DNA from: Pseudomonas nunensis
GTDB lineage: Bacteria; Pseudomonadota; Gammaproteobacteria; Pseudomonadales; Pseudomonadaceae
Direction of reading: 5' to 3'
DNA length: 64,000 nucleotides
Assembly (NCBI RefSeq): GCF_024296925.1
Contig: NZ_CP101125.1
Span: forward strand, 2,110,501-2,174,500
The notes below the pieces were generated by a model that saw only the letters and a list, made by a program, of their open reading frames with translations, searched no databases and was not told the origin of the DNA. Of the stretch, positions 1 through 64,000 are shown in pieces. The first letter of the stretch is position 1. Each line of letters opens with the position of its first letter. The translations under genes were made by a program, and so were the position numbers.

Positions 1-556
1 GGCTGAAGGTTTCGGGGTTCAGGCACCACTCGATCCAGAGTCCGTCGAGCATCGCCGATAAGCCAATGGCCGCCAGGCGCGTGTCGTGGATCACAAAACC
101 TTCGCTGGCCGCCAGATCGTCGAGCAATTGGCGCAGCAGATCGAGGTAGGCGCGGTAGCTTTTTTCGTGGGTCTGGCTGACGTGTTCCGAATGCCGGATC
201 AGGCTCCAGAACACCACCCAGACCCCAAGCAACTGCGGGTCCATGACCCGTGGCGAAAACGAGCCGACGAGGAAGGTGTCCATTTTTTCGGCCGGTGTAT
301 TGGCCTGCTGGACTTCCTGGAGCAAGGCGCTGGTCAGCTCGCTGGCGAGGGTCTGGTAGGTGTCGGCGATCAGCGCATCGATGCTGCCGAAATGGTGATT
401 GAGCAGGCCGACGGACACCCCGGCCTCGGTCGCGATACGGCGCACGGAAATACCCGCGTGGCCGTCGCGGGCCAGGCAACGCAGGGTGGCGGCGATCAGC
501 AGTTCGCGGCGCGCGTCGGCTTCAACGCGACGGAATTTTGGAGAGTCGGTGGTCAC
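1..556 (-). CDS. TetR/BetI-family transcriptional regulator (3' end cut by window edge)
   Basis: DNA-binding repressor of the TetR family; the closest resemblance is to BetI-type regulators. Reading the minus strand from GTG at 556, an AAGGA ribosome site lies about 6 bases upstream. The N-terminal helix-turn-helix is clear: after the RRELLIAATL helix come ISVRRIATEAGVSVGLLNHH and FGSIDALI (residues about 15-65). The C-terminal ligand domain contains LLGVWVVFWSLIRHSE and continues off the left edge (SAMLDGLWIEWCLNPETFS), so about 185 residues are visible. It diverges from the zinc deacylase gene at 674 and the 117-base gap holds both promoters, so it probably controls that gene, though no palindrome was identified. 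The effector is unknown. Family call confident; BetI-like assignment tentative. Confidence 0.85.
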   Translation of the reverse strand, partial: MTTDSPKFRRVEADARRELLIAATLRCLARDGHAGISVRRIATEAGVSVGLLNHHFGSIDALIADTYQTLASELTSALLQEVQQANTPAEKMDTFLVGSFSPRVMDPQLLGVWVVFWSLIRHSEHVSQTHEKSYRAYLDLLRQLLDDLAASEGFVIHDTRLAAIGLSAMLDGLWIEWCLNPETFS

Positions 557-673
557 AAGCGAATCCTTGGGTGCAGTGCCTGGTTGGCGAGCTTAGTTGA
601 ACGTGCGTTCAAGTTCCAGCGCCGACTACGGCAATCCAGGGTTTTTTAACGATCAACACGGGAGGACAAGCGG

Positions 674-1690
674 ATGGCGCAGGATATTTCGTTCAGTGTG
701 CGCAACAACAATGGCGATCCGGCGCGGGTCGGCGCCTGGCGTTTTGAAGGCGATGGCAGCGGGCCGAAGGTGCATTTGCAGGCGGGGGTGCATGCCGATG
801 AAATCGCCGGGATGCTGGTCCTGCACCTGTTGATGCAACGGCTGAAAGTCGCCGAGGCCGAGGGTCGGCTCAAGAGCCAAGTGACGGTGGTGCCGCAAGC
901 TAATCCGCTCGGCATCGGGCAGTTTCGCCAGGGGCGGATTCTCGGGCGTTTTCACGACGCCACCGGGCATAACTTCAACCGTGCGTTTGATCTGTCGGCG
1001 GCGCTGGAGCGACCTTCGACCAACGTCCAGGAGTGGCAAAAAAGCCTGGTGCAACTGGCGGCCACGGCGGATGTGATGCTCGACCTGCACACCGATGACG
1101 AAGCCTTGCCGTACCTCTACGTGCACCGCCGTTTCTGGCCCCGAGGTCGTGAACTGGCCGTGGCGATGAAAATGGAGGTGGCGATTATCTGGGATGACGG
1201 CGGCGACGGTTCTTTCGAAGAAACGATCATTGCGCCGTGGCTGCGCGAGGGCGTCACCGAGCAGAAAATGGCCGCGACCCTGGAGTTGCGCGGGCAGGGC
1301 GACGTCAGCGATCACTTCGCCGAACAAGATGCGCAGGGCTTGTACGCGTGGCTGTGCGCGATCGGTGCCATCGATGAGGCCGTGACAACCGGTGACTGGC
1401 CCGTCGAAACCATGCAGATGAGCCACATGGAAACTCACCTCGCGCCACAGCCTGGAGTGTTGATTTTCGAAAAGGAACTGGGGGATGTCGTCGAGGCAGG
1501 GCAGCGCTTTGCGCGGATCCTCCAGCGCCCCGGCGACCCTGCTTCCGAAGTGGTGTTGTACGCCGAACAGGCCGGGCGAATGGTCACGCGCTACCGGGAT
1601 CGGCTGGTGTCGCAAGGCATGGTCGTCGCCAAGTTCACTGGCAGCCGGGAATCGCGGCATTGGAGCGGCGGGTTGCTGGATCCAAATTGA
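674..1690 (+). CDS. M14/succinylglutamate desuccinylase-aspartoacylase family deacylase
   Basis: Predicted zinc-dependent amidohydrolase or deacylase of 338 residues in the succinylglutamate desuccinylase/aspartoacylase branch of the M14 carboxypeptidases. The first zinc site is visible as HADE within LQAGVHADEIAGMLVL (residues about 35-50), and the second as LDLHTD near residue 140. The RGQGDVSDHF segment lies in the later catalytic part, and the C-terminal part (LGDVVEAGQRFARI) resembles the beta-barrel domain of this family. The ATG at 674 follows GGGAGGACAAGCGG, a good ribosome site. It diverges from a TetR regulator, its likely controller. Substrate cannot be told from sequence: an N-acyl amino acid or ectoine-type substrate is possible. 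No signal peptide is seen, so it is probably cytoplasmic. Confidence 0.8.
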   Translation: MAQDISFSVRNNNGDPARVGAWRFEGDGSGPKVHLQAGVHADEIAGMLVLHLLMQRLKVAEAEGRLKSQVTVVPQANPLGIGQFRQGRILGRFHDATGHNFNRAFDLSAALERPSTNVQEWQKSLVQLAATADVMLDLHTDDEALPYLYVHRRFWPRGRELAVAMKMEVAIIWDDGGDGSFEETIIAPWLREGVTEQKMAATLELRGQGDVSDHFAEQDAQGLYAWLCAIGAIDEAVTTGDWPVETMQMSHMETHLAPQPGVLIFEKELGDVVEAGQRFARILQRPGDPASEVVLYAEQAGRMVTRYRDRLVSQGMVVAKFTGSRESRHWSGGLLDPN

Positions 1691-2276
1691 GGCCGGAGCC
1701 TGACCTCATCCAAGCGCCGCTCGAAGGCTTTACGGCGGCGCTTTCCGTCAGATGAGCCTGCAGGAATGAAGGAAAAATCTGAAAGATATTTTTCACTTTT
1801 GTAACTTTTTGTTTGCTTCACCGCCAAAATCCATGGTTATTATCCGGCGGCGCACCAGGCCAAAAGCCTGGCGCCAAAGGATTGCCATGTGTCCACAGAC
1901 CCGGCAATCGCAGCCGATCGGGTCCACCCTAGCGCTGTCACCCCTGCGCAGGCCGTTCCCCGTCGTTGACCCTCAAACGAAAGGTGAGGTTTCAAGTGGT
2001 CAAGCGGTATGCATTCGTCGGTGTAGTGGGCAGGACGACCGAAGTCGCCAATGTCCCCGTCAGTTCCCTTGCTGTTTGCGATTCACGCCTTGCAGCGCTG
2101 TTCGCCAGCCAAATCCCCCGCAACCCCTTGTGCGCCACTGCGTCCGCTCATGACGTGAGTCCCCGGGCACGCGCCGCACCATCCCCCTGATTTCGCACGA
2201 CCGACCCGGCACACACTGTCGGGCCTGACTGGCGGGTGATGAACGTCCCAGCCAAACACACAAAAATAATGTAGTC
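1691..2276. promoter_or_regulatory. 586-base leader region of the NRPS operon, no gene seen
   Basis: No convincing coding sequence was found in this gap between the deacylase and NRPS1. Around 1775-1825 the sequence becomes AT-rich (GATATTTTTCACTTTTGTAA and a following T-rich run), the most likely promoter area for the operon. Just downstream, 1848-1875 can fold into a hairpin with CCAGGC/GCCTGG arms and a CAAAA-like loop; it lacks a T run, so it is not a simple terminator and may be an operator or a leader structure. The remainder to 2276 is GC-rich without an obvious ribosome site for NRPS1. Confidence 0.4.
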
Positions 2277-5200
2277 ATGGACGGTAGCCTGATGTTCGAC
2301 AAATCTTCCTTGCGTGGGACGACCTCCGCGCAGCCCAACGCTTTACCCGAAAATCCATCCGACACTGCGGCGCTCGCTTACTGGCGTGAACGGCTGGCCG
2401 ATGCCCCGACGTTGCTGGAGTTGCCCACTGACCGGCCACGGCCGGCGGTGCAGGGCGATCAAACCGCTTCGCATGCGCTGGTGCTGGATGCGCCGTTGAG
2501 CGAAGGGCTCAAGGCGTTAGGTAGGCGTCACGGCAACTCTCTGTTCATGACGTTGCTCGCGGGTTGGGCGGTGGTACTGGCGAGATTGTCCGGTCAGCAC
2601 AAGGTGATGATCGGCGCGCGCACGGGAGATCTCGGCAACACGCTGCCACTGCGTCTTTCCCTGATCGAGGCTCCGTCCACGAGCCAATTGCTCGATCACA
2701 CCCGCGCTGTGCTGCTTGGCGCCGAGGAACATCAGGACCTGCCGTTCGAACAATTGCTCGCGCAACTCAACTCCGAACACAGCCCCGCTTATCATCCGCT
2801 GATCCAGGTGCTGTTCGCCTGGAATCACTCTGAATCACTGCCTGCCGGATTCGACCTGACGCTGGTGCTGGCCGAATCGGAAGGGCGCATCAGCGGCCAT
2901 CTGCATTACGCCGCGGCGTTATTCGACGCCGCGACCATCGAGCGTTTTGCCGGATACCTGAACACGGTTCTGCAGCAAATGATCGCGCAACCCGCATGTT
3001 CGGTGATGGCGCTGGAAATGCTCGACGCCGCCGAACGCCAACAACTTCTGCACGACTGGAACAGCGCAGAGCAACCGTTCGACGCCAACCAATACATACA
3101 CGGTTTGTTCGAAGCCCAAGTCCTGCGCAACCCCGACGCCATCGCCGCCCGATTGAACGACGAGGCGCTGAGCTACGGCGAACTGAACACCCGCGCCAAC
3201 CGCCTGGCCCATCACCTGCGCAGCCTCGGTGTCGGCCCGGACGTGCGCGTCGGGTTGTGCCTGGAGCGCTCGCTGGACATGCTGGTCGGCGTACTGGCGG
3301 TGCTCAAGGCCGGCGGAGCGTATGTGCCGCTCGACCCGACTTATCCATCCGCGCGGCTGGTGCACATGCTCGCCGACAGTGCGCCCGTCGTGGTGCTGAC
3401 CCACGGTCCGTCCGCTGCGGCCCTTGAGCATTCGACCGTGCTGGACATCACCGACACCCGCCCATGGGCGTCGCAGTCACCGAACAATCCTGATCCCCTC
3501 GCTATCGGGCTAACGCCTCGGCACCTGGCCTACGTGATCTACACCTCAGGCTCCACCGGCACCCCGAAAGGCGTGATGGTCGAACACCGTGGGCTGATCG
3601 CCGTCAGCGCCGCGTGGGAAAAACTCTACGCCTTGGGCGAGCCCCTCAATCACCTGCAAATGGCCGGTTTTTCCTTCGACGTGTTCAGCGCCGACCTGAT
3701 CCGTGCGCTGGGTTTCGGCGGCACGCTGGTGCTGTGCCCGCGTGAAACCTTGATGGACCCACCAGCGCTGTATCGCCTGCTGAGCGGGGCGCGCATCGGT
3801 TTCGCCGACTTCGTGCCGGCGGTGCTCAACCCGTTGCTGGCCTGGGTCGAAGAAAGCGCTCACGACCTGTCGTTCATGCACACCGTGGTCTGCGGCTCAG
3901 ACATCTGGACCGCCCACAGCGCCCGGCAATTGCGCCGGTTGTGTGGCGATCACGTGCAAATCGTCCAGGCCTATGGCGTCACCGAAGCGAGCATCGACAG
4001 CACCTGTTTTGAATTCAACACCGACAGCGTGGCCGACGGTGTGTTGCCGATCGGGCGAGCGCTGGCCAACACGCGAATTTACCTGCTGGATGCCTTGGGC
4101 GCACCTGTGCCCGTGGGTGTCGCGGGCGAATTGCATATCGGTGGCGTCGGCGTTGCCCGGGGTTACCTGAACCTGCCACAACTAAGCGCCGAGCGTTTTA
4201 TCGACAGCCCATTTGTGTCTGGCGAGCGCTTGTATCGCAGCGGCGACTTGGCGCGTTATCGGGCGGACGGCAATCTGGAATTCCTCGGCCGCAACGACTT
4301 CCAGGCCAAGCTGCGTGGCTTGCGTCTGGAACTGGGGGAAATCGAGGCGCGTCTGGCGGACATCGCCGGGGTCCGCGAAAGCCTGGTGCTGTTGCGCCAG
4401 GACACCCTCGGCGAATCGCGACTGGTCGCTTATTACTGCGAAAGCCAAGGCGCGGCGCTGAGTCCGCGTTCGCTGCGCAAGCAACTCCAAGTCAGCCTGC
4501 CGGATTACATGGTGCCCACCGCATACGTGCGCCTGGATGCGCTGCCGCTGACCGCCAACGGCAAACTGGATCGCACCGCATTGCCGATGCCGGATGCCGA
4601 GGCCTTCGATCAGCGCGACTATCAGCCGCCGCAAGGTCCACTGGAAATCGCGCTCGCCAACATCTGGGCCGAAGTGCTCGGCGTCGAGCGGGTCGGGCGT
4701 CAGGATCAATTCTTCGCCCTCGGCGGTCACTCGTTGTTGGTGATGCGCGTATTGGCTCAGGTTCGCCAGCAACTCGGTCTGGAAGTGGCCCCTTCGGCGC
4801 TGTTTGCCGCGCCCGTGCTGGAACAGTTCGCCGAACGCCTGAAACTCAACCAGGACAAGGCTCGCGTCGCGATAGCGGCTGTTGAACGGTCGGGCGCGCA
4901 AACGTTGTCGTCTGCCCAGCAGCGCCTGTGGTTTCTCGCACAAATGCAGGGTGGCAACGCGGCGTATCACATGCCGTTGAACCTGCGCTTGCGCGGCCCA
5001 TTGCAAATCGCAGCCCTGGAACGCGCCTTCAATCAATTGGTGGCGCGGCATGAAGCGCTGCGCACCACATTCATCGCGGTTGAAGGGGAAGGGCGGCAAC
5101 TGGTCGCGTCGCTTTGGCAGTTCATCAAGCTGTCGGTGGTTGACCTGCAAGGCCAACCCGAAGCGCTTCTCACGCAATTGATCGACGAAGAGGGCGCGAA

Positions 5201-8200
5201 ACCGTTCGACCTGAGCCGTGGACCGCTGATGCGCGTCAGTCTGGTGCGGCTGGCGGAGGACGAGCATGTGTTGCTGCTGACCCAGCACCACATCATCTCC
5301 GATGGCTGGTCGATGGGCGTGCTCACCCGCGAGTTGGGCTTGCTGTACGAAGCCGCCATTCAGGACCGCGACAATCCGTTGCCGCCACTGCCCGTGCAGT
5401 ATGTGGATTACGCGGTGTGGCAACGCCAGTGGCTGACCGGCGAGGTGCTGGCCGAGCAGAGCCGCTACTGGCGCGACACCCTCAGCGGCGCGCCGGTATT
5501 GCTGGAACTGCCGGCCGATCACAAACGTCCGCCGGTGCAGGATTACCTCGGCGGTTTTGTGCCGCTGGTGTTCGACCCGACGTTGACCGCGCAGTTGAAA
5601 ACTTTGTGCATGCAACAGGGCACCACGCTGTTCATGACCTTGCTCGCGGCGTGGTCGCTGGTGCTGTCGCGCCTGTCCGGGCAAACCGATGTGGTGATCG
5701 GTGTGCCGGCGGCCAACCGTACCCAGCAGGAACTGGAAGGGCTGATCGGTTTCTTCGTCAACACCCTGGCACTGCGCATGACCCGCTCGGGTTCGCCGTC
5801 AGTAGCGCAATGGCTGCAACAGGCACGCGGCGTCGCGCTGGGTGCTCAGGAACATCAGGACCTGCCGTTCGAGCAGGTCGTCGAATTGCTCAACCCGCCT
5901 CGCAGCCTGGCCCACAGTCCGCTGTTCCAGGTGCTGTTTGCCTGGGAGCAGGATCAGGATTCGGATCTGGTGTTGTCGGGGCTTGAGGTCAGCCCGGTCG
6001 AGAGCAGCCATCATGTGGCCAAGTTCGATCTGCAACTGGCGCTGCACGAGCGTGACGGGCAGATTGTCGGCGGTCTGGAATACGCCTCGGGCCTGTTCGA
6101 ACCGGCCACGGTGGCGCAATTCGGCGAGTACCTGCGCCGGGTGTTGACCCAGATGGTCGAGAACCCCGAGCAGCCGTTGACCACGGTTGATTTGCTCAGC
6201 GAAGAACAGCATCAACAGATCGTCCACGACTGGAACCGCACCGAGCGCGACACCTCGGCCATGCCCGATTGTGTGGCGCGGTTTGAAGCCATTGCCCGGC
6301 AAACACCACAGGCAGTGGCGTTGCTCGCGAATGACCGGCAACTGAGTTATGGCGCACTTAATCAGGCCGCCAATCGCCTCGCGCATTACCTGATCGAACA
6401 AGGCGTGCGTCCCGAGCACCGGGTCGGTCTGTGCCTGGAACGTTCGCCGGAAATGGTCATCGGCCTGCTGGCGATCCTCAAGGCCGGCGCGGCGTATGTG
6501 CCGTTCGACCCGGCGTACCCGAGTGAGCGTCTGGCTTTCATGTTCAGCGACGCGGCGCCGACTTTGCTGTTGACTCAATCGGCATTGCGCGACGCTCTGC
6601 CCACGGACACAAATGCCTGCTGTCTGGACACCGATGCGCAGCGCTGGGCGCACTGTCCGGACACCGATCCACGAGTGGCCGTCAGCCCCGACAATCTGGG
6701 CTATGTGCTTTACACCTCCGGCTCCACCGGGCGCCCAAAAGGCGTGGCGCACAACCGCCGCGCGCTGGATAACCTGATCGCCTGGCAGCTTGATCAAGCG
6801 CAAGCACCGGGCCGGGTCCTGCAATTCGCCTCGCTGAATTTCGACGTGTCGTTCCAGGAAATCTGCAGCACTTTGTGTTCCGGCGGCAGCCTGTTGCTGA
6901 TGACCGAAGACAGCCGCAAGGACCTCGCCGCGCTGCGTCCGACCCTGGTGGCCGAAGGCGTGCAGCGGGCGTTCCTGCCGTTTGCCGTGTTGCAGCAACT
7001 CGCCGGACTGACCGAGGCCGACGCGCCGATGCCGGCCGGTGGCTGCGAAATCGTCACGGCGGGCGAAGCCCTGCAAATCAACGATGAACTGCGCGACTTT
7101 GTGCGCGGCCTCGGTGGCGCGCAGTTGCATAACCAGTACGGCCCGACCGAAACCCATGTGGTCAGCCAGTTCAGCCTGTCGTGCAGCGACGCCGAACACT
7201 GGCCGGATGCGCCGCCGATTGGCCGTCCGATCGCCAACGCGCGACTGTACGTGCTCGACGTTGATATGAACCCGGTGCCGGTCGGCGTTGCGGGGGAGTT
7301 GTACATCGCTGGCGCGTGCCTGGCTCGCGGTTACTTGAACCGCCCGGACCTGACCGCCGAACGCTTTGTGCCGGACCCGTTCAGCGCCAAACCCGGCGCG
7401 CGCATGTACCGCAGCGGTGACCTGGCGAAGTTCCAGGCCGACGGCAACGTGCAGTACCTGGGGCGCATCGACCAGCAGGTCAAGTTGCGCGGTTTTCGTA
7501 TAGAACTCGGTGAGATCGACAGCCTGTTGCAACAGCAGCCCGGCGTGCAGGAAGCGGCGGTGTTGCTGCGTGAAGACGTGCCGGGGGACAAGCGTCTGGT
7601 GGCCTACGTGGTCGGCCCGGCGTCCAGCGAAACCCTGCGCGCTGAACTGCAACGGCACCTGCCGGAGCACATGATTCCCTCCGCTTGGGTGTCGATGGCG
7701 CAGTTGCCGTTGACCCGCAACGGCAAGCTCGACCGCCAGGCATTGCCTGCGCCGGAACGCAACGCCGGGGCCACTTACGTCGCGCCGCGCGACGACACCG
7801 AGCAGCGGATGGCCGATATCTGGGCCGAAGTGCTCAAGTGCGAGCGGGTCGGGATTCACGATAACTTCTTCGAACTCGGCGGCCACTCGCTGCTGGCGAC
7901 CCGGATGATCTACGCGATCAACCAGCGCATGGGTGCGCAGTTGTCCTTGAGCAGTCTGTTCAAGACTCCGGTGCTGATGGATCTGGCGGCGCAAGTGCAG
8001 GCCGGGCGCAGCGATGACACGCAAATCGTCCCGGCCTTCCTGGAGATCGAGGCGGATCGCGATGCTCGACATGAGCCGTTCCCGCTGACCGATATCCAGC
8101 AAGCCTACTGGTTTGGTCGCGAAGCCACCGTCAGCCTCGGCGGGGTCAGTGCCCACGGCTACGAAGAACTGCGCATTCCGGATTTCGACGCCGCGCGTTT

Positions 8201-11200
8201 CGAGCAGGCGTTGAATCGCATGATCCAGCGCCACGACATGCTGCGCGTGGTGTTTCTCAGCGACGGCACGCAACAGGTGTTGGAGCAGGTGCCGACCTAC
8301 TGCATGCCCCGCAGTGACTTGCGCGGCGTGCCTGCCGACGTCGCGCAACAGACGCTGCAAGCCACCCGCGAGCGCCAGTCCCACCAAGTGCTGGACGCCA
8401 GTCGCTGGCCGCTGTTCGAGTTCAGCCTGTCGTTGCTCGATGACGGCATCACCCATCTGCATATCAGCCTCGATGCGTTGATCGTCGACGCGGCGAGCAC
8501 ACAGATTCTTGCCCGCGAGCTGATGGCGTTTTACGTTGACCCGAATCTGATCCTGCCCGAACCGGGCTTGACCTTCCGCGATTACGTGCTGGCCGAACAT
8601 CAACTGCGCAGCGGCATTCGTTACGAGCAGGCGCTGAGCTACTGGCGCGAACGAGTCACCAGCCTGGCGCCGGCGCCGGACCTGCCGCTGGTGCGCCAGC
8701 CGGAGAGCATTGCCAATCCGCACTTCACCCGCCGCGACCGCGACATGCCGGCGGCGCAGTGGGCGCAGCTCAAAGCCGTGGCCAAACAGTTTGCGGTGAC
8801 GCCCTCGGTGATGCTCCTGACCGCGTTCAGCGAAGTGCTGGCGCTGTGGAGCCGCCATCCGCGATTCACCCTGAGTTTGCCGCTGTTCAATCGCTTGCCG
8901 TTGCACCCGGACGTCGATGAAATCATCGGTGACTTCACTTCCTTGGTGCTGCTGGAAGTCAGCATTGCCGGAGCTGCGAGTTTCACCGACAAGGCCCGGG
9001 CGGTGCAGGCGCAGTTGTGGCAAGACATCGATCACTCGGTGGTCAGCGGCGTGCGGGTGCTGCGGGAATTGTCCCAGGCCCGTGGCGTGCAGCAGACGGC
9101 GATGCCGATTGTGTTCAACAGCACGTTGTCGGAAGCAGCGCCGGAGCTGGCGGAGTTCAACCTCGCGGACGCGTTGAACGCCAAACACATGCACAGCATC
9201 ACCCAGACCCCGCAAGTGTGGCTCGACCACACCTTGCTGGAGCTGGAAGGACGCTTGCTGTTCAACTGGGACAGCATCGATGAGCTGTTTCCAGCGGGCA
9301 TGATCGAAGAAATGTTCATCGCCTATAACGCGTTGCTGGATCGCCTTTTGGAACCGGCGGCCTGGGAAGCGAGCACGCCGCAATTGCTGCCGATGGCATG
9401 TTTGCCGGCACCCCTAGACACTCAAGAAGCGTTGCCGTTGATGCACGAGTTGTTCGAGCGTCAGGCGCTCACAACGCCGGACGCTGTGGCGGTGATCGCT
9501 GCGCAGCGGCAACTCACCTACGGGCAATTGCGCACGGAGGCACGGTCCCTGGGGGCGCTGCTTCAGGCTGAGGGCGTGATGCCCAATCGACTGGTCGCCG
9601 TGATGATGGAACGCGGCTGGGAACAAGTGGTGGCGACCCTGGCGATTCTCTACGCCGGTGGCGCTTACCTGCCGATTGATCCGACGCTGCCAGCGGAGCG
9701 GGTGCGGCATATTCTTGAGCGCGCCGAAGTCAGCCTGGTGCTGACCCAACCGGCGCTTCTCGGCGTGATCGAGTGGCCCGTGCAGGTCAGCGCCATCGCC
9801 GTGACCGATGACGTCATGGTCGAGCACGCGCCGCTGCAACCGGTCAACGTCGCACCGACCGATCTGGCCTACGTGATCTACACCTCCGGTTCCACTGGCC
9901 TGCCTAAAGGTGTGGTCATCGACCATCGTGGCGCGGTCAACACCTTGCTCGACATCAACCGACGCTTTGCCGTCGGCCCGGCGGACTGTGTATTGGCGAT
10001 TTCGTCGCTGAGTTTCGATCTCTCGGTGTATGACTTCTTCGGCACCCTGGCCGTCGGCGCGGCGGTGGTGGTGCTTGAGCCGCAACTGGCCCTCGACCCG
10101 GCGCACTGGCGGGACTTGATCGAACGTCATCAAGTGAGCCTGTGGAACTCGGTGCCGGCGTTGCTCGGCATGCTGCTTGAATACTTCGAGGGCGAGGGCG
10201 GCACGCTGCCGGCCAGCCTGCGGGTGGCGATGCTTTCCGGTGACTGGATTCCCCTGACCTTGCCGCAACGGCTGTGGGCCTTGCAGCCGACGGCGCAACT
10301 GTTCAGCCTCGGCGGCGCCACCGAAGCGTCTATCTGGTCGATCTGCTACCCGGTACAACACGTTGATCCGGCGTGGCGCAGCATCCCTTACGGCAAGGCC
10401 CTCGATCACCAGCGTTTTTACGTGCTGGATGAAGCCCTGCAAATACGCCCGACCTGGGTCGCGGGGCAGCTGTATATCGGCGGCATTGGCCTGGCTCAGG
10501 GTTACTGGCGCGATGAAAAACTCAGCGCCGGCAGTTTCTTCCCGCACCCGCTGACCCGCGAACGCCTGTACCGCACCGGGGACCTCGGACGTTTGCTGCC
10601 GGACGGCAACATCGAATTCCTCGGTCGCGAAGACAATCAGGTCAAGGTCCAGGGTTATCGCATCGAGTTGGGCGAGATCGAAGCCGCGCTCAATCGTCAC
10701 CCCGGCGTACAAGGTGCCGTGGTGAAAATCCTCGGCAGCACGCTCGGCGAAAAACGCCTGGCCGGCTATGTGCTCAAGGCCGATCCGGCGTTGCAGGCCA
10801 GCGACTTCGTCCAGTACCTCGCGGACAAACTGCCGGCGTACATGGTGCCGTCGTCGTTTACCTTTGTGGACGCCTGGCCATTGTCGTCTAACGGCAAGGT
10901 CGACAAGAAACGCCTGCCGGAGCCTTCGCAACAGCAGGAGTCCGGCCCGGCGCTGGAAGTCGAGGGCGCGCAGGAACAACGGCTGGTGGCGATTGTGCAA
11001 GGCGTGCTCAAGCGTGATGCCATCGCCGGCAACGCCAACCTGCTGAACCTCGGCGCGACGTCGATCGACATCGTGCGCATCAGTAATGCGTTGTCCAGCG
11101 AACTGCGTTTCCGTCCGCACGTGGCGCAACTGTTGGCGCAGCCGACGTTGCTGCACCTGATCGGCATGTACCGCCAAAGCCTGGCGCGCCAGGAACTGGT

Positions 11201-11993
11201 GAGCAATGCGCAGCAGCGTCCGAACAGTCCCGAGGAAGTCATCGAGGATCCGCAACAGCGCGCGCAGTTCAAGGCTGATCAGCGTGGGCGCCGGACCTTT
11301 GCCCAGGCGTTGCCGAGCGTGGCGCTGGCATTGCCGCAATCACCAGCATTCACACAGCGTTTCAGCGATTACCGCTCGGTGCGCCAATACGCCGCGCAAC
11401 CGATTGAAACCCGTGCCTTTGCCGAACTGTTGGCGGCACTTGCTCAGGGTCAACTCGACGGCGAGGTGAAATACCAGTTTCCGTCGGCCGGCGGTTTGTA
11501 CCCGATCCAGGCGTACCTGTACGTCAAGCCGGACCGGGTGCTCGGCGTGCCCGGCGGCGCGTATTACTACGACCCGCGCGAGCACCGGTTGCTGGCCCTC
11601 GACAGCGGGGTGCTCGACCCGGACACCTATGACTATTTCGTCAATCGACCGGTATACGAAAACGCCGCGTTCTCGTTGTTTTTCATCGCCGACATGGCGG
11701 CGATCCGTCCGCTGTATGGCGAGCGCAGTCGCGACTTCTGCCACATCGAAACCGGCGCCATCGCGCAATTGCTGAGCATGACCGCCGTCGAACAAGGCCT
11801 GGGCCTGTGCGGCGTGGGTTCGATTGAGGAGGCGCAATTGCCGACGTTGTTCGACCTCGGGCCGAGCCATCAATTGATCTACTCGATGGTCGGCGGCCTG
11901 CGTACCACGGATGAGCAACACCGCGCCCCGGTCGAGGCCTTTGCGCCCGACCAGCCCAGTGACGACAGCGACATAGAGGAATTTGAGGTATGA
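2277..11993 (+). CDS. Trimodular NRPS with thiazole-forming module: (C)-A-T-C-A-T-Cy-A-T-Ox
   Basis: Peptide synthetase of 3238 residues. Domains: N-terminally truncated condensation domain (about 25-250; starts near YWRERLADAPTLLELP, so the HHxxxDG half is absent); A1 (about 270-770) with pocket code DVADVGAIDK, the acidic residues suggesting a basic amino acid such as Arg; T1 (FFALGGHSL, about 817); C2 with HHIISDG (about 1004); A2 (about 1330-1830), code DVQFVAQVVK, proline-like; T2 (FFELGGHSL, about 1867); heterocyclisation domain with DALIVD (about 2066); A3 (about 2385-2885), code DLYNMSLIWK, a classical cysteine code; T3 (NLGATSID, about 2925); C-terminal FMN-dependent oxidase related to McbC/SagB dehydrogenases (RSVRQYAAQ to the end, about 3025-3210). 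Cy plus Cys plus Ox predicts a thiazole. The tail (DDSDIEEFEV) is acidic and may dock to NRPS2, whose start overlaps by 4 bases. The start is uncertain: ATG at 2277 and at 2292 both lack a strong ribosome site. Codes were read by eye against GrsA positions. Confidence 0.9.
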   Translation: MDGSLMFDKSSLRGTTSAQPNALPENPSDTAALAYWRERLADAPTLLELPTDRPRPAVQGDQTASHALVLDAPLSEGLKALGRRHGNSLFMTLLAGWAVVLARLSGQHKVMIGARTGDLGNTLPLRLSLIEAPSTSQLLDHTRAVLLGAEEHQDLPFEQLLAQLNSEHSPAYHPLIQVLFAWNHSESLPAGFDLTLVLAESEGRISGHLHYAAALFDAATIERFAGYLNTVLQQMIAQPACSVMALEMLDAAERQQLLHDWNSAEQPFDANQYIHGLFEAQVLRNPDAIAARLNDEALSYGELNTRANRLAHHLRSLGVGPDVRVGLCLERSLDMLVGVLAVLKAGGAYVPLDPTYPSARLVHMLADSAPVVVLTHGPSAAALEHSTVLDITDTRPWASQSPNNPDPLAIGLTPRHLAYVIYTSGSTGTPKGVMVEHRGLIAVSAAWEKLYALGEPLNHLQMAGFSFDVFSADLIRALGFGGTLVLCPRETLMDPPALYRLLSGARIGFADFVPAVLNPLLAWVEESAHDLSFMHTVVCGSDIWTAHSARQLRRLCGDHVQIVQAYGVTEASIDSTCFEFNTDSVADGVLPIGRALANTRIYLLDALGAPVPVGVAGELHIGGVGVARGYLNLPQLSAERFIDSPFVSGERLYRSGDLARYRADGNLEFLGRNDFQAKLRGLRLELGEIEARLADIAGVRESLVLLRQDTLGESRLVAYYCESQGAALSPRSLRKQLQVSLPDYMVPTAYVRLDALPLTANGKLDRTALPMPDAEAFDQRDYQPPQGPLEIALANIWAEVLGVERVGRQDQFFALGGHSLLVMRVLAQVRQQLGLEVAPSALFAAPVLEQFAERLKLNQDKARVAIAAVERSGAQTLSSAQQRLWFLAQMQGGNAAYHMPLNLRLRGPLQIAALERAFNQLVARHEALRTTFIAVEGEGRQLVASLWQFIKLSVVDLQGQPEALLTQLIDEEGAKPFDLSRGPLMRVSLVRLAEDEHVLLLTQHHIISDGWSMGVLTRELGLLYEAAIQDRDNPLPPLPVQYVDYAVWQRQWLTGEVLAEQSRYWRDTLSGAPVLLELPADHKRPPVQDYLGGFVPLVFDPTLTAQLKTLCMQQGTTLFMTLLAAWSLVLSRLSGQTDVVIGVPAANRTQQELEGLIGFFVNTLALRMTRSGSPSVAQWLQQARGVALGAQEHQDLPFEQVVELLNPPRSLAHSPLFQVLFAWEQDQDSDLVLSGLEVSPVESSHHVAKFDLQLALHERDGQIVGGLEYASGLFEPATVAQFGEYLRRVLTQMVENPEQPLTTVDLLSEEQHQQIVHDWNRTERDTSAMPDCVARFEAIARQTPQAVALLANDRQLSYGALNQAANRLAHYLIEQGVRPEHRVGLCLERSPEMVIGLLAILKAGAAYVPFDPAYPSERLAFMFSDAAPTLLLTQSALRDALPTDTNACCLDTDAQRWAHCPDTDPRVAVSPDNLGYVLYTSGSTGRPKGVAHNRRALDNLIAWQLDQAQAPGRVLQFASLNFDVSFQEICSTLCSGGSLLLMTEDSRKDLAALRPTLVAEGVQRAFLPFAVLQQLAGLTEADAPMPAGGCEIVTAGEALQINDELRDFVRGLGGAQLHNQYGPTETHVVSQFSLSCSDAEHWPDAPPIGRPIANARLYVLDVDMNPVPVGVAGELYIAGACLARGYLNRPDLTAERFVPDPFSAKPGARMYRSGDLAKFQADGNVQYLGRIDQQVKLRGFRIELGEIDSLLQQQPGVQEAAVLLREDVPGDKRLVAYVVGPASSETLRAELQRHLPEHMIPSAWVSMAQLPLTRNGKLDRQALPAPERNAGATYVAPRDDTEQRMADIWAEVLKCERVGIHDNFFELGGHSLLATRMIYAINQRMGAQLSLSSLFKTPVLMDLAAQVQAGRSDDTQIVPAFLEIEADRDARHEPFPLTDIQQAYWFGREATVSLGGVSAHGYEELRIPDFDAARFEQALNRMIQRHDMLRVVFLSDGTQQVLEQVPTYCMPRSDLRGVPADVAQQTLQATRERQSHQVLDASRWPLFEFSLSLLDDGITHLHISLDALIVDAASTQILARELMAFYVDPNLILPEPGLTFRDYVLAEHQLRSGIRYEQALSYWRERVTSLAPAPDLPLVRQPESIANPHFTRRDRDMPAAQWAQLKAVAKQFAVTPSVMLLTAFSEVLALWSRHPRFTLSLPLFNRLPLHPDVDEIIGDFTSLVLLEVSIAGAASFTDKARAVQAQLWQDIDHSVVSGVRVLRELSQARGVQQTAMPIVFNSTLSEAAPELAEFNLADALNAKHMHSITQTPQVWLDHTLLELEGRLLFNWDSIDELFPAGMIEEMFIAYNALLDRLLEPAAWEASTPQLLPMACLPAPLDTQEALPLMHELFERQALTTPDAVAVIAAQRQLTYGQLRTEARSLGALLQAEGVMPNRLVAVMMERGWEQVVATLAILYAGGAYLPIDPTLPAERVRHILERAEVSLVLTQPALLGVIEWPVQVSAIAVTDDVMVEHAPLQPVNVAPTDLAYVIYTSGSTGLPKGVVIDHRGAVNTLLDINRRFAVGPADCVLAISSLSFDLSVYDFFGTLAVGAAVVVLEPQLALDPAHWRDLIERHQVSLWNSVPALLGMLLEYFEGEGGTLPASLRVAMLSGDWIPLTLPQRLWALQPTAQLFSLGGATEASIWSICYPVQHVDPAWRSIPYGKALDHQRFYVLDEALQIRPTWVAGQLYIGGIGLAQGYWRDEKLSAGSFFPHPLTRERLYRTGDLGRLLPDGNIEFLGREDNQVKVQGYRIELGEIEAALNRHPGVQGAVVKILGSTLGEKRLAGYVLKADPALQASDFVQYLADKLPAYMVPSSFTFVDAWPLSSNGKVDKKRLPEPSQQQESGPALEVEGAQEQRLVAIVQGVLKRDAIAGNANLLNLGATSIDIVRISNALSSELRFRPHVAQLLAQPTLLHLIGMYRQSLARQELVSNAQQRPNSPEEVIEDPQQRAQFKADQRGRRTFAQALPSVALALPQSPAFTQRFSDYRSVRQYAAQPIETRAFAELLAALAQGQLDGEVKYQFPSAGGLYPIQAYLYVKPDRVLGVPGGAYYYDPREHRLLALDSGVLDPDTYDYFVNRPVYENAAFSLFFIADMAAIRPLYGERSRDFCHIETGAIAQLLSMTAVEQGLGLCGVGSIEEAQLPTLFDLGPSHQLIYSMVGGLRTTDEQHRAPVEAFAPDQPSDDSDIEEFEV

Positions 11994-14900
11994 ACGCCTA
12001 TCAATTGCTGGAGCTGTTCGCGCGTCACGCCGTGGTCCTTGAAGTGGACGGCGACAAGCTGCGCTGCAAGGCGCCTCGCGGGTTTCTGACAGAAGAGATG
12101 TTGCAAGCGCTCAAGCTGCACAAGCCTGAACTGATTGCGTTGCTCGGTGGCCATGACGCCGCTGCGATTCCTTCAAGGGCCGGCGGCGAAACGGATTGGC
12201 CGCTGTCGTTTTCGCAGCGGCAACTGTGGTTTCTCGATCAACTGGAACCGGGCAACGCGTTCTACAACGTGCCCACGGCGGTGACCCTCAAGGGGCCGCT
12301 GGAAGTGCCGCTGCTGGAGCGCGCACTGAACGAAATGATCCAGCGCCACGAAATCCTGCGCACCACGTTTTGCAGTGTGGATGGCGAACCGCGTCAAGTG
12401 GTCCATTCGATGGACGACACCTCACTGTGGCGAGGGAGCTTGCTCCCGCTGGACTGCGCAGCAGGCCCATCTTCGGGGCCGCTTCGCGCCCCGGCGGGAG
12501 CAAGCTCCCTCGCCACAGGTTTGGTGTTGGGCGTGACCGACTTGCGCGACCTGCCAGCCGCCGAACGCGAGCAGCAGGTCCGAATGGCAGTCGATCACGA
12601 TGCCCGCGCTCCATTCGATCTGGCCACCGGCCCACTGTTACGAGCCGCGTTACTGCGCCTGGCCGACGATGAATATCTGTGGCTGTACAGCGTGCACCAC
12701 ATCGTCGCCGATGGCTGGTCAATGGGCGTGATCCTGCACGAAATCGCCACCCTGTACGGCGACTATCTGCGCGGCGAACCGTCGAGCCTCGCGCCGTTGC
12801 CTGTGCAATACGCCGACTACGCCTGCTGGCAGCAGCAACGTCTCGGTGGTGATGCGTTAACCGCGCAACTCGAGTACTGGCGGCGCACCCTGACCGACGC
12901 GCCGGCACTTTCGACCATCCCCGCCGACCGGCCACGGCCACTGGTGCAACGTTATGCCGGCGCCACGTTCAGCTCATCCCTCGACGGCAACACCCTGCGC
13001 GAACTCAATGGGCTGGCCCGACAAACTCAGGGCACTTTGTTCAATGTGTTGATGGGCGCATTGGCCGTGTTGCTGTGGCGACACAGCGGTCAGCAGGATC
13101 TGTGCATCGGCACGCCATTCGCCAACCGCAGTAGCCCGGAAATCGAGCCGCTGATCGGGCACTTCGTCAACACTTTGGTGGTCCGCCAACACCTGGATCC
13201 GCAGCAAACCTTCGCCGAACTGCTGCGTGACGTGCGCGGGCAGATGCTCGACGTTCACGCCCATCAGGACGTGCCGTTCGATCGGGTGGTCGAAGCCGTC
13301 AACCCGCCGCGCGATACCGCTCATTCGCCGTTATTCCAGGTGATGCTGGTATTGCAAAACACCCCCGGCGGCGCGGTGGAAATGCCCGGTTTGAGCCTGT
13401 CGCCCTACAGCACCAGCAGCGCCACGGCCAAGTTCGACCTGGCGTTTGAATGGGTTGAACGAGAAGGGCGTCTGAACCTGTTGGTGGAGTACAACACCGA
13501 CCTGTTCGACGTAGCGACCATCGAACGCCTGAGCGGTCATTACCGGCAGTTGCTCGAACACATCGCCCGAGACCCCAAGCAGCCGATTAGCGCGTTGTCG
13601 CTGTTGGCCGAGGCCGAGCGTGAGCAAATCCTGGTGGACTGGAACCGTTCCGAACCACTGACGCAACCAGCCGATTGCGTGCACCGATTGTTCGAAGCCC
13701 AGGTCGCGCGCAACCCGCAAGCCTGTGCGGTGGCGTTCGAAGCTGAAACCCTGAGCTACGGCGAATTGAATGCCCAGGCCAATCGCCTGGCGCAGCATTT
13801 GCGCAGCCTCGGCGTCGGCCCGGACGTGCGCGTGGCGGTGTGTGTCGAGCGTTCGCTCGAATTGCCGGTGGCGTTGCTGGCGGTGCTCAAGGCCGGCGGC
13901 GCGTATGTGCCGCTGGACCCGAATTACCCGGTCGGGCGCCTGAGCCACATGCTCAGCGACAGCACCCCGGCGGTGCTGCTGACCCTCGGCCCGGCGCACG
14001 CGATATTGCGCCAGGCCCAGCAAGGTTCAACCTGGGAAGCGCCGGTGCTCGACCTCAAGGCCGACGCCGCGCTTTGGGCCGGTCTGTCGCCGGACAACCC
14101 CGACCCGCGCAGCGTCGGTGTCACGCCCGATCACCTCGCCTACGTGATTTACACCTCGGGCACCACCGGGATGCCCAAGGGCGCGATGGTCGCCCATCGC
14201 GGCCTGAGCAATCTGCTGCTGTGGTGCTCCCAGGTCTGCGGCGAAACCGGGGTGATGCTGCACAAGATTCCCTTCGGTTTCGACGCCTCGGCCTGGGAAA
14301 CCTTCTGGCCGCTGGCCACGGGCGGGCGCCTGGTTGTCGCGCGTCCCGGTGGTCATCTGGAGCCTGGCTATATGGCGAAAGTGGTGCGCGAGCAGCGGGT
14401 CACGGCGCTGGTGTTTGTGCCAGCGATGCTGCAACTGTTTCTTGAAGTCGATGAGGTCAGCCTGTGCACCGAGCTGACCGACGTCTTCAGCGGCGGCGGT
14501 GAGCTGTCGCCAGCCTTGGCCCGGCGTTTTCAGGAACGGCTGCCGCATGCCCGTTTGCACAACGTCTATGGCCCGACCGAAACCACGGTGATCAATAGCG
14601 TCTGGACCCTGGAGCCCGGCGCCGAAGTCCCGGCCCTGCAAGTACCGATTGGCCGGCCGATCGCCAACAATCGTTTCTACGTGCTGGACGAGCGCGATGC
14701 GCCGGTGCCGGTGGGCGTGACCGGGCAATTGCACATCGGCGGTGTGGGTGTCGCGCGCGGTTATCTGGGACTGGCGCAACTCACGGCCGAGCGCTTTATC
14801 GATAACCCGTTCGTGCCGGGTGACCGGCTCTATCGCAGCGGCGATCTGGCGCGTTATCGCCCGGATGGCCAGCTGGAATTCCTCGGTCGCAACGACTTCC

Positions 14901-16204
14901 AGGTCAAGTTGCGCGGCGTGCGTCTGGAACTGGGCGAGATCGAGGCGCGGCTGGAAGCCTTCGCCGACATCCGCGCCGCCGTGGTGCTGATGGTCGGCGA
15001 TACGGCGCAGAACCAGCGGCTGGTGGCTTGTTGTGCGGTGATGGAAACCCCGGACGAGGCGACGGTGCACGCGCACCTGGCGGCGACGTTGCCGAGTGCG
15101 GTGTTGCCGAGCGCTTATCTGTGGCTCGACACACTGCCGTTGACCGCCAATGGCAAAATCGATCGCGTGGCCCTGACGACCCTCGCCGATCAAGACCTGG
15201 CCAACCGTCAGGTCAACCTCAGCAGTCCGCGCGATCACATTGAATTGACCCTGTACCAAATCTGGAAAGGCTTGTTGCTGGCGACCCAGATCGGCATCCG
15301 CGACAACTTTTTCAACGTCGGCGGGACGTCCATTGCGGCGATCAAAATGGCCCACCAGATCGGCCAGGCGTTCGCCGTCGAAGTGCCGGTGCGCGTGGTG
15401 CTCGGCTACCCGACCATCGAAGCCCTCGGCGGTTGGTTGCGCGCTGGTGCCAGTCCGGCGGCGGTGCAGAGCAATCTGATCGAATTCCGTCGTGGTGCGG
15501 GCCAGCGCAATGTGGTGTGCATTCACCCGGCGGGCGGCACCGCGTTTTGCTATTTGTCCTTGGCCAAAGTGCTGCCGGAGGAGGTTGGTGTGTACGGCGT
15601 GCAATCACCGGGGCTGAATCCGGGGGAGGCCACCGAGCCGACGGTCGAAGCCATGGCTGAGGCCTATTTGCGCCTGATCGAACCCTTGATTACGCAACCG
15701 CTGGTGCTCACCGGGCTGTCCTTCGGTGGCCTGGTGGCTTACGAAATGGCCCGGCGCCTGACAGCAGCCGGACATCGCGAAGTGACCGTGGTGTTGCTCG
15801 ATACCCAAGGCTCGGATGATCCGGGTTTCCGGCAACAGATCGGCACCGTCGATATGGCCGAGTTCCGCGACAAACTGGTGCGCTTCAATGGTATGTACCC
15901 CGGCATCGAAGATGCGCAAGTCGAGCGTTATTTCCATCTCTACAACCACAACCGTCTGGCCATGGCCGGCTACGAATGCGCGCCCCGCGCCGGTCGCGTG
16001 GTGCTGATCCAGGCCCGGGAAGGTTTCAGTCGCCAGCAGTTGCATGAGCTGCGGGGCTTCTGGCGTCGGCGTGCCGGCGAGGGCTTCCTGGCGAAACTGG
16101 TGAACGGCGGTCACTGGGACATGCTCGAAACCGCTGAAGTGCACCGGGTCTCGCAGACCCTCAAGCAGGAGCTGCAACGCTTCGACGCGCAGGAGGCGAA
16201 ATGA
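11990..16204 (+). CDS. Monomodular NRPS with TubC-like docking domain: dd-C-A-T-TE
   Basis: Terminating peptide synthetase of 1404 residues. Residues 1-50 (MNAYQLLELFARHAVVLEVD through TEEMLQALKLHKPELIALL) resemble the TubC N-terminal docking domain, which in other systems receives a chain by binding an acidic C-terminal peptide. Then: condensation domain (about 70-535) with HHIVADG near 240; A domain (about 567-1060), AMP motif YVIYTSGTTGMPKG, code read as DAWVFGVVIK, a hydrophobic pocket with no match I know, perhaps an aliphatic residue; T domain (NFFNVGGTSIAAIKM, about 1105); type I thioesterase with GLSFGG (about 1243) and GGHWDM near the end. Start overlaps the NRPS1 stop and stop overlaps the NRPS3 start, so they are translationally coupled. 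Odd: residues about 146-176 are encoded by a REPIN inserted in frame in the N lobe of the C domain. Confidence 0.9.
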   Translation: MNAYQLLELFARHAVVLEVDGDKLRCKAPRGFLTEEMLQALKLHKPELIALLGGHDAAAIPSRAGGETDWPLSFSQRQLWFLDQLEPGNAFYNVPTAVTLKGPLEVPLLERALNEMIQRHEILRTTFCSVDGEPRQVVHSMDDTSLWRGSLLPLDCAAGPSSGPLRAPAGASSLATGLVLGVTDLRDLPAAEREQQVRMAVDHDARAPFDLATGPLLRAALLRLADDEYLWLYSVHHIVADGWSMGVILHEIATLYGDYLRGEPSSLAPLPVQYADYACWQQQRLGGDALTAQLEYWRRTLTDAPALSTIPADRPRPLVQRYAGATFSSSLDGNTLRELNGLARQTQGTLFNVLMGALAVLLWRHSGQQDLCIGTPFANRSSPEIEPLIGHFVNTLVVRQHLDPQQTFAELLRDVRGQMLDVHAHQDVPFDRVVEAVNPPRDTAHSPLFQVMLVLQNTPGGAVEMPGLSLSPYSTSSATAKFDLAFEWVEREGRLNLLVEYNTDLFDVATIERLSGHYRQLLEHIARDPKQPISALSLLAEAEREQILVDWNRSEPLTQPADCVHRLFEAQVARNPQACAVAFEAETLSYGELNAQANRLAQHLRSLGVGPDVRVAVCVERSLELPVALLAVLKAGGAYVPLDPNYPVGRLSHMLSDSTPAVLLTLGPAHAILRQAQQGSTWEAPVLDLKADAALWAGLSPDNPDPRSVGVTPDHLAYVIYTSGTTGMPKGAMVAHRGLSNLLLWCSQVCGETGVMLHKIPFGFDASAWETFWPLATGGRLVVARPGGHLEPGYMAKVVREQRVTALVFVPAMLQLFLEVDEVSLCTELTDVFSGGGELSPALARRFQERLPHARLHNVYGPTETTVINSVWTLEPGAEVPALQVPIGRPIANNRFYVLDERDAPVPVGVTGQLHIGGVGVARGYLGLAQLTAERFIDNPFVPGDRLYRSGDLARYRPDGQLEFLGRNDFQVKLRGVRLELGEIEARLEAFADIRAAVVLMVGDTAQNQRLVACCAVMETPDEATVHAHLAATLPSAVLPSAYLWLDTLPLTANGKIDRVALTTLADQDLANRQVNLSSPRDHIELTLYQIWKGLLLATQIGIRDNFFNVGGTSIAAIKMAHQIGQAFAVEVPVRVVLGYPTIEALGGWLRAGASPAAVQSNLIEFRRGAGQRNVVCIHPAGGTAFCYLSLAKVLPEEVGVYGVQSPGLNPGEATEPTVEAMAEAYLRLIEPLITQPLVLTGLSFGGLVAYEMARRLTAAGHREVTVVLLDTQGSDDPGFRQQIGTVDMAEFRDKLVRFNGMYPGIEDAQVERYFHLYNHNRLAMAGYECAPRAGRVVLIQAREGFSRQQLHELRGFWRRRAGEGFLAKLVNGGHWDMLETAEVHRVSQTLKQELQRFDAQEAK
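12426..12517. repeat. REPIN inside the NRPS2 condensation-domain coding sequence
   Basis: Paired palindromic element whose ends are inverted copies (TGTGGCGAGGGAGCTTGCTC at the left, its complement ending CGCCACA at the right), with an inner GGGGCCGCTTCGCGCCCC hairpin. It closely matches the intergenic element at 46507-46597, including the GGACTGCGCAGCAG segment after the left arm. It lies in frame within NRPS2 and adds about 30 residues (SLWRGSLLPLDCAAG onward, then PAGASSLATG) between VVHSMDD and the conserved VTDLRDLPAAERE segment, where homologous C domains have a short loop. The HHIVADG motif downstream is intact. Confidence 0.9.
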
Positions 16205-19200
16205 TGAATCCACAGATGCTGACGTTGCTCGCACAATTTGCCGGACAAGTGCGGCGCGATCCCCAAGCCCTGGCGGTCATCGATCAGCAGGTACGCCTGA
16301 CCTACAGCGAACTGGCCAGCGCCAGCGAGCGCATTGCCCGGGGTTTACAGGCCCGGGGCGTGCAACCGGGCCAGTCAGTGGCGCTGTGCATGCCGCGTTG
16401 CTGGCAGTGGCTCGCGGCGATACTCGGCGCGCTGAAAGTCGGCGCGGTGGTGGTGCCGCTGGACCGTGCCAGCCCTTTGAAACGCCGGGACTTGATGCTT
16501 GCCGACGCCGGCTGCGTAGGGCTGATCACTCTGGATGAAGAGTGGACCCCGGCAACCGCGCTTTGGCAGGCGAATGTCGAGGCGCTGCTGGATCACCCGG
16601 ACCACCCGCCACAACCCTTGGCCGACACGTTTGCCGAGGTGAGTTTCCTGTTCTACACCTCGGGCACCACCGGCACCCCGAAAGCCGTGGAAGTCGGCGA
16701 GCGGGGCTTGCTGCGCCTGACGCAAACCGAAGGCTATATCGAGATTCGCCCGAAGGACCGTTTTGCCTGCCTGTCGAATCCGGCCTTCGATGCGTGCAGC
16801 TTTGAACTGTGGGCGCCGCTGCTCAACGGTGGTTGCTGCGTGATAATTGCCGATCACGACTTGCTGGACGCGCAACGTCTGGCCCGTGTGCTGGAAGAAC
16901 AGCGGGTCGATAACCTGTTCATGACCGTTTCGCTGTTCAACACCTTGAGCGCGGAATGTCCCGCCTGCTTCGCCAGCCTGCGCCAAGTGCTGATCGGCGG
17001 CGAACAAATCAGCGCCGCCGCCGTGCGCGCCTGGTATCGGGCGAATCCCGGCAGTCAGTGCCAGATTTTCAATGTCTACGGCCCCACCGAATGCACTACG
17101 TTTGCGTTGTGCTATCCGATTGCCCGTGACTTCAGCGGCCCGTTGGTGCCGATTGGCCGGCCATTGCCGGACACTGGCGTGCAGGTTTTGGATGAGCAGC
17201 AACGGCCGGTGGCGGTTGGTGAAGTCGGCGAGTTGTACCTGAGTGGCAGCGGTGTCGCCCGTGGCTATCGCAACCGTGCGGAAGATACCTCCCGCAATTT
17301 CGTGCGCCTGGCCAACCTCGATGGGGGCGCCCATGTGCACTACCGAACCGGTGATCGGGTGCGGGTCAACGCCGAAGGGCTGGTCGAGTACATCGGTCGG
17401 GTTGATCGGCAGGTGAAGGTCCGTGGTTTTCGCATCGAACCGGGGGAGGTGGAGCTGCAGATTCTTGAGCATCCGCAGGTGGCGCAGGCGTATGTCTGCA
17501 CCCGGCGACAGGCTGCCGAAGATCACCAGTTGCTGGCGTTTATCGTGCCGCGCGACGGTTTGGAGTACGCCGAATTTGACGCCCATCTGCGGGCGCGACT
17601 GGCATCCTACATGCGCCCACACCAGTTGTTTTTGCTGGAGCGTCTGCCGCTGACCGCCAATGGCAAGATCGACCGTGAGACCTTGCTGGCACAGTCGTTG
17701 ACGCCTTGGCGGCCAATGGTCGAGCAGCGTAATTTCGAGGGTTCACCGGCCCTGAACTGGTTGCTGGCACAGGTTCGTTCGCTGTTAGGGCAACCGGCCC
17801 TCAATGCGCACGACGACTGGCTCGGCAGTGGCGGCGATTCGCTCAAGGCCATGCGTCTCCGTTCGGCGATTCGCACCCATTGGCAGCGCGAGATTGCCAT
17901 CGCTACGCTGTTGAGCGAGCCGTTCGCGGCATTGGCCGAACACCTGATCGGCCAACAGGCCAACTTTATCTATCCTCCCGCGCCAGCCATCAGCAGCGCA
18001 CGCCGTCTGCCGGCCACCGCCGAGCAGCGCCGCTTGTGGCTGATGCAGCAGCGCACACCGACTTCGACGGCTTATAACGTGCCGCTGATTCTGCATCTGG
18101 CTGCCGGTGTCGATGTGTCGGCGCTGGCGTATGCCGTGGGGCAACTGGCGGCGCGTCATCCGGGGCTGCGCACGGCATTCGTAACCGGCGCCGATGGCCT
18201 CGATCAAGTGATTGCCGAACAAGGCCCGGTTTGTCGCACCTTCGAACCGGGGCACTTCACCGAAGACACCTGGCAAGCGTTCGCGGCGTTGGTGTTCGGC
18301 ACGCCGTTCGATCTGGCCACGCCGACGCTGTTCCAGGCCTGGCTGCTGCCGTTCGCCGATGGCAGCTGCCGGTTGCTGCTGAACCTGCACCACATCATCG
18401 TCGATGGTTGGTCGATGAACCTGTTGTTCGACGACCTGACGCAGCTGTATGAAGACGCCGTGCGCGGGCGCGTCAGCCCTGAACCGACACCACAACTGAC
18501 CACGCTGGAATTCGGCCTGTGGCAGGGGCAGTGGAGCGTCGACCCGCATTACCGCGACCAGCGCCGGGCTCTGGCGCAATTGCACCGCCAGCAGGAAGCG
18601 CCGTCGCCAACGCTGATGCCGATGCGTGCCGTCGGCCCGGAAGCCAGGCTCTATCGTGCACCCTTGGGCAACCTGCGCAGCGCGGCCCTTGAGCGTTTTT
18701 GCAGCCAGCAGCGACTGACCCGTTTTGAAGTGCTGTTCAGTGTCTTCGCCTGGAGCCTTTACGCCCTGACCGGGAGTGAACGCCCACGCATCGCCAGCCC
18801 GGTATCGAACCGGCCGCTGGCGGAGTTCGAACAGACGCTGGGCATGTTTGCCAACACCGTGCTGATCCCGACCACCGTCGATAATGCCTTGGCGCTGGGT
18901 GAGCAATTACGGCGCCAGACCGCCACCGTGCGCGAGGTGCTGGGGTTGCAGGACGTCGCGTTGGCGGATGTGGTGGAAGACCTGCGGTTATCGTCAGGCA
19001 CGCCGTTGTTCGACTTCATGTTCGTGCTGGAAAACACCGATTACGCCGCGCTGGCGGGTTCCGGCTTGCAAGCGACGCTGGAATTCAGCGGGCCGTTGCA
19101 GGCGAAATGCCCGCTGACCTTGCTCGTCGTAGGGGCTGAATGCTGGTGGGAATATCAGTGCAGCTACTTCGATGAAGCGCAGATGCACGCGGTGAATGAG

Positions 19201-22200
19201 CTGTTCTGCCGTGGCCTCGACCTGCTGCTGGAATCCCCGGCAGCAGCCCTCGACGATCTGCTCAGTCCTTATCGCCATCACCTGCCGGCAGCCAGCGAAG
19301 GCGCCAACGGTACGCCGCCGTTCAACACCTTGGCCGACTGGTTCGAGCATCAGTTACTTTGCACACCGGACGCCACCGCGCTGGTCGCCGGCCAGCAGCG
19401 CTTGAGCTATGCCGAACTGAATGGGTTGGCCGACACCTTGACGGCGATCTTGATTGAACGTTATCCGCTGCCGACTCAGGACAACACGCCGCTGCATGTG
19501 GTGATGTTTCTTGAAGCCTCGGTCGAGCACATCGTCGCGTTGCTGGCCCTGGCCAAACTCAACCTGACCGCCGTGCCGCTGGATCCCGGGTATCCGCTGG
19601 CGGTACAGCGTCAGGTGCTGGAGCAAGCGAATCCGCATTGCCTGTTGTTCAGCACCGCGACCGAGGCGGCACTGGAAAACCTTGATGCCAAGCGCTGTGC
19701 CCGGCATCGGGTGGACCTGAGCGCCGAAGCCCAAGCGTTCGAACGTCCGCGTCATGCCGGTGAACGCGCGTTGTACACGCTGTTTACCTCCGGCTCCACT
19801 GGCACGCCCAAGGGTGTGCAAGTGCCGGATCGGACCCTGTGCAACCTGTTGCAATGGCAGCGCGCTGAAGGCCAGTTGCCGGCGAAATCGGTGACCTTGC
19901 AATTTTCCATGTTGTCGTTCGATGTGTCGTTTCAGGAGATCTTCGGCACCTTGTGCGGCGGCGGCACCTATCACCTGATCACCCCGCGCTGGCGCCAGGA
20001 TGCTCAGGCGTTGTTGGCGTATCTGGTTGAAGCGCGGATCGAACGTTTGTTCCTGCCGTGCGTGGCGTTGCAGCACCTGGCGCAAACCGCCGTCGCCCAA
20101 GGCGTGTACCCGCCGACGTTGCGCGAAGTGGTCACGGCGGGGGAGCAATTGCTGTGCACCGATGCGCTGAAAACCTGGTTCGGCGGTTTGCCGCTGGCGA
20201 CGCTGTTCAACCACTACGGCCCCACGGAAACCCACGTGGTCAGCGCGTATCGCTTGCCGGCAACTGTCCGTGACTGGCCGTTGCGGGCACCGATTGGCCA
20301 CGCCGTCAGCAATGCCCGATTGTTGTTGGTGGACGAGCACGACCGCCCGGTGCCGAACGGCAGCCGTGGCTACCTGCTGGTGGCCGGGCCGATGATTTCC
20401 CGCTGCTACCTAGCCGATCCGGCGCTGAATACGGCGCGGTTTATCGAACTGCCCCAAGCTGAAGGTGATACTCGACTGTTCTATCGCACCGGCGACTTGG
20501 CCTGGGCTGACCCTGAAGGTTGCCTGCACTATCTGGGGCGCGACGACCAGCAGATCAAACTCAGTGGTCATCGCCTGGAACTAGGGCAGATCGAAGCGGC
20601 GCTGATGCAGGTGCCGCAAGTGATCAACGCGGTAGTGACGGTCCAGGCCGATCCGCCGAGCCTGATCGCGTACCTGCAACTGGATGGTGAACCGGCGACG
20701 GCTCAGACGCTGGATCGTCAGGTCGCCCGGCAACTGCCGGCCCACGTGCGCATCGATGAGTACCGACGGATCGACGCCTGGCCACGCACGCCCAGCGGCA
20801 AGATCGACCGCAAGGCCTTGAGCGGGTTGGGCGAGGCGTTGGAGCGCCGTCGTGCGACAGCTCCGGCCACTGCGTTGAGCCCGCTGGAGCAGCAACTGAG
20901 CGAGTTGTTCAGCGCGGTGATCGGCCGGGACATCGAGCCCGATCAAACCTTCTTCGAAGCCGGCGCCACTAGCCTTGGCCTGATGCGCTTGCATGCCCGC
21001 TACAACCAGGAGCTGCCACACAACGTTGCGATGGCCGACCTGTTCGAGCAAGTGACGGTGAGACGCCTCGCGGCGCACTTGTCCAGGGCGCCATCGGCCC
21101 CGGTCGAGCGGGTACGCCAAGCAGATGTCGGCCAGCAACCGATGGCGATCATCGGCATGGCGGTCAACGTCGCCGGGGCGCAGAACCTCGATGAGTTCTG
21201 GGCGATGGTGCAGGGCGGAGAGTTGGGTATCGAGCATTTCGAGGCGGCCGAAGGGCGCGTCGGTGCCCGCAGTCAACTCGCCGGAATGCTCGATTTCGAC
21301 CCCGAATATTTCGGCATCAGTCGTCAGGAAGCGCGCCTGATGGACCCGCAACAACGGCATCTGTTGATGGCCTGTGTGCAGGCGTTGCAACACGCGGCGA
21401 TCACGCCGTCCGCCGAAGGTCCGCGCATCGGCCTGATTGCCAGTTGTGGCGAAACCACTTACTTCCAGCAGATGCTGCGCGAGACCGCTGACGGTGATTT
21501 GCCGGACGGTTTCCAGATGGCGCTGCACCACGACAAGGACTTCCTGGCGACCAAAGCCGCCTACCACCTCAACCTCACCGGTCCGGCCATGAGCGTGCAG
21601 GCGGCGTGCGGCAGTTCGCTGATCGGCGTGCACCTGGCCAGTGCGATGCTGCGTCAGGGTGACAGTGACGTGATGCTCGCGGCCGGGGTGCTGATCGATC
21701 CGACGTTGACCGACGGTTATCGCCATCGTTCGCAGCACATCTTCTCTAGTGACGGTCTGTGCCGACCTTTCAGTGATGATGCCAGCGGCACCATCGGCGC
21801 CAGTGGTTATGGGGTGGTGGTGCTCAAACCCCTGGCTAAGGCTCGCGCCGATGGCGACCGGATTTATGCGCTGGTCGAAGCCTCGGCGCTGAACAACGAT
21901 GGCCGCGACAAGATGAGCTACACCGCGCCTTCGGTAGCGGGGCAGAGTGCGGTAATTAGCGAAGCCTTGGCCAAAGCCGGGCTGACCGGCGCCGACATCG
22001 GTTACATCGAAGCCCACGGCACCGGCACCTTGCTCGGTGATCCGGTCGAGGTCGCGGCGTTGAGCAAGGCGTTCGGCGATGCCCCAACCGGCGGTTGTGC
22101 GTTGGCCTCGGTGAAAAGCCAGATCGGCCATTTGGGCGCGGCGGCCGGGGTTGTCGGGTTGATCCGTGCCAGCCTCGCGGTGTTCCATGGCGTGGTGCCG

Positions 22201-25200
22201 CCGAACCTTGGTTTTGGCCGGGTCAATCCGCAAATCGACCTCGCGAATTCGCCGTTTTATGTACCGACCACGTCGCGGCCCTGGCCTGAAGGTCGGCGGC
22301 GTTTGGCGGGGGTCAGCAGCTTTGGCATCGGTGGGACTAATGCGCATGTAATTGTCGGTGCGGCGCAGCACGATGAAGTGTTGGCTGAGGACGTTTTGCC
22401 GTGCCTGATGATCTCGGCCCACAGCCGTTCGGCGTTGCTGCGCGATGTAGCGGCGATTCAAGGGTATTTGAACGCTTTCCCCGAGCGTCACTCAGCGGTG
22501 CTGGGTCACCTGCAATCAGGGCGTCGTCAATTGCGCTGGCGCTTGGCGATGGCGTATCGGCCGGGGGAGGTGTTGCACACTTCGTCGATCAAGGAGGTGA
22601 GCGTGTCGGGCGTGCAATTGAAAGCCGATGGGCACAAAACCCAGGCGCTGATAGACGCGTGGTATGACGGTGCAACCATCGACTGGCCACAGCGCTCGGC
22701 GCCACCGCCGTGGGATCTGCCGCCATCATCCTTCGATCTGGAGACCTTCCGTTTTCAGGCCGCAGTTGAACCCGAAAAAGCGATGACCGTTGAGCGACAA
22801 CCCTTGGCCGACTGGTTCTACCAACGGCAGTGGGTGCGCGTGCGGCGGTTGAACACGGTGGTGGCTACCGAGCGGCGTGAAACGCTGGTCATCTGTAGCA
22901 ACGAAACGCTCGACACGACATTGCTGGAGAGCCTGAACACCGTCTATCAACGGGTCATTCACCTGCGTGCCGGCAACGGCTTCAAGCGACTCGGCACCGA
23001 CCGTTTCGAGCTTGATCCGTTGGACGCGCAGGCCTTGTCGCGCCTGCTCGATGAATTAGCTGAGCCCGCATTGGGTGAGCTGGACTGGCTGCACGCCTTG
23101 CCGCTGTCGGTAACAGGTGCGGTCAATGAGCAAAGCCTGGCGGCGGCGCAGTGGGCCGGTCTGGACACGGTCAGCGCCTTGATGCAGGCCTGGGGGCAAG
23201 CCTCGCGCGCGACGACGTTGCGACTGTGGCTGATGTCGTGGCAGGCGTGTCCGGTAGACGGCGAAGTGATACGTCCCGAACTCGCGGCGCTGGCCGGGAT
23301 TACCGAAGTGGTGCCCCAGGAATACCCGGTGCGCTGTCACTGGCTGGATTGGCCGACGTTCCGCATGGGCGCGCAGGAGCTGGCGACGTTGCTCGCTGAT
23401 CCGGCGTCTTTGCCTCGGCGCATGGCGATTCGTGATGGTTATCTCTGGCAGCCACGGTTGATTGCCAGTCCGTTACCGGCGAGCGTTCCGATGGCGAACA
23501 GACTGCCCATGGACGGCATGTTTCTGGTGTTGGGCGGCACGGGCGGTATCGGTCGCACGCTAGCCGAACACCTGTTGCAGGCGCCGCAACGGCGCATCGT
23601 CGTCCTGTCGCGCCGGGGCGAATTGCCGGCAGCACTGGCGGCGTATGGCTCGCGGATCGACTGTGTACAGGCCGATATCGCCGACCTGGCCAACTGGCCC
23701 GCCGTGCTCGAACAACTGGCCCGGTGCTACGGCCGTTTTGCCGGGGTGATCCACGCCGCCGGTGTCGGTGCAGGCAGTCTGATTCGTCAGCGTGACGCCC
23801 GCCAGTTGGGCGAGGCCATGGCGGCCAAGACCCGTGGCATGCTCGCGGTCGAGGCCCTGATCTCAACGATGAACCCCGGGTTTGTCCTGTACTGCTCGTC
23901 AATGTCGGCGCTGTTCGGCGGCGCGGGGCATATGGATTATGCGGCCGCCAGCGCGTTGCTCGACGGCTTCGCCCATTACCGACCGAGCGCCGCCAGCGAT
24001 TGCGTGCGCCTGGGCATCAACTGGGACATCTGGCGCGACATCGGCATGGCCACCACCAGCGGCACCGGCGATGCCGCGCATCAGGAGCACCTGACGGTCG
24101 GGATGTCGGCAGAAGAGGGCTGCCGCGTGTTCGACCTGGCCATGACGACGCAACTGCCACAACTGCTGATCTCCACCACCGGTATCGACACGGCACGGCG
24201 TTTTTATCCGGTTCGGCATGGCGCGGTAATTGCGCCGGTGAATGTGCCGGAAGTGCTGGATCTGCACAGCCATCTGCACGAAAGCCTGTGCAAATGGTTG
24301 GGCGTCACCCGCCTCGATGACGACGATTCGCTGTACGAACTGGGGGCGGATTCGCTGACGTTGCTCGACCTGATCGATGAACTGCAAGCAGCCACTGGCG
24401 TGGTGTTCCAGCTCTCGCAATTCAGTCACAAGGTCAGCCTGCAAGAGATCCTGGCGCTGGTGGATGCTGCCGCCGTCTGTGTGACGCCAAACGCGCCAGA
24501 CACCTGGGCCGATGCGGTGCAGATTGATCAGTGGCACGCGGGTGCCGGTCGTGAGTGGCTGTACCTGATTCACCCGGTGGGCGGCGATGTTCAGGCCTAC
24601 CGTGAATTGGTTTCAGCGCTGCATCCCGATCTGGGCGTGTGCGTGATCGCCGATCCGGCGTTGCGTCTGCCGGACTTACCGAACATCAGCCTCGCCGAGC
24701 GTGCTGAATTTTACTTGAAGGCAATTCAGGCCCGGCAAACCAACGGTGGTGCCTGGCGTCTGGCCGGGTGGTCGTTCGGCGCCTGGGTGGCGCAGTCGAT
24801 GTGCAGCCTGGCGCAGTCATCCGGATTCAGGCAGCCGCTGCTGTACCTGATCGACCCGCCCGCGCCGGATGCCGGGGCAGAACTGGCGAGCATCGATGAT
24901 CAGGCGATCGGGCAGGTGTTCCAACGCGAGTTTGCCCAGCGTTGGCCGGACGCCGTCGGCCGGGCATTGCCTGAAGACCGGCAGGTCTATATGCAGCGCC
25001 TGACCCGTTGCTGCAACCACAACATCGCCAGCATGGCATCCTTCCAGCCACCGCCGTTGACGAACACTTCAGTGCGGATGTTCATCGCCGCGCAAGCCAA
25101 TCCCTATGGCGTGGGCAATGCCTGGAACGCCGAAGACCTGAAACACGCCTGGCAGGATTTGCTCCCGCAGTTACAGAGTTGGCAGCTGCTGGACACCGAT

Positions 25201-25293
25201 CACTACGGCATCGTCGCAGGCCAGTGGGCGCGAGTGATTGCCGAAATAATCAGCACCGATTCGCAACCCGAGGAGGGCGATCAGCATGAGTGA
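16201..25293 (+). CDS. Hybrid NRPS-PKS: A-T-C-A-T-KS-KR-ACP-TE lacking an acyltransferase
   Basis: Megasynthase of 3030 residues. It begins directly with an A domain (about 15-495), code DAFFLGVTFK, close to branched-chain (Val/Ile) codes, and T1 (WLGSGGDSLKAMRL, about 545), making a loading module. Next: C domain with HHIIVDG (about 732); A2 (about 1045-1540), code DVQFVAHVVK, proline-like; T2 (FFEAGATSLGLM, about 1585); ketosynthase (about 1645-2055) with active site QAACGSSL (Cys about 1803), EAHGTGT and GHLGAAAG histidines; a linker that keeps the usual KS-to-AT start (LPCLMISAHSRSALLR) but has no AT; ketoreductase (VLGGTGGIGRTLAEHLL about 2443, catalytic Tyr in HMDYAAASA); ACP (LYELGADSLTLLDL, about 2715); thioesterase (GWSFGAW, about 2860). 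No LDD motif is seen in the KR. Predicted output: Val/Ile-Pro extended by malonate and reduced to a statine-like beta-hydroxy acid, with malonyl supplied in trans. Start codon ATGATG overlaps the NRPS2 stop. Confidence 0.9.
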   Translation: MMNPQMLTLLAQFAGQVRRDPQALAVIDQQVRLTYSELASASERIARGLQARGVQPGQSVALCMPRCWQWLAAILGALKVGAVVVPLDRASPLKRRDLMLADAGCVGLITLDEEWTPATALWQANVEALLDHPDHPPQPLADTFAEVSFLFYTSGTTGTPKAVEVGERGLLRLTQTEGYIEIRPKDRFACLSNPAFDACSFELWAPLLNGGCCVIIADHDLLDAQRLARVLEEQRVDNLFMTVSLFNTLSAECPACFASLRQVLIGGEQISAAAVRAWYRANPGSQCQIFNVYGPTECTTFALCYPIARDFSGPLVPIGRPLPDTGVQVLDEQQRPVAVGEVGELYLSGSGVARGYRNRAEDTSRNFVRLANLDGGAHVHYRTGDRVRVNAEGLVEYIGRVDRQVKVRGFRIEPGEVELQILEHPQVAQAYVCTRRQAAEDHQLLAFIVPRDGLEYAEFDAHLRARLASYMRPHQLFLLERLPLTANGKIDRETLLAQSLTPWRPMVEQRNFEGSPALNWLLAQVRSLLGQPALNAHDDWLGSGGDSLKAMRLRSAIRTHWQREIAIATLLSEPFAALAEHLIGQQANFIYPPAPAISSARRLPATAEQRRLWLMQQRTPTSTAYNVPLILHLAAGVDVSALAYAVGQLAARHPGLRTAFVTGADGLDQVIAEQGPVCRTFEPGHFTEDTWQAFAALVFGTPFDLATPTLFQAWLLPFADGSCRLLLNLHHIIVDGWSMNLLFDDLTQLYEDAVRGRVSPEPTPQLTTLEFGLWQGQWSVDPHYRDQRRALAQLHRQQEAPSPTLMPMRAVGPEARLYRAPLGNLRSAALERFCSQQRLTRFEVLFSVFAWSLYALTGSERPRIASPVSNRPLAEFEQTLGMFANTVLIPTTVDNALALGEQLRRQTATVREVLGLQDVALADVVEDLRLSSGTPLFDFMFVLENTDYAALAGSGLQATLEFSGPLQAKCPLTLLVVGAECWWEYQCSYFDEAQMHAVNELFCRGLDLLLESPAAALDDLLSPYRHHLPAASEGANGTPPFNTLADWFEHQLLCTPDATALVAGQQRLSYAELNGLADTLTAILIERYPLPTQDNTPLHVVMFLEASVEHIVALLALAKLNLTAVPLDPGYPLAVQRQVLEQANPHCLLFSTATEAALENLDAKRCARHRVDLSAEAQAFERPRHAGERALYTLFTSGSTGTPKGVQVPDRTLCNLLQWQRAEGQLPAKSVTLQFSMLSFDVSFQEIFGTLCGGGTYHLITPRWRQDAQALLAYLVEARIERLFLPCVALQHLAQTAVAQGVYPPTLREVVTAGEQLLCTDALKTWFGGLPLATLFNHYGPTETHVVSAYRLPATVRDWPLRAPIGHAVSNARLLLVDEHDRPVPNGSRGYLLVAGPMISRCYLADPALNTARFIELPQAEGDTRLFYRTGDLAWADPEGCLHYLGRDDQQIKLSGHRLELGQIEAALMQVPQVINAVVTVQADPPSLIAYLQLDGEPATAQTLDRQVARQLPAHVRIDEYRRIDAWPRTPSGKIDRKALSGLGEALERRRATAPATALSPLEQQLSELFSAVIGRDIEPDQTFFEAGATSLGLMRLHARYNQELPHNVAMADLFEQVTVRRLAAHLSRAPSAPVERVRQADVGQQPMAIIGMAVNVAGAQNLDEFWAMVQGGELGIEHFEAAEGRVGARSQLAGMLDFDPEYFGISRQEARLMDPQQRHLLMACVQALQHAAITPSAEGPRIGLIASCGETTYFQQMLRETADGDLPDGFQMALHHDKDFLATKAAYHLNLTGPAMSVQAACGSSLIGVHLASAMLRQGDSDVMLAAGVLIDPTLTDGYRHRSQHIFSSDGLCRPFSDDASGTIGASGYGVVVLKPLAKARADGDRIYALVEASALNNDGRDKMSYTAPSVAGQSAVISEALAKAGLTGADIGYIEAHGTGTLLGDPVEVAALSKAFGDAPTGGCALASVKSQIGHLGAAAGVVGLIRASLAVFHGVVPPNLGFGRVNPQIDLANSPFYVPTTSRPWPEGRRRLAGVSSFGIGGTNAHVIVGAAQHDEVLAEDVLPCLMISAHSRSALLRDVAAIQGYLNAFPERHSAVLGHLQSGRRQLRWRLAMAYRPGEVLHTSSIKEVSVSGVQLKADGHKTQALIDAWYDGATIDWPQRSAPPPWDLPPSSFDLETFRFQAAVEPEKAMTVERQPLADWFYQRQWVRVRRLNTVVATERRETLVICSNETLDTTLLESLNTVYQRVIHLRAGNGFKRLGTDRFELDPLDAQALSRLLDELAEPALGELDWLHALPLSVTGAVNEQSLAAAQWAGLDTVSALMQAWGQASRATTLRLWLMSWQACPVDGEVIRPELAALAGITEVVPQEYPVRCHWLDWPTFRMGAQELATLLADPASLPRRMAIRDGYLWQPRLIASPLPASVPMANRLPMDGMFLVLGGTGGIGRTLAEHLLQAPQRRIVVLSRRGELPAALAAYGSRIDCVQADIADLANWPAVLEQLARCYGRFAGVIHAAGVGAGSLIRQRDARQLGEAMAAKTRGMLAVEALISTMNPGFVLYCSSMSALFGGAGHMDYAAASALLDGFAHYRPSAASDCVRLGINWDIWRDIGMATTSGTGDAAHQEHLTVGMSAEEGCRVFDLAMTTQLPQLLISTTGIDTARRFYPVRHGAVIAPVNVPEVLDLHSHLHESLCKWLGVTRLDDDDSLYELGADSLTLLDLIDELQAATGVVFQLSQFSHKVSLQEILALVDAAAVCVTPNAPDTWADAVQIDQWHAGAGREWLYLIHPVGGDVQAYRELVSALHPDLGVCVIADPALRLPDLPNISLAERAEFYLKAIQARQTNGGAWRLAGWSFGAWVAQSMCSLAQSSGFRQPLLYLIDPPAPDAGAELASIDDQAIGQVFQREFAQRWPDAVGRALPEDRQVYMQRLTRCCNHNIASMASFQPPPLTNTSVRMFIAAQANPYGVGNAWNAEDLKHAWQDLLPQLQSWQLLDTDHYGIVAGQWARVIAEIISTDSQPEEGDQHE

Positions 25294-25471
25294 GACCAAC
25301 CCGCAATTCGAGGTGGTACGCAACGAGGAAGGCCAATACTCCCTGTGGCCGCTGGGCAAGCCAATGGCCAATGGTTGGACTGAGGTGGGGCAACGCGGGG
25401 AACGGCAGGTTTGCCTGGATTACATCGCTGAACACTGGACCGATATGCGGCCGCGTTCGCTTCAGGATTGA
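25286..25471 (+). CDS. MbtH-family protein
   Basis: Small cofactor-like protein of 61 residues that binds A domains and aids their folding and activity. The family signature is complete: QYSLWPLGKPMANGW, then the G-rich turn, CLDYIAEHWTDMRP and a short tail. The ATG lies inside the NRPS3 stop region (overlap of 8 bases) and follows GAGGAGGGCGATCAGC, so it is translated with the synthetases. It is the only MbtH in the window and could serve the six A domains of this operon; whether the distant Ser-Pro synthetase also uses it is unknown. Confidence 0.97.
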   Translation: MSETNPQFEVVRNEEGQYSLWPLGKPMANGWTEVGQRGERQVCLDYIAEHWTDMRPRSLQD

Positions 25472-25484
25472 ACATCGCCCCCCA

Positions 25485-25574
25485 TGTGGGAGCGGGCTTG
25501 CTCGCGAAAGCGGCGGCACAGTCAACATTGATGTTGCCTGATACACCGCCTTCGCGAGCAAGCCCGCTCCCACA
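25485..25574. repeat. REPIN (GTGGGAGCGGGCTTGCTCGCG family)
   Basis: Paired inverted REP sequences in the gap between the MbtH gene and the dioxygenase: left arm TGTGGGAGCGGGCTTGCTCG, right arm ending CGAGCAAGCCCGCTCCCACA, separated by a short AT-richer centre. Same family as those at 26503 and 53923. It may act as an mRNA stabilising or attenuating hairpin after the synthetase transcript. Confidence 0.93.
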
Positions 25575-25615
25575 GGGTTTGGGGATCGGCCATACAAATA
25601 ATAAGGTGAGGGAAC

Positions 25616-26485
25616 ATGGATCAATTGGCATTGAAGGCTATCGAGCGCATCGCGGGGCAATCCCGTGCGCCCTACAACAGCATCACAGTCGACCGTCTGA
25701 CACCGATCATTGGTGCCGAAGTCGGTGGAGTCGACCTGTCGCAACCGCTGAGCGAAGAACAACTCACAGAAGTCCGTCGGGCCTTCCTGGAAAACCACGT
25801 ATTGGTCTTTCGCGACCAGCACCTGACCGTGGACCAGCACAAAGCCTTCGGCCGATTGTTCGGTGAACTGCGAGCCTTGCCGGTGGAGGACATCGATGGC
25901 GATGACCCCGAACTGGTGGTGATCCGCGCCAACGCGCAATCGCGGTTCGTCGCCGGGGAAACCTGGCACACCGACGGTACGGCGGACCTGGAACCGTCCA
26001 TGGGCTCGATGCTGTACGTCAAGGAAACCCCGGCCATCGGCACCGGCGGCGATACGCTGTTTGCCAACATGCACCTGGCCGTGGAAATGCTGTCACCGAC
26101 GATGCAGCAGTTTTTGGGTGAATTGACTGCGATCCATGATGGCGAGATTCCGTGGAAGGGCTTCCAGCCACCGGCCAATCTGCCCAAGACCGAACACCCG
26201 GTGGTGGTCCGTCACCCTGAAACCGGGCGCAAGACGCTGTTCGTCAATTCCGGGTTTACCTCGCACATCGTCCAGTTGTCCGGCGGCGAGAGCCAGATGC
26301 TGTTGAACATGCTGTTCGATCTGATCGCCCGCGAACCGATCCTCAGTTGCCGCGTACGCTGGGAGCCCAACACCCTAGTGTTCTGGGACAACCGCTGCAC
26401 CCAGCATCACGCGGTCTGGGATTACTTCCCGCATTCGCGCTACGGCGAACGCGTGACGATCCTGGGCAAACAACCCAAACCTTGA
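25616..26485 (+). CDS. TauD/TfdA-family Fe(II)/2-oxoglutarate dioxygenase
   Basis: Predicted non-haem iron oxygenase of 289 residues. The iron-binding HxD is seen in ETWHTDGTADLEPSMGSML (about 122-124) and the distal histidine lies in RCTQHHAVWDYFPHSRYGER (about 262), followed by the arginine that holds 2-oxoglutarate. The N-terminal core (ITVDRLTPIIGAEVGGVDL, FRDQHLTVDQHKAFGRLFG) is typical of TauD. The start at 25616 follows AAGGTGAGGG. It lies downstream of the MbtH gene in the same direction with only a REPIN between, so it is a plausible tailoring hydroxylase for an amino acid or the finished peptide. A stand-alone role in sulfonate use is possible but less suited to this context. Confidence 0.88.
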   Translation: MDQLALKAIERIAGQSRAPYNSITVDRLTPIIGAEVGGVDLSQPLSEEQLTEVRRAFLENHVLVFRDQHLTVDQHKAFGRLFGELRALPVEDIDGDDPELVVIRANAQSRFVAGETWHTDGTADLEPSMGSMLYVKETPAIGTGGDTLFANMHLAVEMLSPTMQQFLGELTAIHDGEIPWKGFQPPANLPKTEHPVVVRHPETGRKTLFVNSGFTSHIVQLSGGESQMLLNMLFDLIAREPILSCRVRWEPNTLVFWDNRCTQHHAVWDYFPHSRYGERVTILGKQPKP

Positions 26486-26502
26486 ACTCACCATAGAACC
26501 CC

Positions 26503-26592
26503 TGTGGGAGCGGGCTTGCTCGCGAAAGCGGTGTGTCAGTCAATGATGATGTCGACTGACACATCGCATTCGCGAGCAAGCCCGCTCCCACA
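26503..26592. repeat. REPIN between convergent dioxygenase and exporter genes
   Basis: Inverted pair with arms TGTGGGAGCGGGCTTGCTCG and CGAGCAAGCCCGCTCCCACA, same family as 25485-25574 and 53923-54012. It fills the convergent intergenic region and could form the transcription end for both sides; no separate T-tailed terminator was seen. Confidence 0.93.
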
Positions 26593-26603
26593 AGGGGTAA
26601 ATT

Positions 26604-27848
26604 TCATACAGGGGAGGTTGCCGGCACCACACCAGGCTGACTAACCCGCAACACCCGATACCCCAACAACCCAATCGGAATACAAGCCAACGCCAACCCC
26701 CAGAACAACACCGCGCCCCCGAAATGCGCAATCACCACCGCTCCCAACAGCGGTGCCAACGCTGAACCAAACCCCGCCAACATCGAAATCCCGATAAAAC
26801 TCCCACGCATCCCCGGCGGCGCAAGGCGATCAATCAGGGTGCCAAACAGCGGCATCACAATGATCTCGGCAAAGGTCGCGAACACAACGGCAAACAGCCA
26901 CCCAGCCCACCAGGCCCCGGTGTTCAACGCAATCAGGGCGTGGGCGACCATCAGGCAACCCAGCGCCATCAAGTAGGCAGTCTTGTCGGCCAGGGCGATC
27001 AGCCAACTCATCAAAAACAGATGCACCACCAGCACCACGGCGGCGTTGGTGAAGCTCATCATGGCGATGATGTGGTTGATGTCGTCGACGCTCAATTGCA
27101 GCAGGTAAAAGGTCAGCGGTTCATCGATTTGCGCGTAGACCAGCACCAGGAAAAAGTTGGCGACGATGATCGACAGGAACAACTTGCTGCCGAGGATCGC
27201 GTGGAAAATCTCCCGCAGCGGTGGCGAGGCGGTTTTGCTCAGGTGCGGGTTACGCAAACGCGCCCGGGCTGCGTTGATAATCGTCAGGGTCAGCACGGCG
27301 TAGACGCACACGGCAATGCCAAACACGCCGTCGCTCTGATGGTTGGCAAACCACAGGCCGATCAGCGGGCCGATGGCCGCCGCGCAATTGACCACGTAAT
27401 AACGGATGTGGAACAGGAACGTGCGCTGGGCATCATCGACCGCCGTGTCACTCAGCAGCATGCGCAGCAGCGGTTCGAGAATGCTCTGGGACAACGCCAT
27501 GCCGATGATCGCCACGAAGTAACTGGTTTGCCCCGGCAGCAGGCCCATCAACAGGTAACAACTGGCGCACAGCGCGCAGCCGAATAGCATCAGGTTGCGC
27601 GAGTTGAAGCGATCGCCCAGCAAGCCACTGAGCGGCGACAAGGCAATCGAGATCAGCGCGCCGAGCGCCAGTTGCGCGCCAATCTCGGTGATCGGCGTGC
27701 CGAAGCGTTTGTTCATCGCCACGGCAATGAATGGCCAGATCATGAACGAGGCGACACGGGCCAGCCCAATCCCCAGCAACAGCCAGCGGGTCGGATGAGG
27801 CAGGGCGCGCAACGAGGCCAGGGTGCCGGAGTTCGGACGCTGGCTCAT
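26604..27848 (-). CDS. MFS efflux transporter
   Basis: Major facilitator of 414 residues with about 12 hydrophobic segments. The loop between segments 2 and 3 carries the motif A form LSGLLGDRFNSRNLMLFG, typical of drug and metabolite exporters; the N-terminus is short and basic. The ATG overlaps the stop of the upstream acetyltransferase gene, so the two are one transcript. It converges on the NRPS operon, which otherwise has no exporter in the window, so export of the NRPS product is the favoured inference. Its substrate is not shown by sequence. Confidence 0.88.
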   Translation of the reverse strand: MSQRPNSGTLASLRALPHPTRWLLLGIGLARVASFMIWPFIAVAMNKRFGTPITEIGAQLALGALISIALSPLSGLLGDRFNSRNLMLFGCALCASCYLLMGLLPGQTSYFVAIIGMALSQSILEPLLRMLLSDTAVDDAQRTFLFHIRYYVVNCAAAIGPLIGLWFANHQSDGVFGIAVCVYAVLTLTIINAARARLRNPHLSKTASPPLREIFHAILGSKLFLSIIVANFFLVLVYAQIDEPLTFYLLQLSVDDINHIIAMMSFTNAAVVLVVHLFLMSWLIALADKTAYLMALGCLMVAHALIALNTGAWWAGWLFAVVFATFAEIIVMPLFGTLIDRLAPPGMRGSFIGISMLAGFGSALAPLLGAVVIAHFGGAVLFWGLALACIPIGLLGYRVLRVSQPGVVPATSPV

Positions 27849-28363
27849 CAGGTGAGCCGAAGCTGGTAGATCAGGTCGTCAAACCACTGATCGCCAATCT
27901 GATAGGCGTGGGGTACGCGGCGTTCGAACACGAAACCGCATTTTTCCAGCACCTTGCACGAGGCGATATTGCCGTCGGTGACGGTCGATTCCAGCGAATC
28001 GAGGCCGATGGCCGCCGCGTAGTCGATGATCGCGCGCCGGGACTCAGTGCCGAACCCCTTGCCTTGAAACTCCGGCAGCAGCAGCGTGCCGACCTCCGCG
28101 TGGCCCGGCGACAAAATGCGGAAACCGCTGACGCCGAGTTCCTGCTCGCTGGCCTTGTCGACCACCACCAGGCACAACCAATGCTCGGACTGCGGTGTCC
28201 ACGCCGGGAGCCGGTGATCAAAGCCTTTGCGAATCTGCTCTTCGGCGATTTCGCCGAACACGAATTGCATGGTCTGGGGTTCGGAATGCAGCCTGAGAAA
28301 CAGCGGCCAGTCGGACTCGACCATGGTCCGGAAATACAGCTGCTCGGTGTGTAACGCCAGCAT
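27848..28363 (-). CDS. GNAT-family N-acetyltransferase (RimJ/RimL type)
   Basis: Acetyl-CoA-dependent acetyltransferase of 171 residues. It begins LHTEQLYFRTMVESDWPLF, the RimJ/RimL start pattern, and has the acetyl-CoA loop in LLLPEFQGKGFGTESRRAII (about 90-110) and the SLESTVTDGNIASCKVLEKC segment followed by GFVFERRV. The chosen ATG at 28363 has AAGGAG about 8 bases upstream; an open frame extends 19 codons further without a better site. The stop overlaps the exporter start. It may acetylate an amine (for example a basic residue of the NRPS product) for self-protection, or may be a general RimL-like enzyme. Confidence 0.85.
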   Translation of the reverse strand: MLALHTEQLYFRTMVESDWPLFLRLHSEPQTMQFVFGEIAEEQIRKGFDHRLPAWTPQSEHWLCLVVVDKASEQELGVSGFRILSPGHAEVGTLLLPEFQGKGFGTESRRAIIDYAAAIGLDSLESTVTDGNIASCKVLEKCGFVFERRVPHAYQIGDQWFDDLIYQLRLT

Positions 28364-28455
28364 CCAATGCTCCTTGCGCGATCGAAAAGGGACAGGCTTT
28401 TTTACGCGGCGCGCCGGCAAAGATCAATGCAAAGGTGAAACAACCGCGAGGTGCC

Positions 28456-29394
28456 TTACCCTGCGTTGAACAGCGCGGTTTGCATTGCCTGTGGCGCTTG
28501 TCCGAAGGCCCGCAAAAACGCCTGGCGCATGCGTTCGCGATCACCGAATCCGGTCGTCCTGGCGATGACTTCAATGGGATGGCGACCGGTCTCCATCATG
28601 ATTCGCGCCGCTTCCACCCGCAGGCTCTCAATCGCCTTGGCGGGTGTTTTCCCGGTTTCTTCTCTGAATAAACGACTGAACTGGCGAGGGCTGAGCCGCG
28701 CCACGGCGGCGAGCGCTTCGACCGACAGATCATCCGTCAGATTCTCCCGTGCGTAGGCCATCGCCAACTGCACGCGATCAGATTTTGGGTCAAGTTCCAG
28801 CAGCGCAGACAGTTGGGAATGTTCGCTGCCACGGCGCTGATAGATCACCAGTTTGCGCGAGATCCGTCGGGCCAGGTCGCTGCCCAGATCGTTCTCGACC
28901 ATGGCCAGCGTCAAGTCCAGCGCGGCGCTCATCCCGGCGCCGGTCCACACCTGGCCGTCCACCACGAACAGCTTGTTTTCCTCAAGGCGAATGTCCGGGT
29001 AGCGCTTCTGGAAGGCCGGCGCGTGAAGCCAATGCGTGGTGGCGCGCTTGCCGGCCAGCAAACCGGCTTCAGCCAGCACAAAGATGCCGGTGCACAGCGA
29101 GACCACCCGCCGCGATTGCGCGGAGGCGGCCCTGACGAATTCAAGCAGGCTGGTGTCCGGCAACTGGAACTCAAGGTAGCCGCTGACAATCAGGGTGTCA
29201 TATCCCTCTGAGCGGATCGGCGTGCTGTTCACCGAAAAGCCCTGGGAAGACATGACGGCGCCGCCGGTTTCCGACACGAGATGAAATTCGTAGGCCGGTT
29301 CATCGTGCAGCAGGTTTGCACATTCGAATACCGAGCCTACGGACAGGCTCAGCGGTTGAAAATTTGGATAAATCACCAATGCAACGCTGTGCAT
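28456..29394 (-). CDS. GlxA-type transcriptional regulator (DJ-1/PfpI domain plus AraC HTH)
   Basis: Regulator of 312 residues. Residues about 1-170 form a DJ-1/PfpI-like sensor domain (VALVIYPNFQPLSLSVGSVF at the start; nucleophile elbow SLCTGIFVLAEAGLLAG). The C-terminal about 100 residues are an AraC/XylS double helix-turn-helix (LSVEALAAVARLSPRQFSRL, then PIEVIARTTGFGDRERMRQA). I chose ATG 29394, which has GGAGAGATGG just before it, over the 44-codon longer frame. Such GlxA regulators often control catabolism of amines or quaternary ammonium compounds, but the target is not evident; the NemR-like regulator gene at 29577 diverges from it and may be cross-regulated. Confidence 0.88.
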   Translation of the reverse strand: MHSVALVIYPNFQPLSLSVGSVFECANLLHDEPAYEFHLVSETGGAVMSSQGFSVNSTPIRSEGYDTLIVSGYLEFQLPDTSLLEFVRAASAQSRRVVSLCTGIFVLAEAGLLAGKRATTHWLHAPAFQKRYPDIRLEENKLFVVDGQVWTGAGMSAALDLTLAMVENDLGSDLARRISRKLVIYQRRGSEHSQLSALLELDPKSDRVQLAMAYARENLTDDLSVEALAAVARLSPRQFSRLFREETGKTPAKAIESLRVEAARIMMETGRHPIEVIARTTGFGDRERMRQAFLRAFGQAPQAMQTALFNAG

Positions 29395-29540
29395 TCCATC
29401 TCTCCAGGAGGCGACAAGTTGGTGATTGTCGGGGTTGGTCCGGCAAACGGCAACTGACATCGTGACAGCCATGTCCGGAATCCTTGCGGATTTGACATTG
29501 TGCAACTTTTGCCCGGCTCCTAACATTCAACTCAACGAGC

Positions 29541-29555
29541 TAGACGACTAGTCTA
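29541..29555. promoter_or_regulatory. Palindromic operator TAGACGACTAGTCTA upstream of TetR gene
   Basis: Perfect 5-base arms TAGAC/GTCTA around a 5-base centre, ending 21 bases before the TetR start. The form resembles the operator of NemR-type regulators (TAGAC-n-GTCTA), so autoregulation and control of the downstream DJ-1 gene are likely. Confidence 0.65.
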
Positions 29556-29576
29556 CTCAGACAGTTGGATAGGAAG

Positions 29577-30173
29577 ATGAACGTCAGCAAAAGTGTAAGG
29601 CAGCATATTCTCGATACTGCACAACTGATTGTGAGTCATAAAGGTTTTACCGCAGTGGGATTGAATGAAGTACTTCAGGCCGCCGATGTTCCCAAAGGCT
29701 CGTTTTATCATTACTTCAGTTCCAAAGATGCATTCGGTGTTGCGCTGCTGGATAACTACTTTGAAAGTTATTTGAACGACGTGCGGCAGATTTTTCAGGA
29801 ACCGAAGGCGTCGCAACGTCAGAAGTTAATGCGGTATTGGCAGTGCTGGATCGACAACCAGACGCAGCAAACAGAGGCCGGCAAGTGCCTGGCCGTCAAA
29901 CTCGGGGCCGAGGTGGCGGATCTTTCCGAACCGATGCGATTGGCCCTGGATCGCGGCACATCGCAAATCATCAGCGTGCTGGCCGCCGCGCTGGATCGCG
30001 GCATTGAAGATGGCTCGTTGACGATTGATGAAGCTCCCGAGCGCATGGCGCTGCGCTTGTACGCGTTGTGGCTGGGGGCGAGTGTCATGGCAAAGATAAC
30101 CCTTACAACCGTTGCATTCGATGAAGCGATGCTGATGACGCGAACGTTGTTGGGATGCGCTGAACAAAACTGA
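29577..30173 (+). CDS. TetR-family regulator, NemR/AcuR-like
   Basis: Repressor of 198 residues. The helix-turn-helix (ILDTAQLIVSHKGFTAVGLN, EVLQAADVPKGSFYHYF) lies at about 12-55, and the C-terminal domain has the KCLAVKLGAEVADLSEPMR segment found in NemR/AcuR-like regulators, whose cysteine senses reactive electrophiles in the family. ATG 29577 is chosen over a TTG four codons earlier; the AGGA site is very close (about 2 bases), so the TTG start remains possible. It is followed 26 bases later by the DJ-1 gene and probably shares its transcript. The operator-like palindrome at 29541 supports autoregulation. Confidence 0.85.
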   Translation: MNVSKSVRQHILDTAQLIVSHKGFTAVGLNEVLQAADVPKGSFYHYFSSKDAFGVALLDNYFESYLNDVRQIFQEPKASQRQKLMRYWQCWIDNQTQQTEAGKCLAVKLGAEVADLSEPMRLALDRGTSQIISVLAAALDRGIEDGSLTIDEAPERMALRLYALWLGASVMAKITLTTVAFDEAMLMTRTLLGCAEQN

Positions 30174-30199
30174 TAACCACACTCTCCGAGGAAGCACAC

Positions 30200-30877
30200 A
30201 TGAAAGTATTAATGGTATTGACCTCCCACGACCAACTGGGCAACACCGGCAAGAAAACCGGTTTCTGGCTCGAAGAATTCGCCGCGCCGTACTACGCCTT
30301 TACTGATGCGGGTGCTGAAGTGGTGCTGGCGTCGCCAGCTGGCGGGCAGCCACCGCTGGACCCGAAAAGTGATGAGCCCGACTTCCAGACCGAATACACC
30401 GCACGCTTCAAGGCCGACCCGGCGGCGCGGCAGGCCCTGGCGTCTACCGTGAAACTGGATTCGGTTTCGCAGGCGGATTTCGACACGGTGTTTTACCCAG
30501 GTGGTCACGGCCCGCTGTGGGATCTGGCGGAATCGAGCACATCCATTGCGTTGATCGAAGCCTTTGAGCGCGCTGGCAAACCCATCGGCTTCGTGTGCCA
30601 CGCCCCGGGCGCCCTGCGTCACGTCAAGGCTGCCAACGGCGAGCCGTTGATCAGGAACCGCCGCGTCACCGGCTTCACCAACTCGGAAGAGGCTGGCGTT
30701 GGTCTGACTGAAGTGGTGCCGTTTCTCATTGAAGATGAATTCAAGGCACTCGGCGCCCAGTATGAAAAGGGCAGTGACTGGGCATCGTTTATTGTCGAAG
30801 ACGGCCTGCTGGTCACCGGGCAGAATCCGGCAAGTTCCGAGGCAGTTGCAAAAGCACTGCTCAAGTTGCTGGCGTGA
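30200..30877 (+). CDS. DJ-1/PfpI-family protein (type 1 glutamine amidotransferase fold)
   Basis: Cytoplasmic protein of 225 residues related to Hsp31/glyoxalase III-type DJ-1 proteins. The start KVLMVLTSHDQLGNTGKKTG with GFWLEEFAAPYYAF, the YPGGHGPLWDL loop and the nucleophile elbow GFVCHAPGAL (Cys about 134, followed by His) are all present; a Glu for the catalytic set lies in GFWLEE. Such proteins remove methylglyoxal or protect against carbonyl stress. The upstream NemR-like regulator and downstream aldehyde dehydrogenase fit a reactive-aldehyde response. Start has GAGGAAGCACAC before it. Confidence 0.88.
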   Translation: MKVLMVLTSHDQLGNTGKKTGFWLEEFAAPYYAFTDAGAEVVLASPAGGQPPLDPKSDEPDFQTEYTARFKADPAARQALASTVKLDSVSQADFDTVFYPGGHGPLWDLAESSTSIALIEAFERAGKPIGFVCHAPGALRHVKAANGEPLIRNRRVTGFTNSEEAGVGLTEVVPFLIEDEFKALGAQYEKGSDWASFIVEDGLLVTGQNPASSEAVAKALLKLLA

Positions 30878-30986
30878 TCTAACCCGCTAACACTTACTTT
30901 TCGAAAATTTATAAGTCACGTGCTGACGACTGGTTGGCACGTCGGCCAACTGTTTCCTGAAAAGTTAATATTTTGGAGTTGATGTC

Positions 30987-32441
30987 ATGAGTAACCTGTC
31001 GCGCAGCATTGCGCCGGCCAATCTGTTTGAAGGTCCTTATTATCTGAGCATTGCCGGCGAACTTGTCGAGACGAAAGATTCATTCGCAGTAATAAATCCA
31101 GCAACAGGTTTAGTATTGGCTAACGCGCCTGCGGCAACTTCCGAACAACTTGACCAGGCCGTGACGGCGGCCAAGTCTGCGTTCAAGCGCTGGTCGCTTC
31201 TCAGTTACGACGAACGCCAGAGCTACCTGAATGCCTATGCCGACGCACTGGAAGTTCACCGCGATGAACTGGCCCGTTTGCTGACGTTGGAGCAGGGTAA
31301 ACCGCTCAAAAGCGGAGCCGAGCCGGAAGTCGATCAGTCGATTTCATGGATTCGCCAGATTGCCGCCCGACGCATTCCAGTCGAAATCCTTGAAGACACC
31401 GACAGCCACATTGTCGAACTGCACCACACGCCGCTGGGCGTGGTTGGCGCGATCACACCGTGGAATTTCCCGGTGCTGCTGGCGCTGTGGAAGGTCGCCC
31501 CGGCGTTGCTCACCGACAACACCATGGTGATCAAGCCTTCGCCGTTCACGCCGCTGACCACGCTGCGCTTTGGGCAAATTGCGCAATCGGTATTCCCGCC
31601 GGGCGTGTTGTCGATTGTCTCCGGCGGCAATGAACTCGGGCCGCAAATGACGGCTCACCCGGACATCGCCAAGATCAGCTTCACCGGCTCGACGGAAACC
31701 GGCAAGCACGTGATCCGCTCGGCTGCCGGCACCGTCAAGCGCCTGACCCTGGAAATGGGCGGCAACGACGCCGCCATCGTGCTGCCCGATGCAGACTGGA
31801 AAGCCGCCATCCCCCAGCTGTTCTGGGGCGCGATTGGCAACTCAGGCCAATGGTGTGTGGGCATCAAGCGCCTGTACATTCACCGGTCGTTTCACGAAGA
31901 GTTCGTCGCGGCATTCGTCGAGTACGCCCGCCAACAGAAGCTCGGCGACGGCCTCGATCCGGACGTGACGATTGGGCCGATGCAAAACAAGATGCAGTTC
32001 GACAAGGTCCGCACCTTCCTCGACGACATCAAGGCCAACGGGCAGAAGATCGTGCTGGGCGGCGAGGTGGACGAGGGGCGGCCGGGTTATTTCATTCCCG
32101 TGACGGTGGTGGACAACCCGCCGGAGAACTCGAAAATCGTTCAGGAAGAACAGTTCGGCCCGATCGTACCGATCATCGTGTATGACGAGGTGGACGATGT
32201 GATCGAGCGCGCCAACGACAGCCCGTTCGGCTTGGGCGGCTCGGTGTGGGGACGCGATACCCGGTTGGCCGTGGCGGTGGCGAATCGCCTGGAGACCGGC
32301 ATGGTGTGGGTCAACGAGATGCACACCCAAGGCGTGGACATCCCGTTCGGCGGCCACAAACAATCCGGCGTGGGCACCGAGGGCGGGCATGAAGGTCGGC
32401 TGCTGTTCACCAACCCGAAAACGCTGCTGATCAAGAAGTAA
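30987..32441 (+). CDS. NAD(P)-dependent aldehyde dehydrogenase
   Basis: Aldehyde dehydrogenase of 484 residues, full length for the family. Visible motifs: TPWNFPVLLALWKVAPAL for the cofactor, FTGSTETGKHV, catalytic Glu in LTLEMGGNDAAI (about 255) and catalytic Cys in NSGQWCVGIKR (about 289), and the C-terminal PFGGHKQSGVGTEGGHEG. It resembles the succinate-semialdehyde/betaine-aldehyde group but the substrate is unclear. The ATG follows TTTGGAGTTGATGTC. It is 109 bases after the DJ-1 gene and may be on the same transcript or have its own promoter in that AT-rich gap, which holds a GTTGG-n8-CCAAC inverted repeat. A hairpin terminator follows at 32473. Confidence 0.92.
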   Translation: MSNLSRSIAPANLFEGPYYLSIAGELVETKDSFAVINPATGLVLANAPAATSEQLDQAVTAAKSAFKRWSLLSYDERQSYLNAYADALEVHRDELARLLTLEQGKPLKSGAEPEVDQSISWIRQIAARRIPVEILEDTDSHIVELHHTPLGVVGAITPWNFPVLLALWKVAPALLTDNTMVIKPSPFTPLTTLRFGQIAQSVFPPGVLSIVSGGNELGPQMTAHPDIAKISFTGSTETGKHVIRSAAGTVKRLTLEMGGNDAAIVLPDADWKAAIPQLFWGAIGNSGQWCVGIKRLYIHRSFHEEFVAAFVEYARQQKLGDGLDPDVTIGPMQNKMQFDKVRTFLDDIKANGQKIVLGGEVDEGRPGYFIPVTVVDNPPENSKIVQEEQFGPIVPIIVYDEVDDVIERANDSPFGLGGSVWGRDTRLAVAVANRLETGMVWVNEMHTQGVDIPFGGHKQSGVGTEGGHEGRLLFTNPKTLLIKK

Positions 32442-32472
32442 ATCGGCAGCCGTTCCCGACGGTGTAAACGAG

Positions 32473-32506
32473 AAATCCCGGAGACATTCACGTGTCCGGG
32501 ATTTTT
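32473..32506 (+). terminator. Rho-independent terminator after aldehyde dehydrogenase gene
   Basis: Stem AAATCCCGGAGACA with TGTCCGGGATTT (two-base bulge) around TTCACG, followed by a T run. It closes the transcript of the 30987-32441 gene. Confidence 0.8.
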
Positions 32507-32598
32507 CAGATTCTCGGTCAAAAATAGATGACATTGCTTGAACTCATGGCGCCAGCGGCCGAATCGAGTGAACCCGATCCGGCCGCCGAACTGATCGG

Positions 32599-33438
32599 CT
32601 AAGCCAAATCATCAGCCGCGTGCCGCTCAGGCACCTGGCTCGCCTCATCGCCCCACGTGCGGTTGACTCGCTGGCCACGGATCACCGCCGGCCGATTGGC
32701 AATCTCTTCCGCCCAGCGCTGCACATGGGTGTATTCGTGGGCCGACAGAAACTCCGCCGCCGAGTACACGTTGTCTCGCACCAATTGGCCGTACCAAGGC
32801 CAGACCGCAATATCGGCGATGGTGTAGCTGTCACCGGCCAGATAAGGGCTTTCGGCCAGACGACGATCGAGCACATCCAGCTGACGCTTGGCCTCCATGG
32901 TGAAGCGGTTGATCGGGTACTCAAGCTTCTCCGGCGCGTACGCGTAGAAATGCCCGAAACCGCCGCCCAGGTAAGGCGCCGCGCCCATCTGCCAGAACAG
33001 CCAGTTCAAGGTTTCGGTGCGTCCCGCCAGATCGCTGGGGAGGAAGGCGCCGAACTTTTCCGCGAGGTACAGCAGGATCGAACCGGACTCGAAGACACGA
33101 ATCGCCGGCTCCACGCTGCGGTCCAGCAAGGCCGGGATTTTCGAGTTGGGATTGATCTCGACAAAACCGCTGGAGAACTGGTCGCCCTCATTGATGCGGA
33201 TCAGCCAGGCGTCGTATTCGGCTTCGCTATGCCCGAGCGCCAGCAGCTCTTCAAGCAGGATGGTGACCTTCACGCCATTGGGCGTGGCCAACGAATAAAG
33301 CTGCAACGGATGCTTGCCGACGGGGAGTACTTTTTCATGGGTCGGCCCGGCGGTCGGGCGGTTGATGCTGGCGAATTGTCCGCCGGATGGGGCGTTGTTT
33401 TTCCAGACCTTGGGAGGTACGTAAGACGCTTTGCTCAT
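32599..33438 (-). CDS. yghU: YghU-type glutathione S-transferase family protein
   Basis: Thiol-disulfide reductase-type GST of 279 residues. It has the long N-terminal extension of YghU (YVPPKVWKNNAPSGGQFASI and NRPTAGPTHEKVLPVGKHPL), then the thioredoxin-like domain (LYSLATPNGVKVTILLEEL, with PNSKIPAL and ESGSILLYLAEKFG for glutathione binding) and an all-helical C domain (FGHFYAYAPEKLEYPINRF, YTIADIAVWPWYG). Known YghU enzymes bind two glutathiones and reduce disulfides. It stands alone on the minus strand in a group of detoxification genes. Start ATG with RBS-like AAGG upstream is reasonable. Confidence 0.88.
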   Translation of the reverse strand: MSKASYVPPKVWKNNAPSGGQFASINRPTAGPTHEKVLPVGKHPLQLYSLATPNGVKVTILLEELLALGHSEAEYDAWLIRINEGDQFSSGFVEINPNSKIPALLDRSVEPAIRVFESGSILLYLAEKFGAFLPSDLAGRTETLNWLFWQMGAAPYLGGGFGHFYAYAPEKLEYPINRFTMEAKRQLDVLDRRLAESPYLAGDSYTIADIAVWPWYGQLVRDNVYSAAEFLSAHEYTHVQRWAEEIANRPAVIRGQRVNRTWGDEASQVPERHAADDLA

Positions 33439-33534
33439 GAGACGAACCTTATGGGTTACTGACTGTGATCACGAGAACGTGGATGAACAGTTCTCGTAGC
33501 GAACAGGCTTTTTTACTCGGCACGCCTGCAAAGA

Positions 33535-34686
33535 TCAACGCAGCGGTCGAAAGAACGCGCGGATATCCTCGGCCAGCAACTGTGGTTGTTCCATCGCGGC
33601 GAAGTGCCCGCCCTTGGGCATCGTGGTCCAGCGCTGCAGGTTAAAACAGCGCTCGACCCAACTGCGCGGCGGCATCGGCAGTTCGGCGGGGAACAGCGCC
33701 ACGCCGGTGGGCGGTTGCACCAGTTCCCCGGAGGCAAACGCCAGCGGACGAGCGCGACCTTCGACATACGGTCGCAGCGACGAACCGATGCTGCCGGTGA
33801 ACCAGTAAACGCTGATGTTGGTCAGCAGCGCGTCGAGGGCCACGGCGCGTTGCAGATCGCCGGAGCCATCGGTCCACGCCTGGAATTTCTCGACGATCCA
33901 TGCCGCCAATCCGGCCGGCGAATCGTTGAGGCCGATGGCCAGCGACTGCGGCTTGGTGCCGTGGAGTTTGGCGTAGGCGCCCTCGGCGTCGGCAAAGGCT
34001 GCGCCACGATCGAGAAAAGCTTGTTCTTCTGGGGAGATCGGCGGCTGGTCCGGACCCAATGGCGGGCGATAGGAGCCGGGCACGTAGTTCAGATGAATCC
34101 CGCTGATCTGCTCGGGGAAACGCCGCCCCAGCCAGGTCGAGACCCCGGCGCCCAGATCGCCGCCCTGAGCGCCAAATCGCTCATAGCCCAACCCGGCCAT
34201 CAGCGTCGCCCACAATTCGGCCACTTCATACGGGCCAACACCTTTATGTTTCGGCGCAGGCGAGAACGCAAAACCCGGCAGCGACGGCACCACCACATGG
34301 AACGCATCCGCCGCGTCGCCGCCATGGCTGGCCGGGTCTGCGAGCAAGGGGATCAGGCGCTGCATCTCCACGAACGAACCCGGCCAGCCGTGGGTCAGGA
34401 TCAAAGGCAGCGGCGCGGGTCCGGTGCCGGGTTGATGAACGAAATGCACCGTTTGCTCGCCGATTTGGGCGAGGTATTGCGGCAATTGATTGAGCTGCGC
34501 TTCCTGGGCACGCCAGTCAAAACCCTCGGCCCAGTGCGCGAGCAACGACTGCAAAAAACCCAGCTCCGTGCCCTCGCTCCAGCCCTGGCCGTCGATGGAT
34601 TCCAGCCAACGGGTACGCCGCAGACGCTGGTGCAAATCGGCGATGTCAGCGTCGGGGATGGCGATCTTGAACGGCTGGAGCTGCAT
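33535..34686 (-). CDS. Epoxide hydrolase (alpha/beta hydrolase with EHN N-terminal domain)
   Basis: Epoxide hydrolase family protein of 383 residues. The N-terminal EHN segment (LQPFKIAIPDADIADLHQRL) leads to the alpha/beta hydrolase core with the oxyanion HGWPGSF (about 97), nucleophile elbow AQGGDLGAG (Asp about 170), and the catalytic His in KGGHFAAMEQP near the end. The ATG at 34686 is preferred, with AGGAG 11 bases upstream; a GTG four codons earlier is too close to that site. It opens epoxides by water addition in the family; the physiological substrate is not evident. Confidence 0.88.
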   Translation of the reverse strand: MQLQPFKIAIPDADIADLHQRLRRTRWLESIDGQGWSEGTELGFLQSLLAHWAEGFDWRAQEAQLNQLPQYLAQIGEQTVHFVHQPGTGPAPLPLILTHGWPGSFVEMQRLIPLLADPASHGGDAADAFHVVVPSLPGFAFSPAPKHKGVGPYEVAELWATLMAGLGYERFGAQGGDLGAGVSTWLGRRFPEQISGIHLNYVPGSYRPPLGPDQPPISPEEQAFLDRGAAFADAEGAYAKLHGTKPQSLAIGLNDSPAGLAAWIVEKFQAWTDGSGDLQRAVALDALLTNISVYWFTGSIGSSLRPYVEGRARPLAFASGELVQPPTGVALFPAELPMPPRSWVERCFNLQRWTTMPKGGHFAAMEQPQLLAEDIRAFFRPLR

Positions 34687-34770
34687 GGGCGGTCTCACTC
34701 CTGAGAGGGGATTAAAGTTGTCCGTAACTTACGCCAATTTGCGCGTTGTGATCACGCAGAGGTTATTTAC

Positions 34771-36042
34771 TCAAAAACGATCCAGCCTGTAAGGCCGGAT
34801 GGCCGGCAATTCATGGGATGTGGCGATGGCCCCGGGCGCAGCGATTTGAGCAATAAGCTCAGCCGTCACCGCCGCCTGCGTCAGCCCCAAATGCTGGTGA
34901 CCAAAAGCAAGCAACACTTTGCCATCGCACACCCGGTCGATGATCGGCAGGGAGTCCGGCAAGGACGGGCGAAAGCCCATCCATGGCGTGGCCGCTTCCG
35001 CGCTCAGGTCACGGCTGAACAAGCCTTGGCTCAGGCGATGCAATTGCCAGGCGCGTTGCATGCTCGGCGGGCTGTCGAGGCCAGCGAATTCGACGGTGCC
35101 GGCCAACCTCAAGCCATCGGTCATCGGCGTCATGATGAACTTGCGTTCCAGTGAGGTGACGGCGAACGGCAGGCGATCATGCTCGTGAGGCAACATCAGG
35201 TGATAGCCGCGTTCGGTGTCCAGCGGGACTTTCTTGCCGGTCAGCGCTGCGGTGAGTTTCGCCGAGTGGGCACCGCAGGCGATCAGGACCCGGCGGGCGG
35301 AGAGGTGGCCTTGGTTGGTGATCAGCGAGACACCGTGCTCGTTCAGGTGTCCGCCCTGGACTTGTTGCTTGAGGAATTGCACGCCGCTGGTTTTGGCAGC
35401 GTGCACCAGTTCGCCAACCACGCGAAAGGGGTCGAGAAAATGCCCGGTGCTCGGGAAGAACAATCCGCCCTGAATCCGCTCGCTGAGTTGCGGGGCCATG
35501 GCGCTTACGGTCTTGGCTTGCCAGTAATCGACGGGCACTTCCTGCTGGCGCATGCGTGCTTGCAGTGCTTCGATTGCCTGACGCGAGTCGGCGTGCTCGA
35601 ACACCAGCAATGAGCCATCCTCCCTCATCAAGTCCGGACGGGCGATGTCCTCCAGCAACCGACGCCAGGCGCCAAGGCTGCTTTCGTTGAGCGCGCGGAT
35701 GCCGGCCACGGTGCGCTGGAAGGGCGCCGGGCGCAGGTTCAGTAGCAGCCGCGTAAACCAGGGCAGGGCGCGAGGCAGGTATTTCCAGTCCAGGCGCAAC
35801 GGTCCCATCGGGTCCATCAACATGGCGGGCAGGCGCTTGAGGATCGACAGGTCGGCGATGGGAAACACCTGCTCGGTGGCCAAGTGCCCGGCGTTGCCGA
35901 ACGAGGCGCCATGACCGGGTTCCTGTTGATCGATGACCACCACCCGCAGCCCTTGGCGTGACAGTCGCAAGGCGCAAGCCACGCCGATGATGCCGGCACC
36001 TATGACCGCAATGTCGGGACACTCAGCGGCGCGATCAGACAT
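34771..36042 (-). CDS. D-amino-acid oxidase-type FAD oxidoreductase, probable D-hydroxyproline dehydrogenase
   Basis: FAD flavoprotein of 423 residues of the DAO/DadA family. The dinucleotide site is IAVIGAGIIGVACALRLSRQ (about 12-31) with VVVIDQQEPGHGASFGNAGH (about 36-55). The C-terminus carries GFRPSLPDSLPIIDRV and LLAFGHQHLGLTQA, which complete the FAD site. The ATG at 36042 overlaps the end of the deaminase gene by 8 bases, so this is the last gene of the hydroxyproline operon. In that pathway the enzyme oxidises cis-4-hydroxy-D-proline to pyrroline-4-hydroxy-2-carboxylate, the substrate of the deaminase next door. Generic D-amino-acid dehydrogenase activity cannot be excluded. Confidence 0.85.
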   Translation of the reverse strand: MSDRAAECPDIAVIGAGIIGVACALRLSRQGLRVVVIDQQEPGHGASFGNAGHLATEQVFPIADLSILKRLPAMLMDPMGPLRLDWKYLPRALPWFTRLLLNLRPAPFQRTVAGIRALNESSLGAWRRLLEDIARPDLMREDGSLLVFEHADSRQAIEALQARMRQQEVPVDYWQAKTVSAMAPQLSERIQGGLFFPSTGHFLDPFRVVGELVHAAKTSGVQFLKQQVQGGHLNEHGVSLITNQGHLSARRVLIACGAHSAKLTAALTGKKVPLDTERGYHLMLPHEHDRLPFAVTSLERKFIMTPMTDGLRLAGTVEFAGLDSPPSMQRAWQLHRLSQGLFSRDLSAEAATPWMGFRPSLPDSLPIIDRVCDGKVLLAFGHQHLGLTQAAVTAELIAQIAAPGAIATSHELPAIRPYRLDRF

Positions 36043-36982
36043 CGTTCTGCTCGGTCGACCAGTGTTCGTACCACTGGCGGAACAGTGCGTACTGGTTCTC
36101 GGCGTAACGACGCTGGGCAGCGCTGAGCACATCGGTGTCGTTGAAGTGCAGGGTGTATTCCTTGTCGCCGTTGAGCACCATCAAGTGCTTGTAATAGAGC
36201 ACCAGGTCGCAGCCTTCATCGAACGACGACAACACGGATAATGCCGATTCCAGTTCCCGGGCCAGGCGACGAGCCTTGGCATCACCGTTGGCCGCTTGCT
36301 TGCTCAGGGCCACCAGTTGCAGCACTTCACGCGGCAGGGCATTGCCGATGCCGGTGATGGCGCCGGTCGCGTTGCAATTGACGAAACCGTGCACGACTTG
36401 CGTATCGACACCGACCATCAAGGTGACGTTATCGTCCTGGGAGGTGATGTTTTCAGCGGCGTAGCGCAGGTCTGCGGCACCGCCAAACTCCTTGAAGCCG
36501 ATCAGGTTCGGGTGTTCGCGGCGCAGTTCGAAGAACAGCTCGGCACGGGTGGCAAAGCCGTAGTAAGGGCTGTTGTAGATCACCGCCGGCAGCTTCGGCG
36601 CGGCATTCAGGATGGCGGCGAAGTGGGCTTTTTGCGCGGTTGCCGAGGCGCCACGCGACAGCAGGCGCGGGATCACCATCAAGCCGTGGGCGCCGACTTT
36701 GGCGGCGTGGGCCGCATGGGAAATTGCCTCGCGACTGTTCACGGCGCCGGTGCCGACGATGGTCGGAACACCCGCAGCCACCAGGCGTGCCACGCCTTCC
36801 TGGCGTTCGGCTTCAGTCAGCAGCGGCCAGTCGCCCATGGAGCCGCAGTACACGACCGCACTCATGCCGATATCAATCAGTTCCCGAGCCTTGGCCACCA
36901 ACTTGTCAAAGTCCGGTTTGCGCTCGGCGGTGCACGGGGTCATCAGGGCAGGGATGCAGCCAGTGAAAATGTTACCGCTCAT
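36035..36982 (-). CDS. lhpC: DapA-family pyrroline-4-hydroxy-2-carboxylate deaminase
   Basis: Class I aldolase-fold enzyme of 315 residues (dihydrodipicolinate synthase superfamily). The Schiff-base lysine is in NLIGFKEFGG (about 165) and the tyrosine partner in VIYNSPYYGF (about 138). Within the operon epimerase, deaminase, D-hydroxyproline oxidase, it matches the deaminase that converts pyrroline-4-hydroxy-2-carboxylate to 2-oxoglutarate semialdehyde. The chosen ATG (36982) has GGAG 8 bases upstream; an in-frame GTG three codons before lies on the same site. The semialdehyde dehydrogenase for the next step is not adjacent; the aldehyde dehydrogenase at 30987 is a possible but unproven candidate. 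Confidence 0.88.
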   Translation of the reverse strand: MSGNIFTGCIPALMTPCTAERKPDFDKLVAKARELIDIGMSAVVYCGSMGDWPLLTEAERQEGVARLVAAGVPTIVGTGAVNSREAISHAAHAAKVGAHGLMVIPRLLSRGASATAQKAHFAAILNAAPKLPAVIYNSPYYGFATRAELFFELRREHPNLIGFKEFGGAADLRYAAENITSQDDNVTLMVGVDTQVVHGFVNCNATGAITGIGNALPREVLQLVALSKQAANGDAKARRLARELESALSVLSSFDEGCDLVLYYKHLMVLNGDKEYTLHFNDTDVLSAAQRRYAENQYALFRQWYEHWSTEQNDV

Positions 36983-37027
36983 GGTGATCACTCCAGAATT
37001 ATTGAGAGGGAAGTGCCGCGTGGTCGC

Positions 37028-37954
37028 TCAAATGCCCCACGCGAAAGGATCCTGTTCGTCGATCAGCAGCGTGCTGTCGGCGGTCATGAACGCCTGGCCG
37101 GTAATGAACGGGCGGACGCGCTCGCCTTCCCATTCGTAACTGCCGATGAACTGGCTGTCGGTGATGCTGGCCTGGACCCAAGGCTCACCGGCGGCGAGTT
37201 TTCCATCCGCCGCCAGACACGCGAGTTTGGCGCTGGTGCCGGTGCCGCACGGCGAGCGGTCGTAGGCTTTGCCGGGACACATGACAAAGTTGCGGCTGTC
37301 GGCCTGATCGTCGTCGGCAAACAACTCGACATGGTCGATGACCGCGCCGTCTTCGCCATGGATGCCTTGGGCCTCCAGGGCCTTGAGCATCGCCCAGGTG
37401 TATTCGGTCAGGGCTTCGACGTTGTCGAGTTGCAGCACTTTTGCGTGATCGGACACCAGGAAGAACCAGTTGCCGCCCCAGGCGATATCGCCGTACACAC
37501 GGCCATGTCCCGGAACGTCGACCGGCACCTGTTGGCGGTGGCGATAGGCGGGCACATTGCGCACGGTCACTTTGCCGTCGTCGTGCAACGTGGCGCTGAC
37601 CGGGCCGACGGGCGTGTCGATCTTGTGCACGCCGGGCTTGATATACCCCAGGTAATGCAACGAGTTGACCAGGCCGATGGTGCCGTGACCGCACATGCCG
37701 AGGTAGCCGGCGTTGTTGAAGAAGATCACGCCGCAAGTGGCGTCCGGCGACACCGGTTCGCAATACAGCGCGCCGACCAATACATCGTTGCCGCGCGGTT
37801 CCAGCAGGCAGGCACGCCGCCAGTGGTCATGCTCGTCGCGCAGGGCATCGCGTTTCTCGACCATGCTCTGGCCGGTCAATTGCGGAAAGCCACTTATCAC
37901 AAGGCGCGTCGGCTCGCCGCCAGTGTGAGAGTCAATGACATGAACCAGTTTCAT
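37028..37954 (-). CDS. lhpA: 4-hydroxyproline 2-epimerase
   Basis: Proline racemase superfamily enzyme of 308 residues. Both catalytic cysteines are present: [10 protein letters not shown] (about 88) and [11 protein letters not shown] (about 236), which separates true epimerases from the dehydratase branch that has Ser or Thr in the first position. The start [18 protein letters not shown] is typical of bacterial hydroxyproline epimerases. ATG 37954 follows AAGGAAAGGTTT. It converts trans-4-hydroxy-L-proline to cis-4-hydroxy-D-proline, the first step of the pathway. It is the first gene of the operon and diverges from the AraC-type regulator. Confidence 0.92.
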
Positions 37955-38125
37955 AAACCTTTCCTTGAGGAGTGCGCAGGCAATGGCCATAGCCTGGACT
38001 TGGCGCCACGCGGGCGATTGATCTTTTCAGTGGGTGCGGATGACGAAATCAGCACAATGCAGGAGTGCTCGACACTGCACCCGCGACGGGGCAATCTCGG
38101 GTCGGGTATTGAGAGGGTGAAACTG

Positions 38126-38899
38126 ATGACGCAGAACGCGTTGGCGATGTTGTGCCAGGGGAGCGAGGGGAATCGCCCCGAAACCATCGAAGCATTATTG
38201 GCCGGCGTGGCACCGCTGTTGCCGATGCTGGACGTGATTCCGAACGCGACGATTTTTATCAAGGACGTCCAGGCGCGCTACGTCATGGCCAACCGGGCGC
38301 TGGTGCAGCGCTGTAACTTGAAACAGCTGCATTCCTTGCTCGGGAAAACCAGCGCGGAGGTTTTTCCAGCACAGTTAGGGCCGGGTTATACCGAGCAGGA
38401 TCGACGGGTGCTGGAGCAAGGACTGGTGCTGGAAGATCAGCTGGAGCTGCACTTGTACGGCAGCCGCGAGCCCGGTTGGTGCCTGACGCACAAGCGACCG
38501 CTGTTCAACCACAACGGTGAAATCATCGGCCTGGCGGGCATCTCGGTGGATTTGCAATCGGCCAGCGACACGCACCCGGCGTACCAGCGTCTGGCGGCCG
38601 TAGACGAATATATCCGCACGCATTTCAATCGACGTGTCACCTTGGCCGAACTGACGCGGATCGCCGGCATTTCCGTGGCGCAACTCGAAAGGTATTGCAA
38701 GCGGGTGTTCCACCTGACGCCACGGCAGATGATCCAAAAGGTTCGTCTGGAACACGCGCATCGTTTGCTGCACACCGACATTCCCATCACCGAAGTCGCG
38801 TTGCAGTGCGGCTACACCGACCACAGCGCGTTCACCCGCCAGTTCAAGGCGTTGACCGGGTTTACGCCGCGTCAGTATCGGCAGGCCACCGGAGATTAA
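38126..38899 (+). CDS. AraC-family regulator with PAS-like N-terminal domain
   Basis: Transcription factor of 257 residues. An N-terminal PAS-like domain (IPNATIFIKDVQARYVMANR to NGEIIGLAGISVDLQ, about 35-145) precedes an AraC double helix-turn-helix (VTLAELTRIAGISVAQLERY, then ITEVALQCGYTDHSAFTRQF; about 165-250). ATG 38126 follows GAGAGGGTGAAACTG; an upstream in-frame ATG at 38057 would add 23 residues of little conservation. The very long open frame reaching back to 36296 is antisense to the deaminase and epimerase and is not coding. It diverges from the hydroxyproline operon and is probably its activator. Confidence 0.88.
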   Translation: MTQNALAMLCQGSEGNRPETIEALLAGVAPLLPMLDVIPNATIFIKDVQARYVMANRALVQRCNLKQLHSLLGKTSAEVFPAQLGPGYTEQDRRVLEQGLVLEDQLELHLYGSREPGWCLTHKRPLFNHNGEIIGLAGISVDLQSASDTHPAYQRLAAVDEYIRTHFNRRVTLAELTRIAGISVAQLERYCKRVFHLTPRQMIQKVRLEHAHRLLHTDIPITEVALQCGYTDHSAFTRQFKALTGFTPRQYRQATGD

Positions 38900-38924
38900 C
38901 GTTAGATACGCCTGTTGACGAAAC

Positions 38925-39632
38925 TCACTCCAAAAAGCTTCGATCAAACAGGTACAGGCTGGCAGGCTTGAGATTCTCCACGGTGGCTTGCGGCCGGCCA
39001 CCGTCACCGCTCTTTTTGCGCCCGGTTTCCTGCAGGTAGCCAGCCTCGGCCATTTTCAACAAACGCTGACGAATGCTGGTCTTGAGTACGGGGCGCTCGA
39101 GCACCAGCGAGAAGATGTTCACCGCTTCCGGCGCGCTGAATTCACTGCCGAGGAACATCAGCGGCAGGCTGCTGTAGAGGGCTTTCGACAGCAGTCGTTC
39201 CTGCACGGCGGCCACCAGGCTGTTGTGGTCGAACGGCAGTTTTGTCGAGGCGTCCGCCACCTCCTTGAGCGAAAAAAACTTCTGATGCTCTGCGAGCGGT
39301 ACGTCTTCGCTGACGATGGCGAGATAGAACGTGGAAGACGACCAGCAGCGCGGATCGCGGAACGCATCGCCAACGGTGCCGACCTGTTCGATCCAGGCCA
39401 GCGGCATGCCGACCTTGTTCGACTGGCGCAAACGCTCGACGGCATCGCCCAGAGTCAGGTCTTCGACACCGCCGTTGACCACGATTCCGGGCAGCGCCCA
39501 ATGGCCGGCGAATGGCTCGGCTTCCCTGCGGTTCAAAAGAATTTCAAGCGCCTGGGTTGCCCGGCAGTAGCGCAGGACGCAGAGGTCGATGGTGTGCAGG
39601 TAGGCACTGGCGTGGGCGATGCGGTCTGGCAT
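38925..39632 (-). CDS. nrtR: NrtR-type NAD biosynthesis regulator (Nudix domain plus winged HTH)
   Basis: Regulator of 235 residues with a degenerate Nudix domain at the N-terminus (about 10-150; WALPGIVVNGG corresponds to the family start, the Nudix box being altered as in NrtR regulators) and a C-terminal winged helix (KTSIRQRLLKMAEAGYLQET). NrtR proteins repress NAD salvage or synthesis genes and release DNA on binding ADP-ribose. It follows the nadD-like gene after one base, in one operon divergent from pncA-pncB-nadE. Two copies of one palindrome flank the shared promoter region and are the likely operators. Confidence 0.87.
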   Translation of the reverse strand: MPDRIAHASAYLHTIDLCVLRYCRATQALEILLNRREAEPFAGHWALPGIVVNGGVEDLTLGDAVERLRQSNKVGMPLAWIEQVGTVGDAFRDPRCWSSSTFYLAIVSEDVPLAEHQKFFSLKEVADASTKLPFDHNSLVAAVQERLLSKALYSSLPLMFLGSEFSAPEAVNIFSLVLERPVLKTSIRQRLLKMAEAGYLQETGRKKSGDGGRPQATVENLKPASLYLFDRSFLE

Positions 39633-39633
39633 G

Positions 39634-40179
39634 TCAGTTTCCGTGAGCAGCGTAGAGATCGTAGTTTACCGGGTTCATGCCCGGAGCCAGCCATTGACTG
39701 GGCAGTGACTCGCCCAAGGCCAGGCGTTCGCGTATTTGCGTGCTGTGGACCTGGATTTTTTCCTCCACGCAGAGGATAGAAAAACGCTCCAGCAATTGCG
39801 CGCCGCGATAGAACGTGGGTAACAGCCGTGCCACGTCCTGACCCACCACCAGCGCAATCTGTTTGCCGTCCAGGGCCAGGCTGTCAGCGAGGTGGGCGAG
39901 CAGGGTGTAGCTGTAAATCGGCCCTTCGACGCTGCGCGCCACGTCCTGTTCGACTCGACTCGCACACAGTTCGGCGTGGCACAGCGGCTGCACATGTTCA
40001 ACGATCGACTCCAACCATTCCAGGCGAAGCGCGTAATCGGCCATGCGTTTGCCGTAGGGGTGCCTGAAGCTAGGGGCGACCCATACGCGCCGGGCCTGGG
40101 TTGATGCCTCGATCATCGCCTGGGCATGACCGGCGTGCGGCGGATTGAAGGCGCCGCCATAAAGGGCAATCTCAAACAT
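39634..40179 (-). CDS. Nicotinate-nucleotide adenylyltransferase-like enzyme (NadD paralogue)
   Basis: Nucleotidyltransferase of 181 residues. It has the GGAFNPPHAGHAQ phosphate-binding motif at residues 8-20 and a C-terminal VHSTQIRERLALG, which corresponds to the ISSTxIR motif of NadD. Shorter than typical NadD (about 210). The reaction expected is nicotinate mononucleotide plus ATP to deamido-NAD. The ATG at 40179 has AGGAAG upstream; a longer start at 40203 would lie inside the operator palindrome. Since it stands with nrtR and opposite pncA-pncB-nadE, it would complete a self-contained nicotinamide-to-NAD route; the housekeeping nadD is presumably elsewhere. Confidence 0.85.
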   Translation of the reverse strand: MFEIALYGGAFNPPHAGHAQAMIEASTQARRVWVAPSFRHPYGKRMADYALRLEWLESIVEHVQPLCHAELCASRVEQDVARSVEGPIYSYTLLAHLADSLALDGKQIALVVGQDVARLLPTFYRGAQLLERFSILCVEEKIQVHSTQIRERLALGESLPSQWLAPGMNPVNYDLYAAHGN

Positions 40180-40196
40180 GGCTGATCTTCCTGATT

Positions 40197-40213
40197 GGTA
40201 CATGACGTGTACC
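40197..40213. promoter_or_regulatory. nrtR box: NrtR-type operator GGTACATGACGTGTACC
   Basis: Inverted repeat GGTACA/TGTACC around TGACG, 17 bases upstream of the nadD-like start. A near-identical copy lies 120 bases away on the pncA side. Placement before both divergent operons, next to nrtR, supports an NrtR binding site; not experimentally shown. Confidence 0.75.
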
Positions 40214-40316
40214 TTATCATCAAAATTTCTTCAGGCGAAACACTGCGTCATTCTTTCTTTTCCTGCGCATAAAGATTGTTGAACGAAATTATTTTCAGAA
40301 AGCGGCTTGTCTTGTA

Positions 40317-40333
40317 AGTACATGACGTGTACC
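40317..40333. promoter_or_regulatory. nrtR box: NrtR-type operator AGTACATGACGTGTACC
   Basis: Second copy of the palindrome, with one mismatch in the outer arm, ending 29 bases before the pncA start. The 16-base core GTACATGACGTGTACC is identical to the first site and in the same orientation. Confidence 0.75.
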
Positions 40334-40362
40334 TTTCGATCCATGCAAAGGAGAGACACGAC

Positions 40363-41010
40363 ATGAACAGCCTGACCGTGAAAACCGCTTCCTTCGATGT
40401 TGATGCACAAAAGAGCTTTACGCCGTTGTGCCCTGATGAACTTCCTGTCACCGGAGGGGACCAGATTGGCGGCGAGCTGAACTTCATGGCCTCCCTCGGT
40501 AGCCTGCGTGTCGGCAGCAAGGATGCGCATTCGCCGCACGCCCCTTGGGTGGTTGCGCAGCACTCGCAAATGCTTCAGCCGACCGGTCTTGAGCACGCCG
40601 ACGTGACGTGGGTCAGCCATTGCGTCCCCGGCACTGAAGGCTTTGGTTTGCTGGACGAGTTGCCGACCCCTTACGACTACGACTACTTCGTGTGGAAGGG
40701 CGTCGAGCCGGACCTTCACCCCTACGGCGCCTGTTACCACGACCTGCACGGCAAGTTGTCTACCGGCGTCATCGAATACTTGAGAAGCCGGGATGTGCAG
40801 CAGGTCATCGTCGGTGGCCTGGCCCTGGATTTCTGCGTCAAGACCACCGCGCTGCAACTCGCGGCGGCCGGTTTCAAAGTGATCGTGCATCTTCCGGCCT
40901 GTCGGGCCATCAGCGAGGAGGGCGCCACCCAGGCCATTCAAGACATGCTACAGGCGGGCATCGCGGTTGCCGCGACTCGCGAAGCCACCGCCCAATGGGC
41001 AAGCGCATAA
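40363..41010 (+). CDS. pncA: Nicotinamidase
   Basis: Isochorismatase-fold amidase of 215 residues converting nicotinamide to nicotinate. Catalytic set: Asp in SFDVDAQKSF (about 10-12), Lys in YFVWKGVEPD (about 109) and nucleophile Cys in LALDFCVKTTALQL (about 159); metal ligand region GSKDAHSPHAP. The ATG at 40363 follows AAAGGAGAGACACGAC. The first gene of pncA-pncB-nadE; spacing to pncB is 10 bases. The palindrome at 40317 lies in its promoter region, suggesting repression when NAD is ample. Confidence 0.93.
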   Translation: MNSLTVKTASFDVDAQKSFTPLCPDELPVTGGDQIGGELNFMASLGSLRVGSKDAHSPHAPWVVAQHSQMLQPTGLEHADVTWVSHCVPGTEGFGLLDELPTPYDYDYFVWKGVEPDLHPYGACYHDLHGKLSTGVIEYLRSRDVQQVIVGGLALDFCVKTTALQLAAAGFKVIVHLPACRAISEEGATQAIQDMLQAGIAVAATREATAQWASA

Positions 41011-41020
41011 GGATATCAAC

Positions 41021-42250
41021 ATGGACAGTGCATTCGATTCAGGCAATGGCATGATCCAGAGTCTTCTGGACACCGATTACTACACCTTCACCATGATGCA
41101 GGCGGTCCTGCACCAACACCCGAATGTCGAAGTGGAATACCAGTTCATCGTGCGCTCCAAAGAGCGGCTCGGGCACTTGATCCCGCAGATTCGCGAAGAG
41201 CTGGAGAAGCTCGCCGGACTGCAATTGCGCGAAGGTGAACAGCGGTTCCTGTTCAACAAGCGTTTCCGCGAGTACCTGACACCGGACTTCGAACAGTTTC
41301 TGGGGCTGTTCCGCTTCAATCTGCGCTACATCCATGTCTCGGAAATCGATGGCCAACTGAACATCCGCGTTCGCGGTCCGATGCTGCATTGCATCATGTT
41401 CGAGCAGCCGGTGCTGGCGATGGTCAGCGAGTTGCGCAACCGAGAGAAGTACCCCGAAGTCGAGCTCGCCGACGTCACTCGCCAGCTGTACCGGAAGTTC
41501 GAATGGCTGGAGAAAAATGCCAGTCGCGAAGAACTCGCCGAGTTGCGTGTCTCGGACTTCTCGACCCGTCGGCGCTTGTCGTTCCGGGCCCAGCGTGAAG
41601 TGGTGAACGTGATGCGCAGTGATTTCCCCGGTGTTTTTGTCGGCACCAGCAACGCTCACCTGGCGTATGAATTCGACTTGCCACTGATCGGCACCATGGC
41701 CCACCAATGGCTGATGGTGCACCAGCAACTCGGGCGGTTGCGCGAGAGCCAGAACGCCGCGCTGGAAAATTGGGTGCACGAGTACCGTGGCCGGCTCGGT
41801 ATCGCACTGACCGATTGCATCAGCACCGATTTCTTTCTCAAGGATTTCGACCTGTACTTCGCCAAGCTCTACGACGGTCTGCGCCAGGACTCCGGTGACC
41901 CGATTGTCTGGGCCGACAAGGTACTGGCGCGCTACAAGGAACTGGGCATCGACCCACGTACCAAGGACTTGATGTTCTCCGACGGCCTGAACTTCGAAAA
42001 ATGCCTGCCGATCCTGCGTCACGTTCGCGGCAAGGCAAAATTCGGGTTCGGCATGGGCACCAGCCTGGCGTGCGATGTCGAGGGTGTCGAACCGTTGAGC
42101 ATCGTGATGAAACTGGTACGGGTTCACGGTGAGCCGGTGGTGAAGTTCTCCGACGATCCGATCAAAAACGTCTGCGAAGACGCCTCGTTCCTGCGCTACG
42201 CCGCCCAGGTGTTCAACGTGACCCTGATCAATCCACAACTGGGAGCCTGA
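41021..42250 (+). CDS. pncB: Nicotinate phosphoribosyltransferase
   Basis: Enzyme of 409 residues making nicotinate mononucleotide from nicotinate, PRPP and ATP. Full-length match to the PncB family: [20 protein letters not shown] at the start, [20 protein letters not shown] (phosphorylated histidine region about 210-220), [15 protein letters not shown] and [13 protein letters not shown] and [13 protein letters not shown] for PRPP and nucleotide binding. ATG 41021 follows AAGGATATCAAC. Second gene of the salvage operon, one base before nadE. Confidence 0.95.
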
Positions 42251-42251
42251 T

Positions 42252-43109
42252 ATGACTACGCAACGGCAAGGCACCATCGCCCGGGAATTAGGCATCAACC
42301 GTCAACTCACAAAGGGTGGCGAGTCCGCGGAAATCGCACGGCGTATCGACTTTATCAAACAGGTGTTGCGCGACTCCGGTTGCAAGGCGCTGGTACTCGG
42401 TATCAGCGGCGGCGTTGATTCGCTCACGGCTGGGCGCCTGTGCCAGTTGGCCGTGGAGCAACTGCGCGACGACGACTATGACGCGCGCTTTATCGCTGTG
42501 CGCCTGCCTTACAAGACTCAGGCCGATGAGCGCGACGCCCAGGCTTCCCTGGATTTCATCCGGCCGGACTTGATCACCACCAGCAATATCGCCGCGTGCG
42601 TTGACGGACTGATGGCCAGTATCGCCATCGACGGCTTGCAGCCCAGCGCCGAACTCGTCGATTTTGCCAAAGGCAACGTCAAGGCCCGGGCCCGGATGCT
42701 GGCGCAATACGCGATTGCCAACTTCAGTAACGGGCTGGTGGTCGGCACCGATCACAGCGCGGAAGCGTTGATGGGGTTCTTTACCAAATTCGGCGACGGA
42801 GCCTGCGACCTGGCGCCACTCTCGGGCCTGACCAAGACTCAGGTGCGGCTGCTGGCCGATGGACTGGGCGCGCCGGATTATCTGGTGCGCAAGGCGCCGA
42901 CGGCGGACCTCGAAGATCTGGCGCCGGGCAAACTGGATGAAGCCGCGTACGGCTGCACTTACGAGGAGATCGACGCCTACCTGATGGGCGAAACAGTATC
43001 GCCGCAGGCACGGCAGATCATTGAAGGCGCTTACCTGAAAACCGCGCATAAGCGCGCACTGCCTCGCGCCCCTGTTACCGACAATCCAACGGTAACCGGC
43101 ATGTCTTGA
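42252..43109 (+). CDS. nadE: Ammonia-dependent NAD synthetase
   Basis: Enzyme of 285 residues converting deamido-NAD to NAD with ATP and ammonia. The PP-loop motif is [17 protein letters not shown] (about 47-63); [20 protein letters not shown] and [14 protein letters not shown] lie further on. There is no N-terminal glutaminase domain, so it belongs to the short NH3-dependent form. Last gene of pncA-pncB-nadE, with GGGAGCCTGAT before the ATG. Confidence 0.94.
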
Positions 43110-43201
43110 ACCGTCTCCTATACTGTCTCGCGTCGACAGGTTCAACGCAGTTCCTGAACGCCGTTGAACTTCCCTCTGAACTCACAGTAAGGAGAACGAA
43201 C

Positions 43202-43855
43202 ATGGCAATCCGCATAGGCGACGAAGCACCGGATTTTACCGTCGAAAGCACCGAAGGCACCCTGCATTTCCACGAGTGGATCGGCGACAAGTGGGCGATT
43301 CTGTTCTCGCACCCCAAGGACTTCACCCCGGTGTGCACCACTGAACTCGGTTACATGGCCGGCCTCAAGCCTGAGTTCGACAAGCGCAATACCAAGGTGG
43401 TCGGACTCAGCGTCGACCCGGTCAGCAACCATGCGAGCTGGGCCAAGGACATCGAGGAAACCCAGGGGCATGCGGTCAACTATCCCATGATCGGCGACGA
43501 AAACCTGGTGGTGGCCAAGCTCTACGACATGATCCATCCGAACGCCAGCGGCGGTAACCGGACCGCAGTGGACAACGCCACCGTGCGCTCGGTGTTCATC
43601 ATCGGCCCGGACAAGAAGGTCAAGGCGATGCTGATCTACCCGATGAGCGCCGGGCGCAATTTCGATGAAGTACTGCGCCTGCTCGATGCCCTGCAATTGA
43701 ATGCCAAGCACACCGTCGCCACGCCGGTGAACTGGCGGCCGGGTGAAGACGTGATCATCCCGACGTCGGTCTCCGATGAAGACGCGCGCAAGAAATACCC
43801 GGATGGCTTCAGGACGGTGAAACCGTATCTGCGCACGGTGGCGCAACCGAAGTAA
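43202..43855 (+). CDS. 1-Cys (Prx6-type) peroxiredoxin
   Basis: Thiol peroxidase of 217 residues. The peroxidatic cysteine is in FSHPKDFTPVCTTELGY (about 47), and the long C-terminal domain (NWRPGEDVIIPTSVSDEDAR) marks the Prx6 group, as in LsfA of other Pseudomonas. It reduces H2O2 and organic peroxides. The start at 43202 follows AAGGAGAACGAAC; an upstream open extension to 43106 is not needed. It lies 92 bases after nadE, same strand, and may have its own promoter. A strong hairpin follows. Confidence 0.92.
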   Translation: MAIRIGDEAPDFTVESTEGTLHFHEWIGDKWAILFSHPKDFTPVCTTELGYMAGLKPEFDKRNTKVVGLSVDPVSNHASWAKDIEETQGHAVNYPMIGDENLVVAKLYDMIHPNASGGNRTAVDNATVRSVFIIGPDKKVKAMLIYPMSAGRNFDEVLRLLDALQLNAKHTVATPVNWRPGEDVIIPTSVSDEDARKKYPDGFRTVKPYLRTVAQPK

Positions 43856-43871
43856 TCCGCCCCAGGCTTGA

Positions 43872-43905
43872 AAAATGGATCTGTGAAAACAGGTCCATTT
43901 TTTTT
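43872..43905 (+). terminator. Rho-independent terminator after peroxiredoxin gene
   Basis: Stem AAAATGGATCTGT with ACAGGTCCATTTT around GAAA, followed by a run of T. A typical strong terminator for the salvage/peroxiredoxin side. Confidence 0.85.
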
Positions 43906-43960
43906 GCCTGATCAAGGCGTGCTTGAGTCGAGCACACTTTGCGAAGCGATATACATCCCA

Positions 43961-44138
43961 TGTGGGAGCGGGCTTGTGTGGCGAGGGGGCTTGCCCCCGT
44001 TGGGTCGCGAAGCGGCCCCAAAACCTGCAGCTGTGATATGTCAGGCAAACGGAGTGAATTGTTCACGACTGCTTCGCAGCCGAACGGGGTGATGCGGCAT
44101 TCCGACGAGCCCCCTCGCCACACAAGCCCGCTCCCACA
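43961..44138. repeat. Nested composite of two REPIN families
   Basis: The outer arms TGTGGGAGCGGGCTTG and CAAGCCCGCTCCCACA belong to one REP family. Inside them, 43977-44122, sits a second inverted pair TGTGGCGAGGGGGCTTGCCC and GGGCTCGTCG-to-CCCTCGCCACA of the other family seen at 46507. Centre holds GGTCGCGAAGCGGCCCC and a further GCTTCGCAGC palindrome. The rest of the 43906-44300 gap is AT-rich (from 44139) and is the likely promoter of the flavin monooxygenase gene. Confidence 0.88.
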
Positions 44139-44300
44139 GATTTGATGTGTTTATATGCAATAGTTAAATATAGAAAATAGATATGATCATTGTTTTTCAT
44201 AATTAGGATAGATCAACAAAGCATTTCACAAGCGTATTCCCAGCGCCTAAGGTCGTTCTTCAACGGCCAGCAGAGCTGCCATCTCCGGGGGAATATCCAG

Positions 44301-45671
44301 ATGTCCACTTCACCACGACAACTCAAATTCGGCGCCATTCTCACTGGCGTCGGTACTGCCCAGAACGAATGGCTGCACCCGGAAATACCCGGTGATGCGA
44401 GCATCGATATCGACTGGTATCGCCAGCAGGCGCAACAAGCCGAGGCGGCGAAATTTGACTTGATCTTCATCGTCGACAGCCCGTACATCACGCCGGATTC
44501 GGCGCCGCATTATCTGAATCGCCTGGAACCGCTGACATTGTTATCCGCTGTCGCGGGGGCGACGTCGAAGATCGGGCTGGTTGCCACACTGACGACTTCC
44601 TATACCGAACCGTTCAACGTGGCTCGGCAATTTGCCTCGCTGGACCTGATCAGCGGCGGTCGGGCCGGCTGGAATGTGGTGACCACCGGGCTCGAAGGCG
44701 CCGCGGGGAATTTCGGGCGCGAACAGCACATCGACCATACCGAGCGCTATCGCCGGGCCGGTGAACATCTGCAAGTGGTGCAAGGGTTGTGGGATTCCTA
44801 CGAAGACGATGCGTTTGTGCGCGACAAGCAGAGCGGGGTGTTTCTCGACCCGCAACGTCAGCACCGTCTCGATCATCAGGGCGAGTTCTTTTCCGTGACC
44901 GGTCCATTGAACATCGCCCGTTCGCCCCAGGGCCAACCGGTGATTTTCCAGGCCGGGATTTCCGAGTCCGGGCGCAACCTGGCGGCGAACTTTGCCGAAG
45001 GGATCTTCGCCGGCGTGGACAATTTCGAGGACGCCCGCGCTTACTATCAGGACATCAAAAAGCGCACCGCTGCGGCCGGTCGCAACCCCGATCATGTGAC
45101 GATTCTGCCGGGCATCGCGCCGATCATTGCCGACACCGACGAGCAGGCCCAAGCGATCGATCGCGAGCGCCACGGTGAACTGGATCTGTACAAGGCGCTG
45201 GTGCAACTGGGGCGGCCGTTCAACTATCACGACTTCTCCCAATACCCGCTCGACGAAGCATTTCCGGAGTTGGGTGAGCTGGGCAGCAACGGTTATCGCG
45301 GGCATGCCGAACACATCAAACAGGTGGCTCGTGAGCAGGGGCTGACCCTGCGTCAGGCGGCCTTGCGCTTTGCCGCTCCGTTTTCGAATTTTGTCGGGTC
45401 GCCAAAAACCGTGGCCGACGAGATCGAGCGCTGGTTTGTCGAAGGGGCGGTCGACGGGTTCAACATTCGCGTCGGTGCGCCAGGGGAGTTTGCCCGATTC
45501 ACCAACGAAGTCCTGCCGTTGCTACGTGAGCGCGGGCTGTTCCGCAGCGAGTACAGCCACAGCACGTTGCGTGGGCATCTGGGCTTGCCGGTGCCGGTCA
45601 ATCGCCACAGTGCGGCGCGCGCTGTGCAAGCGCCTGCCGCCAGTCAACCTTTACACGCGGTGGGCGCGTAA
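44301..45671 (+). CDS. LLM-class flavin-dependent monooxygenase (NtaA/SnaA/DszA family)
   Basis: FMNH2-dependent monooxygenase of 456 residues of the bacterial luciferase-like NtaA/SnaA/DszA group, which oxidises organosulfur compounds or aminopolycarboxylates. Seen: LKFGAILTGVGTAQNEWLHP start, RLEPLTLLSAVAGATSKIGL, FASLDLISGGRAGWNVVTTG (about 120-140), GREQHIDHTERYRRAGEHLQ and the late VGSPKTVADEIERWFVEGAV. ATG 44301 has GGGGGAATATCC before it; the 37-codon upstream extension is unlikely. No reductase partner gene is adjacent. Neighbours (GntR regulator, SsuABC/TauABC-type importer) suggest uptake and oxidation of a sulfonate-like or related substrate. Confidence 0.88.
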   Translation: MSTSPRQLKFGAILTGVGTAQNEWLHPEIPGDASIDIDWYRQQAQQAEAAKFDLIFIVDSPYITPDSAPHYLNRLEPLTLLSAVAGATSKIGLVATLTTSYTEPFNVARQFASLDLISGGRAGWNVVTTGLEGAAGNFGREQHIDHTERYRRAGEHLQVVQGLWDSYEDDAFVRDKQSGVFLDPQRQHRLDHQGEFFSVTGPLNIARSPQGQPVIFQAGISESGRNLAANFAEGIFAGVDNFEDARAYYQDIKKRTAAAGRNPDHVTILPGIAPIIADTDEQAQAIDRERHGELDLYKALVQLGRPFNYHDFSQYPLDEAFPELGELGSNGYRGHAEHIKQVAREQGLTLRQAALRFAAPFSNFVGSPKTVADEIERWFVEGAVDGFNIRVGAPGEFARFTNEVLPLLRERGLFRSEYSHSTLRGHLGLPVPVNRHSAARAVQAPAASQPLHAVGA

Positions 45672-45693
45672 CGGCGTTGCCGCAACCGGCGAT

Positions 45694-46437
45694 CTATCGG
45701 CCACTGGCGGATTTGAACACCCCGCTGAGCACGAAGGCGTAGCGTTCCGGGCGGATATAGAAAGTGGTGCGGTCGCAGCAGCGGCCATCCGCAAACCAAG
45801 AGGTGCGTTCCATCACCAACAGCGCGGCGCCGCGTTTGACGTGCAGCGCGCCGGCCAGGCTTTTGTCCGCTTCTTGCGCACGGATCGCCAGGTCGGCGCG
45901 GGTGACCGCCAGGCCGGTGATCGACTCCAGAATCGAGTAGATCGGTTGATGTTCAACCTCCGTCCAGACCACGCTGGCCAGTTCAGCCGGTAGATGGCTG
46001 CGGCCCAGGGCGATAGGTTCTTCATCAACGAAATGCAGGCGCTCCAGCAGCAGGCAATCGCTCGCTGCTTCAAACAAACCGCGCAAGGCTTCCGGGACGG
46101 GCTGCAGCGTATGGCTGATCACCTGCATGCTCGGTTTGAGTCCCTGCAACAGCAAGGCTTCATGAAAACTGCGCAACGCATCCAGGCCATGGCGAACCTG
46201 TTTCGCCGCCACGAACGTGCCTTTGCCTTGCTTGCGCTCCACCACGCCGTCGTCGCTGAGCTTGCCCACCGCAAGGCGCACCGTGACGCGGCTCACTCCA
46301 AAGCGTTCGCCCAGTTCGGCTTCCGACGGCAGTTTGCCGGACGGTTCAAAGTCGCCGCGCTGAATCTCTTCCAGCAATCGATGGGCGATCTGTTCGTAAA
46401 GCGAGGTGCTGCTGTCGCGAAGAATGGACGTGGACAC
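45694..46437 (-). CDS. GntR-family regulator with UTRA effector domain
   Basis: Regulator of 247 residues of the HutC subfamily. The N-terminal winged helix (SLYEQIAHRLLEEIQRGDFE, LPSEAELGERFGVSRVTVRL, KQGKGTFVAAKQ; about 12-78) is followed by a UTRA ligand domain (LFEAASDCLLLERLHFVDEE, IALGRSHLPAELA, VKRGAALLVMERTSWFADGR). It is convergent with the monooxygenase gene and divergent from the ABC importer, so it may control the importer operon. Palindromes next to the importer start are candidate sites. Effector unknown. Confidence 0.9.
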   Translation of the reverse strand: MSTSILRDSSTSLYEQIAHRLLEEIQRGDFEPSGKLPSEAELGERFGVSRVTVRLAVGKLSDDGVVERKQGKGTFVAAKQVRHGLDALRSFHEALLLQGLKPSMQVISHTLQPVPEALRGLFEAASDCLLLERLHFVDEEPIALGRSHLPAELASVVWTEVEHQPIYSILESITGLAVTRADLAIRAQEADKSLAGALHVKRGAALLVMERTSWFADGRCCDRTTFYIRPERYAFVLSGVFKSASGR

Positions 46438-46506
46438 GGTCGGCTTCCATGTTCCCTGGAGTGGGGCGGTGCGCCTTATGTTGATCAGTCAAGCCAGACT
46501 CGAACC

Positions 46507-46597
46507 TGTGGCGAGGGAGCTTGCTCCCGTTGGACTGCGCAGCAGTCCCTTTTGAGGGCCGCTTCGCAGCCCAGCGGGAGCAAGCTCCCTCGCCACA
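46507..46597. repeat. REPIN (GTGGCGAGGGAGCTTGCTCCC family)
   Basis: Inverted pair with arms TGTGGCGAGGGAGCTTGCTC and its complement ending CGCCACA, centre GGACTGCGCAGCAGTCC and GGGCCGCTTCGCAGCCC. The nearest relative in the window is the copy inside NRPS2 (12426-12517). It lies in the gap between the divergent GntR and importer genes. Confidence 0.93.
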
Positions 46598-46660
46598 GAT
46601 GACTCGTTTCTAGCTCCATCTCTTACTGACTGGCATAAGGCAGTGCGCCTTCACTTCTAA

Positions 46661-46705
46661 GGTTATAAAAATAGGTTATTGGGACAACTTGTATTAATAC
46701 GTATT
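46661..46705. promoter_or_regulatory. Candidate operator/promoter cluster of ABC importer operon
   Basis: Two direct GGTTAT copies 13 bases apart (46661, 46674) are followed by overlapping perfect palindromes GTATTAATAC (46691-46700) and AATACGTATT (46696-46705). The palindromes would suit a dimeric GntR/UTRA regulator, whose gene diverges here. They end at a possible ATG (46706), which favours the later start at 46748. Confidence 0.5.
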
Positions 46706-46747
46706 ATGTCAGGCATTCCCATTGTAAACGACCTGACGACACTTGCC

Positions 46748-47587
46748 ATGCCCGAATCCCTGCCTTACGCACCGCCGCAAGCCGACGCCCTCACGGTCAA
46801 TGACATCAGCTTCAGCTACCCCAACGGGCATCGGGTGTTCAGCGCTTTCAGCCTGAACGCGAAACCCGGTGAGTTCGTCGCGATCCTCGGGCCGTCCGGC
46901 TGCGGGAAAACCACGTTGCTGAATCTGTTGTCGGGTTTTCAACAACCGCAAAGCGGCCAGATCAGCATCAACCAGACTGCGGTGCGGCCTGAGCGCTCGG
47001 AGTTGGGCTATGTGTTCCAGGCGCCGCAGTTGTTTCCCTGGTTGAGCGCGCTGGAAAACGTGCGTTTCGGCCTGCGGATGACGGCGCAACTCAGCGAGGA
47101 TCAACAGCGAGCGCAGGCCTTGCAGTACTTGCGCCTGGTCGGTCTGGAGAGCGCGGCGCAGCGCTTGCCCCATCAGCTTTCCGGTGGCATGCAGCAGCGC
47201 GTCTCCCTGGCCAGAACCCTGGCATTGGAGCCCAGCGTGTTGCTGATGGACGAGCCTTTTGCCGCGCTGGATGCCATCAGCCGCAACAGCATGAATGAAG
47301 AGACCCTACGGATCTGGGCCGAACTGGGCCAGACGGTGCTGTTCATCACCCACGACATCGACGAAGCGGTGTTCCTCGCGGATCGGGTCATCGTGCTCAA
47401 CATCGCCCCGGGCGGCATCCATAGCGAACTGGATATTCATCTGCCGCGCCCGCGTTCGAACCTGAAAACCCGTCGCCTGCCGGCCTTTCTCGATTACCGC
47501 AATGAGCTGATGGAACGTATTTCCCACGTCATGGAAACGTCCGAAGCCATCGCCAACCCCACCCGTCAACCCGAGTTAACCGCATGA
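46748..47587 (+). CDS. ABC importer ATPase (SsuB/TauB-type)
   Basis: ATP-binding subunit of 279 residues. Walker A is ILGPSGCGKTTLLN (about 50-58), Q-loop in YVFQAPQLFPW, signature LSGGMQQRVSLART, Walker B VLLMDEPFAALDA, and H-loop LFITHDIDEAV. It belongs to the nitrate/sulfonate/taurine importer family. I chose ATG 46748 because the earlier ATG (46706) overlaps the palindromes, but neither has a strong ribosome site. The stop overlaps the start of the substrate-binding gene (ATGA), showing coupling. Confidence 0.9.
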   Translation: MPESLPYAPPQADALTVNDISFSYPNGHRVFSAFSLNAKPGEFVAILGPSGCGKTTLLNLLSGFQQPQSGQISINQTAVRPERSELGYVFQAPQLFPWLSALENVRFGLRMTAQLSEDQQRAQALQYLRLVGLESAAQRLPHQLSGGMQQRVSLARTLALEPSVLLMDEPFAALDAISRNSMNEETLRIWAELGQTVLFITHDIDEAVFLADRVIVLNIAPGGIHSELDIHLPRPRSNLKTRRLPAFLDYRNELMERISHVMETSEAIANPTRQPELTA

Positions 47588-48585
47588 TCAAACGTTCGCT
47601 GCTTGCTCTTTCCTTGTCTGTTGCCGCATTGGCAAGCAGCACATTTGCCGTGGCCACCGAAGAGAAGCCCTTGCGTGTGGGTTACGTCTTCGCCATGGCC
47701 AACGCCCCGGCGCTGATCGCCGACAAACAGGGTTACTACCGTGAGGAAGGCTTGAATGTCGATCTCAAGGCCTTGGGCGATGGCCCGGTTATCCAGCAGG
47801 CACTGGCCGCCAATGAGCTGGACGTGGCCTATGTCGGCACGCCGCCGGTGTATCAATGGTTCTCCCGAGGATTGCAAAGCCGGATTCTGGCCAAGGTCAA
47901 TTACGGTCAGGCGGCGGTGATTGTCGATGCAAAAAGTCCGATCAACAGCCTGGAGCAACTCAAGGGCAAAAAACTCGCCGGGGTCAAGAAGGGCAGTGGC
48001 ATGGACGTGCTGTTGCGCGGCTATGTGCTGAAGGAAAAGGCCGGACTCAACCCTGACAAGGACCTGGACATCATCGACATGCCACCCGGCAACATGAACG
48101 CAGCGCTGGAGCGCGGCATTGTCGATGCGGCGTTTTCCTGGGAACCCTTTGTCAGTCAGTCATTGCTGCGCGGGTCGAGCCGGATTCTGCTCGACGTCAA
48201 TCAGGCGCTGCCGAATTACCCGTGGTACGTGGTGATCGCGTTACCCAAAACCTTGCAGGAGCGACCGGAAGACGTGGTCAAGCTGCTGCGTGCGCACCGC
48301 AAGGCCATCGCATTCCTCAACGAGCATCCCGATGAGTCAAATCGAATCATCGCCGAGGCGTTCAAGCTTGAAGCGGTACAAGGTCCCGACGGCAAGACCA
48401 TTGCCCCGGAAACCATCGTCGCCCAGGCGCGGACCCGATTGGGCTGGTCGGCTGATTTGCAGGCTGCGGACATCCAGTTCATTCAGCGCCTGATGAATTA
48501 CTCCCATGACCTGGGCTTTATCGACACCACGCTCAAGACCGAGCAGATCGTGGATACCTCCTACCTGGAAAAAGCCTCGCGCTGA
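47584..48585 (+). CDS. Periplasmic substrate-binding protein (SsuA/TauA-type)
   Basis: Binding protein of 333 residues with a Sec signal peptide (KRSLLALSLSVAALASSTFA, cleavage near ATEEKP). The mature start LRVGYVFAMANAPALIADKQ and the GDGPVIQQALAANELDVAYV and KKLAGVKKGSGMDVLL segments are typical of the NMT1/SsuA fold binding sulfonates, nitrate-like ions or small aliphatic compounds. It overlaps the ATPase gene by 4 bases and is 13 bases before the permease. Specific ligand unknown. Confidence 0.9.
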   Translation: MIKRSLLALSLSVAALASSTFAVATEEKPLRVGYVFAMANAPALIADKQGYYREEGLNVDLKALGDGPVIQQALAANELDVAYVGTPPVYQWFSRGLQSRILAKVNYGQAAVIVDAKSPINSLEQLKGKKLAGVKKGSGMDVLLRGYVLKEKAGLNPDKDLDIIDMPPGNMNAALERGIVDAAFSWEPFVSQSLLRGSSRILLDVNQALPNYPWYVVIALPKTLQERPEDVVKLLRAHRKAIAFLNEHPDESNRIIAEAFKLEAVQGPDGKTIAPETIVAQARTRLGWSADLQAADIQFIQRLMNYSHDLGFIDTTLKTEQIVDTSYLEKASR

Positions 48586-48598
48586 GTCTGAGCCTGAC

Positions 48599-49348
48599 AT
48601 GTCCTTGCCAAAACCGAATTGGGGATGGGCTTCGCTGCCATTCTTGCTATTGATCTGGATCGCCCTGGCGAGTCGTTTTCCCACTTACATCCTCCCGCAG
48701 CCCTGGGATGTCGCGCGCGAGGCAGTGCGCTGGCTCAGCGACAGTTCGCTGTGGCAGCACCTGCGGGCGAGTGTGCTTGAAGAGATCGGCGGCTTCTGCG
48801 CTGCGGTGGTTGTCGCGATTCTGTTGGGTACGGCCGGCGGCTTGTCTTCGCGCTTTCGCGATTTCATCTCGCCGCTCAACAGCCTGTTCATGGCGATCCC
48901 GCCGATCGCCTGGGCGCCGTTGATCATGATCATTTTCGGCCTGGGTTATGTGTCCATCGTGCTGGTGATTTTCATCGCTGCGGTATTCCCCATGGCGGTG
49001 ACCATCCAGGAAGGCGTGCAGAGCATTCGCGGCGGCGAAGTCCGCGCGGCGCGCACCTTGGGCGCCAATCCCTGGCAACTGCTGGCCCACGTTTATCTGC
49101 CGGCTTCATTGCCCTTCGTGACGGCGGCTTTGCGCATCGGTTTCAGCCAGGGTTGGCGCGCTTTGGTCGCCGCAGAAATGATCGGCGCGTCCCAGGGCAT
49201 CGGCTGGATGGTCTCCACCGGCGGGCAGATCGGCAACAGCAGCCAGGTGCTGCTGGGCATTGTGCTGATCGGCCTGATTGCCTGGCTGATGGAGAGTTTT
49301 GTGTTCCGGCGCATCGAGCGCCACTACCAAAAATGGCGCGTCCAGTAG
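48599..49348 (+). CDS. ABC importer permease (SsuC/TauC-type)
   Basis: Inner-membrane permease of 249 residues with about six hydrophobic segments. The coupling-loop EAA motif is seen in GEVRAARTLGANPWQLLAHV followed by YLPASLPFVTAALRIGFSQG. It begins LPKPNWGWASLPFLLLIWIA, as in SsuC/TauC. The ATG at 48599 lies 13 bases after the binding-protein stop. The stop codon touches the left end of the long palindrome at 49345. Confidence 0.9.
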   Translation: MSLPKPNWGWASLPFLLLIWIALASRFPTYILPQPWDVAREAVRWLSDSSLWQHLRASVLEEIGGFCAAVVVAILLGTAGGLSSRFRDFISPLNSLFMAIPPIAWAPLIMIIFGLGYVSIVLVIFIAAVFPMAVTIQEGVQSIRGGEVRAARTLGANPWQLLAHVYLPASLPFVTAALRIGFSQGWRALVAAEMIGASQGIGWMVSTGGQIGNSSQVLLGIVLIGLIAWLMESFVFRRIERHYQKWRVQ

Positions 49349-49491
49349 CAGCTGTCGAGCAACGCGAGGCAGCGTTCGGCGGCGAAGCCGTCGCAAAATC
49401 AGCCTATGCGGTGTGTCAGGCAGACCGCGTATGCAGGGTTTACGACGGCTTCGCCGCCGGACGCTGCCTCGCGGTGCTCGACAGCTGCTAC
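49345..49491. repeat. 147-base near-palindromic element of a different repeat family
   Basis: Arms GTAGCAGCTGTCGAGC and GCTCGACAGCTGCTAC are exact inverted copies; further inside, GCGAGGCAGCGTTCGGCGGC pairs with GCCGCCGGACGCTGCCTCGC, and GAAGCCGTCG with CGACGGCTTC. The AAATCAGCC-to-GGTTT centre has another small GCGGT/ACCGC pair. Unlike the GTGGGAG and GTGGCGAG families. It lies between the permease and the PHP gene and begins inside the permease stop. Confidence 0.88.
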
Positions 49492-49534
49492 GGGGCGTGT
49501 TTTGAAGCCTTTCATCCACTGCACGAGGTGTCAT

Positions 49535-51907
49535 GTGAGTAACGTTTTCGATCCCCGCGAAGCCGGGCATTACATTGCCCCCCAAGGCCTCTACGAACGC
49601 AACAAGAAACGCCCGTTCCTCGGTAGCATCGACTGTGACCGTGACACGCTGGTTGCCGGGCAATGGGATGAAATTACCCTGGTCTACGAGGTCGGTGGAA
49701 GTGGTCTGGCGGACGGCGCCTGGTTGAAACTGGCGTTCAAGTTCTACTCCGACTGGGCCCTGTTCCAGACCTCGAATCCGGCCGGACCCAATTACGTCAG
49801 CGCCGAGTATCAGGCCGGTGAGTTGGTGCCCGGCCAGAGCCAGGCCACCGTGCAGCACCTGAAAGTACGTTTCGACCAGAAGGGCCACGAACGGCCGTTC
49901 CAGAAAGCGATCATCATCGACATCATCGACGGCTATCTTAATCCGGGCGACAAAATCACCATTCGCCTGGGAGACCGCCGTCAGGGCGGAGCGGGGACGC
50001 GGGTGCAGAGTTTCGTCGAGAAAGACTTTCGATTCCGGCTGTTTATCGACCCGTTGGGCAGCTCGAAATTTGCCGAAGTGCCGGGCGATCCGTTGTTGAA
50101 CATCGTGCCGGGGCCGGCGCAGAGCGTGCAGCTGATTGTGCCGCGCCTGGTCAGTGCCGGCGAGGCGTTCGACGTGTTGCTGCGGGTGGACGATGCCTGG
50201 GGCAACACCTGCCGCAACCTGCCGCTCAACGGTGTCTTGACCCTGGTTGATCCTGAAGGCGGCGAGCGCCAACAACCGTTTACCCTGGCCAATGAAGGCT
50301 GGGCGACGGCGCGGCTAGAGGGTTTTGATCTCGGGGCCGTGGGCGAGTGGCGCTTGTCCGCCGAGGTAGAAACGCCTGGCGTGCGTGGCGCTCAGGCTTT
50401 CGTCACCGTCGACCCGGCCGGGACGGCATTGCGTCCGCTCTACGCCGATCTGCATGTGCACTCCGATGACACCGTGGGCACGAATGACACGCTGTACAAC
50501 CTCAGTTACGGTCGCGATGTCGCCGGCCTCGATGTGCTCGGCTACACCGCCAACGATTTCAATATCACCGAGCAGCGCTGGGATCAGGCGGTGAAGCTGA
50601 TCCATGAACTCAACGAGCCGGGCCGCTTCGTCTGTTACCCCGGCACCGAATGGTGCGGCAACTCCTGCGCGGGCGGCGACCGCAACGTGGTGTTCCTGCA
50701 TGATCGCAAGCCTGAGTTTCCGTTCGACAACCAAGGGCGGCTGGTGCGCTCGTTTGAGTGGAACGAGTTCACCGCCGGCACCATCAAGCCAGGCGCCTGG
50801 CCGGTGGACGAGTTATACGCCGCCTACGCGAAAGACCCGGAAGGACACCTGATGATGCCCCATGTCGGCGGGCGCCGGTGCAACCTCGACTGGCACCACC
50901 CGGAGCTGGAACGCTTGATCGAAGTGGGTTCTGCCTGGGGCCAGTTCCATTGGGTCTACGCCGAAGCCCTGCAGCGTGGCTATCGGGTGGGCGCGGCTGC
51001 AAACAGCGATGAACACCAGGGTCGTTGCGGCGGCGGGGTGCCGGCCACGGCGGTGTTCGGTTCTCGTGGCGGGTTGACCGGTGTGGTCGCTGAAGGCTTC
51101 GACCGCGCGAGTGTCGGCAAGGCCTTGCGTGCCCGGCGCACGTTTGCCACTACCGGCGAACGTTCGTTTGCCAGCCTGCGTCAGGGCCGGCATTTCATGG
51201 GCGAGGTGTTCACGGCGGATTCGAATGCCACGCTGGATTATCGATTGCTGGGCGAGGCGGGCTGGGAGCAGGTCGATCTGTTCGATGGCGAGACGCTGAT
51301 CTGGTCGCGCAACCTGCACCAGGAACTGGGCTTTTCCAATCAACGCATTCGCCTGCGCTTGGGCGGTGCGCGGATCAAGGATCGTTATCGCGGCGCCTAT
51401 TGGACCGGCGAGGTTCGCATAACCGGGGCGGTGATCAATGGCTTTCGCGCCCTGGGCCTCGATCATCCCGAGCAAACCGTGTGGCGCAAGGACGCCACGA
51501 CCCTGGCCTTTCGCACTGACACCAACGGCGACACCGACAGCATCGAAATCGACCTGTCGCAACTGGCCGGTGCGACGTTGCAGGTCCGCAGCCGCATTGA
51601 CAACTACATCAAGGTCGGCGACCCGTCTGAACCGCAGCCCTACGTGCATGCGCCGACGGTGCTGATGGAACTGTCTGGCGAAGAACTGCTGACGCAATCC
51701 CAAGTAATCGAAGAGTTGCCGGGGGCAGAACTGAAAGTTTCCCTGGAACGAACTACCGCCGCGCCGTTGCCTCGCGAGTTGCAAGGGCAGATCGACCTGG
51801 CGCACCTCAATCTGCAACCGGGTGGTGAGCATCCGTTGTTCATCTGTGCGCGTCAGCGGGATCAGTCACGGGTCTGGACGTCGGCGTTGTTCCTGACGCT
51901 GTCCTGA
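49535..51907 (+). CDS. DUF3604/PHP-like metal-dependent protein
   Basis: Large protein of 790 residues. The N-terminal about 300 residues are beta-rich (IDCDRDTLVAGQWDEITLVY, IVPGPAQSVQLIVPRLVSAG), then a PHP-like metal site begins at LYADLHVHSDDTVGTNDTL (about 305), with FVCYPGTEWCGNSCAGGDRN, HLMMPHVGGRRCNLDWHHPE and GAAANSDEHQGRCGGG carrying the further metal ligands. A C-terminal beta region follows. GTG 49535 is chosen: GAGGTG precedes it and the longer frame would start inside the palindrome at 49345. No signal peptide is seen. The reaction is unknown; downstream of the importer it may hydrolyse the imported compound. Confidence 0.8.
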   Translation: MSNVFDPREAGHYIAPQGLYERNKKRPFLGSIDCDRDTLVAGQWDEITLVYEVGGSGLADGAWLKLAFKFYSDWALFQTSNPAGPNYVSAEYQAGELVPGQSQATVQHLKVRFDQKGHERPFQKAIIIDIIDGYLNPGDKITIRLGDRRQGGAGTRVQSFVEKDFRFRLFIDPLGSSKFAEVPGDPLLNIVPGPAQSVQLIVPRLVSAGEAFDVLLRVDDAWGNTCRNLPLNGVLTLVDPEGGERQQPFTLANEGWATARLEGFDLGAVGEWRLSAEVETPGVRGAQAFVTVDPAGTALRPLYADLHVHSDDTVGTNDTLYNLSYGRDVAGLDVLGYTANDFNITEQRWDQAVKLIHELNEPGRFVCYPGTEWCGNSCAGGDRNVVFLHDRKPEFPFDNQGRLVRSFEWNEFTAGTIKPGAWPVDELYAAYAKDPEGHLMMPHVGGRRCNLDWHHPELERLIEVGSAWGQFHWVYAEALQRGYRVGAAANSDEHQGRCGGGVPATAVFGSRGGLTGVVAEGFDRASVGKALRARRTFATTGERSFASLRQGRHFMGEVFTADSNATLDYRLLGEAGWEQVDLFDGETLIWSRNLHQELGFSNQRIRLRLGGARIKDRYRGAYWTGEVRITGAVINGFRALGLDHPEQTVWRKDATTLAFRTDTNGDTDSIEIDLSQLAGATLQVRSRIDNYIKVGDPSEPQPYVHAPTVLMELSGEELLTQSQVIEELPGAELKVSLERTTAAPLPRELQGQIDLAHLNLQPGGEHPLFICARQRDQSRVWTSALFLTLS

Positions 51908-51921
51908 CAGCGGAGCCCTGA

Positions 51922-53754
51922 CTAGAGTGTGCCGTCGGCTGTCACCGGCGGTTCACTGACAGGACTTTCCGCCAATTCAAGGGGGATTTCCAGGGTGAAC
52001 ACCGCGCCCAGTTCAGGGCCATCGCTGTAGACGTTAAGGTGCCCGTTCATTTCCACGGCGGCGAGTGCGCAACTGTGCAGGCCGAAACCATGGCCTTCTT
52101 TGCGCGTGGTGAAACCATGATTGAAGATGCGCGACAGGTTCTCGGCAAGAATGCCTTCACCCTGGTCCTTGACGCTGAAGCGCAGCGTTTTACGGTTGAT
52201 GACGCAGACACTCAAGGTCATTTCCCGTTGCTGCTCGGTGACCTTGGACATCGCATATTTGGCGTTGCTGATCAGGTTGATCAGGATCAACAGCAAGCGG
52301 TGCTTGTCGCCAATGATAGTCGGGACCTCGTGGTAGTCCTTGACCACCGTGACATGGTGCCGGCTCAAGGCGCCGGAGTTCATCCGCAATGCATCTTCAA
52401 ACAGATTGATCACGTTCAAGGGCTCGACCACCCGCGCCGCGCCGGCGTAGGCCTGCTGGGTGGAAACGATGTCCTTGATGTGGTCGATACTCTTGGTCAG
52501 TTGCGACAATTCATCGACGATGCCGGACTGCTCGACCGCGATCGAATCCACCAGTTGATTGAAGTACAAGGGCAACAACTTGCCTTTTTCATCGTGGGTG
52601 ATGAATTGCCCAAGGTCTTCGGCATGCGCATTCATCATGTTTACCGCTTTGCCCAGCCCCAGGGTTTTACTGGTCGACAAGCGATGGGCGATCACATCGG
52701 CGGAGACGTTCACGCTATTCAGCACATTGCCGACGTTGTGCAACACATTGGTGGCGATTTCCGCCATGCCGGCCATTCGCGCGGCATCCACCAGTTCGCG
52801 TTCGGCCTCGATCAATTCCCGTGTGCGTTCTTCGACGCGTTGTTCAAGGCGCTCGTTGGCGGTTTGCAGTTCCTCGTTGATGTTGTTGATCACCGTGTAA
52901 CTGCGAATCAAACGTCCGGCCAGGTACACCAACAGGATCGCCATGAGGCTGGCGCAGATGGCCAGGTAAATATGGTATTGGCGGTCCTGTGCTTCCGTTC
53001 GCCGTTGGGTTTCGTTCAATAACTCATTGATGCTGTCCAGTTGTTGCGCGACCGGAATTACATTAATCCGGTCGAGCAGGTCGTTAACAATGGGTTGTTC
53101 CCGAACGATAGTATTTACATGGGTGACATAGGCGTCGAAGGGGGCTCGGCGCTCGGGAGCGAGCTGGCTCATGTACTGGCTGATAACGCTCAGTTGGTTA
53201 TCAATGGCCTGGGCGTTGTCGCTGGAGGCATATAACGCGTATTCGAGGGTGGTCAGCGTCAGATTCAGAATATTCCAGGAGTTGGACAGGTATTCCAGCT
53301 GTTGTTTATCAGTGATTTGTTTCAATAAATCCTGAATCGAGTCTTCCACCTCGGGCAGCGCATCCAGGGCGGTGCGCAGTGCGGTGTTGTGTTCCTTGAA
53401 CTGATCAACCAATAGAGTCTTGTTATGTACGGCATCCAAATAACCCTGACGTCGATCATTCCATAAGGTGGCCAGCGGGCCCGAATTGTTCAGTTTGTCC
53501 AATTGGTCCCAGCGGTTACCTGATTCGGCCGGCACTCCCAGCTGCAAACTGCTATTGATACCGATTTTAGCCCTGAGGATTTTTACCGCCCAATTGGCAT
53601 CCAGCTGTTTGAGTTGACGAACAAAGTCCCGGGATTCGAAATAAGTGGAAGTTTCGTAGGAATACGATTTGATCAGCAGGAAGATCAGCGCCGCAAAAAT
53701 AATCAGCGTTATGGCCGTCAAGCCAGTCCATGTGTAACGGCTGCTGATTTGCAT
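51922..53754 (-). CDS. Membrane sensor histidine kinase with periplasmic DAHL-like domain
   Basis: Kinase of 610 residues. First membrane segment LTAITLIIFAALIFLLI (about 10-30); a helical periplasmic region of about 230 residues rich in Leu, Asp and Asn (DAHL-like); second segment ICASLMAILLVYLAGRLI (about 265); a coiled coil (ELQTANERLEQRVEERTREL); H-box MAEIATNVLHNVGNVLNSV, in which the His is preceded by L rather than the usual SHE pattern; then N-box LINLISNAKYAM, G1 KDQGEGI and G2 GHGFGLHSCALA. ATG 53754 is chosen with GGGAG 12 bases upstream; a start 15 codons earlier is possible. No response regulator lies next to it, so it is an orphan. Convergent with the PHP gene, the stops being 14 bases apart. 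Confidence 0.88.
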   Translation of the reverse strand: MQISSRYTWTGLTAITLIIFAALIFLLIKSYSYETSTYFESRDFVRQLKQLDANWAVKILRAKIGINSSLQLGVPAESGNRWDQLDKLNNSGPLATLWNDRRQGYLDAVHNKTLLVDQFKEHNTALRTALDALPEVEDSIQDLLKQITDKQQLEYLSNSWNILNLTLTTLEYALYASSDNAQAIDNQLSVISQYMSQLAPERRAPFDAYVTHVNTIVREQPIVNDLLDRINVIPVAQQLDSINELLNETQRRTEAQDRQYHIYLAICASLMAILLVYLAGRLIRSYTVINNINEELQTANERLEQRVEERTRELIEAERELVDAARMAGMAEIATNVLHNVGNVLNSVNVSADVIAHRLSTSKTLGLGKAVNMMNAHAEDLGQFITHDEKGKLLPLYFNQLVDSIAVEQSGIVDELSQLTKSIDHIKDIVSTQQAYAGAARVVEPLNVINLFEDALRMNSGALSRHHVTVVKDYHEVPTIIGDKHRLLLILINLISNAKYAMSKVTEQQREMTLSVCVINRKTLRFSVKDQGEGILAENLSRIFNHGFTTRKEGHGFGLHSCALAAVEMNGHLNVYSDGPELGAVFTLEIPLELAESPVSEPPVTADGTL

Positions 53755-53856
53755 AATGTTTTTCAACTCCCTGAAAACGGTGATTCCCACATCATGCAAA
53801 TGCCAATGTTGTGCAGATTCTAGTCGTGTGTGGGGAAACTGCTTGCATCAACAGCG

Positions 53857-53893
53857 AAAAGCCCCGAAACCTGAGAAAGGCGTCGGGGCTTTT
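53857..53893 (-). terminator. Bidirectional hairpin terminator downstream of braC
   Basis: Stem AAAAGCCCCGA with TCGGGGCTTTT around about 15 bases, flanked by A and T runs so it could act on either strand. On the minus strand it would end the braABC transcript before the kinase promoter. Confidence 0.75.
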
Positions 53894-53922
53894 ATTTCAT
53901 CTTGAAGGCACTACACATCCCC

Positions 53923-54012
53923 TGTAGGAGCGGGCTTGCTCGCGAAAGCGTCGTATCAGCCAATACTGATGGCGACTGACACACCGCCTTCGCGAGCAAG
54001 CCCGCTCCCACA
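53923..54012. repeat. REPIN between terminator and braC
   Basis: Inverted pair with arms TGTAGGAGCGGGCTTGCTCG (one change from the usual TGTGGGAG) and CGAGCAAGCCCGCTCCCACA; same family as 25485 and 26503. It lies just after the braC stop, on its 3' side. Confidence 0.92.
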
Positions 54013-54028
54013 TTGATTACTGGCAGGT

Positions 54029-55189
54029 TCAAGCGCTAGGCTTGAACGACAGGATATCCAGGTTCTTCTTGCGAAAACTGCTCTGCGGCGTCAGGCGGAA
54101 ATACCAGTCGCGCAGCCAGCAGGCGACTTTCGATTCAGCCTGTTCGATACCGCTCATAAACCGCGCAGCCTTCACCACCCCGTTGGCTCGCGGGTGTCGA
54201 AACGCCTGGTACTTTTCCAGCGCAGCGTTCAGGTCGGACGTTTGCGTCAGGTATTGCGCCAGCACCACGGCATCTTCGATGGCCTGCGCCGCACCCTGGC
54301 CCAGGCTCGGCAACATCGGATGCGCCGCATCGCCTAACAGCACCACATGCCCGTCGCAGAATTGCTCCACCGGGTCGCGATCCCGGGCCTGCATTTTCAG
54401 GATCGCGCTTTCCGGCGTGGCGGCGATGGCCGCGACCACTTCCGGCGCCCAACCGCTGTAGGCGTCGAGTACCTCCTGTTTGCTGATGTTCAACGCGGCA
54501 TCCGCCGCATTCGCGTGGTTGCAGGTGCCCCACCAATACGCCTGGCCATCGCCGACATCGCAGAGCCCGAAGCGTTTGCCGCGACCCCAGTAATGCGCCA
54601 CGTAGCCTTCGCTCATCGTCGGGTGGCTGAAGGGCACGATGGCCAGCCAGGCGATGTAACCGCAGGGACGCGTCGGTGTGTCGCCGAGCATCTGCTGGCG
54701 GATCACCGAATTCAGGCCGTCCGCGCCAATCAGCAAATCCGCCTGCCGGGTGCTGCCGTCTTCAAACGACACCTGCACACCATCCGGGCGATGGGTATAG
54801 CCCACGCAGCGCAAGCCAGTGGTCAGCGTGTCCGGCGCCAACTGCCTGGCCAAGGCCTGCAGCAGGAGAGGGCGCTGGATATTCACACTCGGATGACCCA
54901 GTTGCTCGCCGATCTCGTGGATCGGCATGCGCGTGATCGCGTCGCCATTCTGCTTCTTGAAATAAAACTGTTTGATCACCTGGCCGGCTTGCTCCACCGG
55001 AACATCGGCGTCAATCGAATGCAGTGCCGCCATGGCATTGGCCATGATCGACAGGCCGGTGCCACCGGTGCGCAGGGTCTGGGCCGCTTCGAAGACCTCG
55101 ACCTGCCAACCCGCGCGTTGCAGGGCAATGGCGGCGGTGAGCCCGCCGATCCCGGCGCCTGCCACAATGGCTTTTTTGAGTGCTGTCAT
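54029..55189 (-). CDS. braC: FAD-dependent monooxygenase, BraC-like
   Basis: Class A flavoprotein monooxygenase of 386 residues. FAD site AIVAGAGIGGLTAAIALQRA (about 8-27), the GADGLNSVIR segment (about 160) and GDAAHPMLPSLGQGAAQAIE (about 290) are all present. In the brabantamide pathway BraC is reported to carry out the Baeyer-Villiger-like oxygenation that builds the bicyclic carbamate from a Ser-Pro-derived product. Position downstream of the Ser-Pro NRPS by 61 bases on the same strand supports the same role. Symbol given by gene order and family, not by sequence search. Confidence 0.85.
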   Translation of the reverse strand: MTALKKAIVAGAGIGGLTAAIALQRAGWQVEVFEAAQTLRTGGTGLSIMANAMAALHSIDADVPVEQAGQVIKQFYFKKQNGDAITRMPIHEIGEQLGHPSVNIQRPLLLQALARQLAPDTLTTGLRCVGYTHRPDGVQVSFEDGSTRQADLLIGADGLNSVIRQQMLGDTPTRPCGYIAWLAIVPFSHPTMSEGYVAHYWGRGKRFGLCDVGDGQAYWWGTCNHANAADAALNISKQEVLDAYSGWAPEVVAAIAATPESAILKMQARDRDPVEQFCDGHVVLLGDAAHPMLPSLGQGAAQAIEDAVVLAQYLTQTSDLNAALEKYQAFRHPRANGVVKAARFMSGIEQAESKVACWLRDWYFRLTPQSSFRKKNLDILSFKPSA

Positions 55190-55250
55190 GCCGTTCCACC
55201 TGTTTCGAGCCCGGATTGACCGGGCGTTGAGTTGTGACCGTCGGTGACGG

Positions 55251-58200
55251 CTATGCGAATGCAGCCACGCTGTCTGCGCTTTTCACCCGAGCTGCATCAA
55301 TCCGCGCCTTGATCACCTCGCCAACCCGCTGGATATGCGGCTCGCGCATCATGGTCAGATGGTCGCCTTCGATGGCGATCCGCTCCACGTGCGGCGCAAC
55401 CGTGCGCCAGCCGCGATACGGATCGCGGAATGCAGTGCCGACCAGTTCATGCGGGGCTTGCAGCACATCCGGCAACTCGACGTCCGCCGCAAACAGCGTC
55501 AATGGCAAGTCGAGTGGCGGGAAGCGGTAGTCCAGCAGCGATTGCCAGTTGGCATGGAACACCCGGTACAGCTGATCCAGCGTCGCCAGGGTAATGCTGG
55601 CGTCGAAAATCCCTTGGGCGATGCCGTGTTGTTTGATCGCTTCGAAGGCTTGCGGATCGCTCATGGATGAGAAATCCAGGGCTTGATAGGCGTAGTCCTT
55701 CTGGCCATCGCCGCTGAGCAATTCCCACATGAACCAGTTCATGAACTCGCTGCGCTCGATCTGCACCTCGCCCTGGCTGATCCGCACGATGGTGTCGAGC
55801 AAAAACACGTTATGCAGGCGCCGGCCGCGCCGCTTCAACTCGCTCGCGAGTTCATAGGCGACCACGCCGCCGTAGGACCAGCCGCCAATGTTCAGCGGAC
55901 CGGTGGGGGCGACCTGCTCAATCGCATCGGCGTAATGCACAGCCTGAGCCTGCACCGATTGCAATGGCGCGCGGCTGTCCCAGGTGCCGGGTGCTTGCAG
56001 GGCGTACAGCTGAACCCGATCCTTGAGCACCCGCGCCAATGCGGCATAACACAGCACATGCCCACCGATGGGGTGCACGAGGAACAGCGTTGGCACACGC
56101 TTCGCGTTTTTGAAATCCACCAGCGCACCGGTCTGCCCGTGGCCGGCCTCGCTCTGCTGCAACACCTGGGCAAATTCGGCGATGGTCGGCGCCTGGATAA
56201 AGTCTGACAGCGACGGCTCGCAGCCTTGATGCCTGGCCAGCATCGCAATCAGCCGGACGGCCTTCAGGGAGTTGCCGCCCAGCTCGAAGAAATTGTCATG
56301 GACGCTGATCTCTTCCAGCTCCAGGGTTTCCTGCCAATAGGCCTGCAGCAGGTCTTCCCAGGTGTTTCGCGGCGCGGTGAACGGCCGCAGCAAGGTGGTT
56401 TGCACGTCGACCTTTTGCAGGCGCTGGCGATCAATCTTGCCGGTCGGGCCGAGTGGGATATGCGCGATGCTGACCAGGGTGTTGGGCAGCATGTAATCGG
56501 GCAGCGTCAGGCGCATTTCGGCCTTGAGTCGATCCAGGTCCAGTTCGCGTCCCGGCATCACTTGAACAAAACCGACCAGATACCGACCGCCATCCGCTGC
56601 CTGCTTGTCGATCACCGCCACTTGCTGAATATCGGCACCGAACTGTGCGGAACCGAGCATCGCCACTTCAATCTCGCCCAACTCGACGCGATAACCACGA
56701 ATCTTCACCTGCGCATCGCTGCGACCCTGATAGATCAGGTCGCCCCAAGGCAGGTAGAAGCCAACGTCGCCGGTCTCGTATAACCGACGGTTCTCACCCT
56801 CCAGTTCGCGATAGACAAAGCGTTCGGCAGTCAGGTCCGGTTGATTCCAGTAACCGTTGGCCAGGCACAGGCCTTCGATGAACAAATCACCGCTGACCCC
56901 GACCGGACAGGCATTGCCCGCCGCATCCAGCACGTGCATGCGCACGCCATCGATCGGCACGCCAATCGGTGGCATGTTCGGCCAGTCCGCGCTGGCGCCT
57001 TCAAGCCGCAGGCTGGTGACCACGTGCGCTTCGGTCGGGCCGTAATGGTTTTCCACCCGGCAGTCGTCGAGGCTGTCGATCAGGTGACGGATTTCAGCGG
57101 TGATTTTCAGCTGCTCGCCCGCCACGTTGATCTGGCGCAGCGAAGCGGGGCGGATGCCGAGCTGCATCGCGACTTCGGCCAAGCCCTGGAACGCGACGTA
57201 AGGCAGGAACAAGCGATTGATCTCCTGCGCGCCGATAAATTTCAGCAACCGAATGAAGTCGTAACGCAGCGCCTCATCGATCATCACCAGTTCTGCGCCG
57301 CTCGACAGGGTCGAGAGGATTTCCTGGAACGAAACGTCGAACGAGATCGGCGAATATTGCAGCGTCTTCAGCGGCGCGTTCGTGGCGTCCTGCTGGCGGG
57401 TTTGCCAGCGGATCATATTGCCCAAGGCGTGATGTGGCATGGCCACGCCTTTCGGCCGTCCGGTCGAGCCGGAGGTGTAGAGCAGATAAGCGTTATCGTC
57501 TCCGCAAATCCCGGCCGCTATCGACGCCACTCGCTGATGACAGCGCGCCAGATTGTCATCGAACTCGGCGACCACACCTTCCCAGTGCCGCCGCTCGACC
57601 TGGCTGCCGAGGGTCGCCACCAGATTGGTCGAGCCGTCACCGGACAGCACCAGACGCGGCTGCGAGTCGTCGAGGATCAGACGAATGCGGTCCTGCGGGT
57701 AACTCATGTCAATCGGCACATACGCGGCGCCGGCCTGGATCACACCAAGAAGCGCGATGATCAGTTCGGGGGAACGCGGCATCATGATTGCCACCCGGTC
57801 ACCCGGACCGATACCGCGCCGGTGCAGCCAACTTGCCAGTTGGGCGCTGCGGTCCGCCAGTTGCCGGTACGACAGACTGGTCTGGGCAAAACTCACGGCG
57901 ACTTGTTCGTCATATCGCGCGAAGCTGTCCAGCAGCAACGTCGAGAGATTGCCGTGGGTCGCTGGCGCCGTGTGCTCGATGCGCGGCATCCAGTCCGGTA
58001 TGCGCGGCGGCGCGTCGGGGTTGGCGATCATCAATTCAAGGGTGCGCAGCATGTAATCGGCATAGACCTCGACCTGACTGGTCGCGACACGCGCCGTGCG
58101 GTAGTCGGTCTTCAGCATCAGCGAACCGTTGGAGGGGTGACGGCCCGCCGTGGTCAGCAAGTCATAGTTGCTCGCCTCGGTGGTTTCCCAACCGGTGAGG

Positions 58201-61200
58201 ATTTCTTCACCCGGCGCCAGCAGGTCGTTGAGCACGTAGAAATCGACGTAGTTGAACACCACGTTCAGCGCCACATCGGTTTCCCGGTGAATCAGCGCGA
58301 ACGGGTAGCGCCTGTGCGCAAACACCTGTTGTTCCTGGTGCATCAGACCGCGAATCACATCGAGCCAATTGCTGCCCTGGGTGCTGAAGCGTATGGGCAA
58401 GCTATTGAGGAACAGCCCCAGCACTTGAGCGCTGTCCTCAAACTCGGGACGACCATGACTGATCACGCCGCACAACACCTCTTGCTGATTCGACACGATG
58501 GCCTGGGCAAAACCGTGGGCCGCCAGCAGCACCGCGCGCAAGGGCAGGTCCTGGTCGCGGCAGAACGCTTCGAGCCGGGCCACATCCGCTGCGGGCATCT
58601 CGCGGTAAGCCGATCGGTGCGGCGTCGGGTCCGGGGCCACCGCGTGGGTCCAACTGGTCATCGATGCGGCGGGCGCATCGTGCAGGTAATCGCGCCAGAA
58701 TTGGCGGTGCACCTCGCTGGCCATGGCGGCCTGTTCGAGTACGACAAAGTCGGCGGGTGTGGTGCTCAGGGCCGGCAGTGGGGTTTCGGAGGTGTAGAGC
58801 GTAATCAGGTCACGCATCAACGTGGCGACACTCCAGCCATCGAGAATCGCGTGGTGGAAGCTGAACACCAGATCAATCTCATCCGTGCCGACGGCCACGC
58901 CAAATTGATACAGCGGCGCTTGGTGCCAGTCTTCGCGGTGACGTTTGCGTTCCTCGATGTAGGTCGCAACCGCCTGCTCGCGATCAGCAGGGCTCGGCGA
59001 AACGATGAGCTGCACCGGCGACTCCACCACCGAATGCACCCGCGCCATCGGCGCTTCGGTATGCCCGACATCGAAGGACATGCGCAACGCCGGGTGCCGC
59101 TGGATCAAGGCGCGGCACGCCCGGTCCCAGGCCACGGGGTCCCATTTCAGGCGCAGGCGATAGCGGAAGATGTCGTGATAGATCGCCGAATCCGGGTGCA
59201 TCATCGAGTGGTAGATCATCCCGACTTGCAGTTGCGACGCGGCAAACACATCATCGAATTCACCGGCGCTGGCCAGGCGAATCGCCTCGGGCACTTGGGC
59301 AAACGGTGCCACATGCGCCAAGGGTGCAAGTCTGGTAGAAGTGCCGCCGTGGGCCTCAACGCTTTCGGCCAGTTGCGCGATGCTCGGGTGCTGGTAGATC
59401 TGCGCCAGCGTCAGGGCGATCCCTTGCTCACGGGCCTTGACCTGCAAGTGGATGACTTTCAGGGAGTCGCCGCCGAGCATGAAGTAGTTATCGTGGATGC
59501 CCAGTTCCGAGCGCTTGAGGTTGTCCCGCCAGAGTTCGGCCAGCGTGTGTTCCAGCGCCGAGCGCGGCGCCGTTGCATCACGGCGACCCAGGGTTTCGTC
59601 GGGTTCGGGCAGGGCCTTGCGGTCGAGCTTGCCGTTGACGTTCAACGGGAATTGCTCAAGCTGAATCAGATGCCGGGGCACCATGTAGTCGGGGACTTGC
59701 TGCTGCAAGGTTGCCTGCAATGTTTGCGGTGATAGCTCAACGCCCGGCTCGCCGACAAGGTAGGCGCACAACCAGGCATCGCCTTCGGTCTGCTGACGGG
59801 CGATCACCACCGCTTCCTTGACGCCTTCGCACGCCACCAGCCGCGATTCAATCTCGCCCAACTCAATGCGCAGGCCACGAATCTTCACCTGGAAGTCATT
59901 GCGGCCCAGGTATTCGAGGCTGCCATCCGGCAACCAACGACCCAGATCACCGGTCTTGTACAGGCGCGTTTGAGGATCGGCCTGGAACGGATCACGAATA
60001 AACCGCTCGGCGGTGAGTTCGGGGCGATTCAAGTAGCCCCGCGCGACACCGATGCCACCGATGTGCAGCTCGCCGGCAATCCCCGGCGGTAGCGGTTGCA
60101 GGTTGCCGTCGAGCACATGCAGTTGGGTATTGGCGATGGGCTGGCCGATTGGCACGATGCCGTTGTGCACGCCGGGCCGGCAATGCCAGGCCGTGACGTC
60201 GATCGCCGCTTCAGTGGGACCGTAGAGGTTGTGCAGTTGCACGTTCGGCAGTTGCTCGAAAAAACGCTCCTGCAAGGCATAGGGCAAGGCTTCGCCACTG
60301 CACAGCACCTGCTTGAGTGCAGGCAAACGCTTGTGCTCGGCCTGATCGAGAAACACCTGCAACATCGACGGCACGAAATGCAGCAGCGTGATGCCCGCGC
60401 TCGCCATGATGTCCATCAAATAGCCGGGATCCTGATGCCCACCGGGCGCCGCCACTACCAGCTGCGCACCGCTGAGCAGCGGCAGGAAAAACTCCCAGAC
60501 CGACACATCGAAACTGAACGGAGTCTTTTGCAGGACAACGCTGTGCTCATCGACACCATAAGCATCACGGGCCCAGAGCAGACGATTGACCACGCCGTCA
60601 TGCTGATTCATCACGCCTTTGGGCAGGCCGGTAGAGCCGGAGGTGTAAATCACGTAGGCGAGGTGTTGCGGCGTCAGGCCGAGGACGGGGTTTTCATCCG
60701 GTTGCCGGGCGAGCTGTTCGCGGTCGGTGTCGAGGCACAACACCGGCACCGTCACGGCAGGCAGGCTGTCCAGCAAGGCGCGAGTGCTGATCAGGACGCC
60801 GGGCTCACTGTCACTGAGCATGTGGCTCAAGCGGTCGGCAGGGTAGCCCGGATCCAGCGGGACGTAAGCGGCTCCCGCTTTCAGAATGCCCAGCAGACCG
60901 ACCACCATCTCCAGACTGCGCTCCACGCAAATGGCCACGCGGTCGTCCGGGCGGATCCCGCGTTCCAGCAAGGCATGCGCCAACTGATTGGCCTGGCGAT
61001 TCAGTGCGTCGTAGGTCAGCGACTGGTTCTCAAAGCGTACGGCAATCGCGTCCGGGCGAGCCGCGACTTGCGCCTCGATCAACTCATGCAGCAGCGGCTG
61101 TTTCGGGTAATCGACTTCGGTGCGATTCCATTCGTCCAACAATAAGCGTTCAGCAGCCGGCATCAGCTCCAGGGCGTTGACCGGCACATCGAAATCAGCC

Positions 61201-62489
61201 GCCACGGCGTGCAGAAGGCTCATGAAACGTTGTTGCAGCGCGTCGATCTGCGCGGCATCGAAGTACGCTTCGTTGTAGATGAAATGCATCCACACATCGT
61301 CATCCGGCCCGGCTTCACGCACGTGCATCGCCAGGGGATTCTGTTCGTAGCCGTTACTCAGTTTGACCGGGTGGGCGAGGGTGGCGTCGTACCACGTGTC
61401 CTGGTCTTGCTCGAAGGACACCACCAGGTCGAACAACTGCCGCCGACCCAGGTTGTGCAAGCCGAGTTCACGGTTCAGTTCGCTCAACGGATAACGCTGG
61501 TAGCGATAATCCTGCTTCAGCGTGAGGGCAATCTGGCCGACCAGTTCGGCAAAGGTCAGGTCGGTACCGAGGCTCAGGCGAACCGGGCTCATGCCGACGA
61601 ACAAACCGACCGTGGCCTTGTGCGCGGCATTCGCGCGATTGAGGATCGGCAGGCCGATCACGATCTCGTCGCGCTGGGCCACCCGGGCGAAGTAGCTGTA
61701 CAGCGCGCCCAGCATCACATGGAAAATCGACCCTTGGCCGCTGGCCTTCGTCAGTTCGCCGAGACGGTTGTACAGCGCACGCGGCAAGCGCCAGGTGTGG
61801 TTCTGGCTCGGCACCAGGCCTTGCCCGACACGGCTTTCAGTACGCGGCGCGAGCAATGGTTCGGGCAGCGTCCGGTATTTTTCCAGCCAATAGTGGCGCT
61901 GGCGCTGGAATGCCGCCGAGGCTTTTTCGCTGCCTTGCTGTTCAAGAAAGGCCTGATAACTCGGTGCCGGCAGCATCGGTTCCGAGGCGCTGTAGGCCTC
62001 GCTGATAGCTTTGCCAATCATGGCAAATGACCAGCCATCAACGATCAGGTGATGGCAATTGAAGAAAAAGTAATACAGGTCTTCCCGCACTTTCAGCAGT
62101 TCGGTGCGATACAGCGGACCGTCATCAAACGAGAACGGTGTTTGCAGGTTTTCTTCCAGCAGCGCCAGTGCGGCGGCTTCGGGATCGGCCTGTGCCGAGA
62201 CGTCGATCAAGGAGTACGCCGCGCTGACCGAGGCCAGGAAGCGTTGGCGCGGCAACGGATGATCAACCGAGCCCGGCACCAGTTGCGTGCGCAGCGCGTC
62301 GTGGCGACTGACCACCTGGTCAATCGCGTGCTGCATCCGCGTGGCATCCACCGCGCCATTGATCCGGGCATAACCGCCGATGTTGTACAGCGGTGAATCT
62401 TCGTGCAACCGCTGGTCCAGCCAGATATCCAGTTGCGGAGCCGTCAGCGGGTAAAGCAGGTCGCTCGAAACGGGCGTGACCTGAGTCAT
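55251..62489 (-). CDS. braB: Bimodular NRPS, BraB-like: C-A(Ser)-T-C-A(Pro)-T-TE
   Basis: Peptide synthetase of 2412 residues. Domains: starter condensation domain with HHLIVDG (146-152), as in N-acylating starters; A1 (about 460-960) with YVIYTSGSTGLPKG near 613 and code DVWHLSLIDK, the standard serine code; T1 (NYFMLGGDSLK, about 1003); C2 with HHAILDG (about 1215); A2 (about 1530-2020) with LLYTSGSTGRPKG near 1676 and code DVQFNAHVVK, proline; T2 (NFFELGGNSLK, about 2073); thioesterase GWSYGG (about 2203). An N-acyl Ser-Pro product released by TE fits the brabantamide model, in which BraC then forms the cyclocarbamate and BraA adds rhamnose. ATG 62489 follows GGAGAACTTT. Middle gene of a minus-strand operon. 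Confidence 0.9.
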   Translation of the reverse strand: MTQVTPVSSDLLYPLTAPQLDIWLDQRLHEDSPLYNIGGYARINGAVDATRMQHAIDQVVSRHDALRTQLVPGSVDHPLPRQRFLASVSAAYSLIDVSAQADPEAAALALLEENLQTPFSFDDGPLYRTELLKVREDLYYFFFNCHHLIVDGWSFAMIGKAISEAYSASEPMLPAPSYQAFLEQQGSEKASAAFQRQRHYWLEKYRTLPEPLLAPRTESRVGQGLVPSQNHTWRLPRALYNRLGELTKASGQGSIFHVMLGALYSYFARVAQRDEIVIGLPILNRANAAHKATVGLFVGMSPVRLSLGTDLTFAELVGQIALTLKQDYRYQRYPLSELNRELGLHNLGRRQLFDLVVSFEQDQDTWYDATLAHPVKLSNGYEQNPLAMHVREAGPDDDVWMHFIYNEAYFDAAQIDALQQRFMSLLHAVAADFDVPVNALELMPAAERLLLDEWNRTEVDYPKQPLLHELIEAQVAARPDAIAVRFENQSLTYDALNRQANQLAHALLERGIRPDDRVAICVERSLEMVVGLLGILKAGAAYVPLDPGYPADRLSHMLSDSEPGVLISTRALLDSLPAVTVPVLCLDTDREQLARQPDENPVLGLTPQHLAYVIYTSGSTGLPKGVMNQHDGVVNRLLWARDAYGVDEHSVVLQKTPFSFDVSVWEFFLPLLSGAQLVVAAPGGHQDPGYLMDIMASAGITLLHFVPSMLQVFLDQAEHKRLPALKQVLCSGEALPYALQERFFEQLPNVQLHNLYGPTEAAIDVTAWHCRPGVHNGIVPIGQPIANTQLHVLDGNLQPLPPGIAGELHIGGIGVARGYLNRPELTAERFIRDPFQADPQTRLYKTGDLGRWLPDGSLEYLGRNDFQVKIRGLRIELGEIESRLVACEGVKEAVVIARQQTEGDAWLCAYLVGEPGVELSPQTLQATLQQQVPDYMVPRHLIQLEQFPLNVNGKLDRKALPEPDETLGRRDATAPRSALEHTLAELWRDNLKRSELGIHDNYFMLGGDSLKVIHLQVKAREQGIALTLAQIYQHPSIAQLAESVEAHGGTSTRLAPLAHVAPFAQVPEAIRLASAGEFDDVFAASQLQVGMIYHSMMHPDSAIYHDIFRYRLRLKWDPVAWDRACRALIQRHPALRMSFDVGHTEAPMARVHSVVESPVQLIVSPSPADREQAVATYIEERKRHREDWHQAPLYQFGVAVGTDEIDLVFSFHHAILDGWSVATLMRDLITLYTSETPLPALSTTPADFVVLEQAAMASEVHRQFWRDYLHDAPAASMTSWTHAVAPDPTPHRSAYREMPAADVARLEAFCRDQDLPLRAVLLAAHGFAQAIVSNQQEVLCGVISHGRPEFEDSAQVLGLFLNSLPIRFSTQGSNWLDVIRGLMHQEQQVFAHRRYPFALIHRETDVALNVVFNYVDFYVLNDLLAPGEEILTGWETTEASNYDLLTTAGRHPSNGSLMLKTDYRTARVATSQVEVYADYMLRTLELMIANPDAPPRIPDWMPRIEHTAPATHGNLSTLLLDSFARYDEQVAVSFAQTSLSYRQLADRSAQLASWLHRRGIGPGDRVAIMMPRSPELIIALLGVIQAGAAYVPIDMSYPQDRIRLILDDSQPRLVLSGDGSTNLVATLGSQVERRHWEGVVAEFDDNLARCHQRVASIAAGICGDDNAYLLYTSGSTGRPKGVAMPHHALGNMIRWQTRQQDATNAPLKTLQYSPISFDVSFQEILSTLSSGAELVMIDEALRYDFIRLLKFIGAQEINRLFLPYVAFQGLAEVAMQLGIRPASLRQINVAGEQLKITAEIRHLIDSLDDCRVENHYGPTEAHVVTSLRLEGASADWPNMPPIGVPIDGVRMHVLDAAGNACPVGVSGDLFIEGLCLANGYWNQPDLTAERFVYRELEGENRRLYETGDVGFYLPWGDLIYQGRSDAQVKIRGYRVELGEIEVAMLGSAQFGADIQQVAVIDKQAADGGRYLVGFVQVMPGRELDLDRLKAEMRLTLPDYMLPNTLVSIAHIPLGPTGKIDRQRLQKVDVQTTLLRPFTAPRNTWEDLLQAYWQETLELEEISVHDNFFELGGNSLKAVRLIAMLARHQGCEPSLSDFIQAPTIAEFAQVLQQSEAGHGQTGALVDFKNAKRVPTLFLVHPIGGHVLCYAALARVLKDRVQLYALQAPGTWDSRAPLQSVQAQAVHYADAIEQVAPTGPLNIGGWSYGGVVAYELASELKRRGRRLHNVFLLDTIVRISQGEVQIERSEFMNWFMWELLSGDGQKDYAYQALDFSSMSDPQAFEAIKQHGIAQGIFDASITLATLDQLYRVFHANWQSLLDYRFPPLDLPLTLFAADVELPDVLQAPHELVGTAFRDPYRGWRTVAPHVERIAIEGDHLTMMREPHIQRVGEVIKARIDAARVKSADSVAAFA

Positions 62490-62623
62490 AAAGTTCTCCG
62501 TGGGCCGGGCCCAAAACTGATGAAAAGCATGAAGACCTTGGCTTCGCGCAGGCGTGGCGAAGCAACGGAGGTCAGGAGTCCGTTGCTGGGATCAGCGGTT
62601 AAGGTGTGTCCGGGAAAACCCGG

Positions 62624-63892
62624 TTACGCGACGCGGTACGTCTTCAGGCGAGCGAGTGCCAGTGCCTCGACCTGCAATGCCGCCGCTTCGCTGGCGCTGT
62701 CGCCGCCGGGAATCAGCGCACGATAACGAGCGCAATTGGCGCGCACTTCAGGGCTGGTCAACACCGTGTCGAGTGCCTTGGCCAGCGCTTCGCCGGAGGC
62801 CGGCGGCGACAAGCTCACGCCGCAACCCAGACGCTGCATGCGCGCCGCGTTGTCGAACTGGTCATGGGCAAACGGCGTCGCCACTTGCGGTACGCCGGCG
62901 GCCATCGCCAGCGCGGTAGTGCCGACGCCACCGTGGTGCACCAGTGCGGCGGTGTGGGGCAGGATGCGGCTCATCGGCACGTAGCGACGCACCAGGATTT
63001 GCCCGGCGGCAGCCATTGCCGGGTCCACCGCTTGCCGGGTCAGGAACACCCCGCGGCGGTTGACCGATTTCAGCGCTTCGACGGCAGCGGCGAAATATTC
63101 TTCGCCATTGACCTGGGTCGAGCCGGGAGTAAACACCACCGGTGATTCTTCGCTGAGGAAGTCCTCCAGTTCGCTGTCGCGTGGCTGGAATCCGGATTCG
63201 TCGAACAGCGGGAAACCGGTCAACACGGTGTGGCTCGGCCAGTCCGATGCCACTTCGGCGAACCAATGCGGGAACAAGCCCAACACCCCGTCGGGTGAGC
63301 AGATCCATTCGCTGATAATCCGTTTGGTCGGTGGCAACCCCAGCTCGCGGCGGAAGCGGTTGAGCTCCGGTTTCATCAGCCCGTCGAGAAAGGTTCGCTC
63401 GACCAGACGCAGCACCAGGCGTTTCACCGGAAACGGCACAAAGGCTGGCAGGTTGGTGCCCGGCGGATGCACCGAGGGCGAAGCGGCCGACCAGAAACCG
63501 AACGGCGAGACCTGTGCGGTGATCAGTGGGATGCCGCGTTTTTCCTGGAGCAGCCGCGCCGAAAACGCCCACAGCGAACCGAGCATCACCGTCTCATCGT
63601 CACACGCAGCCTCCAGCAATTGGTACTGCTCGCGCAGCGTGCTGGCGACGGTTTTCCAGAGGGTAGGCAGCGAGGTTCGCGTGCGCCACAGCGCCGGGTC
63701 AGCCATGACCGTCTCATAGTCTTCGGCAGTGCCCAGTGGCAAAAACCTGAAGCCACAACGCTCGATCAACGGCGCGAATGCCGCGCTGGCACAAAAGGTA
63801 ATCCGGTGACCGCGTGCGGCGAGCGCGCGGCCGATACCGACAAAAGGATGAACGTCACCGGCAGAGCCGATGGCCGTAATGATCACATGCAT
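62624..63892 (-). CDS. braA: Family-1 glycosyltransferase, BraA-like (RhlB-related)
   Basis: Glycosyltransferase of 422 residues with a GT-B fold. The N-terminus IITAIGSAGDVHPFVGIGRA and the donor site HHGGVGTTALAMAAGVPQVA followed by FAHDQFDNAARMQRLG (about 325-360) match RhlB/UGT-like enzymes. In brabantamide synthesis the sugar is rhamnose attached to the hydroxyl of the acyl chain; a dTDP-rhamnose donor is inferred. First complete gene of the braABC set; 134 bases before braB. A minus-strand gene ends just upstream, so the operon may start further right. Confidence 0.85.
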   Translation of the reverse strand: MHVIITAIGSAGDVHPFVGIGRALAARGHRITFCASAAFAPLIERCGFRFLPLGTAEDYETVMADPALWRTRTSLPTLWKTVASTLREQYQLLEAACDDETVMLGSLWAFSARLLQEKRGIPLITAQVSPFGFWSAASPSVHPPGTNLPAFVPFPVKRLVLRLVERTFLDGLMKPELNRFRRELGLPPTKRIISEWICSPDGVLGLFPHWFAEVASDWPSHTVLTGFPLFDESGFQPRDSELEDFLSEESPVVFTPGSTQVNGEEYFAAAVEALKSVNRRGVFLTRQAVDPAMAAAGQILVRRYVPMSRILPHTAALVHHGGVGTTALAMAAGVPQVATPFAHDQFDNAARMQRLGCGVSLSPPASGEALAKALDTVLTSPEVRANCARYRALIPGGDSASEAAALQVEALALARLKTYRVA

Positions 63893-63929
63893 AAGAATCC
63901 GTCCTGTTGAGTGATCTGGTGGTCGTGGC

Positions 63930-64000
63930 CTAGGCCGGGGCGGCGATCAGGTCGCGCGCCGAATAGAAGCCCAGTACCGTGCGTTTTTTCTCCCGGTATT
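63930..64000 (-). CDS. 3' end of an unidentified gene (cut by window edge)
   Basis: On the minus strand an open frame enters from the right edge and ends with REKKRTVLGFYSARDLIAAP followed by Ala and TAG at 63930. Only about 23 codons are visible, which is too little to name. It lies 38 bases upstream of braA in the same direction and could belong to the same cluster or be the gene before it. Confidence 0.35.
   Translation of the reverse strand, partial: YREKKRTVLGFYSARDLIAAPA

Follow-up and report, generated by a model that had tools for sequence, protein, structure and literature searches.

The stretch of DNA analysed here, referred to as the window, comprises 64,000 nucleotides of Pseudomonas nunensis (NZ_CP101125.1, 2,110,501-2,174,500) and carries a biosynthetic gene cluster at window positions 2277-26485. 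The genes are named here after their homologues in the pip cluster discussed below. On the plus strand, open frames for three large synthetases, pipA (2277..11993; 3238 amino acids), pipB (11990..16204; 1404 amino acids) and pipC (16201..25293; 3030 amino acids), follow each other with a 4-base overlap at each junction. The end of pipC is in turn overlapped by an open reading frame for an MbtH-like protein (25286..25471), which matched PF03621 with 64.1 bits, above the cut-off, and pipE (25616..26485; 289 amino acids) encodes a TauD-type dioxygenase according to Pfam. Open frames and Pfam matches thus confirmed the three overlapping megasynthase genes, the MbtH protein and the dioxygenase that a preliminary description of this DNA had reported. 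Beyond the end drawn there, two further genes are located on the minus strand: a gene for an MFS transporter, a possible exporter (26604..27848), and pipH, encoding a GNAT N-acetyltransferase (27848..28420). The MFS gene also adjoins PipE in the stretches L088 and L091 and lies 1.8 kb off in L090; the stretches L087 and L089 showed no such gene.

Pfam identified three adenylation (A), three condensation-type and three T domains and one nitroreductase (Ox) domain in PipA, TubC_N, C, A, T and TE domains in PipB, and two A domains, one C domain, three T domains, KS, KR and TE in PipC. The order of the repeated domains was derived from Pfam positions together with motifs, with some of the T domains positioned by visual inspection, and reads C-starter remnant-A1(Arg)-T-C-A2(Pro)-T-Cy-A3(Cys)-T-Ox for PipA, TubC_N docking-C-A4(Met by homology)-T-TE for PipB and A5(Ile/Val)-T-C-A6(Pro)-T-KS-KR-T-TE for PipC. 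The Cy motif DxxxxD occurs at PipA residue 2066. The sequence of PipA has no HHxxxDG motif before A1, where only half of a C-starter domain remains. Pfam did not match the AT family (PF00698) in PipC; the family was found at two places in the P. nunensis genome, neither of them inside the window. The TE serines are located at residue 2858 of PipC and residue 1244 of PipB. When PipA, the one synthetase examined in this way, was searched against NCBIfam, no particular pathway emerged: the best models for whole synthetases (PRK05691, SolG, AusA, MxcG and EntF) all remained under their cut-offs, and general A-domain and ligase models passed theirs with scores summed over the three A domains.

A cluster of the same make-up has been described in P. 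entomophila L48 (record PSEEN_RS12600-RS12635), where pipA-H direct the production of pseudotetraivprolide (PMC12828459, published December 2025). The cluster had previously been called unrecognised and without a match to a named Pseudomonas product, a claim which does not hold in view of that report. Pseudotetraivprolide, a detoxin relative with a protective effect on Bacillus cereus against blasticidin S, consists of Ac-Arg-Pro-thiazole-Met in ester linkage with a reduced Ile/Val-Pro ketide; Arg, Pro and the thiazole are evident from the synthesis section of the paper and Met from sulfoxide derivatives (PMC12828459). According to the same study, PipA and PipB produce the tetrapeptide, PipC joins Ile (to a minor extent Val), Pro and malonyl with FabD acting as trans-AT, the ester bond is made by the PipB-TE, and PipE, PipH and PipDFG are responsible for hydroxylation, N-acetylation and O-acetylation, respectively (PMC12828459). 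The tetrapeptide alone is pseudotetratide A, which was reported in 2019 (PMC6972681).

The window was compared domain by domain with the published cluster by way of the sequence of P. entomophila COR5. In all likelihood, COR5 harbours the published cluster, because its PipG possesses S46, C47, H51, T238 and E296 and its PipF (GTG start) S18, D208 and H211, all eight of which are residues named in the paper (PMC12828459). The proteins from the window were identical to those of COR5 at 74.6% (PipA), 75.8% (PipB) and 69.2% (PipC) of positions, aligned over nearly the whole length, and at 86.8% and 65.4% for PipE and PipH, respectively. One residue number in the paper could not be placed, namely Ser-2856, given as the essential TE serine where PipB is discussed (PMC12828459). 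PipB of COR5, with only about 1370 residues and its TE motif near residue 1215, is too short for this number, and counting from the Met starts tried puts the TE serine of COR5 PipC at 2848 or 2849.

The specificity codes of the six A domains were taken at nine positions, leaving out the conserved tenth (Lys), and read DVADVGAID (A1), DVQFVAQVV (A2), DLYNMSLIW (A3), DAWVFGVVI (A4), DAFFLGVTF (A5) and DVQFVAHVV (A6). They agree at the nine positions with DVADVGAIDK (basic) and DLYNMSLIWK (Cys) as quoted in the preliminary description, and its forecast of a basic residue, Pro, a Cys-derived thiazole, a hydrophobic residue, Val/Ile, Pro, a reduced ketide and a trans-AT fits the published product. 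The main text of the paper gives no A-domain codes (PMC12828459); those of COR5 equal the six codes of the window except for one residue in 54 (DVQYVAHVV instead of DVQFVAHVV in A6). A cluster of the same gene order might also yield a new product if one or more A domains chose different amino acids, and for A4 the code DAWVFGVVI is all that the sequence tools used returned, with no specificity assigned. However, the A4 code is identical in all 31 Pseudomonas relatives (see below), COR5 included, and in the complete rows none of the other codes deviates from that of the window in more than two residues, so that a changed product of this kind appears highly improbable. Rows were incomplete where a frame or contig is broken: L006 lacks C5 and has A3 and C6 only in part, L012 lacks C5, and L022 has neither A1 nor C6. 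By homology, A4 would accept Met.

Taken together, we are highly confident that the cluster is a pip (pseudotetraivprolide) cluster and thus a detoxin/rimosamide-like NRPS/trans-AT PKS system. With the cluster of L48 it has in common two NRPS genes and one NRPS/PKS gene, the kinds of domains, two TEs, a PKS module lacking an AT, the lack of a dedicated trans-AT in the cluster, PipE and PipH. It differs from the L48 cluster in possessing the MbtH gene, the MFS gene next to pipH and the half C-starter remnant, in lacking pipD, pipF and pipG, and in a repeat inserted in pipB. Against this identity may be held that PipH is only 65% alike and that the insertion of 34 residues in the C domain of PipB could impair or alter this copy. 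The comparison names a cluster that could not be named by reading the raw sequence.

Catalytic steps and product can be proposed by homology with the published work. PipA and PipB would assemble Arg-Pro-thiazole-Met, the Cys being cyclised by the Cy domain and oxidised by the Ox domain, while PipC would assemble Ile/Val-Pro, elongate it with a single malonyl unit, which FabD loads in trans, and reduce the extended ketide to a beta-hydroxy acid. The ketide hydroxyl would then be esterified with the tetrapeptide by the TE of PipB, and the product would be freed by the TE of PipC. PipH is predicted to acetylate the N-terminus and PipE to hydroxylate the ring of the C-terminal proline. As pipDFG are absent, the expected end product would be the hydroxylated, non-O-acetylated form (4d of PMC12828459).

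A scan for relatives yielded 40 loci, of which the 31 from Pseudomonas (L001-L031, including COR5 as L027) were followed; L032-L040, non-Pseudomonas or short loci, were set aside. Three of the 31 loci are incomplete or interrupted. In the assemblies L006 (PipA and PipC) and L012 (PipC), the frames are interrupted. Closest in PipA were UYIF39 (L004), P. reinekei (L019), dw_612 (L002) and P. frederiksbergensis 38F7 (L001). For a structure alignment, 22 of these 31 relatives were used alongside the window. Among 298 genomes of the genus, 22 had a homologue of PipE with an E value of 1e-120 or better, that of P. nunensis included, and a plasmid collection searched with pipC returned no match. In 24 comparisons (pipA, pipB, pipC and pipE with six of the 31 relatives) dN/dS ranged from 0.034 to 0.181, indicating that the four genes are under purifying selection. 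The presence of relatives of the three synthetase genes in 31 other Pseudomonas loci together with the low dN/dS excludes a chance arrangement.

The accessory genes assign the cluster to a sub-type. Searches for pipG (GSCFA), pipF and pipD in the P. nunensis genome gave no match for any of the three, and the same queries served as controls in relatives: GSCFA was matched in the genomes of 14 of the 31, and the COR5 PipF and PipD queries matched in 3 of the 8 relatives' genomes (out of 31) used for this purpose. As the paper reports the same absence of pipDFG in strains of P. viridiflava and P. syringae (PMC12828459), the lack of these genes is compatible with membership in the pip family. P. 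syringae DSM 50272, without pipDFG, has 4d as its end product, as does P. viridiflava DSM 11124, which possesses a truncated C-starter and an MbtH gene and no pipDFG (PMC12828459). Going by this description, DSM 11124 displays the same combination as the window, i.e., MbtH, half a C-starter and no pipDFG; the other P. viridiflava loci (L008, L011 and L031) are 71-80% identical to the window in the three proteins. An MbtH gene follows pipC in 19 of the 31 loci, L022 being cut short; it was found neither in the locus of P. viridiflava L011 nor, unlike in the window, in that of COR5. The window thus adds a one-contig genome to the sub-type lacking pipDFG and bearing MbtH.

The published work further states that pipH accompanies the lack of a C-starter (PMC12828459). 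A PipH homologue with E < 1e-78 was present in the genomes of 27 of the 31 relatives, with one or two internal stops indicated for 15 of these strong matches, and none of the 27 relatives has HHxxxDG before A1. No strong PipH match was found in the genomes of L017, L018, L021 and L022; the first three carry HHxxxDG in the C domain before A1, and the contig of L022 starts inside PipA. This distribution agrees with the statement in the paper, and the clusters of L017, L018 and L021 may make an N-acylated version. These three are loci of P. gingeri and P. fuscovaginae.

Within the region of pipB that encodes the condensation domain, an inverted repeat of 92 bases lies in frame at 12426..12517 (plus strand), which we take to be REPIN-like. 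With its edges it encodes PipB residues 141-174, i.e., 34 extra residues, and the alignment of 32 PipB proteins has a gap at this position in all 31 relatives, so that only the window has them. Similar sequence occurs at at least 40 places in the P. nunensis genome, that in pipB included and each in both orientations (80 matches); this is a lower bound, as 40 of 222 candidates were scored. The possibility that the repeat breaks the frame was rejected, since the frame is open throughout.

Although the cluster is a homologue of pip, the repeat might have disabled the C domain of PipB, in which case the strain would make no more than the PipC part (ivprolide, 1a), if anything. The uniqueness of residues 141-174 among the aligned proteins would be consistent with such a loss, and so would the match to the best solved condensation-domain chain, which the insertion splits in two (residues 10-91 and 144-495, counted within the stretch searched), as well as the pipB dN/dS in comparison with L004, at 0.137 for the first 520 aligned codons and 0.065 for the remainder. 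However, the frame is kept and HHxxxDG is intact downstream of the repeat. In addition, dN/dS of the first part is also higher with all five other relatives (0.099 and 0.058 in the rest for L001), so that a relaxation specific to this lineage is not indicated. In an AlphaFold model of the C domain with a mean pLDDT of 61.5, residues 85-117 and several other stretches fell below 50; the former largely cover the insertion (82-115 in model numbering) and sit between strands 74-79 and 122-125, with helices and strands present on either side, albeit in a model of modest quality. We therefore regard a disabled C domain as unlikely and rather suggest that the insertion forms a tolerated loop. Still somewhat less probable appears a functional role, in which the mobile REPIN-like repeat would have been co-opted, with the frame kept, into a 34-residue C-domain loop that alters PipB with respect to docking, rate or products, the assembly line being intact in other respects. 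A literature search on REPINs in coding sequences returned the word REPIN in none of the matches listed, which is no proof of absence. The repeat in pipB provides a natural test of the load that a loop in a C domain can bear.

A hybrid protein of the PipC type and a dioxygenase of the PipE type are the signature of the detoxin, rimosamide, chitinimide and pseudovibriamide families (PMC12828459), which, as judged from their descriptions, differ from the window in the N-terminal part. Pseudovibriamide B is described as an antidote to blasticidin S (PMC12911931). The main text of a pangenome study of P. syringae uses neither the word detoxin nor the word rimosamide (PMC12171316). Cluster type, product and sub-type are already in print.

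A second cluster is located on the minus strand at window positions 54029-63892. It consists of genes for an FAD-dependent monooxygenase (54029-55189), a two-module NRPS with the order C-A-T-C-A-T-TE (55251-62489) and a glycosyltransferase (62624-63892). Read by eye, the codes of the NRPS are Ser-like (DVWHLSLID) and Pro-like (DVQFNAHVV). In gene content, the set corresponds to that given for brabantamide in PMC4493835. Between the two clusters, at 51922-53799 on the minus strand, a histidine-kinase-like protein with a DAHL domain is encoded, around which the GC content is lower (0.531 at 52001-54000).
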